Positions 1-64,000 of a stretch of 64,000 nt of DNA are shown here, in pieces (the first letter of the stretch is position 1; every line of letters starts with the position of its first letter). A program made the position numbers and the translations under genes. Below the pieces are notes generated by a model that ran no database searches, was not told where the DNA came from, and saw only the letters and a program-made list of their open reading frames with translations. The DNA lies in assembly GCA_947179485.1 (NCBI GenBank), contig OX359250.1:27910654-27974653 (forward strand), read 5' to 3'. This stretch comes from Allacma fusca (Eukaryota; Arthropoda; Collembola; Symphypleona; Sminthuridae).

Positions 1-900
1 CGCTTTTTAGGTTTGCGGGTACACATTGCCATTAAGCAATTTTATAGCATGCTATATCGTCGGTGAAGAGGCAAAATGATCTAGGTGCATACTCGATTAG
101 AATCAAAATGATCTACATAACTTTTTACCTAAAGGCAAAATGAACTAGGTACAAGTCTTTTTAAAAGCAAACTGACCTACATGCAGTTTTCCATAAAAGC
201 AAAATGATCTAAGTGCTGTCCTGAATTTCTGTGTGAGAAAAATAGCTTCTGCAAGGAGGACACGTAGCTTACAAGGACTGTAATTATTATTATTATTAAT
301 TATTGTTATTGTTAATTATTATAAGGGGTCAGTGAATAAATATTTAATAAAATTTCATTATAATTAAATAATATAATCTGACCTCAAATCATTATCACAT
401 TACTTTTCCTAAAAACTACAATTTTGGGTTTACTGCCTCCTAGTATTTATTTTGTATTTTAAAATATAATTTAAACGCAGAATAACTAATTTTTTTAGGA
501 ACAAAAAGATTTTTAATTTCTCGCATATTCATATACTGACATTATAATGTGTTTACACGTATTGTTTTTATTATAATTTGCATCTAGATCATTTTGCTTT
601 TATTATAATTTGCATCTAGATCATTTTGCTTTTAAGAGAAACTACATCTAGATCATTTTGATTTTAAAATTCAATGCAAGTAGTTCATTTTGCCTTTAGT
701 GAAACTTAATGTAGATCATTTTGATTCTAATCGATCATGCACCTAGATCATTTTGCCTCTTCACCGACGATATGTAATGCAACGGGAGAGCACGCAGCAC
801 GCTTTCGCTTCAGCTACAATTGTCGCTCCGCATCCTCTCCCATTGCATTACATATCATGTTTCCACCGACGCAGGCGGTGGCTATGCTGCTCGTTATGTT
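1..900. repeat. Interspersed repeat H, copy 1, split by an insertion
   Basis: Bases 1-56 and about 773-900 match 12762-12810 plus 13717-13850. The shared part includes a short hairpin (CCACCG, spacer, CGGTGG) near 860-885. In this copy the repeat is interrupted by the element at 57-770, in the other by a different element at 12811-13708. No coding capacity is conserved between the copies; the class is unknown. Confidence 0.65.
57..770. mobile_element. TIR element with reiterated TAGATCATTTTGC motif
   Basis: Inverted ends TCGTCGGTGAAGAGGCAAAA at 57 and its complement ending at 770, with TA on both outer sides. Each arm carries about five copies of the motif TAGATCATTTTGC spaced roughly 20-55 bp, in opposite orientation on the two arms. 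The AT-rich centre (about 240-560) has no long ORF. TA flanks suggest a TA-targeting transposase rather than hAT. An 80-bp relative lies at 46050-46129 and a lone end at about 11442-11475. Confidence 0.75.
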
Positions 901-1147
901 TGAATTTTTCCGTCAACCTTGTAAATGACTCGATTATAAACTTGCATCGATGAAAAGAAAGAATTTACAAGGGCTACATTTTGGAAACGAGAACTGGTGC
1001 GCACTGCAACCACTGAAACCAGCTCTCTATCATTGCTGAGCATAGAGTTTCACAGTGGAAATGGAAGCCCATGCGAAGCGAGAAATCGCCTAATCTCCCA
1101 GTCATTTTCAGCTTGCGATCTCAGGATTTACGTCCTAGTCTGAAATG
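901..1147. other. Unassigned flank
   Basis: No ORF of note, no terminal repeats and no match to other parts of the window that I could see. It lies between repeat H and the start of duplication copy A. Confidence 0.4.
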
Positions 1148-2258
1148 TTACATACTATAGAAACTCCCAGAGGAGCATTTTATTTCTAGAGAGTTTCTAA
1201 CTAGACAATCATCAGTTCTCAGGAACCTCAACAAGTAACAGTAACTACGATTATAAAGTGTATTTCCAAACATTTATATTTAGAATAATAATTATTATAG
1301 ACTACGTATTATATACTTACCCATAAGTAAACTACGGGACGGCTATCAACTTGTCCCATGTACCGTTTTTTACTTCACAGTTAAAATGAGCATACATAGG
1401 AATGGTTGTTGAGACGTTTTGATTTCTGCCCTCGATAAGTACTTCATCGTACTTCCAAATGCAGTTCGTGCAAAGGTCCTTGAAAATTAATCCTATGTAA
1501 CTTCCTTTCATGGACATGAGGAAGATACAAACCAGGGTTACTACAATTAGAATCGTCAGCAGTGCCAGGCGTACGAATTTTAAGGGAATTTTCTCCGGAA
1601 CTACCACTGCCTCAATCACAGGAAAGTATTTCCGAGATGGTCTCAACTTCCCGCTTAAGTCACTCAGAATTTGCAAAACCATCGCGATAATCCAAACGGC
1701 GAGACTCAATATTACTATAATCAGCGTATATGCCACAACATCGAAGCAAGCAGTTGAAAGGACGACAGCTGCAACTGTAATAAAAATAATGTCTTTAACA
1801 AAGAATATACTGGATTAAAAAACACAAAATCATTTTTGGTGCTTTAACCCTAGAGAAAACACAATAACGACATAACCAACTACCGCATGGACAAGGACCA
1901 CAATGAACCTTAACGACGATGAGGTTGGACGCCAGGGTCCGATTATGCAGTCAACGTGGAACAAAATGACAGGCAAAGCACCTATAACTTTATGGTAGGC
2001 TATCAATTGGCCTCGTTTGTATTCGATGTCAAGATCAACATCACTCGGGATACTCGGAGGCTGGGAAAATCCCATCGCTGGAATCAACACAAAAATTATC
2101 GTGAAACTTCCCCTTGGAATGATTCTCTAATCAAAATATTCTTTAATGCTTTTAAAATATGAAGTAGTCGAGGATTTCTTACATAAACTGATGTATATGG
2201 CAGCTTTACCGGCGATAACCAATCCCAAGTGAGTAAAAATTTACAATAATTTCGGGAA

Positions 2259-2669
2259 GGGAACGGCCACAAATTTTAACATCAAAATAGTCCGTGGGAC
2301 CCTGCGCTGTTTGATTGCTTCGAGTGTCTTAGTCAATGGGTCTTTATCCTGTTTGATGTCGCAATAATTTCGTGAGCAGTTTTCAAGACGTAACCAGGAT
2401 TCCTTTTAGACGCGAATATTAAAAAAGCATTGAATTTTTTAATATTTCATTCACTGGTGCCACATCACATTGCACATTGAATATGAATCTGACTCATTTA
2501 GAATAAGAATCAAGCTCCGATAATGCCATAATTTATTTAAGCCCTGGTGGATGTTGATTTCACTAGGGATGGGTCAGTCAAGTCTTGTGAATATGTCGCA
2601 TTAATGTCAGTGGGGTCCATGGGTCTGTAAACTGGGCATTTTGTGATGTTGAAATTTGTGGCAGTTCCC
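2259..2669. mobile_element. 411-bp element with long imperfect TIRs
   Basis: Left end GGGAACGGCCACAAATTT and right end complement GGGAACTGCCACAAATTT, with similarity extending about 40 bp inward (AACATCA and GGACCC). It is absent from the same intron in copy B (22175-22222), which gives the empty site. Target duplication is not clear, so the superfamily is not assigned. Confidence 0.6.
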
Positions 2670-3402
2670 CGAACCAACTTATTTTTGTTATTTTTCTAGT
2701 GTTACAATACTGAAGGACTGAAATAATACCCAAAGCCACCATCCAACAAGTAAGCAACCTCCTCCAGTTTCTTTGAGATATCTCGAAATGTGAATGCTGA
2801 TCACTCCAAATGCAATCGTCCCAACAATCATCGACACCCCGTGGATTCACTTGGCTAAATATGAGGATTTCAGTCGTCAGAATATCATCCCAAGAAAATC
2901 TTGCATAGTTATTACATATTTTTATGTAGAAGATTCTATAATAATTCGTCAAATTGTGTGAATATTTTTGAGAAACTACTGATGCACAAATGTCGTAAAA
3001 ACAATCTTTTGTAAATAGTTTGATGTTGGAACAAAAATAAATTACATATGATCTTATAAGTCTTCTCAATGCCTCACGGGTGAATTCGTTATCTTGCGTG
3101 TTACAAGGGAAACAGAGAGGTGGATGAGTAATGTGATAGGTTTCTATTAAATAATTTGTGTATCGATCCACTTCACATCTCGACCTCTCGGGTGTTTTGC
3201 TAACTTTATTCGAAACAAAACTAACATTATCTCGAAATTGCTGTGTGAAAAATGATTTGCTTTCTAGAATGCAGCTGTCATAATCATCTTTGTACTCCAA
3301 ATGTGCCTTGTTCTCGTTTCCGACCGGGACAAACCACGGTTTGTACTTTTGTAGACATGACACTTAAAATTATTGTACCAATCCACGTCGTATGGGTACT
3401 GG

Positions 3403-4604
3403 AGGAGTATCGAGATAAGCCCTCCGACATTTCTCCTCCACACATAATCCCTCCGGATATATTCCCTCCTGCAGTTGGAGATTATCCCTCCGTCGCATGG
3501 GTTGGTAGTACGACAGCAAGAGTCACTTCAACTAAGATTGCAGTTGCTATAGCAACTGTGATTCCTAATTCATTGCACACAAATCATAAAAAAGCCAATA
3601 AGAAATTCTTATTTCGCCAATAATTACAAATCTCTGGCTGACTCATCAATCATGTTTCAATGTTTTTATACAGCTACTTTAAAATTAATTGTTTGTGATT
3701 TTGATAGCATATTGTGTACAAATAAATCGCTGTAAATTGCAAATGTTTCCTTTCCCGTTTGATTACTCCCGAAATGTAATCCCGACCCTAAACCTAACCA
3801 CTAAACCTAAATAAAGCTACTGCTATTTGCAATAATCACTGTAGTATATAATCTAACTAAATATATTAATCCAGCATTGATTTTATTTATTGACTACATA
3901 GCGTTAGCTTGGAAAAATGCTTCTGTTGTTTCAAACAGAGGGATTATCTCCATTTTTGGAGGGATTATCTACGGAGGGATTACGTCAGAGGGGTTGTCTC
4001 CGGAGGGAATATCTCCCGAGGGAATATATCCGACCCAGAGATGCGCAGCCTTCGAAGGCTAGCCTTCCAAAAAGGCTTCCTTGAAGGCGGAAAGGTAACT
4101 TTCTTATCGTTGCAGAAGGAATGGAAGGATGTGGATACTTTTTTCTGAAGGCTGAAGGAAGCCTTCACAAAAACCAGCAGTGAAGGATTGTAAAGGAAGG
4201 GTTCCTAAATATTAGCCCTCTAAGGCCGTGAAGGCTTCCAGGTACACGAAATATCTATAATGTGAAAGCATAGCATATGCAACGACGTATAGCTGCCAGC
4301 GCAACAATACAGCCAATTCGTGAACTCACAACTGACAATGTGTGCCCGCTCTCTTCACTGCACTGAATCCTACTGGGACAAAATGTTTTTAAGCGGGTTG
4401 TAGTTTAAAATTGAAGGAAGGCTATTTTTAGAAGAAGGCTGAAGGCAAAAATGAGTGTATGTATTTTGGAAGGAAGGGTGAAGGAAGGCAGATTTTTTAG
4501 AGGGCTTCATTCTACGACATGTTGAAGGGGAAATTTTTACTGAATTTTTGCCTTCGAAGGCTTGAAGGAAGGCTATTTCCTTTGCGCATCTCTGATCCGA
4601 CCAC
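3403..4604. mobile_element. hAT-type element, body motif GGAGGGAATATCTCC
   Basis: Flanked by the 8-bp duplication GGTACTGG (3395-3402 and 4605-4612); copy B shows one uninterrupted GGTAAGGC at this spot (about 22868). The left arm is filled with CCCTCC...GGATTATC-like units and the right arm with the complementary GGAGGGATTATCTCC units. It hosts the element at 4036-4594. The insertion breaks a coding exon of pseudogene copy A. Confidence 0.7.
4036..4594. mobile_element. hAT-type element, body motif GAAGGAAGGC
   Basis: TIR CAGAGATGCGC at the left and GCGCATCTCTG at the right, 8-bp duplication ATCCGACC (4028-4035 and 4595-4602). Both arms consist of degenerate GAAGGAAGG / CCTTCCTTC units; a related degenerate stretch lies at 29250-29460. 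Nested inside 3403-4604. Confidence 0.85.
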
Positions 4605-4632
4605 GGTACTGGATACTGGATATAGTAAAAAT

Positions 4633-5557
4633 CAAAGGTGTCCAAATGACTCAGCCTACCCTATATCCTTCCTATATTTAATATTAGGACCGAGCCTACA
4701 AATATGCCTACATTTAAACTGCCGAATAGATCAGCCTACCCTATATCCTTCCTATATGGGGAACACCAGGCCTACATATAAGCCTACATTTTATTGACAA
4801 ATAAGCTCAATGTATTTTACACTCTTCCTACATATATACTTTTCTTTAGCGACAGGATACTAAGGGCATTCTGTGGTTTTCTAATTAAAACCCCTGCCTC
4901 AAGTCAACGGGATTGGAATAAAACAGTTTGAGTTTAGCCACCTTGGCCGAAGTTTCTAAGATCAAAACAGTTTGTCGATCTCGGCTTGGTTTGCACTCGA
5001 AAACTTGCCGAAGTTTCATAACTTTGTTGAAAAGTGATGCTGGACTCGAGATTTCACAAATTAAATACCACAAGAAACATTTTCTAATGTGAGCAAAACA
5101 ACTCAATTGTGACAACGGAAAGGTATTAGGTGACTGACAACATATTTCGTAGGAAATCCTGTTTGAAATTCGAATTTTGTTCAAACGTAAATATTCGCAG
5201 CTTTTCTTTATCGAATATTTCGAACTTATTTTCGGTGAGGTTTCAGCGAAGATCAAGGCGAAATGGCACACAATTTTCACTCTTGGTACACACCATAAAA
5301 CATACGATCTGCAAAGCTGGCAGATTATTCTTTAATTTTTATGTTACCCGTTCCATATGCCATAAATTGAAAATTATGTGCTTCAGTAGCTACGTATATG
5401 CGTGTAATTTCACGACGGCTGGGTCTACCTATTTTGTAGGATAGGGTTCAAGTGTATTTTCTTGTACCCTATTTTGCCTGTAAACCTATTCAGTAAAATC
5501 CTTGCACCCTATAAATAGCCTACAAATAGGCCTTTATAGGATAGGCGGACACCTTTG
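4633..5557. mobile_element. hAT-type element, body motif CCTACATATAGG
   Basis: TIR CAAAGGTGTCC / GGACACCTTTG, 8-bp duplication GTAAAAAT (4625-4632 and 5558-5565). Arms repeat CCTACCCTATATCC and CCTACAAATAGG-like units. The centre (4880-5440) is non-repetitive and contains open stretches but nothing I recognise. It shares TIR style with 24995-25618 and 50067-51988. Confidence 0.85.
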
Positions 5558-5701
5558 GTAAAAATATTATTTTGCACATAAATGGTCTAAATACTACTAA
5601 AACAGCAGGAAAATCTCGTTATACGGGAACAGTTTTTTGGGTTTTCATTATAAGGAACGCATGTACAGTGCCTCGCCATCCATTTACCTAAGGCTTACCT
5701 A

Positions 5702-6840
5702 AGGTATGATAGGGACGTAATTCTTGCAATCTAACCATGCCGCTAGCTGACTTATGAAATCTGAATGAAAATATTAAAAATTAAAAAAATTGAAACTAAT
5801 GTCACCTGATTCTTGACATTTAAAATGTATTTTACATACCATTCCGCCAGCCCCGACAACTGAAAAATTAAAAGTCATTTGATCTTAATAACATGTTTCT
5901 TCACAAAATTCTCTGTATTGCTTTCTAAGTACCGTGTACTCTCGCTTAAGGAGCACATTCTCTGTAGGAACAAATAATTCGGCACGTTCCCCATTAATCC
6001 AATTCTAATTATTCTCATATTAAGATGGTGCCAAGAGTCAATGTAAGAGTGGAATTTTGATATATTCAAGGGCTTTCTTATAGCGATAGTTCACTCTACC
6101 ATTTAAAAAATCATCGCTACGCGATAATTTGAGGTTTCGCGTAGGGTGGCGTCAGCTACCGTCGTCAAAGTAGGATGATTTTTTTTTTTTAATATTTTTG
6201 AAAAAACAGCTGGTCCGATTTCAACCATTACGATTTACACAAGCAATATTCACAAAAAACATTGAAATCGATTCAGCAGTTTTAGAGATAACTGTCATTT
6301 GACTTGAAGTTCAAAATTTCAGATTGTTTTTTCAAAACAACTATGGGGCCAATTTCAACCACATAAGCAATAGTCATTACGATTTATATAAGCAATATTC
6401 ACAAAAAAATTGGGTTTTAAAATGATCTAGAATGTATGATAGGGGCGTAATTCTTGCAATCTAACCATGCCGCTAGCTGACTTATGAAATCTGAATGAAA
6501 ATATTAAAAATTAAAAAAATTGAAACTAATGTCACCTGTTTCTCGACATTTAAGACACCATTCCTCTCACCCTACGAGCTGAAAAATTAAGTCATTTGGT
6601 TTTAATAGCATGTTCCCTCACAAAATTCTCTGTATTGCTTTCGAAGTATAGTGTACTCTCGCTTAAGGAGCATATTTTCTGTAGGAACAAATAATTCGGC
6701 ACGTTCCCCATTAATCCAATTCTAATTATTCTCATATTAAGATGGTGCCAAGAGTCAATGTAAGATTGGAATTTCGATATATTTAAGGACTTTCTTGTAG
6801 GGAGAGTGCACTGCACCATTTTAAAAAATCCGTCAATCTC
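5702..6840 (-). repeat. Tandem duplication of the 5' exon block of copy A
   Basis: Two blocks, 5702-6111 and 6432-6840, repeat the same sequence: an upstream exon-like ORF (NISKF-SYIDSWHH ... NVPNYLFLQ), a GTGA-type donor, a TTTTTCAG acceptor and a 20-nt exon ending in GGAATG followed by GT. Copy B has a single such block at 23080-23456. The second block's donor is GTGTCT instead of GTATGT. A palindrome-headed repeat separates the blocks. Confidence 0.7.
6112..6428. repeat. Palindrome-headed repeat (Helentron/HINE-like?)
   Basis: Begins TCATCGCTACGCGATAATTT, followed by TTCGCGTAGGGTGGCGTCAG, then minisatellite-like units built around CCGATTTCAACCA and AAATCGATTCAGCAG. A near-identical head starts at 10386 and a related one at 14746. 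The TC start after an A-run and the palindromic head fit Helitron-derived short elements, but no 3' CTRR hairpin was identified, so the class is tentative. Confidence 0.5.
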
Positions 6841-7686
6841 ATTATCCCAAATACATAGAATCAGAGCCTTCTAGGGACGATAAATGCCAAACACGCTAGT
6901 CTTGCCGTAGTCAACTTTGTTGCCAACGCGTGTCAGCACCCTGCAATTTAACGAAAAAAAACATTTTCGTACGACCTAGTTATTTTAGCCATCACGTGCT
7001 CTTATAATTCGACCATTGAGGATGAGCATTAAAATGTGTTACATCAGTGATGGGTTCTCAGGGTGAAATCCTAGTTTATAATGATACCCTCTGCGAAATA
7101 CTAACAATAAGACGATTAGTCCTCAGGGGTGGGCGAAATTTTGGTAAAAGAATCGGTGAATTTGAATGCCCTGTCGAAATTTCTACTAAGATTTTGAAAT
7201 TTCGGTTGACATGGTTTTAACTTGAAGAGCAATTAAATAATTTTCCACTGAACTACAGATATTATTGACCGGGATGTGCCATGGGTTGCCAAAACTGCAC
7301 TTTAGTTTTCGAAAGTACTTTGAACCTGCACAATCGGTATTTACAAAAATTATTGTACTAGAACTTACAGAACTACAGCGAGTTTTGTATTTCTTAGACA
7401 AATAAAGTAGTGTGGAAATAATTACGTTTATTGGATTCATAATTTTTACCGCACCCAAGTTGTGTTATTGGCTCAGGTCCTGCCGCAAAATTCTATTGTC
7501 ATATCATTGATTCATTCTGAAAGACAGCATTCTCAACTTATTGACAGTTTTGATATCCACACGATCGCTCAGCGTTCAAAGAATGACCCATTCGACCTGG
7601 AGTACTTAACCATGACTAGAGCTTTGGACTGCTGTAACCTGTAACACTGCAGTAAAGCACATTATTTACGACTGAAGATTACCCTT

Positions 7687-7755
7687 TAGGGCTTCTACTG
7701 GGGACAATATTTTTGTCCCGGTGACAATTCTGTCCCGTCCCGAACAGAAGCCCTA
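7687..7755. mobile_element. 69-bp hAT-type miniature, GGGGACAA / TTGTCCC motif
   Basis: Left end TAGGGCTTCTACTGGGGACA, right end complement TAGGGCTTCTGTTCGGGACG. Flanks TTACCCTT (7679-7686) and TTAGCCGT (7756-7763) match at 6 of 8, and copy B has a single TTATCCTT here, so it is an old insertion. It is a miniature of the family at 9063-9984. Confidence 0.7.
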
Positions 7756-7793
7756 TTAGCCGTACATGAACTGAAACACGTCTGCATAACGAC

Positions 7794-8247
7794 TAGTGAT
7801 GCCAATGGTCTGGTCTGATCCAGATTTTATGAAACTGGTCTGGTCCAAAGCACAGACCAGACCATTGGTCTGGTCCAGTTTTTCGGGCCAGACCAATGGT
7901 CTGATCCAGTCGTTCGGACCAGACAAGACCAAAGACCATGGTCCGGACCATGGTCCAGAAAACCATTGAGGGCAATTGAATAATCACATTTTATCCAGTC
8001 AAATTTTTCTTTTATCCCCAGAAATGACATTTTTAATTTGTTCCATAGGATTTCGTTAGCTCAAAAATTTTTATTTTGCGTACTTTTGGGGCCATTTTCC
8101 TGTGGTCTGGTCTGGTCTGGTCCTCTCCTCTGGACCAATTGTATCTGGTCCAAGTGTTGGATCAGACCGGACCAGACCATACAAGTTTGGGACCAGACCA
8201 ACAACGGACCATTAATAATGGTCCAGACCAGACCATTGGCATCCCTA
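7794..8247. mobile_element. hAT-type element, body motif GGTCTGGTCC
   Basis: TIR TAGTGATGCCAATGGTCTGG and its right-end complement TAGGGATGCCAATGGTC. Perfect 8-bp duplication ATAACGAC (7786-7793 and 8248-8255); copy B has one ATAACGAC in the same context near 24369. Arms repeat GGTCTGGTCC / GGACCAGACC. The same family recurs at 30084-30287. Confidence 0.92.
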
Positions 8248-8944
8248 ATAACGACAAGAGACGTCCACGTAGTTGTAGTTCAAGTGAAAGTCCCTCGTTT
8301 TTGTATCGCTGGCATGCATATACGTAAACATATGGGTGCTATAAAAAATACAGATATACATTAAAAATGTACTTGTAGTAGTAGTTATTTATCCACAATC
8401 CACACAGCTTTTAATTGTATGCTTAATATTGAGTGGAAATTTTCTGGTACAGGCTGTGCGGGACGCCAGGAAATCATTTTTCACACGTTCACACCCTTCA
8501 ATCATTCACGCAGCTCGTAAATAATAATAGTTTAAATAATATTGCACTACGCTTTTTTAGCCTTTTGCTTGTAGAATGTTAAAATCATTTTACATCATAA
8601 GCGTGACAGCGTGAGTAAACACCAAGAAAATTTGGGTTTTCCAACAAACTATCAATTTTCAAACCGGGCTTAATAAAAATGTTGATTGAAAAATTACTTT
8701 TCAGAATTTACGTGGGCATTACATAGTGCAAACTAAGTGGCACCCCTGGTTTGAGAATTATCGTCAATGCAAAAACTCAACGATAATTTTGCAAAAACCC
8801 CATATATTCACCTAGGTCATCGTTGAAGTGAATTTATAAAATCCCCAAGAAAATACAGACAGAATGGGCGCACTATGTTCACTTTTAAGCTATGGAAGAG
8901 GAGATTATAATGAATTAAATATTTATTACAGTCCTGACAGGAAT

Positions 8945-10289
8945 CATTAGAAGCGATAGATTGCAACGACCAGGTATAATCATAAACGAAACGAAACTAC
9001 TTGGCTGTGTCACTAGCGCAAGTGTCTGTATACAAAGAAACAAGCAACTCCGCGGTTGGCAGCAGTGCTTCTGTTGGGGACAAAATTCTTGTCCCGTCCC
9101 CGTCCCGTCCCGTCCCGATATTTTTTAAAAACCTTTGTCCCCAGTCCCGTCCCGACAACCGGGACACGGGGACAAAAACCATGTCCCCGTCCCGTCCCCA
9201 AAAATTTATAAAAACGTTGTCCCCGGTCCCGTCCCGAAAGTCGGGACATGGGGACAAAAATCTTGTCCCCGTCCCGTCCCCAAAATTTTTAAAAAACGTT
9301 GTCCCCGGTCCCGTCCCGAAAGTCGGGACATGGGGACAACAACCTTGTCCCCGTCTCTTCCCCAAAATAAAAAAAAAATATTGTACCCGGTCCCGAAAAT
9401 CGTGGAATGTGAACAAAATTCCTGTACCGTCCCGATAATTACTAAAAACAGTTGTCGACATTCCCATACTGAAAATCGGAACATGAGGAAAATTTCATAC
9501 AAAAAATATTTGTATCAAACACATAAAAAACGCATTTATAGAATCGTGGCTCCAAGATTCTTCCTGAACTTTTTGAGCAACAAGCCTCATTTTCTACAAA
9601 GGTGAAATAGTGTTCACAGAATAGTTTACTGATGAGCATTAAAGCTGAAACGTTATCCTTGTTCTGCTATGCTTGCTCGTCCCGTCCCGTTATATACACG
9701 ACCAAAAAGCATGTCCCGTCCCAAATATAGTGGGGACAATTTGTTTTGTCCCCGTCCCGTCCCTGATATAATGGGGACAATTTTTTTTGTCCCCGTCCCG
9801 TCCCCGATATAATGGGGACATTTTTTTTTGTCCCCGTCCCGTCCCGAATATAATGGGGACAATTTTTTTTGTCCCCGTCCCGTCCCGAATACGGCATGGG
9901 GACAATTATTTTGTCCCCGGGGACGTCCCGTCCCGGTCCGTCCCGTGTCCCGACGGGACGTCCCTGTCCCCGGCAGAAGCTCTGGTTGGCAGTTCTTATA
10001 GTTAACCACAGTAATCCATACCAGCAGGAATCCTTGAAGTACCCAAAAATACTCGGGCACAGCACCCATGGGTACAGATATTTTACATAGTGATACCTGT
10101 ATCTATTGGGTACTACCTGATTGTCACTGAGTGAGTACCCATACTCGTACCAGTACCTGTACCCACTTTAATGTCTAAAATCCAGAGTAACCGGGTAGTA
10201 CCCGCGTACTTGCGAGTACCCAACTTTTGTACCCGGGTAGTACCCGTACCCATTTACCCGAGTAATACCCGTACCCAGTCCGAGCACTG
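8945..10289. mobile_element. Truncated copy 1 of the CAGTGCTCGG hAT family
   Basis: Right terminus ends in CCCAGTCCGAGCACTG, preceded by GTACCC repeats; the left part starts inside the family's cargo region (equivalent to about 48260 in the full copy), so the left end is missing. It replaces the part of copy A that corresponds to B 25650-26500, which points to a deletion that used or followed this insertion. It hosts 9063-9984. Confidence 0.75.
9063..9984. mobile_element. hAT-type element, body motif TTGTCCCCGTCCCGTCCC
   Basis: Ends CAGTGCTTCTGTTGGGGACA (left) and complement of CGGCAGAAGCTCTG (right), with 8-bp duplication GTTGGCAG (9055-9062 and 9985-9992). About five units of GGGGACAA...TTGTCCC(C)GTCCCGTCCC in the left arm and five in the right arm in inverse orientation. 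The long ORFs across it on both strands are by-products of the repeats. Confidence 0.92.
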
Positions 10290-10377
10290 GCTGTGAGTCT
10301 CACCAGCCAACTAAACCGAGGACGCAAACCAACGCACAAGTGACATGGTAATAATTTCCAACCAACAAACGTTCCAT
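10290..10377 (-). pseudogene. Relic signal-peptide exon of the secreted-protein gene
   Basis: Counterpart of B exon 26463-26595. Reads from an ATG at 10377 as MERLLVGNYYHVTCALVCVL and then hits TGA after GLVGW, where B continues. The downstream exons are absent from copy A, because the truncated element at 8945-10289 joins directly here. Confidence 0.7.
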
Positions 10378-10385
10378 TCCCTGAA

Positions 10386-10790
10386 AAATCATCGCTACGC
10401 GATAATTTGAGGCTTCGCGTAGGGTGGCGTCAGCCGCGGCCGTCAAAGTAGGAAAATTTTTATTTTTTTCGAAATTTCAGAATTGTTTTCGAAAAAACTA
10501 TCGGGCCGATTTCAACCAAATAGACAGTACCATTACTTTTTACATAAGCAATATTCACAAAAAGTTTCATTGAAATCGATTCAGTACTTTTGGAGATAAC
10601 AGTCATTTGACATAAGGTCCAAAATTTCAAGAATTTTTTTCGAAAAAACTATCCGGCCGATTTCAACCAAATACGAACTCAGCCTTACTTTTGATACAAG
10701 TAATGCCCATAAAAAATTTCGTTAAAATCGGTTTAATAGTTTTTGCGTAATCGTGCGGAGGGACACACGGACGTACGGACGAATTTTTAT
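10386..10790. repeat. Palindrome-headed repeat, fuller copy
   Basis: Same head as 6112 (TCATCGCTACGCGATAATTT), then two to three ~140-bp units around GGCCGATTTCAACCAAATA and AAATCGATTCAGTACTTTTG, ending with GTGCGGAGGGACACACGGAC and GTACGGACG. Absent from the equivalent place in copy B (about 26620). Helitron-derived origin is an inference from the TC start and palindromic head. Confidence 0.55.
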
Positions 10791-11045
10791 AATGTTGGAG
10801 ACATGTTTGCAACCTTTATTAAGGTTACTGTAATACTATGACACACCTGAAATACTACCGGTCTGAAAGATTATGAACCGCACTTATTCATGCAATTTGC
10901 CTTTAAAATGTGCAATGTATTGTACGGTTTTTCTATCGAACAGCAATTATTACAGTTGCCTAGGGTACGACGAGAATATGAAAAATTGTAGTTCACGTTC
11001 ACGGGAAAATACTTAGATGAAATTACAAGCTGGAATCTATCTAGT

Positions 11046-11436
11046 CTTTCTTGTCAATTGCAAGTTAACCGCAACTACTAATTGAACTTGCAAGGTCAGT
11101 TCAATTTCGGTTATTTTACAATAGGTAATTTCAAATTTCGGTGCGAGTGCGATTTGTCTACTTCTATTGCAATTACAAAAGAATTGATTACTCGCAATTA
11201 GTGGTTAATCACAACTGAAATTGCAAGAAATTCAATTGCAAGTACTTGCACTGCAAAAAGTTGCAATTGTAAAAAGTACTTCAGTAAGTATCAATTTAAT
11301 TGCAACAGTCTCGAATTCGAGTGCAAAAAACAAAATGACTCAATAATTCATTCCGCTCGAGTAACTGTAACATGCATTGCATAATAATAACGAGTATTGT
11401 CTTAAAACGAGTAAGTATCAATTACTTACTGTACAA
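11046..11436. repeat. Repeat-bodied element with TTGCAATT units
   Basis: Dense degenerate TTGCAATTGCAAGT / ACTTGCAATT units in both orientations, the same architecture as the hAT elements nearby, but I could not fix its termini or a target duplication. Confidence 0.45.
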
Positions 11437-11441
11437 TTTCG

Positions 11442-11640
11442 TAGGTGAAGAGGCAAATTGATCTAAGTGAATTTTCAGCTCAAAGAGATGACAGTTTATA
11501 AACTCCATATGTTTATCAACGTAATATATATTTAAAGCTTCCAGATGCCTACTATTTTAGTAGACTAGCTACTATTTGACAAAGCAGTCTACTGTAAAAA
11601 ATCAAGGTTTACTAAGTCTACTATTTTAATGAAAATACTT
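11442..11640. repeat. Two element fragments
   Basis: 11442-11475 is one end of the 57-770 family (GTAGGTGAAGAGGCAAATTG, then ATCTAAGTG). About 11540-11640 is one end of the AAAGCTGCCAGATG family (TTCCAGATGCCTACTATTTT followed by AGTAGACTAGC units), seen complete at 50664-51697. Neither has its partner end here. Confidence 0.55.
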
Positions 11641-11824
11641 TATACTTACTAAATCTTTTTTTAAAGTTTATATTGCAGCATCTAGCATTACTGCATGTGC
11701 TATATTGTCATACAGTTGCATTATTTTCACTCGATGTGCAGGGTGAAAAGTATTTAATGAATGCTACCCCGCCCTAGCCAGCATTAGGGGCAATCTAAAT
11801 ACTATAATTTGAAGATGATGAGAG

Positions 11825-12716
11825 CATACCTGGGCGTTTCGTTTGCACTCGCACTCACCTCGCACTCAATTACAATGGTGGATCTTTAAACTCCCCTCGC
11901 GCTCGCACTCATGAGTTGTGCCCCGCTGCACTCAAACTCCTGCCTCAAAGTACTCTCCCAAAATTTTTGCACTCGCACTCATAGCTTGAGTGCCCTCATA
12001 GCCCTCTCGCACCATCGAGTGGGTGTTATAATTATTAATGGCTGGATTGAATACCCGGATCTCCTTTACCAACAACGTTTTTTTCGAAAACAACGTCTCA
12101 CAATTAGTTTTGTGGTTACTTGTGATAGATCTCACCCCTCTCAATGAACTTGGTGTTTAATCATGTTCCCCCGTTTTAGCTAATACAAGATAATACTAAA
12201 TATGTATTTATACTTCATTTTGTGGAAATTTTTTAATATTTCTCAAATGATTCCTTGACAAATTAGTCAAAGCAGCTGTATTTGATGGGGCTCAATTTTT
12301 TCCTCAAATTACAATTTAGAAGTCGGGACGCTGATACCTCTGAAAAAATTAACTAAAGTCCAGGGATGTGGAATATTTTGAGATGTTGTATTTGAAATAG
12401 TACTTGAAATGCATTCCGTATTTTGTGTTTAGTATTTTTCAAGTCGTAAATTTTTTTAAGGTATTTTGCATTTGACATTTTGTAAGTACTATACTTTCTA
12501 GTGTATTTTCTATTTCGTATACCCTAGTTGTGAGTGCAAAACACTGCACTCAGCCTCTGCCTCTTGAGTGCACATAATTTGAATGATCACTCTACCTCAT
12601 TACTGTGAGCGCAGAAATTTCAAATCGGAACTCGCACTCGCACTCAATTTGAGTGCGTTGAGTGCGAGGCTGAGTGCGAGGCATGCACTCAATGAGTGCG
12701 AGTGCGCCCAGGTATG
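11825..12716. mobile_element. hAT-type element, body motif GAGTGCGAGTGC
   Basis: TIR CATACCTGGGCG / CGCCCAGGTATG with perfect 8-bp duplication GATGAGAG (11817-11824 and 12717-12724). Arms are GCACTCGCACTC on the left and GAGTGCGAGTGC on the right. The centre (about 12363-12530) contains GATGTGGAATATTTTG and TTTGAAATA units resembling the 32821-33751 family, probably an older nested piece. Confidence 0.88.
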
Positions 12717-12810
12717 GATGAGAGAGGGGCATTTTTAAATCTTCGCTCCCTCCTCAACGCGCTTTTTAGGCTTGCGAGTACACAATGCCATAAAGCGCTT
12801 TTGCTTTAAG

Positions 12811-13708
12811 CAGTGATGCGCCCGTTACGTTACTTTTATCGATAATAACGGAATAACGCCGTTTTTTAACGTAACGGCCTATACTTGGAGCAGGCAATAA
12901 CGTAACGGTAACGGAACTAGGGTGTGCTAAACATTTATCAGAATAACTATAACGCTTAAGCGTGTGTAAACAGAAAACGATATTGTAACGTAACGCTATC
13001 AAATAAATATATGCATGTACATTATTATATACTACTTGCTTGGAGTAACTGTGCGTGCAAATAAACGGGGGAAATATTAACAACTTGAGTTGGTTGTGGA
13101 TACCCTGATCCTTGAGCATCATTTATGTATACGTTACTGAAAACATGGCAAATTTCAATAGGAAGTTTTTGACCTTTTATTTTGCTCAATCCACACGCTT
13201 TTGCTCACAAAAAAACTATGTGTGATCGGCTTACGAATTCCGTTTTGGTTCTATCGAAGTTTTTAGTAGATAAGAACTAACCATGGAGAATACTGCTGCT
13301 AGTAAAAGGAGAAAAATGAATTTGAAAAAAGGACAAATGTTGAGATTACCACACCGGGTAGTCGGGATGCGGATCAAATTGCAGGTGAATCAAGAACTAC
13401 ACAGAAACTGTAAATTGCCTTTTGCTACATTTTCTGCATACCAGGTACGTCTGGCAACACTAGTTGTTGACATTTTATTTTATAACGACCGGACAATAAT
13501 AGTGACGATAACGGAATGTAACGGCTATTTTATATTTTTAATGGTAACGAAAATTAACGCTGGAGTATTACCGTTGTCTTGTAGTAACGGAACGGTAACG
13601 CTGAATTTTTCATACGATATTTAGTAATGTAATGATAATTAACGACAATTTTAAAACCCATCATAATAGTGTAACGTAACGTAACGAAACTGCTAATGCG
13701 CATCTCTG
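12811..13708 (+). mobile_element. hAT-type element, body motif CGTTACGTAACG, copy 1
   Basis: TIR CAGTGATGCGC / GCGCATCTCTG, perfect 8-bp duplication GCTTTAAG (12803-12810 and 13709-13716), inserted in repeat H. Arms repeat GTAACGTAACGG and similar. The centre holds a spliced coding exon (13283-13444). A second copy lies inverted at 28314-29200. Confidence 0.92.
13283..13444 (+). CDS. Leftover first coding exon inside a CGTTACG-family element
   Basis: ATG at 13283 opens a lysine- and arginine-rich stretch (MENTAASKRRKMNLKKGQM at its start) and runs 54 codons to a consensus donor CCAG|GTACGTC at 13445. The element at 28314-29200 has an exon of the same length (162 nt) with the same start and donor and only a few replacements. 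I infer an N-terminal exon of the parent element's protein, kept after internal deletion; no diagnostic transposase motif is visible and the rest of the gene is missing, so it cannot make a complete protein. Confidence 0.5.
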
Positions 13709-13850
13709 GCTTTAAGTAATGCAATGTACAAGCACACGGCAAGCAACACAGCACGCTGTGGCTTTAGCTAGAATTGCCGCTCCGCGTCCTCTCCCATTAC
13801 ATTACATAGCATGGTTCCACCGACGCAGGCGGTGGCTATGCTGCTCGTGG

Positions 13851-14068
13851 TAAACATATAACTCCCATAGGTTTCATCTTGTGACTCAGAAACCACAAGG
13901 TAATGGACAGTTTTGCACGTTGAAAATGTTGGACGTGACACGTGACCCCGAGAACAGTGTTGGGGAAATTCACCTTTACAACCAATGATGAGGGAGAGGA
14001 GTCTGATCTGGCCAACTTTTTGACGGTCTGTCGGTTATAAAAATATATCATAACGTTAGGGTTATAAG
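13851..14068. other. Unassigned spacer
   Basis: Ordinary-looking sequence between repeat H and the next insertion; no gene, motif array or terminal repeat recognised. Confidence 0.4.
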
Positions 14069-14467
14069 CAGGGTTGGCAAATGGCAAGAAATGGCCTGGC
14101 CGTTATTGGTTAAAATCCGGTTCTTACCAGCTTGGTCCAATTGCTTGGGTTGGTATAAAATTGTCGTAATTAATATTATCCAAATAAATCCACTATCCAA
14201 TAAAAACCGGTTTTAACCAAAACGTACCACCGGCTTGGCTATTATTACGCATGCATGAACACAGGGTTGCCAAGTGGTCAGAAATGGCCTGGTTATTATT
14301 GGTTAGAATCCGGTTCCGACCGGCCCGGACCTATTGTATAGACTGGTATAAAATGGCCATAATTAATACTATCCAAATAAGTCCACTGTCCAATAAATAC
14401 CGGTTGTTACCATTTCATGGCACTGGCTTGGCCTTTATTGCTAAAAGCCGGTTTTTTGCCAACCCTG
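14069..14467. mobile_element. hAT-type element, CAGGGTTGGCAA ends, dimer-like
   Basis: TIR CAGGGTTGGCAA / TTGCCAACCCTG with perfect 8-bp duplication GTTATAAG (14061-14068 and 14468-14475). Body of GGTTATTGGTTAAAATCCGG-like units. A second left end (CAGGGTTGCCAAGTGG) starts at about 14264, so it looks like two copies head to tail or one nested in another. Confidence 0.85.
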
Positions 14468-15621
14468 GTTATAAGCAAATATTAAAATTTGAGCACACAA
14501 TGTTAAATTTTAAAAATTTGCCTTTTTCCAAAACGTCCTGACATTGTTCCTATATACGGAGTTTTAGAACTAGCAAGATGAAAAAATGTGGAAGAATATT
14601 GAAACAATTCATAAGGGAATTAAAAATATTTGCCATTGCCCCTTAGATGGGATAGAGTGGGTGGAAATCGTATATTGGGCCTATACATTGACCACTAGCA
14701 CAGTAAGTACGTACATCACACAAGCACAAAGACCACAGGAAAAAATCGTCGCTTCGCAACGATTCAACGCGCCCCTCACGGGGCGCACTGCGAAGGGCAG
14801 CGCAGCTTTGTAGAGGTTTTTAAATAAAGTAAAATTTGTGTAGAGAGGATGATAGTTCATCGGAGAATATGTGCCAAAATAATTTATGCACAAAATGATA
14901 CACTCACCGTGTACTTTGTTGGCAATAATCGTATTGCTCGTACTACCATATTGATTTGTTGATTGTGTTATAGTCTCTGGGATCCTCTGCTCCATAATGC
15001 TTTGTATTGATGCTATAAGTAGTGTTTGTTGTTAATTTGTAATAAAGTATTAAATTTTAAGCACTTAAAGTTTAAATGTTTATGAAACAATATTTATGCA
15101 TTATTGGGTTGTAGAAGATGATAAAGAAAATTTTTGACCACATTCAGCAACTGATGTGCTTATGGTATGTAAAGTTACTATATAAAGTTTGGTTGAAGTC
15201 TGATAAGAAATGGCATAAAAGTGCATAGTAATACATATATGACCTTTGATGAAATAATTTTTTACGGTCAAACTGCGTGAACGATTTTGACCACAATCAG
15301 CGACTGAGGTGCTTATGGCAGTGCTCGGACTGGGTACGGGTAATACTCGGGTAAATGGGTACGGGTACAGGTATGGGTACTACCCGGGTACAGAAGTTGC
15401 GTACTCGCAAGTACGCGGGTACTACCCGGGTACTCTGGATTTTAGACAATAAAGTGGGTACAGGTGCGGGTACGGGTATGGGTACTCACTCAGTGACAAT
15501 CGGGTAGTACCCAATGGGTACGGGTATCACTATGTAAAATACCTGTACCCGTGGGTGCTGTACCCGAGTATTTTTGGGTACTTCAAGGGTTCTTGATGGA
15601 ATGGTTTACTATGGCTAACAA

Positions 15622-16869
15622 CAGGCCTGGCATTCAAGTTCAAGTAAAACTTGACAAGTTCATGTCAAGTTCAAGTTCAAGTCAAGTTCGGGTCACAAGT
15701 TAATTTGAACTTGATACTGAAACCTCAAGTTTGGGTCAAGATGAAATTTGAACTTGATTTTAAGGCTCGAATCAAGTTCGTGGTCAGGTCTTCATTATAG
15801 ACTTGACATCAATACCATGATCAAGTTCGGATCCCATAACCCCAAAACCATGAACATGAACTTGACTTTTCATGGTCAAGTGTCAAGTTCTTATACTCAT
15901 ATAATACGCTGTGGATAATCGTTCTTATGCAGATCTCCTTGCTGAAGCTGTAAACGCTAATTTAAATCACAGCGTTTTCGCGTGCAAATGCTAGACCGGT
16001 ATTTCTGTGTTTTCAACGAGCAACGTGTTCCGGGCTCAAATATTAGAAGCAATATCTTTCCTGTTGTATTTTCTTCTTCACAACATCTTTTTAATTTTAA
16101 CTTGATTTAAATTTTTGAATAATCATATTATTTTAAAAACAACTGGAAAATGAGCACATCTGAAAAATCTCAACAGTGCGAAGAAGATGCTGATCCTGGA
16201 AGTCTAACTCCATCAAGTAGCCAGAAAAAATGGCCTAAGGTCCACAAGCATTTCAGATTTTGCGATTCTACAAAAAAATACAGCTGCAAACACTGCTCGT
16301 AAGTGTATTCATATATATTTCAGTTGTCCTGGCACAGACTTACTAACTCCTAAAAGAATGTCAGACATCATTTGTGTTTGTCTGTGCTTGAAGGGATGGT
16401 TAAAATTCAAATCTCAAACCAATTTTGATGAAATCCGTGCCAATGCGGTCATTCAAAAAATCATACGGGAAATCTAGTTATTTTTATATTCTCTTATTAT
16501 AAGTTTTATCAGTCATTACTTCTAAATTTTGATATTCTATTTTAAAAAATAAATGGAATTTAAATCTCAGGTAATTTGTTAGCCTTTCTAATTATAAGTA
16601 TACATACAACACTATAACTAGAAATTCAAGTTCATGGTCAAGTTCATGGTCAAGTTCACGGTCAAGGTTTTTCTGAACTTCATGGTCAAGTTCCATTCAT
16701 GGTCAAGTTCGCCGAAATTAACTTGATTATGTGAACTTGATTACTCCGGTTCGTACCTACTTTTAAAAAAATCAAGTTCAAGTTCGGATCTTAATTTTGG
16801 TGATATAATCAAGTTCGGGTCAAGTTCAAGTGCGAATCATTAGTTGAACCGAACTTGAGGCCAGCCCTG
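15622..16869 (+). mobile_element. hAT-type element, body motif TCAAGTTCAAGT, with BED-finger exon
   Basis: Ends CAGGCCTGGC and GCCAGCCCTG, perfect 8-bp duplication GCTAACAA (15614-15621 and 16870-16877). The uninterrupted site is present in copy 3 of the host family at about 48390. Arms consist of TCAAGTTC / GAACTTGA units. The centre keeps a coding exon (16150-16298) of a hAT-type transposase, so this is an internally deleted non-autonomous derivative. Confidence 0.92.
16150..16298 (+). CDS. First coding exon of a BED-finger hAT transposase (remnant)
   Basis: ATG at 16150 opens MSTSEKSQQCEEDADPG, a hydrophilic acidic leader, then KKWPKVHKHFRFCDSTKKYS and CKHCS, ending at a consensus donor GCTC|GTAAGTG. 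The aromatic-rich WPKVHKHF followed by CxxC is the expected first half of a BED zinc finger, the DNA-binding domain at the N-terminus of many hAT transposases; the two histidines would be on the next exon, which is deleted. Downstream is only TCAAGTTC repeat. It ties the surrounding terminal-repeat elements to the hAT superfamily independently of the 8-bp duplications. Confidence 0.7.
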
Positions 16870-18744
16870 GCTAACAATAAGACCTACCAACCGTGGAGTT
16901 GCTTATTTCGTAGTATACAGATACTTGTGTTAGTGACAGAGCCAAGTGGCTTCGTCTCATTTATGATTTCGTGGTAGTTGCAATCTAACGCTTCTAATAA
17001 TTCATCCAAGGAATCTAATAAAGAAATAGAGCGTAGAGTCAGTGAAATCATCTGTTTATCGACTTAAATAGTGAAGCTCATCAACGAAGAATTTCAAAAG
17101 GGAAGTTCTTGGGATTCAATTTAATTATCTTCATTGGGAGCGTAACATTACAATTATTTGAAGACGTATTACGAGATAAGATCGGAATAAATATACATTT
17201 ATTAGCAGATCCATTTCTTAACGTTACAAGTACCCAGGGTTGTCCATTTGAAAACGCCAAGGCATTTTATGCAGGCAATTTGAGCATTTTCAATTCTGGG
17301 TATTTATGACACTTTGAGTATTCATTGAGGTGAATATTTATAACATTTTAGAATGAAAAATATCATTCCTTGCACGCAATATTTATATTTCAGTCCCTTT
17401 GATTAATCTTGATAATTTTGATGTTAAAAGAACTTGACAGACATCTGAACTTGGCGTTCAAAACTTCCATGGGGTTGCATTTTAGTTCTATTTTGCCTGC
17501 ATTTTTCGAAAATCTCCGTCTCGGGCTTCATAAATGTGAGAGACAGTTTACGGATGTTTGTTTTATAAAGCTGTAATATAAAATGAATATTCAATATTGC
17601 CTCCCACATTTATTTCCTGAAACCGCAATATTTGACTTGGAAAAATTATGATCAACTCAATTTTTCCGTTTAACATTTTCTATACACAGAGTTCGATTAG
17701 CCGGAAAAAAAATTGTTTCTTGTTCTCCAAGTTGAAAAGCAAGTTATGGAGAGTTTAGTATTAAGAATCCGTCCCAATTCCAATTAGCGAGAACATATTT
17801 CATTTCATTCAGCAAGTTATTATTTTGGGGTAGTAGGATTTGAATTTCGTCAGTGTTTATTAAAAAAATCACACAATGCCTTAAATAATTTTTTCAAAAA
17901 ATTCAAATAGGATGTCTTTAACGCCTAGGGAAAATTCCCAAAATCCCGGACACTTTTAATGGAGGTCAAAAAATTGACAACTTGAAATTTTTCAGCTGGG
18001 CAGGCTAATGTCGTCGGGGATTTTAAATCGGCCAAACTTCCAGTACCCGAGTAATACCCGGGTACACACAATAGATACTCGGGTACGGGTACAGGTTTTG
18101 GGTACATTACGGGTACGGGTAAATTGTGGGTACAGGTACTACATTGTATTTTCAGGTACGGGTACGGGTACTGAAATAATTTACCCGGGTACTCGGGTAT
18201 GGGTACGGGTATAGGTACAGCATTTTGTAGTACCCGATATTCGGGTACGGGTATGGGTACGGGTACACGGTTTCTGTACCCAGTCCGAGCACTGGCTTAT
18301 GGTATGTAAAGTCACTATATAAAGTTTGGTTGAAGTCTGATAGGAAATGGCATAAAAATGCATAGTATAACTAGAAATAAATTTTACGGTCAAACGGTTT
18401 GACCGATCTACACTAAAATGTATCCCAGAGGTCGCTAAGGTACGATTCTTTGCTTCGTAATTTTTGGTTAAAATCGGTTAAGCAGTTTCTGAGTATTTGG
18501 GGTCGAAGGCAAGTGACCTGAGATGAAATAATTTTTTCAGGTCAAACTGATCGACCGATTCTGACCAAAATCTATCCCAGGGTATTTTAGCTCACTACGC
18601 TTTGCTGTGTAAATTTTGGTTCAAATCGGTTGGGTAGTTCGTGAGTATTCGTGTTCGAAGTGTCGGACGTACGGACGTACGGACACCAGGACGTACGTCC
18701 ATCACAGTTGCATAAGGGCGCTGCGCTGCCCTAAAAAGGGCATG

Positions 18745-19738
18745 AGGAGTCTACAGACATAGAAGAGGCTTACCTGTTGAGGTTGCCCGTACCGAAGGCA
18801 GCCACCTTTGATTGTAATCCACCGATTGGAAATTTGAGCCTTCAAATGCGAACATTATTTGAGAATAAGCAGTGGTGGGCAAGTGGGTAGCCCATCCTTC
18901 AGACTTCATTATAAAATATTAGAAAAACAACCCTGCCTTCTGGGCTATAGGGTTGCCCATTCCCTCACCCTCCATTTTCTTTGCCTATATTATTGGTGTT
19001 CTTTTTGCTTTCCTATTCCCTAGCCTACTATTTATACAATGCCTACCCGTTTTTAACGAAATCGGGACCTTTTTGTACCAAATATTTCAGGACGGTACAG
19101 AAAAAAATACCCGTACAGTACAGTATTGTTGTAAAACTGAATATGTAAGGGAATTGTTCCGTTTAAAATTTGTTATTATACACGTGAATACAAACTTTCT
19201 GTATTATTGGAGGAGCTCTAATAGAAATAGTGGAATTTAGATCATTTCTTTTAAGACTGGGATTCTGATCGGGACGGAAGAGTTTCGGAACATAAATTTT
19301 GTCCCCGTGTTATTTCATGACAGAATCGGGACGAATAATTTTATTGCTTGGATTTCTGGGCGGGACAAAACAGATTCCCCAGAAGGAGCCCTAGACACAC
19401 GTATTGTCCCGTATTATTTCGGGATGGGGTCGGGACAAATATCTTTGTCTCGGTGATTCCGCGCCGAGCGGAATCTTTTGAGGGACAAAAGCACAGCACA
19501 AGCCCCGCATCCATTGGTTAGAAAGAGAAGGGTAGAAACAGAAGTTAACCTATTGATATTTCCACAGATGGAACGTATAGGTGACTCATTGTGCCTGGAC
19601 CAGCGCGGTGCATAGATGTGTACAGCTTCAACGACTCGATGAATTTAAAATCACTGCTGCTAGATTATAAATAATAATATGTTATTAATTATTATTATAA
19701 TTACGGGAGACTCAAACAATTCAATACATGTTTACAGT
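18745..19738. other. Degenerate repeat debris
   Basis: Contains CAGTGGTGGGCAAGTGGGTA at about 18871 (hAT-like end without a partner), a stretch with TGCCTATATTATTGG, and at about 19240-19490 eroded GGGACAAA / TTTGTCCC units like the 9063-9984 family. No gene recognised. Confidence 0.45.
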
Positions 19739-20602
19739 TAGGATTTGTCGATTTTTAAATGCCATGGCATAAATGGCAAATTTGGCAGGCATTTAGGGCA
19801 TTTATTCACATGGGCAAAAAATGATTTTTTATGCCATTCTGGCAGAATTGACATTTAATATTTTTTGCCTTGGCAAAATTGGCATAAATTAACTATGCTC
19901 ATGGAACGCTCTATTTCCGCCATCATTAGTGCATGCTCCGACCGTGGCCAACTTTAAAATAGGCTTTCAAACAAGCAAAAGAATGTGCGATCGTGGATTC
20001 GATTTACAATTACTTATTTGCAGACACTTTGTTAGATGTTAATAACCTCAATGGAATTGATGAAGGCGACGAAAAAACCGACGATGAACTTGAAACAATA
20101 TTGATAATTGAGGAACCGTATTCTGATAGTGATTTGGAAAATTGTTAGTTTGTGTTCACATATTTTTGGCGATAGTTTCGACTTAGACACAATAGTTCCC
20201 AAAAAGTGACAAATTGGATGAGTATTGTCGGTTTTTATAATGTTAAACACTTTTGGATGTATACTAAAATTACAAATTGAAAACAAATAGACCAGCATTC
20301 TCACATTTGTTTCAAATTTTTGATTTATAATGGTGGCCTTTTGAAAGCATACTCATTGTTGTTGAGTCTGCTGAACAGGTTTGACTTCTTCATGGCACAA
20401 TACTGCATCTCAACATGCCCCGCAAAAGATTTTTCGCGAGAAGTTTTTTGTTGCCATTTTTGCCATGCATTTATTGCCTTTTTGCCCGGCATTTATTTTT
20501 AAGGGCAAGGCGAAGGCATAATTTGTTTTTTTTTGCCTTGATACGGGCAAAAAATACCGGGCAGGCAAAATACCTAAGGCATTTAAAAATCTACAAACCC
20601 TA
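19739..20602 (+). mobile_element. hAT-type element, body motif GGCAAAATGGCAT
   Basis: Ends TAGGATTTGTCGATTTTTAA (left) and complement TAGGGTTTGTAGATTTTTAA (right), perfect 8-bp duplication TTTACAGT (19731-19738 and 20603-20610). Arms repeat GGCATAAATGGCAAA units and their complement. The centre keeps a terminal coding exon at 20024-20148. Confidence 0.92.
20024..20148 (+). CDS. Terminal coding exon remnant inside a hAT-type element
   Basis: Acceptor TTATTTGCAG|ACAC, then about 41 codons with the very acidic run DEGDEKTDDELETILIIEEP and ending YSDSDLENC before TAG. Acidic C-terminal tails after the dimerisation region are common in hAT transposases, so I infer the last exon of the parent transposase, retained after internal deletion. 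No catalytic residues are present, so this is tentative. Confidence 0.45.
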
Positions 20603-20610
20603 TTTACAGT

Positions 20611-21089
20611 GCTTATTTACTACTACATCCAATATGAGACTCCCACTTTCACATTATGATCAAGAGGAAGGGAATGTTTTTCAAAAATTCCCCGGTCAAA
20701 ATATTGAAAAACTGTAAATTAAAATCAAAACCTTTATTCGGGGTAATCTTGACAGTTCGAAAGAGATATTACACTGTGATCTGTGATATATGATATTTCA
20801 AGATTTAATTTTTTCAAACATTGCGTGAAAAATCTGAAGACACGTATAACAAAATAAAAAGCCTGATGCGGAGTTTTGAAGACGAGCCAGCAGTATTACT
20901 ACCGTTATCATACGAACCAAACGAGTTATTAATTTGGATTCTATTCTCAATGGATTTTATAACGAGTTTTGCATTTCTTATTGAAATTATATAGTAGCAG
21001 GGAAATTAATGCTAGCTCGGAGATTGTACACGATTGTGTTCGATCTAAACTTTATTCACATTACAGAATATCCAAACACATTTAAATAA
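20611..21089. other. Unassigned spacer
   Basis: AT-rich, no conserved ORF, no terminal repeats seen. It precedes the start of duplication copy B. Confidence 0.4.
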
Positions 21090-21272
21090 AACATATTATA
21101 GTAACTCTCCCAGAAGAGCATTTTAATTCTAGAGAAGGTTTCTAACTAGTCAATCATCAGTTCTCAGGAATACCAACAATTAGCATTAACTGCGACTATA
21201 AAGTGTTTTTTCAGACATTTATCTTGAGAATAATTATAGACTACATAGATATTATGAGTACCTATAAGTAAA

Positions 21273-23042
21273 CTACGGGATAGCTATCAACTTGTCCCAT
21301 GTACCGTCTATTAATTCACACTTATAATAGGCATACATGGGAATGGTTGTTGAGGCGTTATACATTCTGGTCTTGATAGTTGCTTCATCGTACTTCCAAA
21401 TGCAGTTAATGCAAGGGTCCTTGAAAATTAATCCTATGTAACTTCCTTTCATGGACATGAGGAAGATACAAACCAGGGTTACCACAATTAGAATCGTTAG
21501 GAGCGCCAGGCGTACGAATTTGAAGGGCATTTTCTCTGGAACTACCACTGCCTCAATCACAGGAAAGTATTTCCGAGATGGTCTCAACTTCCCGCTTAAG
21601 TCACTCAGAATTTGCAAAACCATCGCGATAATCCAAACTGCGAGACTCAATAATACTATAATCAACGTATATACCACAATATCGAAGCAAGCAGTTGAAA
21701 GGATGACAGCTGCAACTATAATAAAAATGATGTCATTAACAAAGAATATACTTGATTCAAAACGCACAAAATTAGTTTTGTTCCTTCAACTCACGAGACA
21801 ACACAATAACGACATAGCCAATTATCGCATGGACCACGACTACAATGAACCTTAACGATGATGAGGTGGGACGCCAGGGTCCGATTATGCAGTCAACGTG
21901 GAACAAAATGACAGGCAAAGCACCTATAACTTTATGGTAGGCTATCAATTGACCTCGTTTGTATTCGATGTCAAAATCAACCTCACTCGGGACACGCGGA
22001 GGCTGGCAAATTCCCATTGCTGGATTTATTACAAAAATGATCATGACATTCTTCCTTTGAATGATTCTCTCTTTAAAATATTCTTTAAGACAGCAAGTAC
22101 GAAGCAGTCGAGAATTTCTTACCTAACCCGATGTATATGGCAGCTTTACCGGCGATAACCAATCCCAAGTGAGCCTAAAATTTACAATAATTTCGGGAAC
22201 AAACTTTAATTACTTTTGTTACTTTGCTACTGTTACAATTCTGAAAGGCTGAAATAATACCCAAAGCCACCATCCAACAAGTAAGCAACCTCCTCCAGTT
22301 TCTTTGAGATATCTCGAAATGTGGATGCTGATCACTCCAAATGCAATCGTCCCAACAATCATCGACACCCCGTGGATTCGCTTGGCCAACTATGAGGATT
22401 TCAATCGTGAGAGTATCATTCCAAGAATTGGTTGAGTATTTAGGAGAAACCACTGACGCAGAAATGTCATAGGAACATAATCTCTTAGATTTAGACAAAT
22501 AGATTGATGTTGGAACAAAACATAAATTACATATGATCTCCTGATAAGTCTTCTCAATGCCTCACGGGTGAATTCGTTATCTTGCGTGTCGCAAGGGAAA
22601 CAAAGATGTGGAAGAGGACGAAATGTTTGTTCCAAATTTGCATTTTTATGTCGATCCACTTCACATCTCGCCCTCTCGGGTATTTTGCAAACTTTATTCG
22701 AAACAAAATTGTCATTATCTCGAAATTTTTGTGTGAAAACGGATTTGCTTGCCAGAATGCAGTTGTCATAATCAACGTTGTACTCCAAATGTGCCCTATC
22801 CCCGTTTCCGACCGACATATAATCCGTGTCTTCTCCATGACACGTCAAATTATTGTACCAATCCGCGTGGTATGGGTAAGGCTGAAGGAGAACAACAAAA
22901 ATACTATTGTCGGATTCACACGGGACAACGTGATAATTTATAAATACTACTAAACTGCAGTAAAATCTCGTTATAAGGGAACAGTTCTTTGGATTTTCAT
23001 AAGGAACGCATTTGCAATGATTCGCTATCCATTTACTCAAGG
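21273..23042 (-). CDS. Multi-pass membrane protein with cysteine-rich ectodomain (5' end unresolved)
   Basis: Family not recognised. Exons read in consistent phase: 22531-23042, 22223-22483, 22123-22174, 21795-22019, 21273-21715, with introns of 47-103 bp and some AAG acceptors. About 496 residues. The first ~250 are hydrophilic with about 15 cysteines (WIANHCKCVPY, DWYNNLTCHGE, HLCFPCDTQD, DDCWDDCIW), likely extracellular. Hydrophobic segments follow (LLTCWMVALGIISAF, VIGALPVILFHVDCIIG, RFIVVVVHAIIGYVVIVLS, IIVLLSLAVWIIAMVLQIL, FVRLALLTILIVVTLVCIF), then a C-terminal tail with CINC and two N-glycosylation-type sites, ending DGTWDKLIAIP. The true start must lie in upstream exons near 23.2-23.5 kb; no initiator fits yet. 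Copies A and C of this gene are broken, so this may be the only functional member here. Confidence 0.6.
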
Positions 23043-23193
23043 CTTAAGAAATGGCGTAGAAGGCGATTATTTTGATCAAAACAATGGCGCTAGCTGACTT
23101 ATGAAATGTGAATGAATAATGTAAAGAATAAAAAATTGAAACGATGGAACTAAAGTCACCTGTTTCTTTACATTTAAAATGTATTTTACATAC

Positions 23194-23456
23194 CATTCCG
23201 GTCATCGTTCCATCTGAAAAATTACCAGTCATTTGGTTTTAATAACATGCTCCGTCACAAAATTCTCTGTATTGCTTTCTAAGTACCGTGTACTCTCGCT
23301 AAAGGAGCACATTCTCTGTAGGAACAAATAATTCGGCACGTTCCCCATTGATGCAATTATAATTATTCTTCTATTAAAATGGTGCCAAGAGTCAATGTAA
23401 GAGTGGAATTTTGATATATTCAAGGGCTTTCTCATAGCGAGAGTGCACTGTACCAT
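23194..23456 (-). other. Candidate 5' exons of the membrane protein gene
   Basis: An exon-like ORF (to about 23259, donor TTTT|GTGACG), a TTTTTCAG acceptor and a 20-nt exon 23194-23213 with donor GAATG|GTATGT. The same arrangement occurs twice in copy A. The 20-nt exon joins in frame to 23042, but the upstream ORF meets a stop when joined in the frame required, so this may be 5' UTR or be spliced differently. Confidence 0.4.
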
Positions 23457-24994
23457 TTAAAAAAATGCATCAATCTCATTATCTCAAAAACTTAAAATAA
23501 GAACCTTTAACATTAAAACCAAACACGTTTGTTTTGACGTAGTCAACTTTGTTGCCAACGCGCGTCGTCATCCTGCAATTTAAAAAAAAACCATTTTGGT
23601 ACGAGTTAATTATTTTACCAATCAAGTGCTCTATAATTCGATCATTGACCACGAGCATTAAGAAATGTTACAGCAGTGATGGGTTCTCAGGGTGAAATCG
23701 GCGGCAGAATGAAAAACTAGTTTTTAATGCTTCCCTCTTTGCAAAATACTAAGACAATTAGTCCTCACGGGTGGGGCAGATCTCAAACGATTCCTTCTTG
23801 GTGGAAACAAATGTTGAAATTTTGGTAAAAGAGTTGGTGAATTTGAATACAATACCGAAATGTCGGTTGACATGGTTTTAACTTGGAGAGGATTTAATTA
23901 TCTTCCCAAGGAGCTATTATTGATCGAGATGTGCCATGCCATGGGTCATTAAAGTTAGTTTAGTTTTTCGAAAGTACTTCGAACCTGCACAATCGGTATT
24001 AGCGAAAATTAATATGCTAGGACTTCCAGAATTACAGCTAGTTTTGCATTTCAAATTTTATAGTAGTGGGGAAATGTTTAGGTTGACTGGATTCATAATT
24101 TTGACCGAACCCGAGTTGTGGGATTGGCTGAGGTCCTGCCGGCAAAATGCTATTTCCGTATCTCTGATTCATTCTACTAACAAATACCGAATTCTCAGCT
24201 CATAGACAGTTTTGGTTGTCTAAGCGATCGCTCAACGTTTAACGATTGACCCATTCGACCTGGAGCACTTAACCATGGCTAGAGCTATGGACTGCTGTAA
24301 CACTCCAGTAGAGCTCATTACTTTACGACTGAAGATTATCCTTACATGAACTGAAACATGTCTGCATAACGACAAGAGATGTCCACGAAGTTGTAGTTCA
24401 CGTGAAAGTCACTCGTTTTTTTCATCGCTGGCATATACGTAAACATATGGGTGCTATAAAAAATACAGATATACAATAAAGTGTACTTGTCGTAGTTGTT
24501 ACTTATCCACACAGGATTTACTAGTATGCCTAAAAGTTGTAAGGAAAGTATCTTAAAAAGGCTGTACGGGATGCCAGGAAATCATTTTTCACATCCTTCC
24601 CCCATTCACGCTACTCGTACAGAGAAATAGTTGAATTAGTATTGAATTAGCCTGTCATAGCCCGTTGCTTGAGAGTGTCAATTTCATCAATTTGAGTAAA
24701 CACCAACAAACTTGGGTTTTCCAACAAACTTGGAATTTTCAAACCGGGTTTAATAAAAATGTTGATTGAGAAATTACCGTTCAGAATTTAACCGCTTTAC
24801 ATAGTGCGAACTATGTGGCTCATACAGATATGCCCCTGTTTTGACAATTGTGGTCACCGCATAAAAACTCAACGATAATTTTTCAATATATTACCTTATA
24901 TTTACGTATTTGATCGTTGAAGTGAATTTATAAAATCCCCAAGAAAATAAATACAGAATGGGCTATATATACGTTTTTAAGCTTTAGAGGAGAG

Positions 24995-25618
24995 CAAAGG
25001 TGGGCAAAAAGATTGCGTATCCTAAATCCTACATACATTTTATAGTTTACGAAGAGCATACATTTTGCATACATAAATTTGTCCAGAATTGCAATCATAC
25101 ATATATGCATACATAAATTTGTCCCGAAATGTAATCATACATATATTTATCATATAAATAAATTTATGCATAAATGTATGTACACGTGCCTATAAAAGTG
25201 CATGTAGAACGTTCTGAACCTTTATAAAAACCAATGAAGCATGGCTTCGCGCGAGTATATTGTTAATTAGTTAAGTTTAAAATTATTAATTTCTAGTTTC
25301 ATAGGTTTCATCAATCGTTTGCATTGCAGCTGGAAATAATAAATGCGAATACGCCAATAAACACAGACCGTGCCAAGAAAATACAGATGGAGCTCGCTGA
25401 ACATACAAGGTGCATACATAATACATACCTAAATCTCCCCGGCCTTTTAAACATACATACTCGTAAATACAGTATTCATACCATACATATATCATACATT
25501 TGTTTTAGTGGAAACACCCAGCCTACATAAAATACATACAAATATTCGGAAAATGTGCGAACATACATAAAAAACTGCATATATTTATGCATAAATGTAG
25601 GATATATGCTCAGCTTTG
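24995..25618. mobile_element. hAT-type element, body motif CATACATACATAAA
   Basis: Ends CAAAGGTGGGCA and complement CAAAGCTGAGCA, perfect 8-bp duplication GAGGAGAG (24987-24994 and 25619-25626). Arms of CATACATA / TATGTATG units. The centre (25200-25400) is non-repetitive, no recognised gene. TIR style as in 4633-5557. Confidence 0.88.
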
Positions 25619-25642
25619 GAGGAGAGGGTGAAAATGAATTTC

Positions 25643-26592
25643 TCAGCACCCAGAAAAATGACTTACTCGAACGTGGATATAAGTTCGTCTTCGACATGGA
25701 ATTGCTGCAGCTTTCCCTCCGAACTCCAATGCCTTTTTTTCGGAGTTTTGAGCATCGTCTATGTAACCTACACAATCCTTGCAGGCAAACTCAACATCGA
25801 ATTTTCCCCATGCCAATTGATGTGGGTACACGTTGGTTTGTACAACGATCGCATTCACTGAGTATGTTGTTCTTATGCGAATGTGGAACCATTGTCTCAA
25901 ATAATTTAATTGCTTACCAGCCCATCGTAAATGCGTATAGATTCGGTGAACACCTACCTATAAGAGAATGCACAGTCAGTTTTGGCTGCACCACAAGTAA
26001 GTACTAGCAATAATTTATGAATCACGTATTAGCGTTCCGTACTTATAACATAACTGTTCGAAAACATATATACTTCATCTTACCGTCTGTATACTTCCAC
26101 GTCCACACCTCATACATTCCATTTGCTTATTACTTCGTGACCGCGTAATACTTTCATCAAGAGAATCTTTTATAAACTCGTGCCCCTTCGGAATCTCCGA
26201 TTTGTATTCTTCCAAAGTCTCACCTATAACGAGAGAAGCAAATAATTATTGATTGGATTTAGTTAGCCAAATATCCAAACACTGGTGGAAGAATCGCGTG
26301 ATTGTTACAAGAATGGAGATTGTTTTAGAAGACATTTCGAAATACATTGCAAATAGCGACACTGGGTCATAATTTTCTATAACTCAGATCTGTAAAAATC
26401 TCAAATTATGTTCGCGACCCACATGTCTAAAGGAAATGAGATTATTATTAGTTATTTATTACGTGTAATACAAAACGGCCACATCCTGGATGATTTGACG
26501 GGTGTCTGTGAGTCACACCAGCCAACTATACCGAGGACCCAAACCAACGTCCAGATGACTTGGTAATACTTTCCAACCTTCAAACGCTCCAT
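25643..26592 (-). CDS. Putative secreted cysteine-containing protein
   Basis: Three exons in phase: 26463-26592 (start ATG 26592, exon acceptor at 26595), 26084-26223, and 25667-25957, with the frame open to a TGA at 25643 if the GTAAGT donor at 25666 is not used. About 194 residues. Residues 1-26 look like a signal peptide (KVGKYYQVIWTLVWVLGIVG). The rest has CITRETLEEYKSEI, MECMRCGRG, VEFACKDCVGY and AIPCRRRTYIHVR. The spacing of ACKDC and the RRR segment faintly recalls the cystine-knot of IL-17-like cytokines, but key residues do not line up, so I assign no family. A further exon downstream of 25667 is possible, but the 24995 insertion lies close by. Copy A retains only exon 1, with a stop. 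Confidence 0.45.
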
Positions 26593-26599
26593 AACCTGA

Positions 26600-27188
26600 A
26601 AAGCCGACACCCAACTGTTAGTTGACTGGTACGCTATAATAATTTTATTATTCATTCAATTGAAAAGAAATAATTTTTGTAATGATGGAGACATATTTAC
26701 AATATTGATTAAGATTATTGAAATTCTACCGGTCTGAAAGATAAAGAAAACGAGGGTCTCTTGGAACAACTTTGGTAGGGGAACGATACAAGAAAATTCA
26801 GCGATGTAATGAACTATTGTGAGAACCAAAATGTCCGACAATACTGTCATTAGGTGATGCAATTTCCAAGTGACTGGAAACAAGGCACCGTTCCGATCAC
26901 AAAGTAATCGCTACTTTCTTCGAAGGTTGAAGAAAATGAATCTTGTACGTGCTAAACCTATCCGTCGTGCCCATTCATAATCGTTTCATCGCATCGCAAC
27001 TCGTGCGGCTAGCGAAAACGAAACAAGACCGAAGAACGCGCATGAGGAATTATAGTTGCCAAGGCTAAGAAGATTTGACCAATTGTAGTTCCAAGTTCCA
27101 AGGAAAATGCTGAGATGAAATTACAAGCTGGAATGTATCTCCATCTATCTATCAGATAGTGAACTAGGACGTAAAAGTAGCGCCTGGT
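26600..27188 (-). other. Upstream region of the secreted-protein gene
   Basis: An open stretch at 26656-26883 (TWKLHHLMTVLSDILVL and onward, two hydrophobic segments) ends at a TTTATCTTTCAG-like acceptor near 26735. It could be a separate membrane-protein exon, but copy A (10850-11030) does not keep the frame. No confident gene. Confidence 0.3.
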
Positions 27189-27448
27189 TGCTCGAGTGGT
27201 ATAGCTCGGACTTCGAATTTTTTTGCTCTCCTCTGCTCTGCAGATCGGCCTGCGCTTTACCTTACAAGTTGCTCAACCCAATATATGCTGCTTACTATAC
27301 TCTATGGTACTCCATCCATCTCTCACAGATTAAATGTAGACACTGTACTAGCATAGTGGATTTTCAATTGCGAATATAAACGTGGGTGACACCATAACAT
27401 TACACTTTGATTAAATATGTCTGCTAAATTGATTTCGTGGGTGAGTAT

Positions 27449-28173
27449 TAGAGCATCACCCCGTGAGATATTTTAGGACCGTACCCGCCCGCGGCCCGTA
27501 AATGTTTACCCGTGCCCGCCCGGCCCGAAAATAAAGTTCAACAATAAAGCCCGGCCCGGCCCGTAAAATTTAAAAAAGCCCGTAGCCCGCCCGCTAATAC
27601 CAGTCCAGCTTGTAAATTCATAGATACAGACCCAGAAAAATTTTCTTATTCAATTTTTCATTTTCGCCTTTGTTTGAATGAAATTGGTAAGGGCTGGGGT
27701 TACTTCCAATGTTCCAATGCAGAATTCTTACATTTATGTTTGGCCAGAGTTAATGTCCCTCCTTGAAGCGATTGCCTGCTAAAATATCCCTGCACTCATT
27801 GCACTTCGCATAATTTATTGACACCTATGTGTATCTGTTTTTAAAACTTGCAATTTTCCGACTATTTCCTGTAATTTAATTCGTTGACATTGAATGTCAA
27901 GGCATTGTTTTAAATGTAAAATTGCAACCGTTTGAAAATTGTTCCATGTATTCAAGTTATGTACTTTTACAACCCCTGATCCAGCATGCACCGCATATGA
28001 ATTTTTTCACGGGCTTTTACGGGCTTTCACGGTCTTTTTTAACCGCATTGAAAAGACCGTACCCGCCCGTAACCCGTCAAGTGTAATAAATTTTACCCGT
28101 ACCCGCCCAAAGCCCGGGCGGGCCGGGCTTTTTACGGGCTTACCCGCAAATTTTAACCGCCCGAGATGCTCTA
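27449..28173. mobile_element. hAT-type element, body motif CCCGCCCGTACCCG
   Basis: Ends TAGAGCATC / GATGCTCTA, perfect 8-bp duplication GTGAGTAT (27441-27448 and 28174-28181). Arms of CCCGCCCG / CGGGCGGG units, in sharp GC contrast to the AT-rich centre (27600-28000), which shows no recognised gene. Confidence 0.9.
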
Positions 28174-28313
28174 GTGAGTATATACTTTATTCTGAGATTT
28201 TACGTTGTACAATGAAGCTAGTTCTGAGGGTTTTTAGCTGAGCACACATCTGCTGTGAGAGATGGATGGAATATCATAGAGTACAGTAAGCAGTAGAGAT
28301 GCGCATCCACAGT

Positions 28314-29200
28314 TTCGTTTTTACGTTACGTTACACTATTACGATAGGTTTTAAAATTGTCGTTAATTATCATTACATTACTAAATATCGTATGAAAAAT
28401 TCAGCGTTACCGTTCCGTTACTACAAGACAACGGTAATACTCCAGCGTTAATTTTCGTTACCATTAAAAAAATATAAAGTATAGCCGTTACTTTCCGTTA
28501 TCGTCACTATTATTGTCCGCTCGTTATAAACTAAAATGTCAAACAACTAGTGTTGCCAGACGTGTACCTGGTATGCGCAGAAAATGTAGCGAAAAGGCAA
28601 TTTACAGTTTCTGTGTAGTTCTTGATTCACCTGCAATGTGATCCGCATCCCGACTACTCGGTGTGGTAATCTCAACATTTGTCCTTTTTTCAAATTCATT
28701 TTTCTTCTTTTACTAGCAGTATTCTCCATGGTTAGTTCTTATCTAATAAAAACTTCGTTAGAACCAAAACTTAATAATTCGTTAGCCGATCACACGTTTT
28801 TTTTTTAGTAAAAGCGTGTGAATTGAACAAAATAAAAGGTCAAAAACTTCCTATTGTTTGCCATGTTTTCAATAACGTACATAAATGATGCTCAGGGGTC
28901 CACATCCAACTCAAGTTGTTAATATTTCCCCGGTTTATTTGCATGCACAGTTACTCCAAGCAAAGCCAATAATAGGTGTCAATGCGTGATGCAAAAATAA
29001 ATATGTACATGCATATATTCATCTGATAGCTTTGCGTTACGTAACAATATCGTTTTCTGTTTACACACTCTGGAACGCTATAGTTATTCCGATAAATGTT
29101 TAGCACACCATAGTTCCGTTACCGTTACGTTATTGCCTGCTCCAAAAACGGCGTTATTCCGTTATTGTTGGGTAAAAGTAACGTAACGGGCGCATCACTG
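28314..29200 (-). mobile_element. hAT-type element, body motif CGTTACGTAACG, copy 2
   Basis: Same family as 12811-13708 in inverse orientation: TAGAGATGCGC at the left, GCGCATCACTG at the right. Flanking GTAAGCAG (28306-28313) and GTAAGCGT (29201-29208) match at 6 of 8. It includes the counterpart of the 162-nt coding exon at 28568-28729 (minus), with the same ATG and a GTAC donor. Confidence 0.85.
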
Positions 29201-29249
29201 GTAAGCGTTGTGATGAACAACTTGTAAGGTAAAGTGTAGGCAGAGCAGA

Positions 29250-29460
29250 GGTGTCCATATGAAGAAGTCACCTTCGTTCATCCTTTAGAAGGGGGACCGT
29301 TTCCAATTACCCGTTCCTTCATCGTTCAGTAAAATGAAGCCTTCTGAATATTTACCCTTCCTTCACCCTTCCTTCATTCAAATCCTACTATAGTCCTTCC
29401 TTCAGCCTTCAAAAATATTTAAATACCCTTCATGCGTTACCTTCCTTCCATGTTCATTCA
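29250..29460. repeat. Degenerate GAAGGAAGG-type repeat
   Basis: CCTTCCTTCACCCTTCCTTC-like units and AGGTGTCCATATGAAG at the start; resembles an eroded relative of 4036-4594. Termini not defined. Confidence 0.45.
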
Positions 29461-30083
29461 ACACGTCGCAAAATCAGATCTTTAAAATTCAAGCTGCTTA
29501 CCGCTGAAAAACTAATAATTAGTTTACAATTAAGTGCAATTATTGCAGAATATCAGTATGTACTTAATGTACAGTGATGGGAATATAATGCCTATACATA
29601 CTCCGGATATCACGCTTCCATTGTGAGATAAATGTTTCCAGAATAATTTTTAAATTTTTTAAAAATAATTTTCATAATTAATTTAGCCAGCTAATCCTGG
29701 CTCAGCGAATAAAAAATGCGCTGATAAAAAAAATAAATTTGAATCTCAAATCTGTAAAAAAAGACAATGTAAAATTTTTTTTTAAATAATTTCGAATAAT
29801 AATAATTATTACGAAATTTTAACATCCTTCTCTTTTCATTTGAATGAAATTTTTATCCAAAGAAAAAAATTAAAAAGGCGCAAAAATAGACAAAGCGCGC
29901 GTGAATTTGAATCTCAAATCCTTATTACACCAAGACGAAGACGGCCCACTCTTTCAACTTAGTAGAGAGTGATAACCATGTGTTCAACTTAATTTAGTCC
30001 AAGCAAGTCAGCGAAATATAATGCCATTTCAGAATACAAAAATTAAAAAAAAAACGAGAGAGAGCAGAAATGCCACAAGCTAC
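29461..30083. other. AT-rich stretch without genes
   Basis: Low-complexity A/T runs; nothing coding or repeated elsewhere recognised. Confidence 0.4.
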
Positions 30084-30287
30084 TAGGGATGCCAATGGTC
30101 TGGTCCGGACCATTTGTGATGGTCTTTTATTGGTCTTTAATTGGTCCAGCTTCAGGACCAGACCATAGGAACATGTATGAGTTAACGAAATCCCATGGAA
30201 CAATTTAAAAATATCAATTGTGGGGATAAAACAATGATTGTTTAATTGCACTGGTCTGAGCTTTGGACCAGACAATAGGCATCACTA
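30084..30287. mobile_element. 204-bp hAT-type element, GGTCTGGTCC family
   Basis: Ends TAGGGATGCCAATGGTCTGG and complement TAGTGATGCCTATTGTCTGG, perfect 8-bp duplication CAAGCTAC (30076-30083 and 30288-30295). Short relative of 7794-8247. Confidence 0.9.
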
Positions 30288-30974
30288 CAAGCTACTATGT
30301 TGCATCTTGCATCTTGGTATTCGTATGGTTAATTCGAATTAACTGCCACTTGCTTATTATGTACGAATTTGAATATTTAGTACAGTGTGGCTAATATGAT
30401 TAACACATTATGATTAGATTATTTTACAGTCATGATCTTTTAACCAACATAATTAAGTTTGAACAAAATCTCCAGCAAATGGCCTATACTTTCGTGCAGA
30501 GCTGCGCACAAGTACAAGTAGACCACGAGTATTTCAAGTTAAGTTCGCGTTCGGGTCGTGGTCAAGTAAATAAAATTAAACCCATGAACGGTTCGTGTCG
30601 TGTTCAGGTATTTCATGGACTTGACCATGATTTCTTACCTGAAGTCAAGTTCGTGGTCAAGAATAATTATTTTACTTGAACCAAGTACTTGGTCAGGTTC
30701 AAGTAAATATTTAGAAGTACTTGACCACGAACTTGAGTTTTTCGTGTACAAGTTCAAGTAATCATGTTTGCGCAAGTCTCCATGGCTGATGGAGTTTTCA
30801 ATTCACTTACGATTCACTATACTAAATAAAACTTCAAGCGGAATTTTAGTGCATCATTTTAAGAGGCCTTAGTTAACTTGTTCCGTGTGTAAACACAAAA
30901 CAATACTCAACACTCATATGGCTCGGCTCCGTAGAAATTGATTTAAAAATGTTTACCCATTTTTACAATAGTAT

Positions 30975-32131
30975 ATGTCAACAAAACCTGAAAGGAGTTC
31001 TGTGTTACCGAAAATGTCAACTGAGACACCAGACACACCGGCTACTCGAAACCAGAGCGGGTGTGGAAAACCTTCCAAATGGTCAACGATCCTGACTACA
31101 ATTAGTGCTGCGCTCGGGTCAAGTATTTATAAAGATCCGACCACGAACTTGACTTGACCCCGACTTCTCAAGTACGTATTTCAAGATTACCCGAACTTGA
31201 CATTTTCAGTTCAAGTAATACTTGAATGAAACAAGTTCGGGTTTTCAAGTAATTCTCATATTACTTGACCATGATTTTATACGCGCGTTTCGGGTCCAAC
31301 TTCAACTTGACTTGACCATGACCCGAACTTGACCATGAACTTGAACTTTCAAGTACTTTCAAGTAATCCATTGGACATCAAAATACTTAAGTTTTATTGA
31401 ATTTATATTTCTAATGAAAGCGAACCTGGGTTTCTAACACACTAGGTTTCACCCAGCATTTTGCTAGCAACCGCCTCTAAAAATAATAGTTGTATTTTTG
31501 GTTCCTTTCAATGAATGTAGAACGATTGTACACTGCAGATCTACTCTGATTTCGTGTACCGGGTGGGTCTGGTGACTCAGTTGACATTTTCGGGGACACA
31601 GAACTCCTTTTAGGTTTTGTTGTCACATACTATTATAAACATGGGTGCTAACATTTTTAAATCAATTTCCACGGAGCCATATGAATGTTGAGCTTTCTTT
31701 TGTATTTGTGTACACGAACAAATTAACAAATGCCGCTTAAAGTGATGTATTAAATGCCGTTTTAAGTTTCATTTAGTACAGTGAATCGTAAGTGAATTGA
31801 AAACTCCCTCAGCCATGAAGAATTGCACAAACAAAATTACTTGAACTTGTACACGAAAAACTCAAGTTCGTGGTCAAGTACTTTTTAATATTTACTTGAA
31901 CATGACCAGGTACTATGGTTCAAGTAAAATAATTATACTTGACCACGAACTTGACTTGAGGTAAGAAATCATGGTCAAGTCGATGAAATACCTGAACACG
32001 ACCCGAACCGTTCATGGTTTTAAATTTATTTACTTGACCACGACCCGAACGCGAACTTGACTTGAAATACTCGTGTACTACTTGTACTTGTGCGCAGCTC
32101 TGACTACAATAAATGGTAAACTAACCCGACG
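30975..32131 (+). CDS. Leftover N-terminal exon of element X, split by element Y
   Basis: ATG at 30975 opens MSTKPERSSVLPKMSTETPD and continues to GKPSKWSTILTT; removing Y (31103-32102) and one duplicated ACTACAAT restores the frame to a GGGG|GTAAGATG donor at about 32131. Serine/threonine-rich leader followed by a basic tryptophan segment, similar in style to the exon at 16150. It is a remnant of the parent element's gene, probably transposase; no catalytic residues. Confidence 0.45.
31103..32102 (-). mobile_element. hAT-type element Y, same family as X, opposite orientation
   Basis: Left end TAGTGCTGCGCTCGGGTCAA, right end complement CAGAGCTGCGCACAAGTACA, that is X's ends in reverse order. 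Perfect 8-bp duplication ACTACAAT (31095-31102 and 32103-32110). It inserted into the retained coding exon of X. The centre matches X in inverse orientation. Confidence 0.88.
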
Positions 32132-32139
32132 GGGTAAGA

Positions 32140-33880
32140 TGGCCAACAACCAGCCAAAAGTTTTTGCCCAAATACCTGGGTATCGAAAAAAAAATTTACC
32201 CAACTACCAAAATTTTTGGCCAACTACCTGAGTAGCGTGAAAATTTTTTGCCCAACTACCAAAAGGTTTTGGCCAACTAACTGGGTACCGAAAAAAATTT
32301 TTGCCCAACTACCAAACATTCTTGGCCAACTACCTGAGTAGCGTGAACATTTTTTGCCCAACTACCAAACGTTTTTGGCCAACTATCTGGGTAGCGAAAA
32401 AATGTATTGCGCAACTACCAAACATTTTTGGCAAACTACCTTAGCAGTATAAAAACACTGGACCAACTCCGAACATTTTTGGCTAACTACCTGTGTATCC
32501 AAAAAGGGTTTGCCCAACTGTCAAACATTTTTGATCAAATGACAAAAATGTCTGACCAACTACCTGTACAGCATAAAATCATTTGCCCAACTCCGAACAT
32601 TTTGGCCAACTACCGGTGTATCGGAAAAAACGTTTGCCCAAAAGTTAAAAAATGTTGGCCAACTGACAAAAAAAAATCGCCAGCTACCTGTGTAGCCGGA
32701 AAATGTTTTGCCCAACTGAAAAAATTTTTGGTAAACTAGCAAAAGTTTTTGGCCAACAACCTGGGTAGCGAAAAATGTTTTGTCCAACTACCAAAAATTT
32801 TTGGCCATCTACCTGGGTAACAGAGGTGTGGAAAATACATGAAATTTATTATTGAAATACGAAATACAAATACAATTTTAGAAACCTTAAAGTACAAATA
32901 TAAAATAAAATACTAGGAGTAACTTGGTCAAGATACAAAATAAAATACAAATATCTGAAAGAGTTTTTGAAAAATACAAAATAAAATACTTTACTTCCTA
33001 CAAAAACCTAGAATACTAAATGAAAATACCGTATTTGAAATACAAAATACATATTGAAAACATTCTCAAAATGGGTAAATACATATGGATCATTCCCGGA
33101 TCTTTAAATAAGTCAGAGTATAGTCTCTTGGATAATAACTAATAACCTTAAATTATTTCGCAAACTTAAGGTACGATGCACAAGAGTAGAGTTTAGTCTT
33201 GCATTTGTGCACATCAAAGTCATAGCAATACCTGGGTAATTTATGACGGTCGCGTCACTGATTTAACTAAATTGAAAACCCTCACATTGAATTGTATTTA
33301 ATATCCAATTAGAATATCCAACACACATTAAAATATAATACACGTTGAATATCTAATAAGCAATTACTACAAACTACAAACCAGTCAAAACATTTAGAGA
33401 ATTTGTGACTAAATGTTTCAAATTGATATTTTACCTTTGAAAATGTTTATTCGGGCATGTGTTACAACCGACCTGGACACAGTGGCCAGAGCTATGTATT
33501 TTGAAATTGTAATTTGTATTTGAAATACGGGGTGGGCAAAGTAACAAGATAAATTAATAGAAAATAACATGACGTTCATATATTTTCAAAATACGAAATA
33601 AAAAATACAATAGAGATTATGGTCCTGACAAAATACCAAATACAAAATATCTCAAAAATGTACGGTGAAAAAAATACCAAATTATACAAAATACGAAATG
33701 TATTTCAAATATTATTTCAAATACAATATTTCAAAATATTCCACACCTCTGCTGGGTAACTAAAAATATTTGGTCAACTACCTGGGTAACAAAAATATTT
33801 TTACCGAACTACCAAAAATTTTTGGCCAACTACCTGGATAGCGAAAAAAAGCTTTTAACCCGCCATTGTTTTTCAAAATG
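32140..33880. repeat. 53-bp minisatellite (CCAACTACC units), split by element W
   Basis: About 13 units at 32140-32820 and two to three at 33752-33880, each built from TTTTTGGCCAACTACCTGGG and TTTTTGCCCAACTACCAAA halves. The right-hand edge grades into non-repeated TGGTCAACTATCCCGCCG and TTGCCCAACTACTTTGGCCG, from which the unit appears to have been amplified. It lies just behind the exon donor of element X. Confidence 0.75.
32821..33751. mobile_element. hAT-type element W, body motif GAAATACAAAATAC
   Basis: Ends CAGAGGTGTGGAAAATACAT and complement CAGAGGTGTGGAATATTTTG, perfect 8-bp duplication CTGGGTAA (32813-32820 and 33752-33759), inserted within a minisatellite unit. Arms of AATACAAAATAC / GTATTTTGTATT units; quiet centre. 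Confidence 0.9.
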
Positions 33881-34578
33881 GTCAACTATCCCGCCGTTTA
33901 ATGTTGCCCAACTACTTTGGCCGCTTTTGTCAACGATCCCGGATCGCAGGATCGGGAACTTTTTCCACACCCGAACCAGAGTAGATCTCCATTGTACCAA
34001 CATTCTACATTCAGTGAGAAGGACCAAAAATACAATTTTTGCTTTTAGAGGCGGTTGCTCGTATGATGCTGGGTGAAACCTAGTGTGTTAGAAACGAAGT
34101 AGAAGTATGTTCACGTACACACTTCACAAATATAAATTTTTCTCCAATAAAATTTAAGTATTTTGGTGTCGTACAAATCAGATTTCTTGTACTTGAAAGT
34201 TCAAGTTCATGGTCAAGTTCGGGTCATGGTCATGTCAAGTTAACGTTGGACCCGAAACGCGCGTATAAAATCATGGTCAAGTAATCTGAGAATTACTTGA
34301 AAACCCGAACTTGTTCCATTCAAGTATTACTTGAACTGAAAGTGTCAAGTTCGGGTTATCTTGAAATACGTACTTGAGAAGACGGGGTCAAGTCAAGTTC
34401 GTGGTCGGATCTTTATAAATGCTTGACCCGAGCGCAGCACTACTTTCGTGCATATAGTTGACTCGCTCATTTTACCATATTAATAATTAGCCCACTCGAT
34501 TTTAAAAATAATTCGCCACTGGTGTTCGCCTTTAGCGAGAGAGTCGCTGTCATTAATCTTATTGATATTACACTGGAA

Positions 34579-35212
34579 GGAGTTCAGAGCTAATCCCGCC
34601 GCGACAATCCCGATGGTATTATTCCCGCGAACAGTATTCCGCTGTCAATTTGACCGATATATACAATCCCGCTCACGATAATCCCGACAACTAATGAGAT
34701 AATCCCGCCATACAATGAAACAGAATTTAATGAATATAAATTAATGTTGCTATAACAACCGTGAAAATACAACAGTTTATCACTCAATATCAAAAGTAAT
34801 AAACTTATGCATTCATAAATTCAAGCAGAAGCAAAATTCATTGGTTACAATGCTACAACGAGAACGGCAGTCATCAAGTCAATGCATGCATGTGTCTTCA
34901 CTTTTATTATGAACATAGTGTAGCGGAGCAGCTACATACACATGTCGCAATTCACAATATAGGTACATATCAAAACAGCCAGTCTGTCAACAGTACACAG
35001 CTTGTTGTCAAGGAGATGGATACTATTAAATAATAGGAGCATACAATTATTGTTTACTGAAGTTAATACAATAAAACTTGGTTCGGGAATATCGTCAGCG
35101 GGGTTATGGTTGGCGGGATTAAAGTTTATTGAGATCGGGATTAAATCATCGGGGTTGCTTCGGCGGAGTTATCACTGGCGGGATTGTCGAGGCGGGATTA
35201 GCTCTGGACACG
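34579..35212. mobile_element. hAT-type element, body motif GGCGGGATTAATCCCG
   Basis: Ends GGAGTTCAGAGCTAATCCCG and complement CGTGTCCAGAGCTAATCCCG, 8-bp duplication CACTGGAA (34571-34578 and 35213-35220). Arms repeat AATCCCGC / GCGGGATT units. TIR style and body resemble 3403-4604. Confidence 0.82.
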
Positions 35213-35220
35213 CACTGGAA

Positions 35221-36423
35221 GACTGAAAATAGTTTGTTATAGTCTTTCTTGCAACAATACTAGCGACATAATGTTGAAACGCGTCTTTTCCTAGAATCAA
35301 AGCGTTCATTCAAAAACTTTCTGACCAGGTCTAATAATTTTAGTAAATTTGTCCTGCATAATGCATATTAACTAAGATAATTTCAAAACAAGACTGGCTT
35401 ACAAGCATTTGGTCTTCTTAAATAGTTTAATTTACCGTTGTAACAGCACCGTATCGTGTGCTAAATTCTAAAAGGACAATTTTCATTGGAGATCCCATTT
35501 AAAAAGCATGGGTTACGAAATTAAAATGATAACTTTTAAATATTTTTTCACATTTAAATTGGTTTCAGTGGAAGCCATTCTTTATTATAAATAGCAAGCT
35601 TACGAACAACAACTGTGTTCATCTTCGGGCTATATACAACTAACTTCTAGAATTAGTACATCTAGATAATATGATAATTGAAGATAAGATATTTGAGGAG
35701 AAATTCAGACTGGCAACAAAACATTTGTCTCTGCATCGCGTTATTGATAATTGTGACGGCAAACGGCAACTGTCGGCTTAAGTATATGAAAGAATTATTG
35801 AAAACCTGGACAATTTAATTTTAAATGGGATAATCACATATTTGCCGCCATGATCACTTATATGGGCTTGAGTGGAAACAATGTAACAATGAACCACGCC
35901 ATATAAAATTAAAATCAGTAACGACATTTGTACTAATATTGTCCTATTGGTGTAGTTGGCTAACATGTGTTAATATAATATTGTACGGCATATTAACGAG
36001 ATTTTTCGCATTTTTTTTGTGAAATTTGAAAATGAAGTTTCCTTATGGGATTTTACATTGGAAAATTTAAATTGGACAGGGGGGGTACCCTTTGTTCACG
36101 AATTAGAATTTAAAACTTCTGCGCAAATTCCCGCCCAAACCAGGGCGAGATGGCCCAAACTTTTCGTCTCGCTGGGACATTGGGCCAGGTACCTAAGCTC
36201 CCACAAAATTTCATTCCGATCCCGAGTGGGCATGGGGTGAGGGTTACTTGTTAGTATGTAACCCTTATTGACGTTCATCAAAGGTAGTTTACTTTGTTGA
36301 ATTATTACTTTGCTGATCCTATATTGATCCCCATTGTGCTAACGATGCTAACTTAAATTGAATGAGCGTATTTTTGTTGATGTGTTATAAAACTTCATGT
36401 CAGTTTCCATATGCTTTTTGTTT
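35221..36423. other. Left arm of the fold-back structure, no gene
   Basis: Open stretches such as 35778-35966 (minus) are not conserved in the inverted partner, and no splice-supported gene is visible. Confidence 0.4.
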
Positions 36424-36565
36424 ATTGACACCAGACATGGAAAACGTAATCAGAAAACGTTATTGAAAAACGTTATTAACCGAAAATTTGACCTAACAGT
36501 TTTTGGTAACTAAAACGGAAACCGATAAAAAAAATTTGGTTAAACGAAAACAAACTCATTTAATT

Positions 36566-36847
36566 AATAAAAAATGAGGTTTTAAAAAACCAAAACGAAG
36601 ATGCTTTTACGGTTCTAAAAAGTGAAAAACTAGCATTTGGTGCGGGAGGAATTAGAGCAATAATGAACGATACAAAGCATCTCGGGTGCTACCGAATAAT
36701 ATATTATGTATACGTATGTGTTTGCACCCGAGATGCTTTGTATCGTTCATTATTGCTCTAATTCCTCCCGCACCAAATGCTAGTTTTTCGATTTTTAGAA
36801 CCGTAAAAGCATCTTCGTTTTGGTTTTTTAAAACCTCATTTTTTATT
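36566..36847. repeat. Giant hairpin 1 (124-bp arms, 34-bp loop)
   Basis: Arms 36566-36689 and 36724-36847 are near-perfect inverse complements (a few mismatches near GTGAAAAAC), loop 36690-36723 beginning TACCGAATAATATATTATG. Arm-specific variant TTTGGTGCGGGAGGAATT is shared by both arms. Confidence 0.9.
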
Positions 36848-38400
36848 CAATGGTTTTAAAAATTTTCTTGATTTTATGAGTCCATATTATAATAGTAATA
36901 CTTAATACATTATTAAAATGTTAATGAAGTTCAAATAATTTAATTAGTTGTTAGTATTGGAAAGACTTGAAGTTGCGTTTCGAATATTGAAGGTTATGAT
37001 TATGACAACCATAGTTTGCATTTTTAAACAATTAATTTTTAAGGGTCCAAGCCCTTGGTCGCACATCATAAGATTTTGCACACTAGCTTACAATAATTAG
37101 ACAGACATTTGTGCAAATTTTTATCAAAGTTGTTGTGGGGGAAGACCTTTAAAAAAACTGCAATGTATTAGGATAGGCAATTCCGTAGACTCAAGGGAAA
37201 ACTTGGGTATAAACAGCTTCACATCTTGTAAACTATACATGCTGAAGAGGTGAGTTAAACATTGGAGGTTATACAAATTCTGTCATTGACTTTAAGCCCT
37301 TAATATTAGGATTTGGTCAAAGGGTGTAGAAGTTATCCTCAAATCGTTTTTTTTCATGGGGGGGTAAGTGCATATCTACGCTTTGCGTTTTTTTCCGCAA
37401 CGAATTTTTCAAAAGTTGAAAATTCTACGTTTTGCGAATTAGTAAAAAAAAGCATCTTCGTAAAAACGGAAACGATAAAAGAAACGGAAAAAATGAGGTT
37501 TTAAAAAAACCAAAACGAAGCTGCTTTTACGATTCTAAAAGTGAAAAACTAGCATTTGGTATGCATGGGAGGAATTAGAGCAATAATGAACGATACAAAG
37601 CATCTCGGGTGCAAACACATACGTATACATAATATATTATTCGGTAGCACCCGAGATGCTTTGTATCGTTCATTATTGCTCTAATTCCTCCCATGCATAC
37701 CAAATGCTAGTTTTTCACTTTTAGAATCGTAAAAGCAGCTTCGTTTTGGTTTTTTTTAAAACCTCATTTTTTATTCAATTGTTTTCAAAACTTTCTTGGC
37801 TTAATGAGTCCATACAATAGTAATTCATTATTAAAATTTTCATGAAGCTCAAATAATTGAATTAATTGTTAATATTGGAAGACTTCAAGTTACGTCTCGA
37901 ATATTGACGGTTATGATTTATGATTATGACAAATGACAACCATAATTCGCATTTTTAATTAATTTTTAAGGGTCCAAGCCCTTGGTCGCACATCATAAGA
38001 TTTTGCACACTAGCTTGCAATAATTAGACAGTCATGTGTGCAAATTTTTATCAAAGTTGTTGTGGGGGAAGACCTTTAAAAAAACTGCAATGTATTAGGA
38101 TAGGCAATTCCGTAGACTCAAGAGAAAACTTGGGTATAAACAGCTCCAGATCTCGTAAACTATACACGCTGAAGATGCACGTTAAGCATTGGACGTTGTA
38201 CAAATTCTGTCATTGACTTTAAGCTTTTAATATTCGGATTTGGTCAAAGGGTGCAGAAGTTATCCTTAAATCTTTTTTTTTCAAGGGGGGGGTAAGTGCA
38301 TATCTACGCTTTGCGTTTTTTACGAAAACGAATTTTTTCAAAAGTTGAAAATTCTAATTTTTGCGAATCAGTAAAAAAGCATCTTCGTAAAAAATACGTT
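36567..38400. repeat. Direct duplication of ~920 bp including the hairpins
   Basis: 36567-37487 and 37488-38400 align throughout, for example AGGGTCCAAGCCCTTGGTCG, GACCTTTAAAAAAACTGCAA and GCATATCTACGCTTTGCG occur in both. The open frames 37313-37504 and 38296-38550 lie in this repeat and are not gene-like. Confidence 0.85.
37488..37772. repeat. Giant hairpin 2 with the loop inverted
   Basis: Arms 37488-37612 and 37647-37772, loop 37613-37646, which is the exact inverse complement of the loop of hairpin 1. Both arms carry the variant GGTATGCATGGGAGG absent from hairpin 1, so the arms of each hairpin match each other better than they match the other hairpin. Confidence 0.9.
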
Positions 38401-39100
38401 TTTTTCGTTTTCAAGCAACACTGTAAAATCAACCAGTACGCTATCTCCTGGTCGTCAAATAAAATAGGCGTGACGGCACGCTACTTAAATAATTGCATGG
38501 CTGTAGTTGATCATATGGCAGTACAACCTATTAAGCCTGATTGTTTCTAAAAGCACATATTCCGGGTTATTCTTATTAATAGCTTCATGTCGACATATTT
38601 TGATTTGTGCTTATCGTTTGCTCCATCAAATCAATTATACTGTCAGAGAATATTAAATTTAGTGTTCGTTGCCTCAAAATTGAATTTACAAAGATGGGCA
38701 GACCAAAAATCAGTGAGGTTTTCAACATTTTAAATTAAAACCGAGGATCGATCATCTCGATGTTCAGTGGAATGTTGTGCTTCAACAGTTCGGGTATAAT
38801 TTGATAGCAAATTTATAGAAATTATAGAGTTGCACTCATGTCGGATATTTAGCAGTTCACAGTACATTTTTCCTGATATGCTGAAAATCTTAATACTCTT
38901 TGAAAGACGAAGCTGAATTAAGGATGAAATCCTGAATGCAGCTTTTGTTCCTCCGAACCACTGAATTTTGAATAGAAAGGGGAAAATGGTTTTGTATGAT
39001 TTTTCTTGGTATGCATTATGCATTACAAAATTATAGGTAAAACATAATACAGCTGAATATCGTTGAAGCTGAGTAAGCTGTGAATACCGTTATTAACCGT
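38401..39100. other. Unique core of the 36432-39241 element
   Basis: Non-repeated sequence with an ORF at 38730-39023 (minus, 97 codons) whose residues I do not recognise; it may be residual element coding sequence. Confidence 0.3.
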
Positions 39101-39935
39101 TTAACCGAATTTATTTTGAGCAAAAACCGTTTTAACCAAAAACCGTTTTAACCAAAAACCGTATTTCGAAAAACCGAAAACAAATTCCCAAAAACGTATG
39201 ACTAGCAAACGAAAAACATGTTTTTAGGTTTCCCATGTCTGATTGTCATAACAGAACTTGTAGTAACTTCATTGCCACAGGGGCTTTATCTGTTGTTATA
39301 ATAAACACAAAACGTATGGAAACTGGCATAGAGGATTATAACCAATCACCAATAAAAATAAACTCATCCAAATTGTGTTAGCATCATTTAGCACGAATGT
39401 GGGTCAATCAGCTATTTTGAAAATTACGTTAGGATACCTGCAAGTTGGTTGAAAATAATTAAATTTCAGAATTGTTTTTAAATTAATCTGGTGTTGTGAG
39501 GTATAAATGTTTTTAAAAACACTTAAATGTTGTAATCATTAAATACTATATATGGAGCGTTTAAAATATAATAATAAACGGTAACAATTAAACTATTTAA
39601 GCTGATCAATTGTTTGTCAGCCTGCCTTCATTTGAAATTGTCCTGAATAAGAAGATTTATATTGAACAACTGTTGTAAAATTATTATAAATGGTCACAAA
39701 ATATTTAAATGAATGCTTTGATTCTACGAAAAGACGCGTTTCAACGTTACATTTTAATTAATTTTGTCTGACACGTGCTGATGGACGTTTTACTATAAAT
39801 TATAATTTAATAGTGGTGGTTAAAAGATTATGACTGATCATATTAGCCACCCTGTACTAAATACTCATAAGCAAGTGGTAGTTTATTCGAATTAATCATA
39901 AAAAGAGGAGACTTCAGTCTAGAAAACATGCTTTC

Positions 39936-40202
39936 AAATAAATATTGCGAAGGGCTCTACGACTTTCAGGATTACGCGAACACAAATATTCATGGAGATT
40001 CACAATGATCTCCCGTTGACTTTAAGCTTTTGATATTGAAATTACATCAAGCTGTTCAGGAGATATCGGGAAAAGTCATTTTTTGAGGTATGGGTGAAAC
40101 TCAGGTGAAAGCATAGAGGTTGCTTTTTAGGGATTCTGGACAGACCTGGGCATGACGCAGACATGAGCGCGTAACCTTTAAAAGCAACTTCTCAAAAACT
40201 AT
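39936..40202. other. Unassigned spacer
   Basis: Between the fold-back structure and copy C; no gene or repeat recognised. Confidence 0.35.
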
Positions 40203-41710
40203 TCCAGAGGTTCCAGAGGAGCATTTTATTTCTAGAGCAAGTTTCTAACATTCTAACTAGACAATCATCAATTTTCAGGAACCTCAACAATTAGAAGTAA
40301 CTACGATTATAAAGCGTATTTCCAGGCATTTATCTTGAGAAAAATGTATTATAGACTATGTACATAGATATTATACCTATAAGCAGGCGCGTAGCCAGGA
40401 ATTGGCCAAGGGGGGGGGCAACATTAATTAGAACGTACATATGTAAACTGGCACATTCTATGGGAAATCCAATTCACGAATGTAAAACTCATCAAATTTT
40501 GCAAAATGAATTTCAGATTTTAAAATTCTATACGTTTTACGATTCCATCAAATTTGAATAATTTTGGACCTGATTTTTAATTGGGCTTGATCCGATTTCG
40601 GAGAATTTCGAGACCTGGGTTCGCTTCTATCGTTTCAGCTGGTGCTAAACCTACTGTTCCTGTGACACACGTCTTTGCTTCGAAAAGAAACTGCGGATAT
40701 CAGGCGTGCTTGACCTTTTCATAATGAAGAATTAAATACAATTCATTAATTTAATAATTCTATCCAGCTTAAAAATTCCCTCGAAGCGATGCGTGTAAGT
40801 TACAGAAGCTAAAAGCTTTTAATATGAAAATATTTAAAGCCGCTGTTACCATACTTTTGTTGCCGTTGAAGGTTGAAGACAAATCGACGAGGCAAAGGTC
40901 AAAGTGAAATCGGGATTTCGCAATGCATTCAAATCACCCGCTAAGCAAGGATGAACACAAAAGTATAATCTAGAATCACCCAAAACGTCTCTTTATTGAA
41001 TGGTTTATTATCCACGGCTTCTTCCCGTCAAAAGTTGACCCATCCATACTCGCGAAAATCGTATCGAAATGATTTCCATTTCGATAGAAATTTATTGATC
41101 TAGAAATCCTTTGCTCTCGCAATGGACAACATTGCGATACGATTTTCGCGCGTATGGATGGGTCAATTTAATTACGGGAGGAGCCGTGGGTAATAAATCA
41201 TTCACACGAAACATCCAAACGTCATGGGTGATTCTAGAGTTATGCTGTTTATACACAGATATTTACATGGAATACTGCATATGTTGAGTTTCGAAGTGAT
41301 TTTTTTTACAAATAAAAAAATGTACTGTCAAATCACTAAAAAGGTTTGCATGTCTCAGTATGGACTGATTTATTTTTAACTTTTTGAGTGATTTGAGAGT
41401 ATTTTATTTCGAATGGGGGGGGGCAATTGCCCCCTTTGCCCCCCTTGGCTACGCGCCTGCCTATAAGTAAACTACGGGATAGCTATCAACTTGTCCCATG
41501 TACCGTTTATTAATTCACACTTATAATGGGCATACATGGGAATGGTTGTTGAGACGTTTTTCTTTCTGTCCTGGATAAGTAAATACTTCATCCTACTTCC
41601 AAATGCAATTCATGCAAGGGTCCTTGAAAATTAATCCTATGTAGCTTCCTTTCACGGACATGAGGAAGATACAAACCAGGAGTACTACAATTATGCTAAT
41701 GGTATCTAAA
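40203..41710 (-). pseudogene. 3' fragment of the membrane protein gene (copy C)
   Basis: 40203-40383 plus 41460-41710 match the 3' flank and last-exon region of copies A and B. The reading VCIFLMSVKGSYIGLIFKDP then CMNCIWK ends at a TAG where B has a tyrosine codon (WKYDE). Upstream exons are missing; similarity stops near 41700. It is split by the element at 40384-41459, close to the former stop codon. Confidence 0.75.
40384..41459. mobile_element. hAT-type element with CAGGCGCGTAGCCA ends
   Basis: TIR CAGGCGCGTAGCCA at the left and TGGCTACGCGCCTG at the right, perfect 8-bp duplication CCTATAAG (40376-40383 and 41460-41467). Long G-run next to the left TIR and C/G runs at the right. Copies A and B have a single CCTATAAG or CATAAG-type sequence here. 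It contains a nested palindromic insertion at about 40966-41242 (AATCTAGAATCACCCA ends, inner arms GACCCATCCATAC / GTATGGATGGGTC). Confidence 0.9.
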
Positions 41711-43032
41711 AAATTTAATGTTGAGTTTCAAAACTTGTCAAAAATATTTCCCCAAATATTCGAAATCAAACAATTTGGGAAATACCTGTTTACTTGGTCC
41801 AGAGAGTAAAATGAGTCATGAAATTAAAATTCGGATTTTACTAAATTATACTGTATTATGCTACAATACGGACTGTGCCATGTATGACATACACTAGTGT
41901 TTAAAATCCCCGTTGAATAAAGTAAACCAAAACGACTCATACATTGCAAGGGTTAGTCTATTTCCAAACATGATGATTGCTCACAGTGAAAGTAGCTCAG
42001 AATAAGGCATTTCTTCGACTTCTTTCATCATTGAAATCCAATTGACGAGGTTCTTAAGTTCTTATAGTGATGTGAGATGTCCAGTACTCAATATTTCTGT
42101 TTTAACTGCAGGAGAGAAAACTTGAAGCAAACCAAATTATATGCCTGTAGTAGACTACTGTGATAGAATCTGAAAATCATGTTTTACCTTTCACTTAAAA
42201 CCTCGCTACCACCCGACTCCCCCGCAAATGTGAGTTCTCTCGACCTCCCTCAAAATAGTGATCTTCCGACCTTCTGGAAATTAGTGAGACCCTTGCATTA
42301 AGGCGAAATTCCAAAATTCCATCAAAATTGGTTTGCTCGCACCCCAAGTAACCCGTAAAATATCATGTCTACCATCTGCAAACTTAGCCATTGCTTTAAA
42401 AAAAATAATTCCAAGTTCATGGATTGTTTTAAGAAGCTGCAAAACATTTTCCTTTGTTCCAATCTTGCTCTTAGGACCGCAATTTGTGACAAAAGAAGGT
42501 GATTATTAGGTTCAAATGAACCTCCATGAATTTCCTACTAGCTCATCATTTTTAACTATTTTTTTGATCGTTTGACAGATCGTCCATAAAAAATGGCACG
42601 ATCAGAAACACTTATTCTTTTAGTTTTTTTCTGAAACTGTATTTCATTGGACTGAGCATAAGCCGTCAACATGGATCTTAACAGGCACTCAGCTTTCGCC
42701 CGTACATTGACTTACAAAATCTGTCTGGTTATAATTAAATAGACCTGTAGCGCTGTAGCAATAATCTTCTTAATTTACGGACATGTAAATATCTCAACAT
42801 AGGCCATTAATATCGGACAACAGGAACTTTTAACATTGCTCTGAGCACATGCCTTTAACATTATTCTTAGTCTTGACCCTTAACAGAGACCTAATTATTG
42901 TTACCCGTAATTTTTTTTTAACATTGGATTAATTCGAATTTGCTAAACATTAACCTTTACATTAGCCATTGTATACATAATGTAATTTATTATGTAATTA
43001 CACATACATAGGAATTTAACATTGATTTGAGC
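41711..43032. other. Region without recognised features
   Basis: No ORF longer than about 60 codons, no terminal repeats, no resemblance to the other segments. Confidence 0.45.
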
Positions 43033-44162
43033 CAGTGATGGGTAACGTTATTGATTAACGTTAATGAATAACGTTATTATCGATAAAATCCTAGTAACGG
43101 TTAATGAGAAATAACGTTTAACATATTCCACTTGATTAACAAAAACTTAACGTAAACCCAAACCTCTGGACAGCAAATAACATAAACCGAATCACAATAA
43201 CGTTATTATCCGTTATTGAAAATCCTTTAAAAAAAACTTTTACAATTTACTGCCATCTCTTAAAATTAGATGTAAGTTTTTCAAATCTAAAAATCGTTTC
43301 ATGCAATCGTAAAACATTTAGGTATACTGATTTGCTTTATAAATTTGCGTTTATTTCATTATGTGCATAGTAGCAAAGCGTGTTAAAAAAGAAATACTAT
43401 ATTCAGCTAATTATACGCATCAAAATATATTTCGGTGACCTGAGAGTTTTTTGTAAAGTTACTGTACGTATGTGCATATACATTTCCGACGGATGTGAAG
43501 CACCTTCTAGGATATCACAACTGTTCATGCAAGTCATTATAACATTCGCGAAAATGATAAATTGTCTAAATGTATATTTGATAATGATACACAAACAACA
43601 TATTGCAAATAAATAGAAACTGTTCCATATTTCCATGTTAGATTTCATTTTACATTTTAAAAATTAATTAGCGATTAACTTGACGTGCAATCATCAGTTA
43701 CACATTGTCAACCACAATTACTTCATTTTGATTTTAGAACAAATTGGCATTTTTCGTTTAATCAGAAATGGGTGTATAGACTATTATTACTGGTTACACA
43801 CAGTTTAGTTATCCTGAAGCTACTTGCATGAAGTCAAATTATTGTATCCTGGAAACAAACGTTACGAAGACTTCGGGAATAAATAAAAACAATATTAGTT
43901 CTAATAATTATAACTATTAACCATGCTTAATGGAGCTTTAGATTACAGTGAAAAAATTCAGAAAAATTATTTTATCAACCGTATTCATTATTGTTAATAC
44001 TAACCGTTATTAACCGATTAACGCTACTGAATCCATCTGCTAACCGTTTATAACCATAACCGAATTCTTAAAAAACCAATAACGAAAACGAAAACCGAAT
44101 TCAAACTATCATTACCGTTTGAGCAGTTAACGTAAACCCAAATTTTCGGTTGCCCATCACTG
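43033..44162. mobile_element. hAT-type element, body motif ATTAACGTTAATAACG
   Basis: Ends CAGTGATGGGTAACG and complement CAGTGATGGGCAACC, perfect 8-bp duplication ATTTGAGC (43025-43032 and 44163-44170). Arms of AACGTTATT / AACCGTTATTAACCG units. The centre (43260-43900) has an 80-codon ORF on each strand that I do not recognise. Confidence 0.92.
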
Positions 44163-44726
44163 ATTTGAGCTATTGTTATGAATTTCCCCGCACACTGCCT
44201 GCACAGTGTCGTTCCTTTAGTGTTCTGAAAAGCTTTGAATATATATTTTAATACCGAGTGTGCAACGTAGTATGGATGAAATATGCATATAAAAAAGTAT
44301 ACCTTGATCTCAAGACATCTAACCTAAGAATGACAATATCATGCATCTGTGCTGAGTGAAGGAAGTGTGGGATTTGAGAGCACATGCCAAATGAAGCTTG
44401 CGAAATGAGGGGAAGGCATAAAATAATGTTTTTAATTTTTTGCTGCTAACAATAAGTCATTGTATTTATTTAAACTTTGATTCTCCTCCCGGCCCCAATG
44501 CCAAACACCACTACAACCTCACACCAGAAGCATTAAATATTGAAATGTGCAAAGTGCGGAAACCTTGGCAAGTTTAACTTCCCAACCGTGACAATAGTGG
44601 TCAGAGACCAATCCTCCCGCCCCTTGTCTTCTCTTTCTCTTCTTCCGTGGTTTCTGGTCTGCGTGGGATGTGTCCTAATGAAGCTGGCTTAGTAAATCAA
44701 GAGTCCAACTGTGTCCTTATATTTTC

Positions 44727-44732
44727 TTTAAT
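44727..44732 (-). terminator. Candidate polyadenylation signal of SIFamide
   Basis: ATTAAA on the minus strand about 130 bp after the stop codon, a common variant signal. Other A/T hexamers exist nearby. Confidence 0.35.
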
Positions 44733-44860
44733 TGGCCAAAACACAGCAAAATGCATGAAGGATCTAGCCCTTCTCAGCACATGACAATCTAAGCAAGCTC
44801 AAATTTTCAATTTTTGTAACATTTCAAAAAATTCATGAGGCCCATGTGATCCCGTCAAAT

Positions 44861-45914
44861 TCACCTAGACTCCAAATATAGCGATGAACATGTCTCCATT
44901 GCTATCTCACACAGGGATCCCAGAGAGCTCATTCCTTTCATCCCATCTCCCACCGCTACTACATCTGAAACATAATAATTCCGCTTTCACTATTTTTATC
45001 AATTCATACAATAGACAATAATAATAATATCAAATTATCTATTTCCCTCAAGTACACTCTAGTTTCAAGTTTGAGTTGTTAAGGTAAATTATGAGCCCTA
45101 AGAGCTGGAAAGTGTTCCACCTCGTAATTTTAGATATATAACGCGTGTAGTTTCAGATTTTTATAGTTAAGTTTTTTTGCATTTATGTTTTCTATTATTT
45201 GTTTTTGTTGTATTGTGTCAGATTTAGATCTCAAAGGGAATTGGCCTTAATTTTGGACTCTTGTAAGAGTACCAGGATTAATAGGAATGCCTTAACTTGG
45301 AATAATATAAACGGGATAGTTTAAAATTTGTGTAAAATGCTAAGGAAACTTTTACTTAAGGTCCGAAAACGTTGCTCTGTATGTATCTCTTGTTGTGCCA
45401 TAAATAGGTCAAATTATTATTTAAAAAAAGGTTGAAATTAAGTTGCTTTTGCGCTCTCAAGAGTATAAAAGAAGATTCGGCTCGGATTTGTGGTACATGA
45501 TAGTAATATTGTGGTTATGTACGAAAAATTTTGGATTTTTTACAACCATAACAACACGATCACTTGCTAAATTATCTCAAAAAATCTAAAACAACTTGAA
45601 AAACTAAAAAATATCCAAAGAAAACTAACGAAATCAGAGAGACAAGAATGTTCCTCAAAATTGTTACTTTATCCGCATTAAAATGCTTGCAATAGCAACA
45701 AGTGCTAAGACAACCAGAGTAATAAAAAATAACAGAAAAATTGTCACTTTCGAGACTTTCGGATTACAATATTACCAGAACTTCGTTTTCCAAAAATACT
45801 GCCGTTGAATGGCGGTTTTCTGTAAGCACCGCTGGCCGCCTCGGCCAATTCGGGTGAGACAAAAAATCCAATGGTGATCACAGCGATGACTAATAATAAA
45901 CTGACTTTGCCCAT
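44861..45914 (-). CDS. SIFa: SIFamide neuropeptide precursor
   Basis: Two coding exons, 45776-45914 and 44861-44964, joined across an 811-bp intron (donor TCTG|GTAATA, acceptor TTTCAG|ATG, phase 1). The precursor has 80 residues: signal peptide MGKVSLLLVIAVITIGFFVS with further residues to about 29, then AYRKPPFNGSIF (30-41), the amidation and dibasic cleavage signal GKR (42-44), and a C-terminal peptide ending with LCEIAMETCSSLYLESR. The CxxxxxxC pair matches the CEVAMEAC pattern of insect SIFamide precursors. Processing should give amidated AYRKPPFNGSIFamide, or a form extended by SG depending on the signal peptidase site. The upstream in-frame ATG at 46010 would bury the signal peptide, so 45914 is preferred. 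SIFamide is made in a few brain neurons in arthropods and acts through a G-protein-coupled receptor on feeding, courtship and sleep. Confidence 0.96.
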
Positions 45915-46040
45915 TTTCGGATTTGTGAAGGACGAAACTTTTGTAAAAGCACAATCTGGCGTAAAAATCTTCCTTCCTAGTGACTTGACCGTCGGAGAGA
46001 AACTAACCACAAGAATTCGGAACAGAGTTTATCACAAGCC

Positions 46041-46050
46041 CTTTATATAT
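46041..46050 (-). promoter_or_regulatory. TATA box of the SIFamide gene
   Basis: ATATATAAAG on the minus strand, about 130 bp upstream of the chosen ATG; a transcription start would fall near 46010-46020. It directly abuts the 80-bp element at 46050-46129. Confidence 0.55.
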
Positions 46051-46129
46051 GGTCGTTGAAGGAGCAAAGTGATCTACACATCCTATGTTTTTGTACGGCA
46101 TGTAGATCCTTTTGCCTCTTCAACGACGG
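46050..46129. mobile_element. 80-bp TA-flanked miniature element at the SIFamide TATA box
   Basis: Ends GGTCGTTGAAG and CTTCAACGACGG with TA on both outer sides, and one TGATCTACA / TGTAGATC motif per arm. It is a minimal relative of the 57-770 element. Confidence 0.7.
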
Positions 46130-46885
46130 TATTCTCTCTCCCTGATAAAAAAAAAAGGAAAATAGATCCCGGAAATCCCAGAAGTGACAAGGCCTGAATT
46201 GTTTTGATTCGAGATTGATTCTCCATATAATTTGATTCAGGGAGTCTAGAGAATTCTATCCAGGCAAAGGAGGATTTGCAGGTGAGCAGAATCAAAACAA
46301 GTGGAGATGGGTCAATGGGAAAAAATATTCTATTTAAAATGTATAAGGCTAGCATAATTATAATTACATTCAGAGCCAATTTTTTCTCGGGATTCTCCCA
46401 TCGACTTGATTACTCCAGAAGTCCCAACGGTGCCCGGATACATCCCTAAAAAAATGTATTTGCAAAGAAGGACTCAGGCTGGGAACCTCTGAGCTTGGTG
46501 ATACACGCTCAATTAATTTAATTTTCATATTTATTTCCAGGAATTTTCCTGGGAAGTGAGCCACTAACCAAGGAAGTAAAGCGTATTATTACATTGTAAT
46601 AATTATATCCATATAAATACCCTGCCTACCAGTATACAATGTGCAATTCTCGCTCCATCTCTTTCCTATGGCGTACCATGGGAAAAGAAATGAAACGAAA
46701 GCCTTTTTTTGCACATTCGACACTCCCACGTCAGTGAGTAGGTTCCTTCCTGATTATTTACGTTTTCAAATCACACTGCTGAGTTTAAGTTTCCAACATT
46801 TTATATCCTTGCGTAGTAGCCCACCTTGAAATTGGGATACACAAGTTTTACCAAAATACCGTAAAGTTTTGTTGTGTGTTACTAC
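46130..46885. other. Upstream flank of SIFamide
   Basis: Open stretches on the minus strand (46083-46564) lack gene-like composition or splice support. No repeat identified. Confidence 0.35.
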
Positions 46886-47004
46886 CAGGGATGGGAAATT
46901 TACAAAGACTACCTGCAGGATTGGATTAACGGATTAAAGGTAAAAATTCCGATCACTTGGATTGGATTAACGGATTCAAGCAAAAAATTCCGATCACCTG
47001 GATT

Positions 47005-48682
47005 CAGTGCTCGGACTGGGTACAGAAACCGTGTACCCGTACCCATACCCGTACCCGAATATCGGGTACTACAAAATGCTGTACCTATACCCGTACCCAT
47101 ACCCGAGTACCCGGGTAAATTATTTCAGTACCCGTACCCGTACCTGAAAATACAATGTAGTACCTGTACCCACAATTTACCCGTACCCGTAATGTACCCA
47201 AAACCTGTACCCGTACCCGAGTATCTATTGTGTGTACCCGGGTATTACTCGGGTACTGGAAGTTTGGCCGATTTAAAATCCCCGACGACATTAGCCTGCC
47301 CAGCTGAAAAATTTTAAGTTGTCAATTTTTTGACCTCCATTAAAAGTGTCCGGGATTTTGGGAATTTTCCCTAGGCTTTAAATACATCCTATTTGAATTT
47401 AAAAAAAATTATTTAAGGCATTTTGGGATTTTTTTAATAAACACTGACGAAATTCAAATCCTACTACCCCAAAATAATAACTTGCTGAATGAAATGAAAT
47501 GTGTTCTCGCTAATTGGAATTGGGACGGATTCTTTAATACTAAACTCTCCATAACTTGCTTTTCAACTTGGAGAACAAGAAACAATTTTTTTTCCGGCTA
47601 ATCGAACTCTGTGTATAGAAAATGTAATACGGAAAAATTGAGTTGATCATAATTTTTCCAAGTCAAATATTGCGGTTTCAGGAAATAAATGTGGGAGGCA
47701 ATATTGAATACTCATTTTATATTACAGCTTTATAAAACAAACATTCGTAAACTGTCTCTCACATTTATGAAGCCCGAGACGGAGATTTTCGAAAAATGCA
47801 GGCAAAATAGGACTAAAATGCAACCCCATGGAAGTTTTGAACGCCAAGTTCAGATGTCTGTCAAGTTCTTTTAACATCAAAATTATCAAGACTAATCAAA
47901 GGGACTGAAATATAAATATTGCGTGCAAGGAATGATATAATCATAAGTCATAAATACCCAGAATTGAAAATGCTCAAATTGCCTGCATAAAATGCCTTGG
48001 CGTTTTCAAATGGGCAACCCTGGGTACTTGTAACGTTAAGAAATGGATCTGCTAATGAATGTATATTTATTCCGATCTTATCTCGTAATACGTCTTCAAA
48101 TAATTGTAATGTTACGCTCCCAATAAAGCTAATTAAATTGAATCCCAAGAACCTCCCTCTTGAAATTCTTCGTTGATGAGCTTCACTATTTAAGTCAATA
48201 AACAGATGATTTCACTGACTCTACGCTCTATTTATTTATTAGATTCCTTGGATGAATTATTAGAAGCGTTAGATTGCAACTACCACGTAATCATAAATGA
48301 GACGAAGTCACTTGGCTCTGTCACTAACGCAAGTATCTGTATACTACGAAATAAGCAACTCCACGGTTGGTTGGTCTTATTGTTAGCCATAGTAATCCAT
48401 CCCATCAGGAATCCTTGAAGTACCCAAAACTACTCGGGTACAGCACCCACGGGTACAGGCATTTTACATAGTGATACCCGTACCCATTGGGTACTACCCG
48501 ATTGCCACTGAGTGAGTACCCATACCCGTACCCGTACCTGTACCCACTTTATTGCCTAAAATCAAGAGTACCCGGGTAGAACCCGCGTACTTGCGAGTAC
48601 GCAACTTCTGTACCCAGGTAGTACCCATACCTGTACCCGTACCCATTTACCCGAGTATTACCCGTACCCAGTCCGAGCACTG
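47005..48682 (+). mobile_element. Full-length copy 3 of the CAGTGCTCGG hAT family
   Basis: TIR CAGTGCTCGGACTGGGTAC at both ends, perfect 8-bp duplication CCTGGATT (46997-47004 and 48683-48690). Arms of GTACCC units. The ~1-kb non-repetitive centre is nearly identical to that of 15319-18294 and includes ORFs at 47689-47874 (plus), 47948-48148 (minus) and 48206-48418 (plus); the first two are open in both copies. No transposase motif recognised. Confidence 0.93.
47948..48148 (-). CDS. Conserved ORF in the centre of the CAGTGCTCGG element
   Basis: 66 codons, starting MGFNLISFIGSVTLQLFEDV, with ADPFLNVTSTQGCPF and AFYAGNLSIFNSGYL further on. The counterpart at 17109-17309 has the same length and start and only two replacements that I see. 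It may be an exon of the parent element or captured host sequence. A start hydrophobic segment and an N-glycosylation-type NVT could suggest an extracellular fragment. Function unknown; two recent copies are expected to match even without selection. Confidence 0.3.
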   Translation of the reverse strand: MGFNLISFIGSVTLQLFEDVLRDKIGINIHSLADPFLNVTSTQGCPFENAKAFYAGNLSIFNSGYL

Positions 48683-50066
48683 CCTGGATTAGATTAACGG
48701 ATTAAAGGTAAAAATTCCGATCACCTGGATTGAATTAACGGATTAAAGCAAAAAATTCCGATCACCTGGATTGGATTAACGGATTAAAGCAAAAATTTCT
48801 CATCACCTGGATTGGATTAAGGGATTGAGGGAAAAAATTCCGATCACTTGGATTGGATTTGGGGATTGACGGCAAAACTCCAAACGTTTGGATTTGATTA
48901 AAGGTTTGATGAATAAAATTTAGATTGGATTTCCAATAAAGATGCAGATATTAAGGATTGATGAACAAAATCAAAAAATCTCTAATGGATTGGCACATAG
49001 ACCAATTTAAATCTTATATAAATGAGTCTTACGGGTCAACATTTCTTAAAACATACTTAGATCGTTTGCGATATTCCACCATAAATTCGGTAATTCATAT
49101 TGGGATAATGCGATGACGCAAATATCCTAATAGTTAGTTCAAATAACAAGGTTGGTCCCATTTAGTCAAAGACATTAGTACGCAGTAAATTACTGTGGAT
49201 GGAGCGGAACCAGGAATAGTCTGCTTAAAATAGAAAGATATAGGCCAAATCGCAATTCCAACCTACATATTTATGATACACATTTAAATTATTATATTAA
49301 GCAGCTGAAATACTAGTAATCAAAATATGCACATATTTGAGGCAAACTTAAAGAAAATTTGTTACTCCGTAATTAATACAAAAAAGCTTAAAGCTCCTAC
49401 TATGCTCCCACGTTCTTTTCTCAGATTTATATTTCTACAAACTATAACGGCATGATTCCTGTTTGAAATCGCTGGCCTTGGAATTGTAACATGTCAACAA
49501 ACACACGATACATGTTCATTATGAAACCGCTAGATGTTGAAAAACGTGAGCAAAATGTAGCAATGACATAGCAGGAGATATAATCCAATCCACACTACTG
49601 ATAGCAGTGGATTTTGGGATTAGGATTGACCAAATAATTCACCAAGGTTTGGATTCGGATTGGGGATTAATTTGTTGTTAATATGTAAATAATTGGATTA
49701 AACAAATAGATTAAAATGAAAGCATTGAGCCGGGATTGAGGAATAAGGATTAGATTCAAGTTTCCCCAACACTTGGATTGGGATTCGGATTAATTAATTT
49801 TTAAAAATTTTGTAATCCGGGATTAATTTAATCCCGTATTAATAATCCATTACCATCCCTGGTTACTACCGCTGATAATATTCCTCAGTTTAAAAAGCTA
49901 GTAAATAAATCCCCGTACTTTTCTTGTAGAGACGAAAATTTTATTTTTTCAAGTCTTAAGATCCCTAAGAATGAACAGAAAAATGTCTTTAGCAGGATAG
50001 CAGATAAAAGATTAAATTTAAATTTTTATAAGCCATTATTAAGTACAGAGAATTATTACTGTGCAT

Positions 50067-51988
50067 CAAAGGTGCTAGCCTATCCTGCATGTAGGCCTAC
50101 AAGTAGGCCTATTTATATGATGCGAGCAATTTTCAGAAAAAATTATAGGCAAAATAGGGTGCACTGGGTTTCGCAGAAAAAATGCCTATAAAATAGGAAA
50201 TGCACGCCTGCATACAAGCGGTCATATAGGTATACATTTAGGCAGCACGAGAACACGCTTGTATGAAGGGAATTATATAGGATGTATGTGCATAGAAAAT
50301 ATTATGTAGGGTGCAGGCTTCTAACACAAAATATTCTGAATATACAATGTTGTTAACTATAACTTAAACTATTGATACATTATAGAAGTTTTCTCTCAAT
50401 GCAAACCAAAACTACTGCAGGAACATCTGAGATTTCCCATTCAAAATAATATTCATACAGAACTCATACTTACTGTAACGTGCCGTACGAGTTTTCACAT
50501 AATGCATGAGTAACATTAATTTTGTAGAAGTACTCACAATCAGTTTGTTTAAAAAATTTGACTACATATAATAGTAGCAAACAATTGCGAGTGTTTTCTG
50601 AGTAATTGTTGCATATGAGAGCTGAGGGCTTGGCCTAAATTTTTTCTAAACTAATGTTATTATTAATAAAGCTGCCAGATGTAAATAAGCAAAATAGTAG
50701 ACTTTTTAATTTTATGTCAAAATTTATTCCGTATTATAAAAACAATTTACCTATTTTGGAATTTTCTTAAAGCGATTTAACAACCACTCTCTGAAAATAT
50801 GCGGTATATTGTTTATTGACAAGTAATTACTTATGCTGCATCTTAATATTAATAACTAATAAATACTTCAGAGGTCAGAGGAATGAATTTGTTTCAACAC
50901 ATTTGTGTCATCAAGTTGCATATCATAAAAGGATACACAATCCCATTCTAGAATAACTTTTACGGCTGTCATTGCTTCCAGAAATTCCACGGACATATTT
51001 GATAACTCCTGCGTCCACAATTTATTGATAAAAATAAAGACTCAAAACTCAGAGACAGCCTTGGTTTCTGAACCAAGCACAGAACCCAGTTTGTGCTGAC
51101 AAAAATATTTCTAGCAAGACAATTTTATAAGAAATAAATGTCGAAAGAATCTTACCTGGAAGTGAAAGTAAGTACTCAACTAGGACTGTCATAAGCAGAT
51201 TCTTCAATGTTAAAGTACTTTTATATACTTTTTTGTAAGCCATTGTTGAAAGTACAATCTCCCATTTTAATTTTATCAGGTTAAATAATAGCATCCGGAC
51301 ACGGAGTATGTACTTACATTTAAATAAAAGCAACTATTCTAACTACTATGCTAACGGATACAATAAAAATAATTAATGGTGATTTTTACTACTTCACAGT
51401 ATTGCAGTTTGCTGCAGAAATGAAACGATGGACAGAATTAGAATTCAAATGATAGACCTAATTACGTTTGCACTGAAAGACGTTAGTGCTTCGACAATTC
51501 CCTGGCACCAAGTTCTAAAATGTTCGATAAGTTTCGCTTGATCGTGCTGACATTTCAAAGCACAGAATATATTTACAAGAGTTTAGAAGCCTTTTCAATC
51601 AAATAGTAGACTGAGTAGATCCCACGATTTTTTAGCAAACTGTTTTCCCAAATAGTAGCTAGTCTACTAAAAAAGTAGGCATCTGGCAGCTTTATAAGTT
51701 ATTATGTCCAAAATAAATTTACTAAAATAAAAACAGCAAAACGTTATGTAATTATGCATTTTAATAAAATTATAATTTATTTCTACAGTATAGGGAAGGG
51801 TCGCATGTAGGAAGGAGCTAACACTTTCCGTTACCTTATATAGGCAGAAATGTAGGCAGTGTCAAATCCCTACTTGTAGGCAAGGATATAGGCCATAGCA
51901 ATTGCACAAATAGGTGAGAAGGAAGGCTCCTCCTAAACTAAATGTATAGGTAGGATGTAGGATAGGCAAAATCATTTTAGCATCTTTG
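50067..51988. mobile_element. hAT-type element, body motif GTAGGCCTATTTATA
   Basis: Ends CAAAGGTGCTAGCCTATCC and complement CAAAGATGCTAAAATG, perfect 8-bp duplication CTGTGCAT (50059-50066 and 51989-51996). Arms repeat TATAGGATGTAGG / CCTACAAGTAGGCC units. It hosts 50664-51697. Confidence 0.9.
50664..51697. mobile_element. hAT-type element, CTGCCAGATG ends, TAGTAGACT units
   Basis: Ends TAATAAAGCTGCCAGATG and complement TTATAAAGCTGCCAGATG, perfect 8-bp duplication GTTATTAT (50656-50663 and 51698-51705). Subterminal AATAGTAGACT / AGTCTACTA units are few here; the centre (50750-51590) is unique, with an unrecognised ORF at 51049-51333 (minus). Confidence 0.85.
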
Positions 51989-51996
51989 CTGTGCAT

Positions 51997-54529
51997 AGAA
52001 GGTTTTCATACATTAAAAGAAAAGGGGGATGTGAAAGTACTGGAAAATGTAGAAACACACTTGAGTCGAGCACTACTGTAAATTACAGTGAGTGTCATCT
52101 TGGTTCAAGGGGCCCCTAAAAAATACTTGCACATGTATCTATCTATATTTACAGAGTTCTGGAAAAAACGCCCTCATATACCTTGAATGTGTATTGTGGC
52201 CACTAACTTGTATATCCAATGCTTACAAACAATACGAGCTACTACCGTGCTTTCAATTTCACAATGGGAACAATTTCTCAAACTTGTTCCCAAATTTGAC
52301 TCGCTATTTTTACAGCAGTTGCTGCATTTTCTACGAAATTAACTCCGAATGGCTTGAATGCTTTAATCTGGAAAAATATATTAATTATGTTTCTTACATA
52401 ATTTTATTTCGAAATTCTCGAACAAATTCGGGTATTGCTTCAAGTTTTTGATCTCAGTGTCTGGAAATATTGATTCAGGTCATTGGAAATATTTTTTTAA
52501 ATTTGAACCAAGCAGGATACTTGAATATTTGGTAGGTTACGGTTCCCTTAAATAGGCAGAAGAGAGGTGGAATAGTTTCCAGAAAAAAGCAGGTGTATTA
52601 AACAAGCTATATGTGAAACGTGCAAGTGTCTAAAGTCCCGGTTGTTTCATAACTGTTTGCTCTCCTCCCAACCCATGGAAGCGGTAATGTTAAAAAATAT
52701 TGATTTCTCTATTTTGTTGCAAATTTTCTTCCAAAATTTTAAAAATTTGTTCCATGGGCTGGGAGGGGATAAGGATATGAAATACCCCGTATAATAAATT
52801 ACATTATTGCATCCTGCCTTGTGCTTTGCCCGTTTTGCGATTCAAGCCCCAAAGATTAAGTGCACATTTAATAAACCCAAAAGAGTGAAGGATTCAACGT
52901 CAAGTCTAAGACCAGCCAAGGGTGCTGGGGAAATTACACAAGCCCAGCATGAAAAATATATCCAGTTCACTTTTCTCTTTCTCGCCGCACGCATTCACAA
53001 AACCCAGAGATACTCTCCGCTTTCTCCCGAGCCATTTTAAATGGTCATATCAAAATTCAAAACTAACTACAGAGCTTAATTAATTTTCGTAGAGAAGCTT
53101 CTACTTTTGAGAATTAATTCCAAATTTTAATTCCTCGCAACGTGAGATATAGATATTCACAAGGAAGAAATTTTAAGATAGGTAGGATTAATGTAAAGGG
53201 AACTTTAGAAGTTAGTAAGATAGAAAATATTCAATTCTTTTGACTTTCAAGGAAAATCAAATTCAGATATTCAGAAATCTTTCAAATCGTTTTTATTAGA
53301 TTGCCTCGCAGGATTTCCCTTCGGAACGACTTGATATCTCCGTGATCCCTGCCAATTCAATTCTAAAACTTTATCGTGATAAAAAAAATACCAACGAATG
53401 TGCAGAAAAGAACGGGATACAGGAATCAACTTCACAGCAGGAAATGAAAGCACTGTGGAAGAATTTACATCCTATGTTTTGAACGGATTGTAAGGTTTGA
53501 CTGAATTTATGAAGGGCCGAGTAAGTCGTAGCTTAAGCTCGGGAAACGTACCAAAACCAATCTTCGGAAGTAGATTTAGAAACGAATTTATGAACCGTGT
53601 ATCCCCTTTTTCCTGGAAAAAAATATGCTCCGGTCAGCATTAAGGTGATTCATATAAACACACTATATACTTGAAGCACCCAATAACATTTTCCGGCGGA
53701 TTCTGAAGATTTCAAGGAATGACATAAACTTACAATGCTCTGTTTAAATAAAATTCCGCCTTCATACCTCTGGAGATACACACAATGACTCGAAACATAA
53801 GAAACACATGAGAAATATTATGGACACCAATGGACGGGATTTTTCAGTTCAGAGAACAGAATTGATTGGAAATTAAATAATTACGAATAATTACTCATGA
53901 AACAACTGTTTTTATTCACAGAACCGTATCAAATCATTTTTAAAAAATACAACAATATGACTGCACAGGTAGCAACGGACAACAACTGCACAAACATGAA
54001 ATTCCCCTCGAGCCATAATCAATGTAGTATTTATAGTTCAATCTTATAGTGCAACATATATGTTGATGAATTTCAAAGGACTTATAATATCGACGCCCCA
54101 AAACAAACTCAGTTAGGCTGAGTCCGCGTACATACATATGTACATACATATATATCTATGTGCTACTGTATTTATGTCCGTGTCTGGAAATCTTACAAAC
54201 AAGGAACCATATAATATGTAATTCATTAAAATATAACAGGCACCACGGGGCATTCATATTTATTTTTTGGTGAGGTTCAATGATCAACAGTAATAAAAAC
54301 AAATCCAATAACACAGCCAGAGTATACAACAGGTGACCTGTACAGGGTCAAGTGTCTGTATACAATAATGCATAATAATTATTATAAGTACGTCGAGAAA
54401 TCACAAGAGTGTTGGTTTCTTTTTCAAGGTAATCGGTTCCTGTCACTTATTTGCTTTTAATAGCTCCCTGTCCAATTGTTGCTCGGACATTGTACAAACA
54501 GCACATATGGAGCGGCTTTCTCCTTCCCT

Positions 54530-54568
<39 letters not shown>

Positions 54569-56952
54569 AGATAGTCAGTGCCTCAACTGTGGATATAGCT
54601 TGTCCTTTTATCTCTCATATAAACAACTCATGTGTATAATAGTTACAGGACTTATATACGTAAGAGCTATCTAGTCTGTTATTTACAACTTATTTGGGAG
54701 AAATGTAACGTGTCATAACAATTATGTTTGTACCTTGTACAATGTCAAGTTACTCTAGTAATAATTACTTACACCTAATCAATATCCATTATAATAAGTT
54801 GAGCTTTTTAAAAATCTTTCATGATGTTGGCATTAAATCTTTTCAATTCACATATTTGGAGTCAAACACATAACACTATAATAATAACGTTCACTAGCTC
54901 TCTACAAGTTGTAAGGCAAAATTGAGTACAAACTATCATCCATACATAAATTCAGTAAGTTACACATATGATTATTACCCCTGCGGAAACATTTTTCTTT
55001 TCTTTATTTTTTAGTTTTTTTGGGACGAAACCTGAAAGCTTGAGACAGCCTAATAAAAATCTTAATCCTAATTATAGAAGGTGTGCAACCACCATATATG
55101 TACGCTGTCAATGATGGCATAATAATCCTGTGCAATCTCATGCAAATGTGATTTGTGAAAATTGCAAGTAATATTTTATCTCCACCATAGAATTAAAACA
55201 AGTGATTTTTTTTTGTAAACCTTGAGGACGAAGAGCGATTTTGGTCGTCACGTTTTTTATATCTCCAAGTTTCAAAAATATAAATTGACACGTAATTAAT
55301 TAGTACAGTCTCCCCACAAAATTAATGGAAATTGTTCTCGCACCAAGTAGACCAAAATATGAATTGAAAAGATGCTGGCATTTTTTTTTGTGTGCCAGGG
55401 ACAAAATTGTCCTTGTAAATTGAAGAGTATATAGATATAATTACATACATACACATACACAAAATTAATTTCTTTAGAGTTTCATTCAATTCAATAACAA
55501 CGTTTTGGTGGATGTAACAACAGTATTAACATTCATTATGCGCTTCTTGTACAGTACAGTGTCCATTTTAAAAATAGGCCACAAAAATATGTGTTTACTT
55601 GGATTCATCTCTTCGATGGGAAAATATTTTACAAGTACTCATCAGTTGATATCATATTAGACTCGAGGTGACCGCAGGGACCCTCACTGTGCTAAATATT
55701 AAGGACCCCGAGGGAAAATATTTTTAAAGGAACAATACAGTAGTAGATAATTACTTGAACGTATAGCTTACAATCAAATATTAATCTTATAGTAATTAAT
55801 TTAAAGAACAGCCACGGACTAGTCACACTGTGAACAGTGAACACCTACAGTTTATCAATAAAGTGCAAAAATTATCTTTCACTAGAAAAATTCCTGGGAA
55901 ATTGTGAGTAATAATAATTATTCTTATTTAATAATATTGCTTACATATGTCCTTCACATAATTATGTATTTTTTTTATAAGCAAATTAATTTCAGGGATA
56001 GTCCTACATGGTAGTAGCTTCGCAGAAGCTTTTTAATGTCATGGTCTTTTACTGCGGTAGTTATTCCGAGTGAAATAAATTCTCGGGGAAGTTATCTGTA
56101 ATAATCACATGTAACTGCCGACTCACGTTCAGATTAAATGAACACGTGTAGAATTAAAAGAATATAATTTCGGAAAGGATACAATAATATTATGCTAAAA
56201 ATCGGCAATTATATACATATTTACAATAATCAACGCATACATTACAAATATTTTCTTGACTTCGTTGTGTAGAGTTCACAGTTCCGTTGGTTTGCACAGA
56301 CAGATGGAAGGGAATATCTTGGGTAAAATAGTACCTGCATTGAATTTCCATGAGGAAATTATATTTTTATGTTCTACAATTTCTACCTTGTACGCATTAG
56401 GATTTGATACTTCACATATATTTTTGGGTAATCAAGTAAAAACGACAGCACTCCTATTGCTTTAATCCAGAGTGTAAATAAAAAAGGAACGTTCCCACCA
56501 GGATGCATTGCTTTATATGCATTTTGCAGCAAGACTGTCAAATGTAAGATTTACATGTTTAGATTGCGAAGTTAAACTCTTGCTTCTACTATATGCGGAG
56601 GTTGTAAAATATTATTATTACAGTAGATATTCTAAATCTAGAAAAGTGTATACAAAAAAAATGAATGAAAGAAATAGCGTGTACCGGGAATGCACTTGGG
56701 AAGGAACAAAGTGCAAAAGTAATTAAATTATTTACAAAATCTTGGTTACAGAATAATATTAGAGATTGGTAACAAATAGTTATATTTTCATGACATAGAT
56801 ACATAATTATGTATAAGACGCATAAAAAATAATTCATTGTCTAGCTGAGTTACTGTCAAATATGTAAATGGAAAACAGGCTCACTTCTCATAACCTTGAA
56901 CGTCGTACCTTACAAATTTAAAAGATTGATTGGACGATATTTGACGTAAAAT
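51997..56952. other. Quiet intergenic or 3' flanking region
   Basis: No terminal-repeat insertions seen. Weak exon candidates: 52142-52451 plus (acceptor TTTACAG, ending NSRTNSGIASSF) and a minus-strand cysteine-containing stretch near 52190-52350 (KCSNCCKN, LRNCSHCEIE); neither can be linked to other exons. 53271-53453 minus and 52807-53040 plus are also unsupported. Part of 54-57 kb may be the 3' UTR of the MCTP gene. Confidence 0.4.
54533..54566. repeat. (TG)n microsatellite
   Basis: About 17 uninterrupted TG dinucleotides. Confidence 0.95.
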
Positions 56953-57050
56953 TTACGATGACCAGATTGCTCTAACAATTGACTCCGATGGATTTTTATT
57001 GGTCACGTAAATTCTTCCACTCCCGTTCACGTCCCCTGATTCTTGGACCT

Positions 57051-57645
57051 TCACCAAAACTTGTACTTGGCTTTCTTGGCTACTGGTGCTTTCCCTGGTG
57101 GGCTTCGATTTCTTTGCACATCTGGTGACGATAATACTCTGATAGGCTTGAATTGGAGCTGAAAATATGACAGGTTTCATGTAATCCCAAGTCTGAGACG
57201 TATTATTTTTGGTTGGACGAGTCCATGAAAAATGAAATTATGGAAGGAGAGATTGAAATCATCCAGTGTCGGAGCACTGGGGAGAACCCAACTTACCAAT
57301 TCTTGATTATCCGGAACCCTCACAATTAAATTAAAGAGTTCATTAGTGGGAGTGAAGTTGGGCCTGATGAGAGGTCGGAGAAATCGATGGAGACCCCAAC
57401 CCATTGCTAGATATCTCAGCGGAACGAAGTAGAGAAGGATCGTAGCAAAAAATAGTCCTATAACTGCCAACCATGATATGAAAGGGATGACCATTCGGAG
57501 TGTACTACAAAACAAAAAAAATTATGAGTTAGCTTCCCAGCTCCACACACAGTGTTCAAAATAAGAGCGGAGCATGAGGACTCTTCATACACCATAGAAT
57601 GAGAAGGACTGAGAGTGTAAGTGAAAGATCAAGATTTGTGAGTCT

Positions 57646-57684
<39 letters not shown>

Positions 57685-60600
57685 ACCTCAGGTACAGTCA
57701 AGTTACTTTTGAGTTGAACTTCTCATTGCTATTCTGTAGGAGTTGCCGAAATTAAAATTACTACTGTCTACAGAAAGGCATTTACTTCCGAGTACTCTCA
57801 CAGACAGAAGCAATGTCACCCAAAGCGTTCTGCAGGGTCTGAGTGGCATCCTGAACGGCTTGGAGCTTTTGCCTTAAACTCATCTTCTTCTCATCTCCCT
57901 CGCCTCCTTGACTTTCTTCCTCATCATCATCCAGCACGAGTGTTTCATCCTCAGGGAAATCTTCCGGTAGCGCCGTTCCTGTTACAGCACATACCTACAT
58001 ACAAAAAAAACAGGTCCCGTGTTTCACAACGACAGCATCATCATAGGCATAGCTACTACTAGCTACCAAATACTGACATGGTCTAAGGTCCAAGCTCGAA
58101 CTAGCTCAGGCAGTATAGAATCTACACACACACACATGCTCTATCATTACTATATAGATACTGTCCATCCCTGCGATAAAAGTCAACTCCTTTGTATTTC
58201 TCCATCCTGCCACATCCTAAAGTATCAAGATGCTTTCAATTATAAGAACATTTACGGGAAAGTCTACCACTTGAGCAGACTCTCATCGTTTTGTAACCGT
58301 CAGCTCTATTTCCTCAGCAAGTTCTTATTATTAAATGAAGGTCCCTATCAGAATCCCTAACAAAATAGATTCAATCTCTGGTAGTTAACATAATTATTAT
58401 TCTTGATAATTTCCCTTGCATTTGTTTGGAACTCAGAGCACATTATCTACAGTATAAGTATACATTTGCAAATATAGTTCAGACGGAAAAATTAATTTAG
58501 AATTTCAAACCCACCCTCTGATTGTGACTTACAGTAAAAAAGCAAGTTCATGTTGTTCGGAAATGAAACTAATTGCTGCAACTGGCTAGATTACAAATTC
58601 TATGACTGTAATACTGTACTCGTATGGGAAAAGGAAGGGGAAAAGTACTTACCAGCCACTGCTTTAAAATTAACAACATTATAAATAGAGGAATCATGTA
58701 GGGCTGGAATGTGTAGCACAAGATTTCATAGATTGACAGAGCAATAATACTTCTCACTGGATACTCCCACTCCATGCAGGATCTGTTGAAACCAAGAGGA
58801 TACATTACAAAAACTCTCACGGCTTTCAAATAATTACATACATTCATTTGATACATATTATGGTTGGATAGTGTGTAGGTCCGCCAAAAACGGATAGTTG
58901 TAAAATATGTATAAGTCTGAATGGGATTTTTTTTTCCTGGAATGGTACTTACTGTATGTACTGCGCCGTGTCAAAGATTCCAACGCCAATTTTTCTCAAA
59001 CGGTCGATATTTAGCAGAAATACTTCCCGTTTCAGTCGGTTGTCTGGCATTAAAAATTTTGGTTCAGGCGGATCCATTATCCGAATCCCAGCACGAACCT
59101 TTGAACAAGAAAGGACGGTAGTAGAATTTAGTTCTTAACATATATTTCCATCAAACATCCTTTTGTCTCTCTTCCTATTCCGATCTCTTGCAAACAGACA
59201 CATTGTCGCATATCGTGGTCAGATCCTGGCAGATAAAAGATCAAAGGTAATTCTTTCTTGAACGTGACACTCCTATATACGAGTCTGTAGGAATTCTATT
59301 ATTTAACTTCGAGACGGTAACCTCTCCTTATCCGCTCTGGAGTATCTAGCTGTTACAATGATCATCCCGAGGGGGTCCTTAGGCAGAGAAAAATGAGCGA
59401 AAGAACCCCCTCAACTATTCTAAATTTCCACGAGGAAGAGATGAACACGAACAATAATTTACATTTCATGAATTTATTCTAAAGTCACTATATCAAAAAA
59501 AAAAGACTCGAGAAAAATCCTTGCAACATGTAAGGATTCCCTTGTAATTTGAGGATCCAAAATGGTCTTAAAGGAGGGATACTGGAATAAGAATTTATCG
59601 TGAACAAATTAGTCATCTCTTTTCAAAGCGTAATGGTGTAGAATTGAAATTTGTTAATGACTCAAGTCTGAGCATATTAGAAGGGGAATTTAAGCTCCTT
59701 GTTCAGCAAATGTGTCAGTGTAGCTTGACAAAGGTAATCTTGGCACTGGGTTCCTTGGTGGGATTTGAGAAAAGATGTGGCAGACGCCATCCATCTTTTC
59801 ATGCTATTTCAAAGCCGCTTTGAAACCTCAGTCCCGAAGGACTTTCCGGGATTAAGAGGAGTAGGCATACATAAGTACAAAACTAGTAGGAGAGACGGTG
59901 ACTTGATTCCTGAACCGATTTCAAGAGGTTTACTTATGAGCTGAAGAATGCATCGTAGGGTTTTTACGTTTAGTAAATAGAATTAGGGGGAAGTCGCAGA
60001 GGAATTTCTATTCAAGAAGGTAGGAATCCATTGGCATATACGGCAAAAGAGAGAATGAGAGAGAGAGAGAGAGAGAGAGGAAGAGAGCTTAGAAACATGA
60101 ATGAATTCTTACAGGATTCCAGATAAGTTCCATCTCTAGTAAGATTTGCGGATTGTTTCCTCGGGCTGCGCGAAGGAGCTTCCTGTCTTTTAAAGGATAC
60201 CATTTTTTCTCTCCATTTTTAATTTTCCACAGGGGAATGCTGAGTTTACCCAAAAATTCTGTTTTGTGATGTCGATCCTCATCATACACGGTCACTTCTA
60301 ACAGGGACGTGTAGTCTTTCACAGCAAAGGTAAATATTTTATTCCAAATAGGATTCAACGTTCTGTACTCGGTTTGGGTCTGAAATAGAGAGTAAAGCAT
60401 TGTTTTTTTTAATACTTATTCTTCCCTTAGAACTGAAGTGTGTTCGAGCATAAAATTCTATACCTCTCCCTCAATGTCTTACCTGTAATCTAGCATTAAC
60501 AAGCTCAAGAACAACAAAAGGATCGGATTTTCCTCCTATGTCAGCTGCTGCTAAACCAGTTGCTTCATACACTTTCACTGTGAGATGGCCCACGTCCCGG

Positions 60601-62694
60601 ATGGAGTGGAGGCTTCTGGTGAGGGTCTAATAGATAACAATAGGCAACTTACAGGAACTGCTCCTTTGTACTTTCACTCTGTACATTTCAACTCTGTACA
60701 ATATGTACATAAATACATAGATATGTACATACATCCTCGTGAAGTATAGGCCGTATCAATTATTGAGGAGTATGTGGGGAAAGTAAGTCCTTGTTACCCG
60801 GACTCACTTAGCAGTACTTACATAACGACTTTGGAGGATTTTATTTTCTTCCACAGAAGGTTTGAAATTTCCAAGATCAGAGATTGTCTCGGTTCCACAG
60901 GTTCCCGAGATTGTGAGGAGGAGGGAAATTTCTCCAGGGCCTTCTTGCAATTGAAAGGTCTGATTATGTGTAATCTCTTTTGCCAGGAGACCAATATCAA
61001 TTGAGCATCTCCCAATATAATCCCGGCTGAAGGCTTCATCGTAAATTTGAACTTCAAGGATTTGTGGCTGGCCCTCATACAAATAAAAGTCGAACTGTTC
61101 ACACCATTTCGGATGTGTGGTTCTTGCCACGGTTCTTGACTTATATTTCTGATTCCCTAATCTGTAAAAAGTTTTTCTTTTTTGTAATTTCAGTCATTGT
61201 CAAGACGAGGGTGGGTGCGGGGCGGGGGTGGGGGTGGGGGTGGGGAAGAGAGAATGGAATCAATGATAGGGACATAGAAAAGGTATATACTGGGGCTGGT
61301 ACGAAGCAAGACCCTGCTTTTTTTTTCTAAGGCTTTCCTGTAAGATTTATCTGTCAACTCAGTGTTTGTAAGCTTTCTGACCTAAATTTAACAAAGGCAT
61401 CCATGATAATTCGATCTTCTTTATCACTTGACAAGTTCTTCGCCTCCAGGAGAAGGACAGTGAGGACACTGCTCCAAATCTGACTCTTTAGTCTCCTCTG
61501 AGAATCAGCCAATCTCGCTGACGACTGGCCGTCAGTCAGCCACTGTTCCAGGAAACAAAGGACACATCATTATTGTGCTTCCCCAACTTTCTCCACAGGC
61601 TACAGTATTGTGTTATTATTATGACAAAGGGACTACATGCAACTGCACTCCAGTCTCCTAATCCCATGCGTTGTCTGTCGGCATGGTTAGTTCTTTGCAT
61701 GCATAAATGCACACTGACACATGTACATATATACATTCAGGACAGTCACTAGCACACGTACATAATTACATATAATCACAGATTTTGTACACTCCATGCT
61801 CGTACAGATAATTAGATATACATAAATTATTGTTAGAAAGCTCGGGCTATTTACAGCATCCATGCATGCTACAGGGTTAGAAACAATTATTATTATTTGT
61901 AAAAACAAAAAAACTATAAAATATAGAAGAACGCTCACAGCGCACTTTTCCTGGAAAGACCGTCGAAAGGATTTTCTGTTGGGATCATCCCCACTAATAA
62001 CTGGCGTGTCGAGTGTGTTGAGTGTGTCTTGAGACACAGACTGAGTTTCTTCGGTCTGACGGCATGCAATTTAATATAAGATGAGGTTTACAAATAAAAG
62101 TGAGGAGGTTTTTTTTTCTTTTTCCCCGAACAAAATCAGTAATCAAAGAAAAAAAAATCAAGGGTGCGAAACATGCAGTCACAACCATCAAGATAAATCT
62201 CTAAATTAATATTAGTTTTCTCACAACATCCGTAATTCATGGGAACGTACGATTTCTTTCTCCTCAATAGTCCTCGGGACGAGCGTCACATTCACAAAGA
62301 TCTCTCCCATGGATTCACTAGTCCCCGCTCCTCCTTGATTAGAATTTATACTCTCGGCCAGAACCAGACTAAGCTCTTGTGCTTTATTGGGTGGGAGACG
62401 ACTGACGTCCAGCGCGGCCATTCCCATAAAATCGTCTTGGAATCCCCAGTCGTAGTCAAATACCTAGAGAGAGAGAGAGAGAGTGTGTGTGTGTGAGGGC
62501 TCTTGTAATAATTATTACACACATAATTACATATGTAGATACATAGATACTGGAAGCACAACAAACAATTTTTACCACGTCCAAGTTTTTTATTCTACCA
62601 AAATATCCCTCGACATATCCCTCACTGTCCCCGAGACAGGATTTAGTCAACGAGATGGAAAATTCCACCCTACTTCGCATTAATGGCACTTCCA
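57051..62694 (-). CDS. MCTP: MCTP-type multiple C2 domain and transmembrane region protein (5' end outside or unresolved)
   Basis: Twelve exons in phase: 62576-62694, 62251-62463, 61939-62040, 61382-61524, 60822-61161, 60483-60626, 60113-60379, 58953-59098, 58653-58782, 57786-57994, 57297-57504, 57051-57158 (TGA). About 709 residues are visible. Order: end of C2A ([20 protein letters not shown]), acidic linker, C2B ([42 protein letters not shown]), C2C ([59 protein letters not shown]), then the MCTP membrane module ([40 protein letters not shown]) and the tail [20 protein letters not shown] proteins are ER and synaptic-vesicle calcium sensors; the fly protein is needed for presynaptic homeostatic plasticity. 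C2A and C2C keep DxD calcium ligands; in C2B the loop reads [11 protein letters not shown], so the second aspartate is replaced. The exon 62576-62694 is the least certain. The first C2A strands must lie upstream, possibly beyond 64000. Confidence 0.93.
57646..57682. repeat. (CT)n microsatellite in an MCTP intron
   Basis: About 18 CT units in the intron between 57504 and 57786. Confidence 0.95.
60053..60080. repeat. (GA)n microsatellite in an MCTP intron
   Basis: About 13 GA units, some 33 bp beyond the donor at 60112. Confidence 0.9.
61209..61246 (+). repeat. G-run cluster in an MCTP intron
   Basis: Six or more runs of three to five G separated by one or two bases on the plus strand, within the intron 61162-61381. 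It fits a G-quadruplex pattern on the strand opposite to the transcript. Confidence 0.7.
62466..62496. repeat. (GA)n(GT)n microsatellite next to an MCTP acceptor
   Basis: Immediately upstream (in transcript sense) of the exon starting at 62463; on the minus strand it forms the pyrimidine tract CTCTCTCTCTCTAG of that acceptor. Confidence 0.85.
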
Positions 62695-64000
62695 CTAAAA
62701 AGACCACACTCACAGAATAGAATCAAAGGCTCTTAACAAAATGCCTCCAAACAGAATTTCACTGCACACAAATCAAAGGTTTTTTTTTTTAACTAGCTCC
62801 ATATATGCTCCACTGCGTCTTTCATCCAGCCCCATAAATGCCCGTCTGAGGGGAAAAAAATCTGAGGAATTGACTCTTGAAAGTTTACACGTTAAACATT
62901 TACCTTATGTTTGTGATTGTATGGGAATAAGTAGAAATTTATGGAGTCAAGTACCTCCAAATAATCAAGTTTATTTACATTCTTCTCCTTTCCTACCCCC
63001 CCCCTCCCGCACTCAGACCAGCACTCAACCCTAGAAACAAACTCAATGCTACGTTGATGCTCTTCCCAATTCTAATCAAGCCAACTCAACTATCCCATTA
63101 TTGCATCTCTCAGCGCATAAAAGAGCTCGTTTAACTCCAACCAGACACTATAGATAGGATCCTTCAACTTTCATGGACTCAAACCTTGTAATTGTTAGAG
63201 GAGAAAGGAGACTCTAAGTGCATGAACTCTCCTGAGGAAAGTCTGGGACTACGTCAGGGTTAAGTTCTATTGAAACCTCACACTGCCGCATCTAGCAAGT
63301 TGCATGCAAATTAATTCTGTTGGTTTGAATTCCATTGTGTTCGTATATCTACCTATACACAATACATGCATAATATGCGTTTTCACCGCATGACTACCTC
63401 CATCAACTACGTCTCACTTCCCCAGACTAGTTAGTAGTAAATGTATGAGTCCTATGTAGGAGTCTGTCGACCGCTTACAATTACTTACACAAACAAAATT
63501 TTGTGAGTAGGAAGGTTACTTATTGGGGTGAGGATAAATATTTCCCCTCTCCACATAGACACACAGAGTATACTGTAGAGTGGTGGAAGAAGCCAAAGGA
63601 TATTAAAATCCGCCGCACGTAAAAAAGTAAACTAAAGGTCATGTGAAGTACTCCGTGAACTACTGTATTTGGAGCCAGCCACTCTCAGCAGTATAAAATT
63701 TTTAATTATACGTAGATAATTATACATGCACTTCAACTCTACACTATTTACTGCAAGCTAATTTTCCCTATGGTAATTAATGACCTGCATTACACTCACT
63801 ATACGCATAATAATTAATTGTACGTTGTAATGACTCGGACGGAAAGTATAGCCTCATTTTCAAATCGGGAGTTTAGCTGACCAAAATAATTATTCTGCTC
63901 AAACTGCCATAAATCCTTAGCCTGGGATATCTAGAGTTCATGAGAAAGCATCATATGGGAATTTAAAAAAAAAACTACTACTATACTGTAGCATTGCATG
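62695..64000. other. Probable MCTP intron
   Basis: No convincing exon; I looked for the SDPYVKF-type start of C2A on the minus strand and did not find it. No terminal-repeat insertions recognised. Confidence 0.4.

Follow-up and report, generated by a model that had tools for sequence, protein, structure and literature searches.

What fills the arms of the transposon-like elements in this DNA, and how did it come to be there? In the window, by which we mean the whole stretch of 64,000 nucleotides of Allacma fusca DNA analysed here, a sequence-only reading had listed 20 elements with inverted ends whose arms appeared to be made of short repeats that differ from family to family. We compared these elements with one another, with their copies elsewhere in the genome and with transposase-encoding relatives.

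Elements in the window and their assignment to hAT transposons

A blind scan of the window for inverted ends bordered by exact 8-bp duplications returned 28 matches, a few of them inside other elements, compared with 0, 1, 0, 1 and 0 in five Markov shuffles used as the control. After refinement of the ends, the 8-bp target duplications reported earlier were borne out as exact in 20/20 listed elements (Table 1). The family of the element at 3403 has many genomic copies, and among eight of these the duplication was exact in two, with near duplications in others. Classification by terminal inverted repeat (TIR) and motif gave 16 families for the 20 elements, several of which are nested, rather than the roughly 20 families first supposed. 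The element at 7794 aligns with that at 30084, and 30497 aligns with 31103; the elements at 4633, 24995 and 50067 have a TIR and motif in common, with bodies not alignable at the cut-off used.

The short inverted ends of hAT transposons have the consensus YAGNGNTG. Ends of this type are present in most window families, with a loose fit for the elements at 11825, 27449 and 31058 and weak, imperfect inverted ends for those at 3403 and 34579. In the stretches of window elements that were tried against Pfam, no C-terminal hAT dimerisation domain (PF05699) was found. The window elements are probably hAT transposons, mostly short non-coding deletion derivatives. A literature search by TIR sequence gave nothing useful among the results listed, a scan of viral contigs for the TIR found nothing, and a paper on coral MITEs (PMC2872659) was judged irrelevant from the part available.

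Table 1. Elements located in the window, by position (strand "." throughout)
Element	Coordinates	TIR	Duplication	Remarks
CCCTCC-motif element	3403..4604		GGTACTGG	duplication at 3395-3402 and 4605-4612 after removal of nested 4036-4594, which interrupts it; imperfect ends; motif inverted between arms; neither end passes singly
GAAGG/GCCTTCC element	4036..4594	CAGAGATGCGCA	ATCCGACC	right arm homologous to transposase loci L033, L016
CCTATA/GCCTA element	4633..5557	CAAAGGTG	GTAAAAAT	neither end passes singly
GGTCTGG element	7794..8247	TAGKGATGCCAATGG	ATAACGAC	
GGGTAC family, truncated third copy	8920..10289			host of 9063-9984
GTCCC element	9063..9984		GTTGGCAG	41/82-bp higher-order units
CACTCG element	11825..12716		GATGAGAG	
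TTACG/TAACG element	12811..13708		GCTTTAAG	neither end passes singly
GGCCAT-type doubled element	14069..14467		GTTATAAG	outside earlier list; motif excess not significant
GGGTAC element	15319..18294		GCTTATGG	host of 15622-16869
CAAGTT element (CAAGT_B)	15622..16869		GCTAACAA	
GGCAAA element	19739..20602		TTTACAGT	
CCTATA-group element (ACATACA)	24995..25618		GAGGAGAG	
GCCCG element	27449..28173		GTGAGTAT	
TTACG second copy	28294..29200			duplication matching at 6/8
Short GGTCTGG element	30084..30287		CAAGCTAC	204 bp; motif excess not significant; neither end passes singly
CAAGT element (CAAGT_A)	30497..34442		CTTTCGTG	host of 31058-33973
CCAACTA array-bodied element	31058..33973		AACCAGAG	hosts 31103-32102 and 32821-33751; outside earlier list
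CAAGT_A second copy	31103..32102		ACTACAAT	
AAATAC element	32821..33751		CTGGGTAA	
ATCCCG element	34579..35212		CACTGGAA	motif inverted between arms; neither end passes singly
Control	40384..41459			with 8-bp duplication, without motif excess
AACGTTA element	43033..44162		ATTTGAGC	both arms homologous to L073+L058 arms; neither end passes singly
GGATTGG element	46886..49861		GTTACTAC	41-bp units; host of 47005-48682
GGGTAC second copy	47005..48682		CCTGGATT	
CCTATA-group element	50067..51988		CTGTGCAT	host of 50664-51697
Control	50664..51697		GTTATTAT	without motif excess

Short motifs are enriched in the outer arms

As a motif score we took the count of the best 8-mer, with ≤1 mismatch, in both arms pooled, and as background 200 segments. 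Scores were 7-14 in 19/20 window elements, the miss being the 204-bp element at 30084, whereas the background segments had a 95th percentile of 6 and peaked at 8; 14/20 exceeded the background maximum. Relative to order-2 shuffles of each element, which already absorb short motifs, p was ≤0.05 in 13/20. Scoring the ends singly against the background 95th percentile of 6 gave a weaker outcome, with both ends passing in 10/20, one end in 4/20 and neither in 6/20 (marked in Table 1), so the arrays span a range from dense to faint. The earlier description of arms built of a short family motif is partly borne out, for 19/20 elements when arms are pooled and at both ends singly for half of them.

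The repeats are concentrated towards the tips. Coverage by words seen ≥4 times, with each of 18 families represented by a single element, fell from 0.55 within the outermost 150 bp to ~0.25 at 250 bp and further in, with a mean of 0.16 in background segments. The two control elements, at 40384 and 50664, had best 8-mer counts of 4 and 4, with no pooled excess and no end passing singly; their coverage was not low (0.33 and 0.25, compared with a background 95% value of 0.27). We consider it probable that, over the outer 150-250 bp of both ends, a short motif peculiar to the family is enriched, heavily so in about half of the elements.

Transposase-encoding relatives carry the same layout

PF05699 gave 150 scored matches above cut-off in the genome, and some of these lie inside arms homologous to window families. 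Among 50 transposase loci, transposase-encoding hATs with homologous arms were found for 3/16 window families (TTACG, GAAGG and AACGTTA); the expected correspondence between arm motifs and coding partners stands for these three, the remaining families having no partner among the 50 loci. Partners lacking the motif, named in advance as a refutation, were not seen where partners were found. The TTACG partner (L030+L049) is 5125 bp long, with an exact duplication, both arms homologous and a PF05699 match at 1.3e-15; its 600 bp of end sequence contain 24 copies of TAACG, versus 5 in the intervening 4525 bp. The element at 12811 is a deletion derivative of this partner. The GAAGG partner (4206 bp) is homologous to the right arm only. 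Two loci have both arms homologous to the AACGTTA element, one of them 2914 bp long with a 632-codon open frame; the transposase domain match of L058 contains a stop codon. Against Pfam, a hAT-like RNase-H match (E=0.015) and a Hermes DNA-binding domain match (E=0.04) both fell under the cut-off, and no BED domain was recognised in the stretches tried.

Other candidate partners were rejected: the sequences resembling CAAGT and GGGTAC next to transposases L018-L021 either face away from the gene or are insertions in their own right, and the L010 match is a fragment in an apparent intron. We also noted in the element at 15622 a possible remnant of a transposase first exon (16150-16299), with a splice-like end and a CxxC seen by eye, for which there was no Pfam or structure match.

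We assembled 12 bounded coding elements. Fourteen transposase loci were extended upstream and boundaries were accepted for eight, of which t15, t32 and t34 had been chosen after their repeat-rich downstream sides had been seen, and t65, t55, t64, t52 and t68 for their long open frames; TTACG_30, GAAGG_16, AACG_71 and AACG_58 were located via window arms. Left out were t56, t70, t25, t13, t69 and t66, whose boundaries were not accepted, and GAAGG_33, which has no left end. Duplications are exact in ten of the 12 and have one mismatch in t64; AACG_58 is bounded by homology, with flanks matching at 6/8. The pooled-arm best 8-mer count was 9-21 (mean 14.3) versus 5.7 in pairs of middle segments, and exceeded every middle draw in 11/12 elements. 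In the five chosen for open frames, pooled arms scored 13, 20, 10, 14 and 21 (t65, t55, t64, t52 and t68, respectively) versus middle means of 5.2-5.9. Scored singly against the background 95% value, both ends passed in 6/12, one in 3/12 and neither in 3/12, all of the last being TAACG-type. Since elements with a transposase domain also carry arrays, the proposal that arrays are a convergent trait of non-autonomous elements is not supported.

Motif similarity tracked transposase similarity (Mantel r=0.67, p=0.004) across eight elements, a result resting on three close pairs; the other four of the 12 were left out, as no protein stretch had been extracted. The TAACG motif is common to two distant transposase groups.

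Arm motifs mostly point in the same direction

The motif had been described as inverted between arms, which for the most part does not hold. Words found in both arms were predominantly direct in 18 and inverted in 4 of 22 families at k=5 (p=0.004), 17 versus 5 at k=6 (p=0.017) and 16 versus 6 at k=7 (p=0.053), with a mean direct fraction of 0.60-0.62 compared with 0.50-0.51 in controls and background. As the shared words tend to run in the same direction, the ends are not mirror images. The elements at 34579 and 3403 are exceptions, keeping the chosen motif cleanly inverted, and a weaker inversion was seen at 27449 and 11825.

Co-oriented ends may present the transposase with distinct left and right ends, as the asymmetry does in Hermes and Herves. 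A bolder extension, which we think rather unlikely, is that co-oriented arrays form a general hAT end-identity code, pointing inward at the left end and outward at the right, in which motif and finger would co-evolve and dozens of natural finger/site pairs in this genome could be read from sequence.

Copies inherit the arrays and differ by whole units

In three many-copy families, full-length copies span the arrays. Among 40 scored copies in each case, the GTCCC element (9063) had 35 full copies, 29 of them 910-922 bp, at 92-100% identity; CAAGT_B (15622) had 34 full copies; and GGATT (46886) had 29 copies with arrays, of varying array length. In these three families, then, the arrays predate dispersal and were inherited rather than grown after insertion, and all three, like MITEs, consist of short copies of similar length without intact transposase. 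Near-identical copies differ by whole units, +12 and +36 bp in CAAGT_B and steps of about 41 bp in GGATT and GTCCC.

Units of about 41 bp recur in unrelated families, and many motif spacings (21, 31, 41, 53 and 82) resemble multiples of ~10.4 bp. Helical phasing is nevertheless unproven: in a family-weighted test, one setting out of six reached p≤0.01 (k=8, 15-65 bp, p=0.002), and the others gave 0.08-0.31 at 10.4 bp.

Arms were clearly more conserved than the core in one of four comparisons (30497/31103 of CAAGT_A, arms 95-96% and core 84% identical); such constraint was absent in CAAGT_B and 12811/28294, and small and one-sided in 15319/47005.

Origin of the arrays

The explanation we favor is that the arrays are amplified subterminal transposase-binding repeats, which deletion derivatives would have inherited from coding hATs; to this explanation as a whole, with the hAT identity of the elements and the enrichment of their ends, we give a probability of roughly three in four. 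Short derivatives would take the arrays over from transposase-encoding hATs of identical layout, as the partners for 3/16 families suggest. The motif would most likely be a putative subterminal site bound by the N-terminal finger of the family's own transposase, and the arrays would gain and lose whole units, plausibly through slippage or inter-unit strand invasion during gap repair after excision.

A possible alternative, held tentatively, is that the inherited arrays are neutral, made by transposition gap repair and tolerated even though they exceed the few sites required by the transposase. Unit gain and loss, the inconsistent arm conservation and the range of array strength from dense to none would all fit, as do reports that three hexamers suffice for Ac (PMC3260210) and that inner Hermes sites tolerate mutation (PMC10368747). 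The pooled arm excess in coding elements, the orientation bias and the tracking of transposase by motif argue against neutrality. We find it improbable that, as the sequence-only reading proposed, families independently evolved array-filled arms as more sites improved mobilization: motifs do differ by family, and distant transposase groups (TTACG_30, AACG_71, t34 and t65) all have pooled arm excess, but the motif follows transposase kinship, and, subterminal repeats being general in described hATs, the families may have inherited an ancestral layout whose motifs then turned over.

That the arrays work by folding as DNA or RNA (into a foldback, cruciform or hairpin) instead of by binding protein is very improbable. 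Among twenty 150-nt segments, folding was strong in some (z of -7.8 for 7794, -6.4 for 31103, -3.9 for 4036, -3.3 for 15622, -3.1 for 9063 and -3.0 for 15319), but z was near or above zero for 4633, 11825, 27449, 32821 and 34579, so strong folding is not general; nor do long inverted arms pair end to end as in foldback elements, given the direct bias in 18/22 families. Least probable of all is that the arms consist of ordinary mini- or microsatellites, without a role in transposition, that grew longer once each element had inserted. Tandem Repeats Finder did call arrays in several arms, and copies differ by whole units. But growth after insertion, the other refutation named in advance, is as a sole explanation itself refuted for GTCCC, GGATT and CAAGT_B by the copies spanning their arrays; coding elements have arrays too, and words are abundant near the ends but scarce in between.

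Implications

If the arrays are binding sites, every hAT family spells out its own site repeatedly, and the sites of many uncharacterized transposase fingers could then be deduced and paired with the corresponding proteins, which would make the recognition code of BED-type fingers testable. The bias in orientation offers a checkable idea for how hAT transposases discriminate left from right ends, and the unit-step differences between near-identical copies a natural dose series relating sites to movement.

Comparison with known systems

A motif in both subterminal regions, which defines the hAT subterminal-repeat class, was found on pooled scores in 19/20 window elements and in the 12 coding elements, and at both ends singly in 10/20 and 6/12. 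The arrays are a strong, widespread form of a feature known from Ac, Hermes and Herves. Tol2, which unlike the window elements is a single family, is reportedly (Genetics, 2006) dependent for transposition on a highly repetitive subterminal sequence. The sequence-only reading knew of no description of such parallel expansion across so many families; both subterminal repeats and a hAT end with tandem repeats (Herves, PMC3143072) have already been published.

In Ac/Ds of maize, the hexamer AAACGG is repeated in the terminal 200 bp and bound cooperatively by transposase, and Ds2 elements are deletion derivatives retaining the ends (PMC3260210). Ac/Ds thus resembles the window elements in its 8-bp duplication, repeated terminal motif and end-retaining derivatives, but is one family with one motif, for which three hexamers were shown to be required (PMC3260210). 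Herves of Anopheles is likewise a hAT with a short motif, CG/AATTCAT, repeated at both ends, where four direct repeats are enough for binding and the ends are bound asymmetrically; unlike the window, it is a single family, with tandem repeats described for the left end (PMC3143072). Kat1 of Kluyveromyces, whose hexamer occurs six times between the ends with polarity differing by end, differs in being a domesticated transposase working at the MAT locus (PMC4763223). Tetris, as far as its available description goes, is similarly linked to internal tandem repeats but is called a foldback element, and Galileo, described as structurally diverse, belongs to the P superfamily instead.

The BED domains of Hermes bind AAGT/AAGC, of which one end has 17 copies and the other 14, and asymmetry is needed (PMC10368747). 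Activity remained at ~70% when inner sites were mutated but was mostly lost when the inner sequence was scrambled (PMC10368747). The motif is 4 bp long, unlike those of the window, and tandem arrays or higher-order units are not mentioned in the available portion of that paper. STR2-7 are antisense at the left end and STR1-5 sense at the right (PMC10368747), a layout that, on our reading and provided that both ends are read starting at the tip, amounts to co-orientation along the element.

Exact duplications and nested elements

The sequence-only reading had listed 20 hAT-like elements, named here by their start coordinates, as having 8-bp flanking duplications, and after end refinement an exact duplication was found at all 20. 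Eighteen were obtained directly in the refinement step, and those of 30497 and 3403 were recovered by undoing nesting on paper (see table). A blind scan of the window for inverted ends flanked by exact 8-bp duplications returned 28 pairs, a few of them located within other elements, compared with 0, 1, 0, 1 and 0 pairs when the same scan was applied to five Markov-shuffled windows. A multi-family set is indeed present in this one window, but the proposed count of about 20 families was too high: by TIR and arm motif, the listed elements form 16 families, labeled here by the motif of their arms (the subterminal regions at each end). Two further duplication-bearing families, at 14069 and 31058, were absent from the list.

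Nested elements and higher-order units in the window
Feature	Position	Contents or duplication	Basis
Element 30497	30497, end at 34442	contains 31058-33973	right flank and nesting
Element 31058	31058-33973	contains 31103-32102 and 32821-33751	
Element 3403	start 3403	interrupted by 4036-4594; duplication GGTACTGG at 3395-3402 and 4605-4612	
Units of about 40-42 bp	9104-9395, 9713-9919, 46918-47004, 48683-48859, 25057-25146		

The outer element of the first row comprises four elements at three nesting levels, with CAAGT_A copies both outermost and innermost, a relative dating series. The element at 14069-14467 is doubled, a single pair of ends enclosing two tandem halves of about 193 bp, and a similar doubled copy (L026, about 447-846) adjoins a hAT transposase locus. 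Long near-perfect palindromes with 14-bp matching ends, seen twice at 36588-37800, probably represent another kind of inverted-repeat element. By eye, a single GAAGG-type end at 29247-29460 (CAGAGGTGTCCAT) resembles that of coding element t15 (L015+L082).

Other genes were also noted in the window. Two gene regions (1332-3363 and 21273-23040) resemble, by eye, copies of one hydrophobic-protein gene; no Pfam family scored above the cut-off in the three frames tried from them. A gene at 57177-61130, presumably MCTP-like, encodes a C2-domain protein (C2 at 2.7e-14 and 1.4e-7).

Motif content of the arms is graded

Arms were scored by their best 8-mer, allowing up to one mismatch, in 236 bp from each arm with the ends excluded and both arms pooled; arms were shorter than this in 7794 and 30084. 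All listed elements but one had a best 8-mer count of 7-14; the exception, 30084, is 204 bp long. In 200 segments from outside the elements, the 95th percentile was 6 and the highest count 8, and the pooled arms of 14/20 elements surpassed that highest count. Against order-2 shuffles of their own arms, a severe control because short motifs are kept, 13/20 elements reached p<=0.05. The suggestion that the arms are built of a motif is thus borne out by the pooled score but not throughout at the level of single ends: scored singly on both strands against the background 95th percentile (6), both ends passed in ten elements, one end in four and neither in six, and the layout is therefore graded. 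Dense arrays are found in GTCCC, GGGTAC, CAAGT_A, CAAGT_B, AAATAC, GGATT, CCTATA (24995), GGTCTGG and GGCAAA; in several remaining window families the arrays are faint.

Word coverage fell from about 0.55 over the outermost 150 bp to about 0.25 at 250 bp and further in, compared with 0.16 in background segments, and strips of motif positions were mostly empty in the cores. Two control elements from outside the list, 40384 and 50664, both with good duplications, had no motif excess by pooled or single-end scores, although the coverage measure (0.33 and 0.25, respectively) does not place them low. A higher-order unit length of about 40-42 bp, close to four helical turns, recurs in unrelated families (see table), as do lengths of 82 and 123.

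Arm motifs show a moderate direct bias

The motif had also been described as inverted between arms, which mostly fails. Counting pairs of words common to both arms, after exclusion of near-palindromic words and of the outermost 16 bp, we found a direct bias in 18/22 families for 5-mers (sign p=0.004), 17/22 for 6-mers (p=0.017) and 16/22 for 7-mers (p=0.053), the p values being uncorrected across these three settings. The 22 families comprise 18 from the window, three of which have coding members averaged into them, and four found only elsewhere in the genome. The bias is moderate, with a mean direct fraction of 0.60-0.62, compared with 0.50 for non-element pairs and 0.51 for element middles. 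A single-word variant gave 13 direct vs 3 inverted window families for 5-mers (p=0.02) and 10 vs 5 for 6-mers (p=0.30). GGATT, TGAACT, TTACG, CCAACTA and GTCCC are nearly one-way, GGTCTGG, CAAGT_A and AACGTTA are near even, and a bias toward inversion shows clearly in 34579 and 3403 and more weakly in 11825 and 27449.

Arrays are inherited and change by whole units

Among 40 scored copies of GTCCC (9063), window copy counted, 35 were full length (92-100% identical), and lengths of 910-922 bp were found in 29 of them; the rest were off by +40, -42 (three copies), -46 and -57 bp. Half of the 40 copies, again with the window copy (9063-9984) included, were full length at 99-100% identity, a sign of recent activity. 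For GGATT (46886), 29/40 scored copies spanned array and core at 88-93% identity, the window's own not counted. In different GGATT copies, additional array matches extended outward by 123 to 410 bp, mostly in steps of 41 (offsets taken by hand), and this differing reach indicates that array length varies among copies. CAAGT_B (15622) was full length in 34/40 scored copies, and two of ten aligned copies had 12 and 36 extra bp at an array with a 12-bp unit. Expansion of ordinary microsatellites after insertion, which the sequence-only reading had named as evidence against itself, is contradicted as the sole explanation in these three families, where copies span the arrays. Full-length copy sets and unit-step differences together show that arrays are inherited and are also altered by whole units.

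Conservation of arms relative to cores differed among families. Between the CAAGT_A copies 30497 and 31103, arms were the more conserved (478/500 sites vs 416/496 in the core). Arm conservation was little above that of the core in 15319/47005 (GGGTAC), divergence was equal in CAAGT_B (2.2% each), and the arms of 12811/28294 (TTACG) were not more conserved than the core.

Elements with a transposase domain also carry arrays

A genome search for the PF05699 dimerization domain gave 150 scored matches above the cut-off, from 860 first-look candidates, and window element ends were compared with 50 of these loci, some being copies of each other. The expectation that arms would match those of coding partners held for three of the 16 families (TTACG, GAAGG and AACGTTA), with matches in the right place and pointing around the transposase; the other 13 had no partner among the 50 loci. 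The TTACG partner is 5125 bp long, with an exact duplication (GTCCTTAC) and a PF05699 domain at 1.3e-15, and each of its arms has homology to 12811/28294, at 75-83% identity. It also has an inner stretch in common with these window copies, which are therefore deletion derivatives. For GAAGG, the right arm of L033 is 88% identical to 4036, and L016, delimited as a 4206-bp element with duplication CTTCCGCT, matches the right arm at 76% over 132 bp; the left end of L033 was looked for and not found, nor was left-arm homology to the window element found in the GAAGG partners. Both arms of the AACGTTA window element (43033) have homologs in L058+L073 (81-94%), which has a stop inside its PF05699 match, and in L071+L072 (70-82%), which is 2914 bp long, is flanked by duplication GCTAGTAG and contains an open frame of 632 codons.

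Twelve elements spanning a PF05699 match were bounded, four via window arms, three after a repeat-rich downstream side was noticed and five via long open frames; of 15 further attempts, seven were dropped for unconvincing ends. The best word in their pooled arms occurred 9-21 times (mean 14.3), compared with a mean of 5.7 for paired segments from the middles of the same elements (p=1.7e-5), although t55 and t32 are apparently one family and the 12 are therefore not independent. Arms exceeded all 12 middle draws in 11/12 elements, with AACG_58 tied (9 vs 9). Both single ends passed the background 95th percentile in six elements, one in three and neither in three (TTACG_30, AACG_71 and AACG_58). 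Yet in TTACG_30 the 5-mer TAACG occurs 24 times in 600 bp of ends and 5 times in the intervening 4525 bp. The arms contain CGGATA 27 (t55) and 28 (t32) times, against a single occurrence in the about 2.7 kb between, TCGGTT 22 times vs once in t68, and TGAACT 16 times, all in the same direction, vs 5 in t34; the top 6-mer of t65 is weak (5 vs 3).

A protein stretch could be extracted from 8/12 elements, and among these the arm word spectra correlated with transposase similarity (Mantel r=0.67, p=0.004), a signal carried by three close pairs: t15/GAAGG_16 (cosine 0.46), t64/AACG_71 (0.66) and t65/t52 (0.20). As a counter-case, TAACG words are common to TTACG_30 and the distant t64 (0.34) and AACG_71 (0.35).

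Possible function and comparison with known hAT systems

The graded layout, inheritance, unit turnover and orientation bias of the arrays, and their presence in coding elements, are established here. The arm motif is probably bound by the family's own transposase; arrays would then raise occupancy of the element ends, and the shared orientation could give the two ends different identities. Parallel expansion of this motif in the different families had been proposed by the sequence-only reading. Motif-rich hAT ends occur in some other animal genomes. Among the matches listed from open-licence papers, we found no description of arrays in many hATs of one genome, the majority co-oriented.

Published work on three known hAT systems describes transposase binding to repeated motifs. 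Ac transposase binds repeated AAACGG (PMC3260210). The BED domains of Hermes bind repeated AAGT-type sites whose sense at one end is opposite to that at the other, and end asymmetry is required (PMC10368747); we infer from the text that the two senses amount to co-orientation along the element. Mutation of the inner sites left about 70% of Hermes activity, which was not kept when the inner sequence was scrambled (PMC10368747), a caution for the reading proposed here. In Herves, the transposase binds its motif in direct repeats and handles the two ends differently, and tandem repeats were already described in one end (PMC3143072). Repeats in the subterminal regions are already known for hATs, and are common to these systems and to the elements described here.
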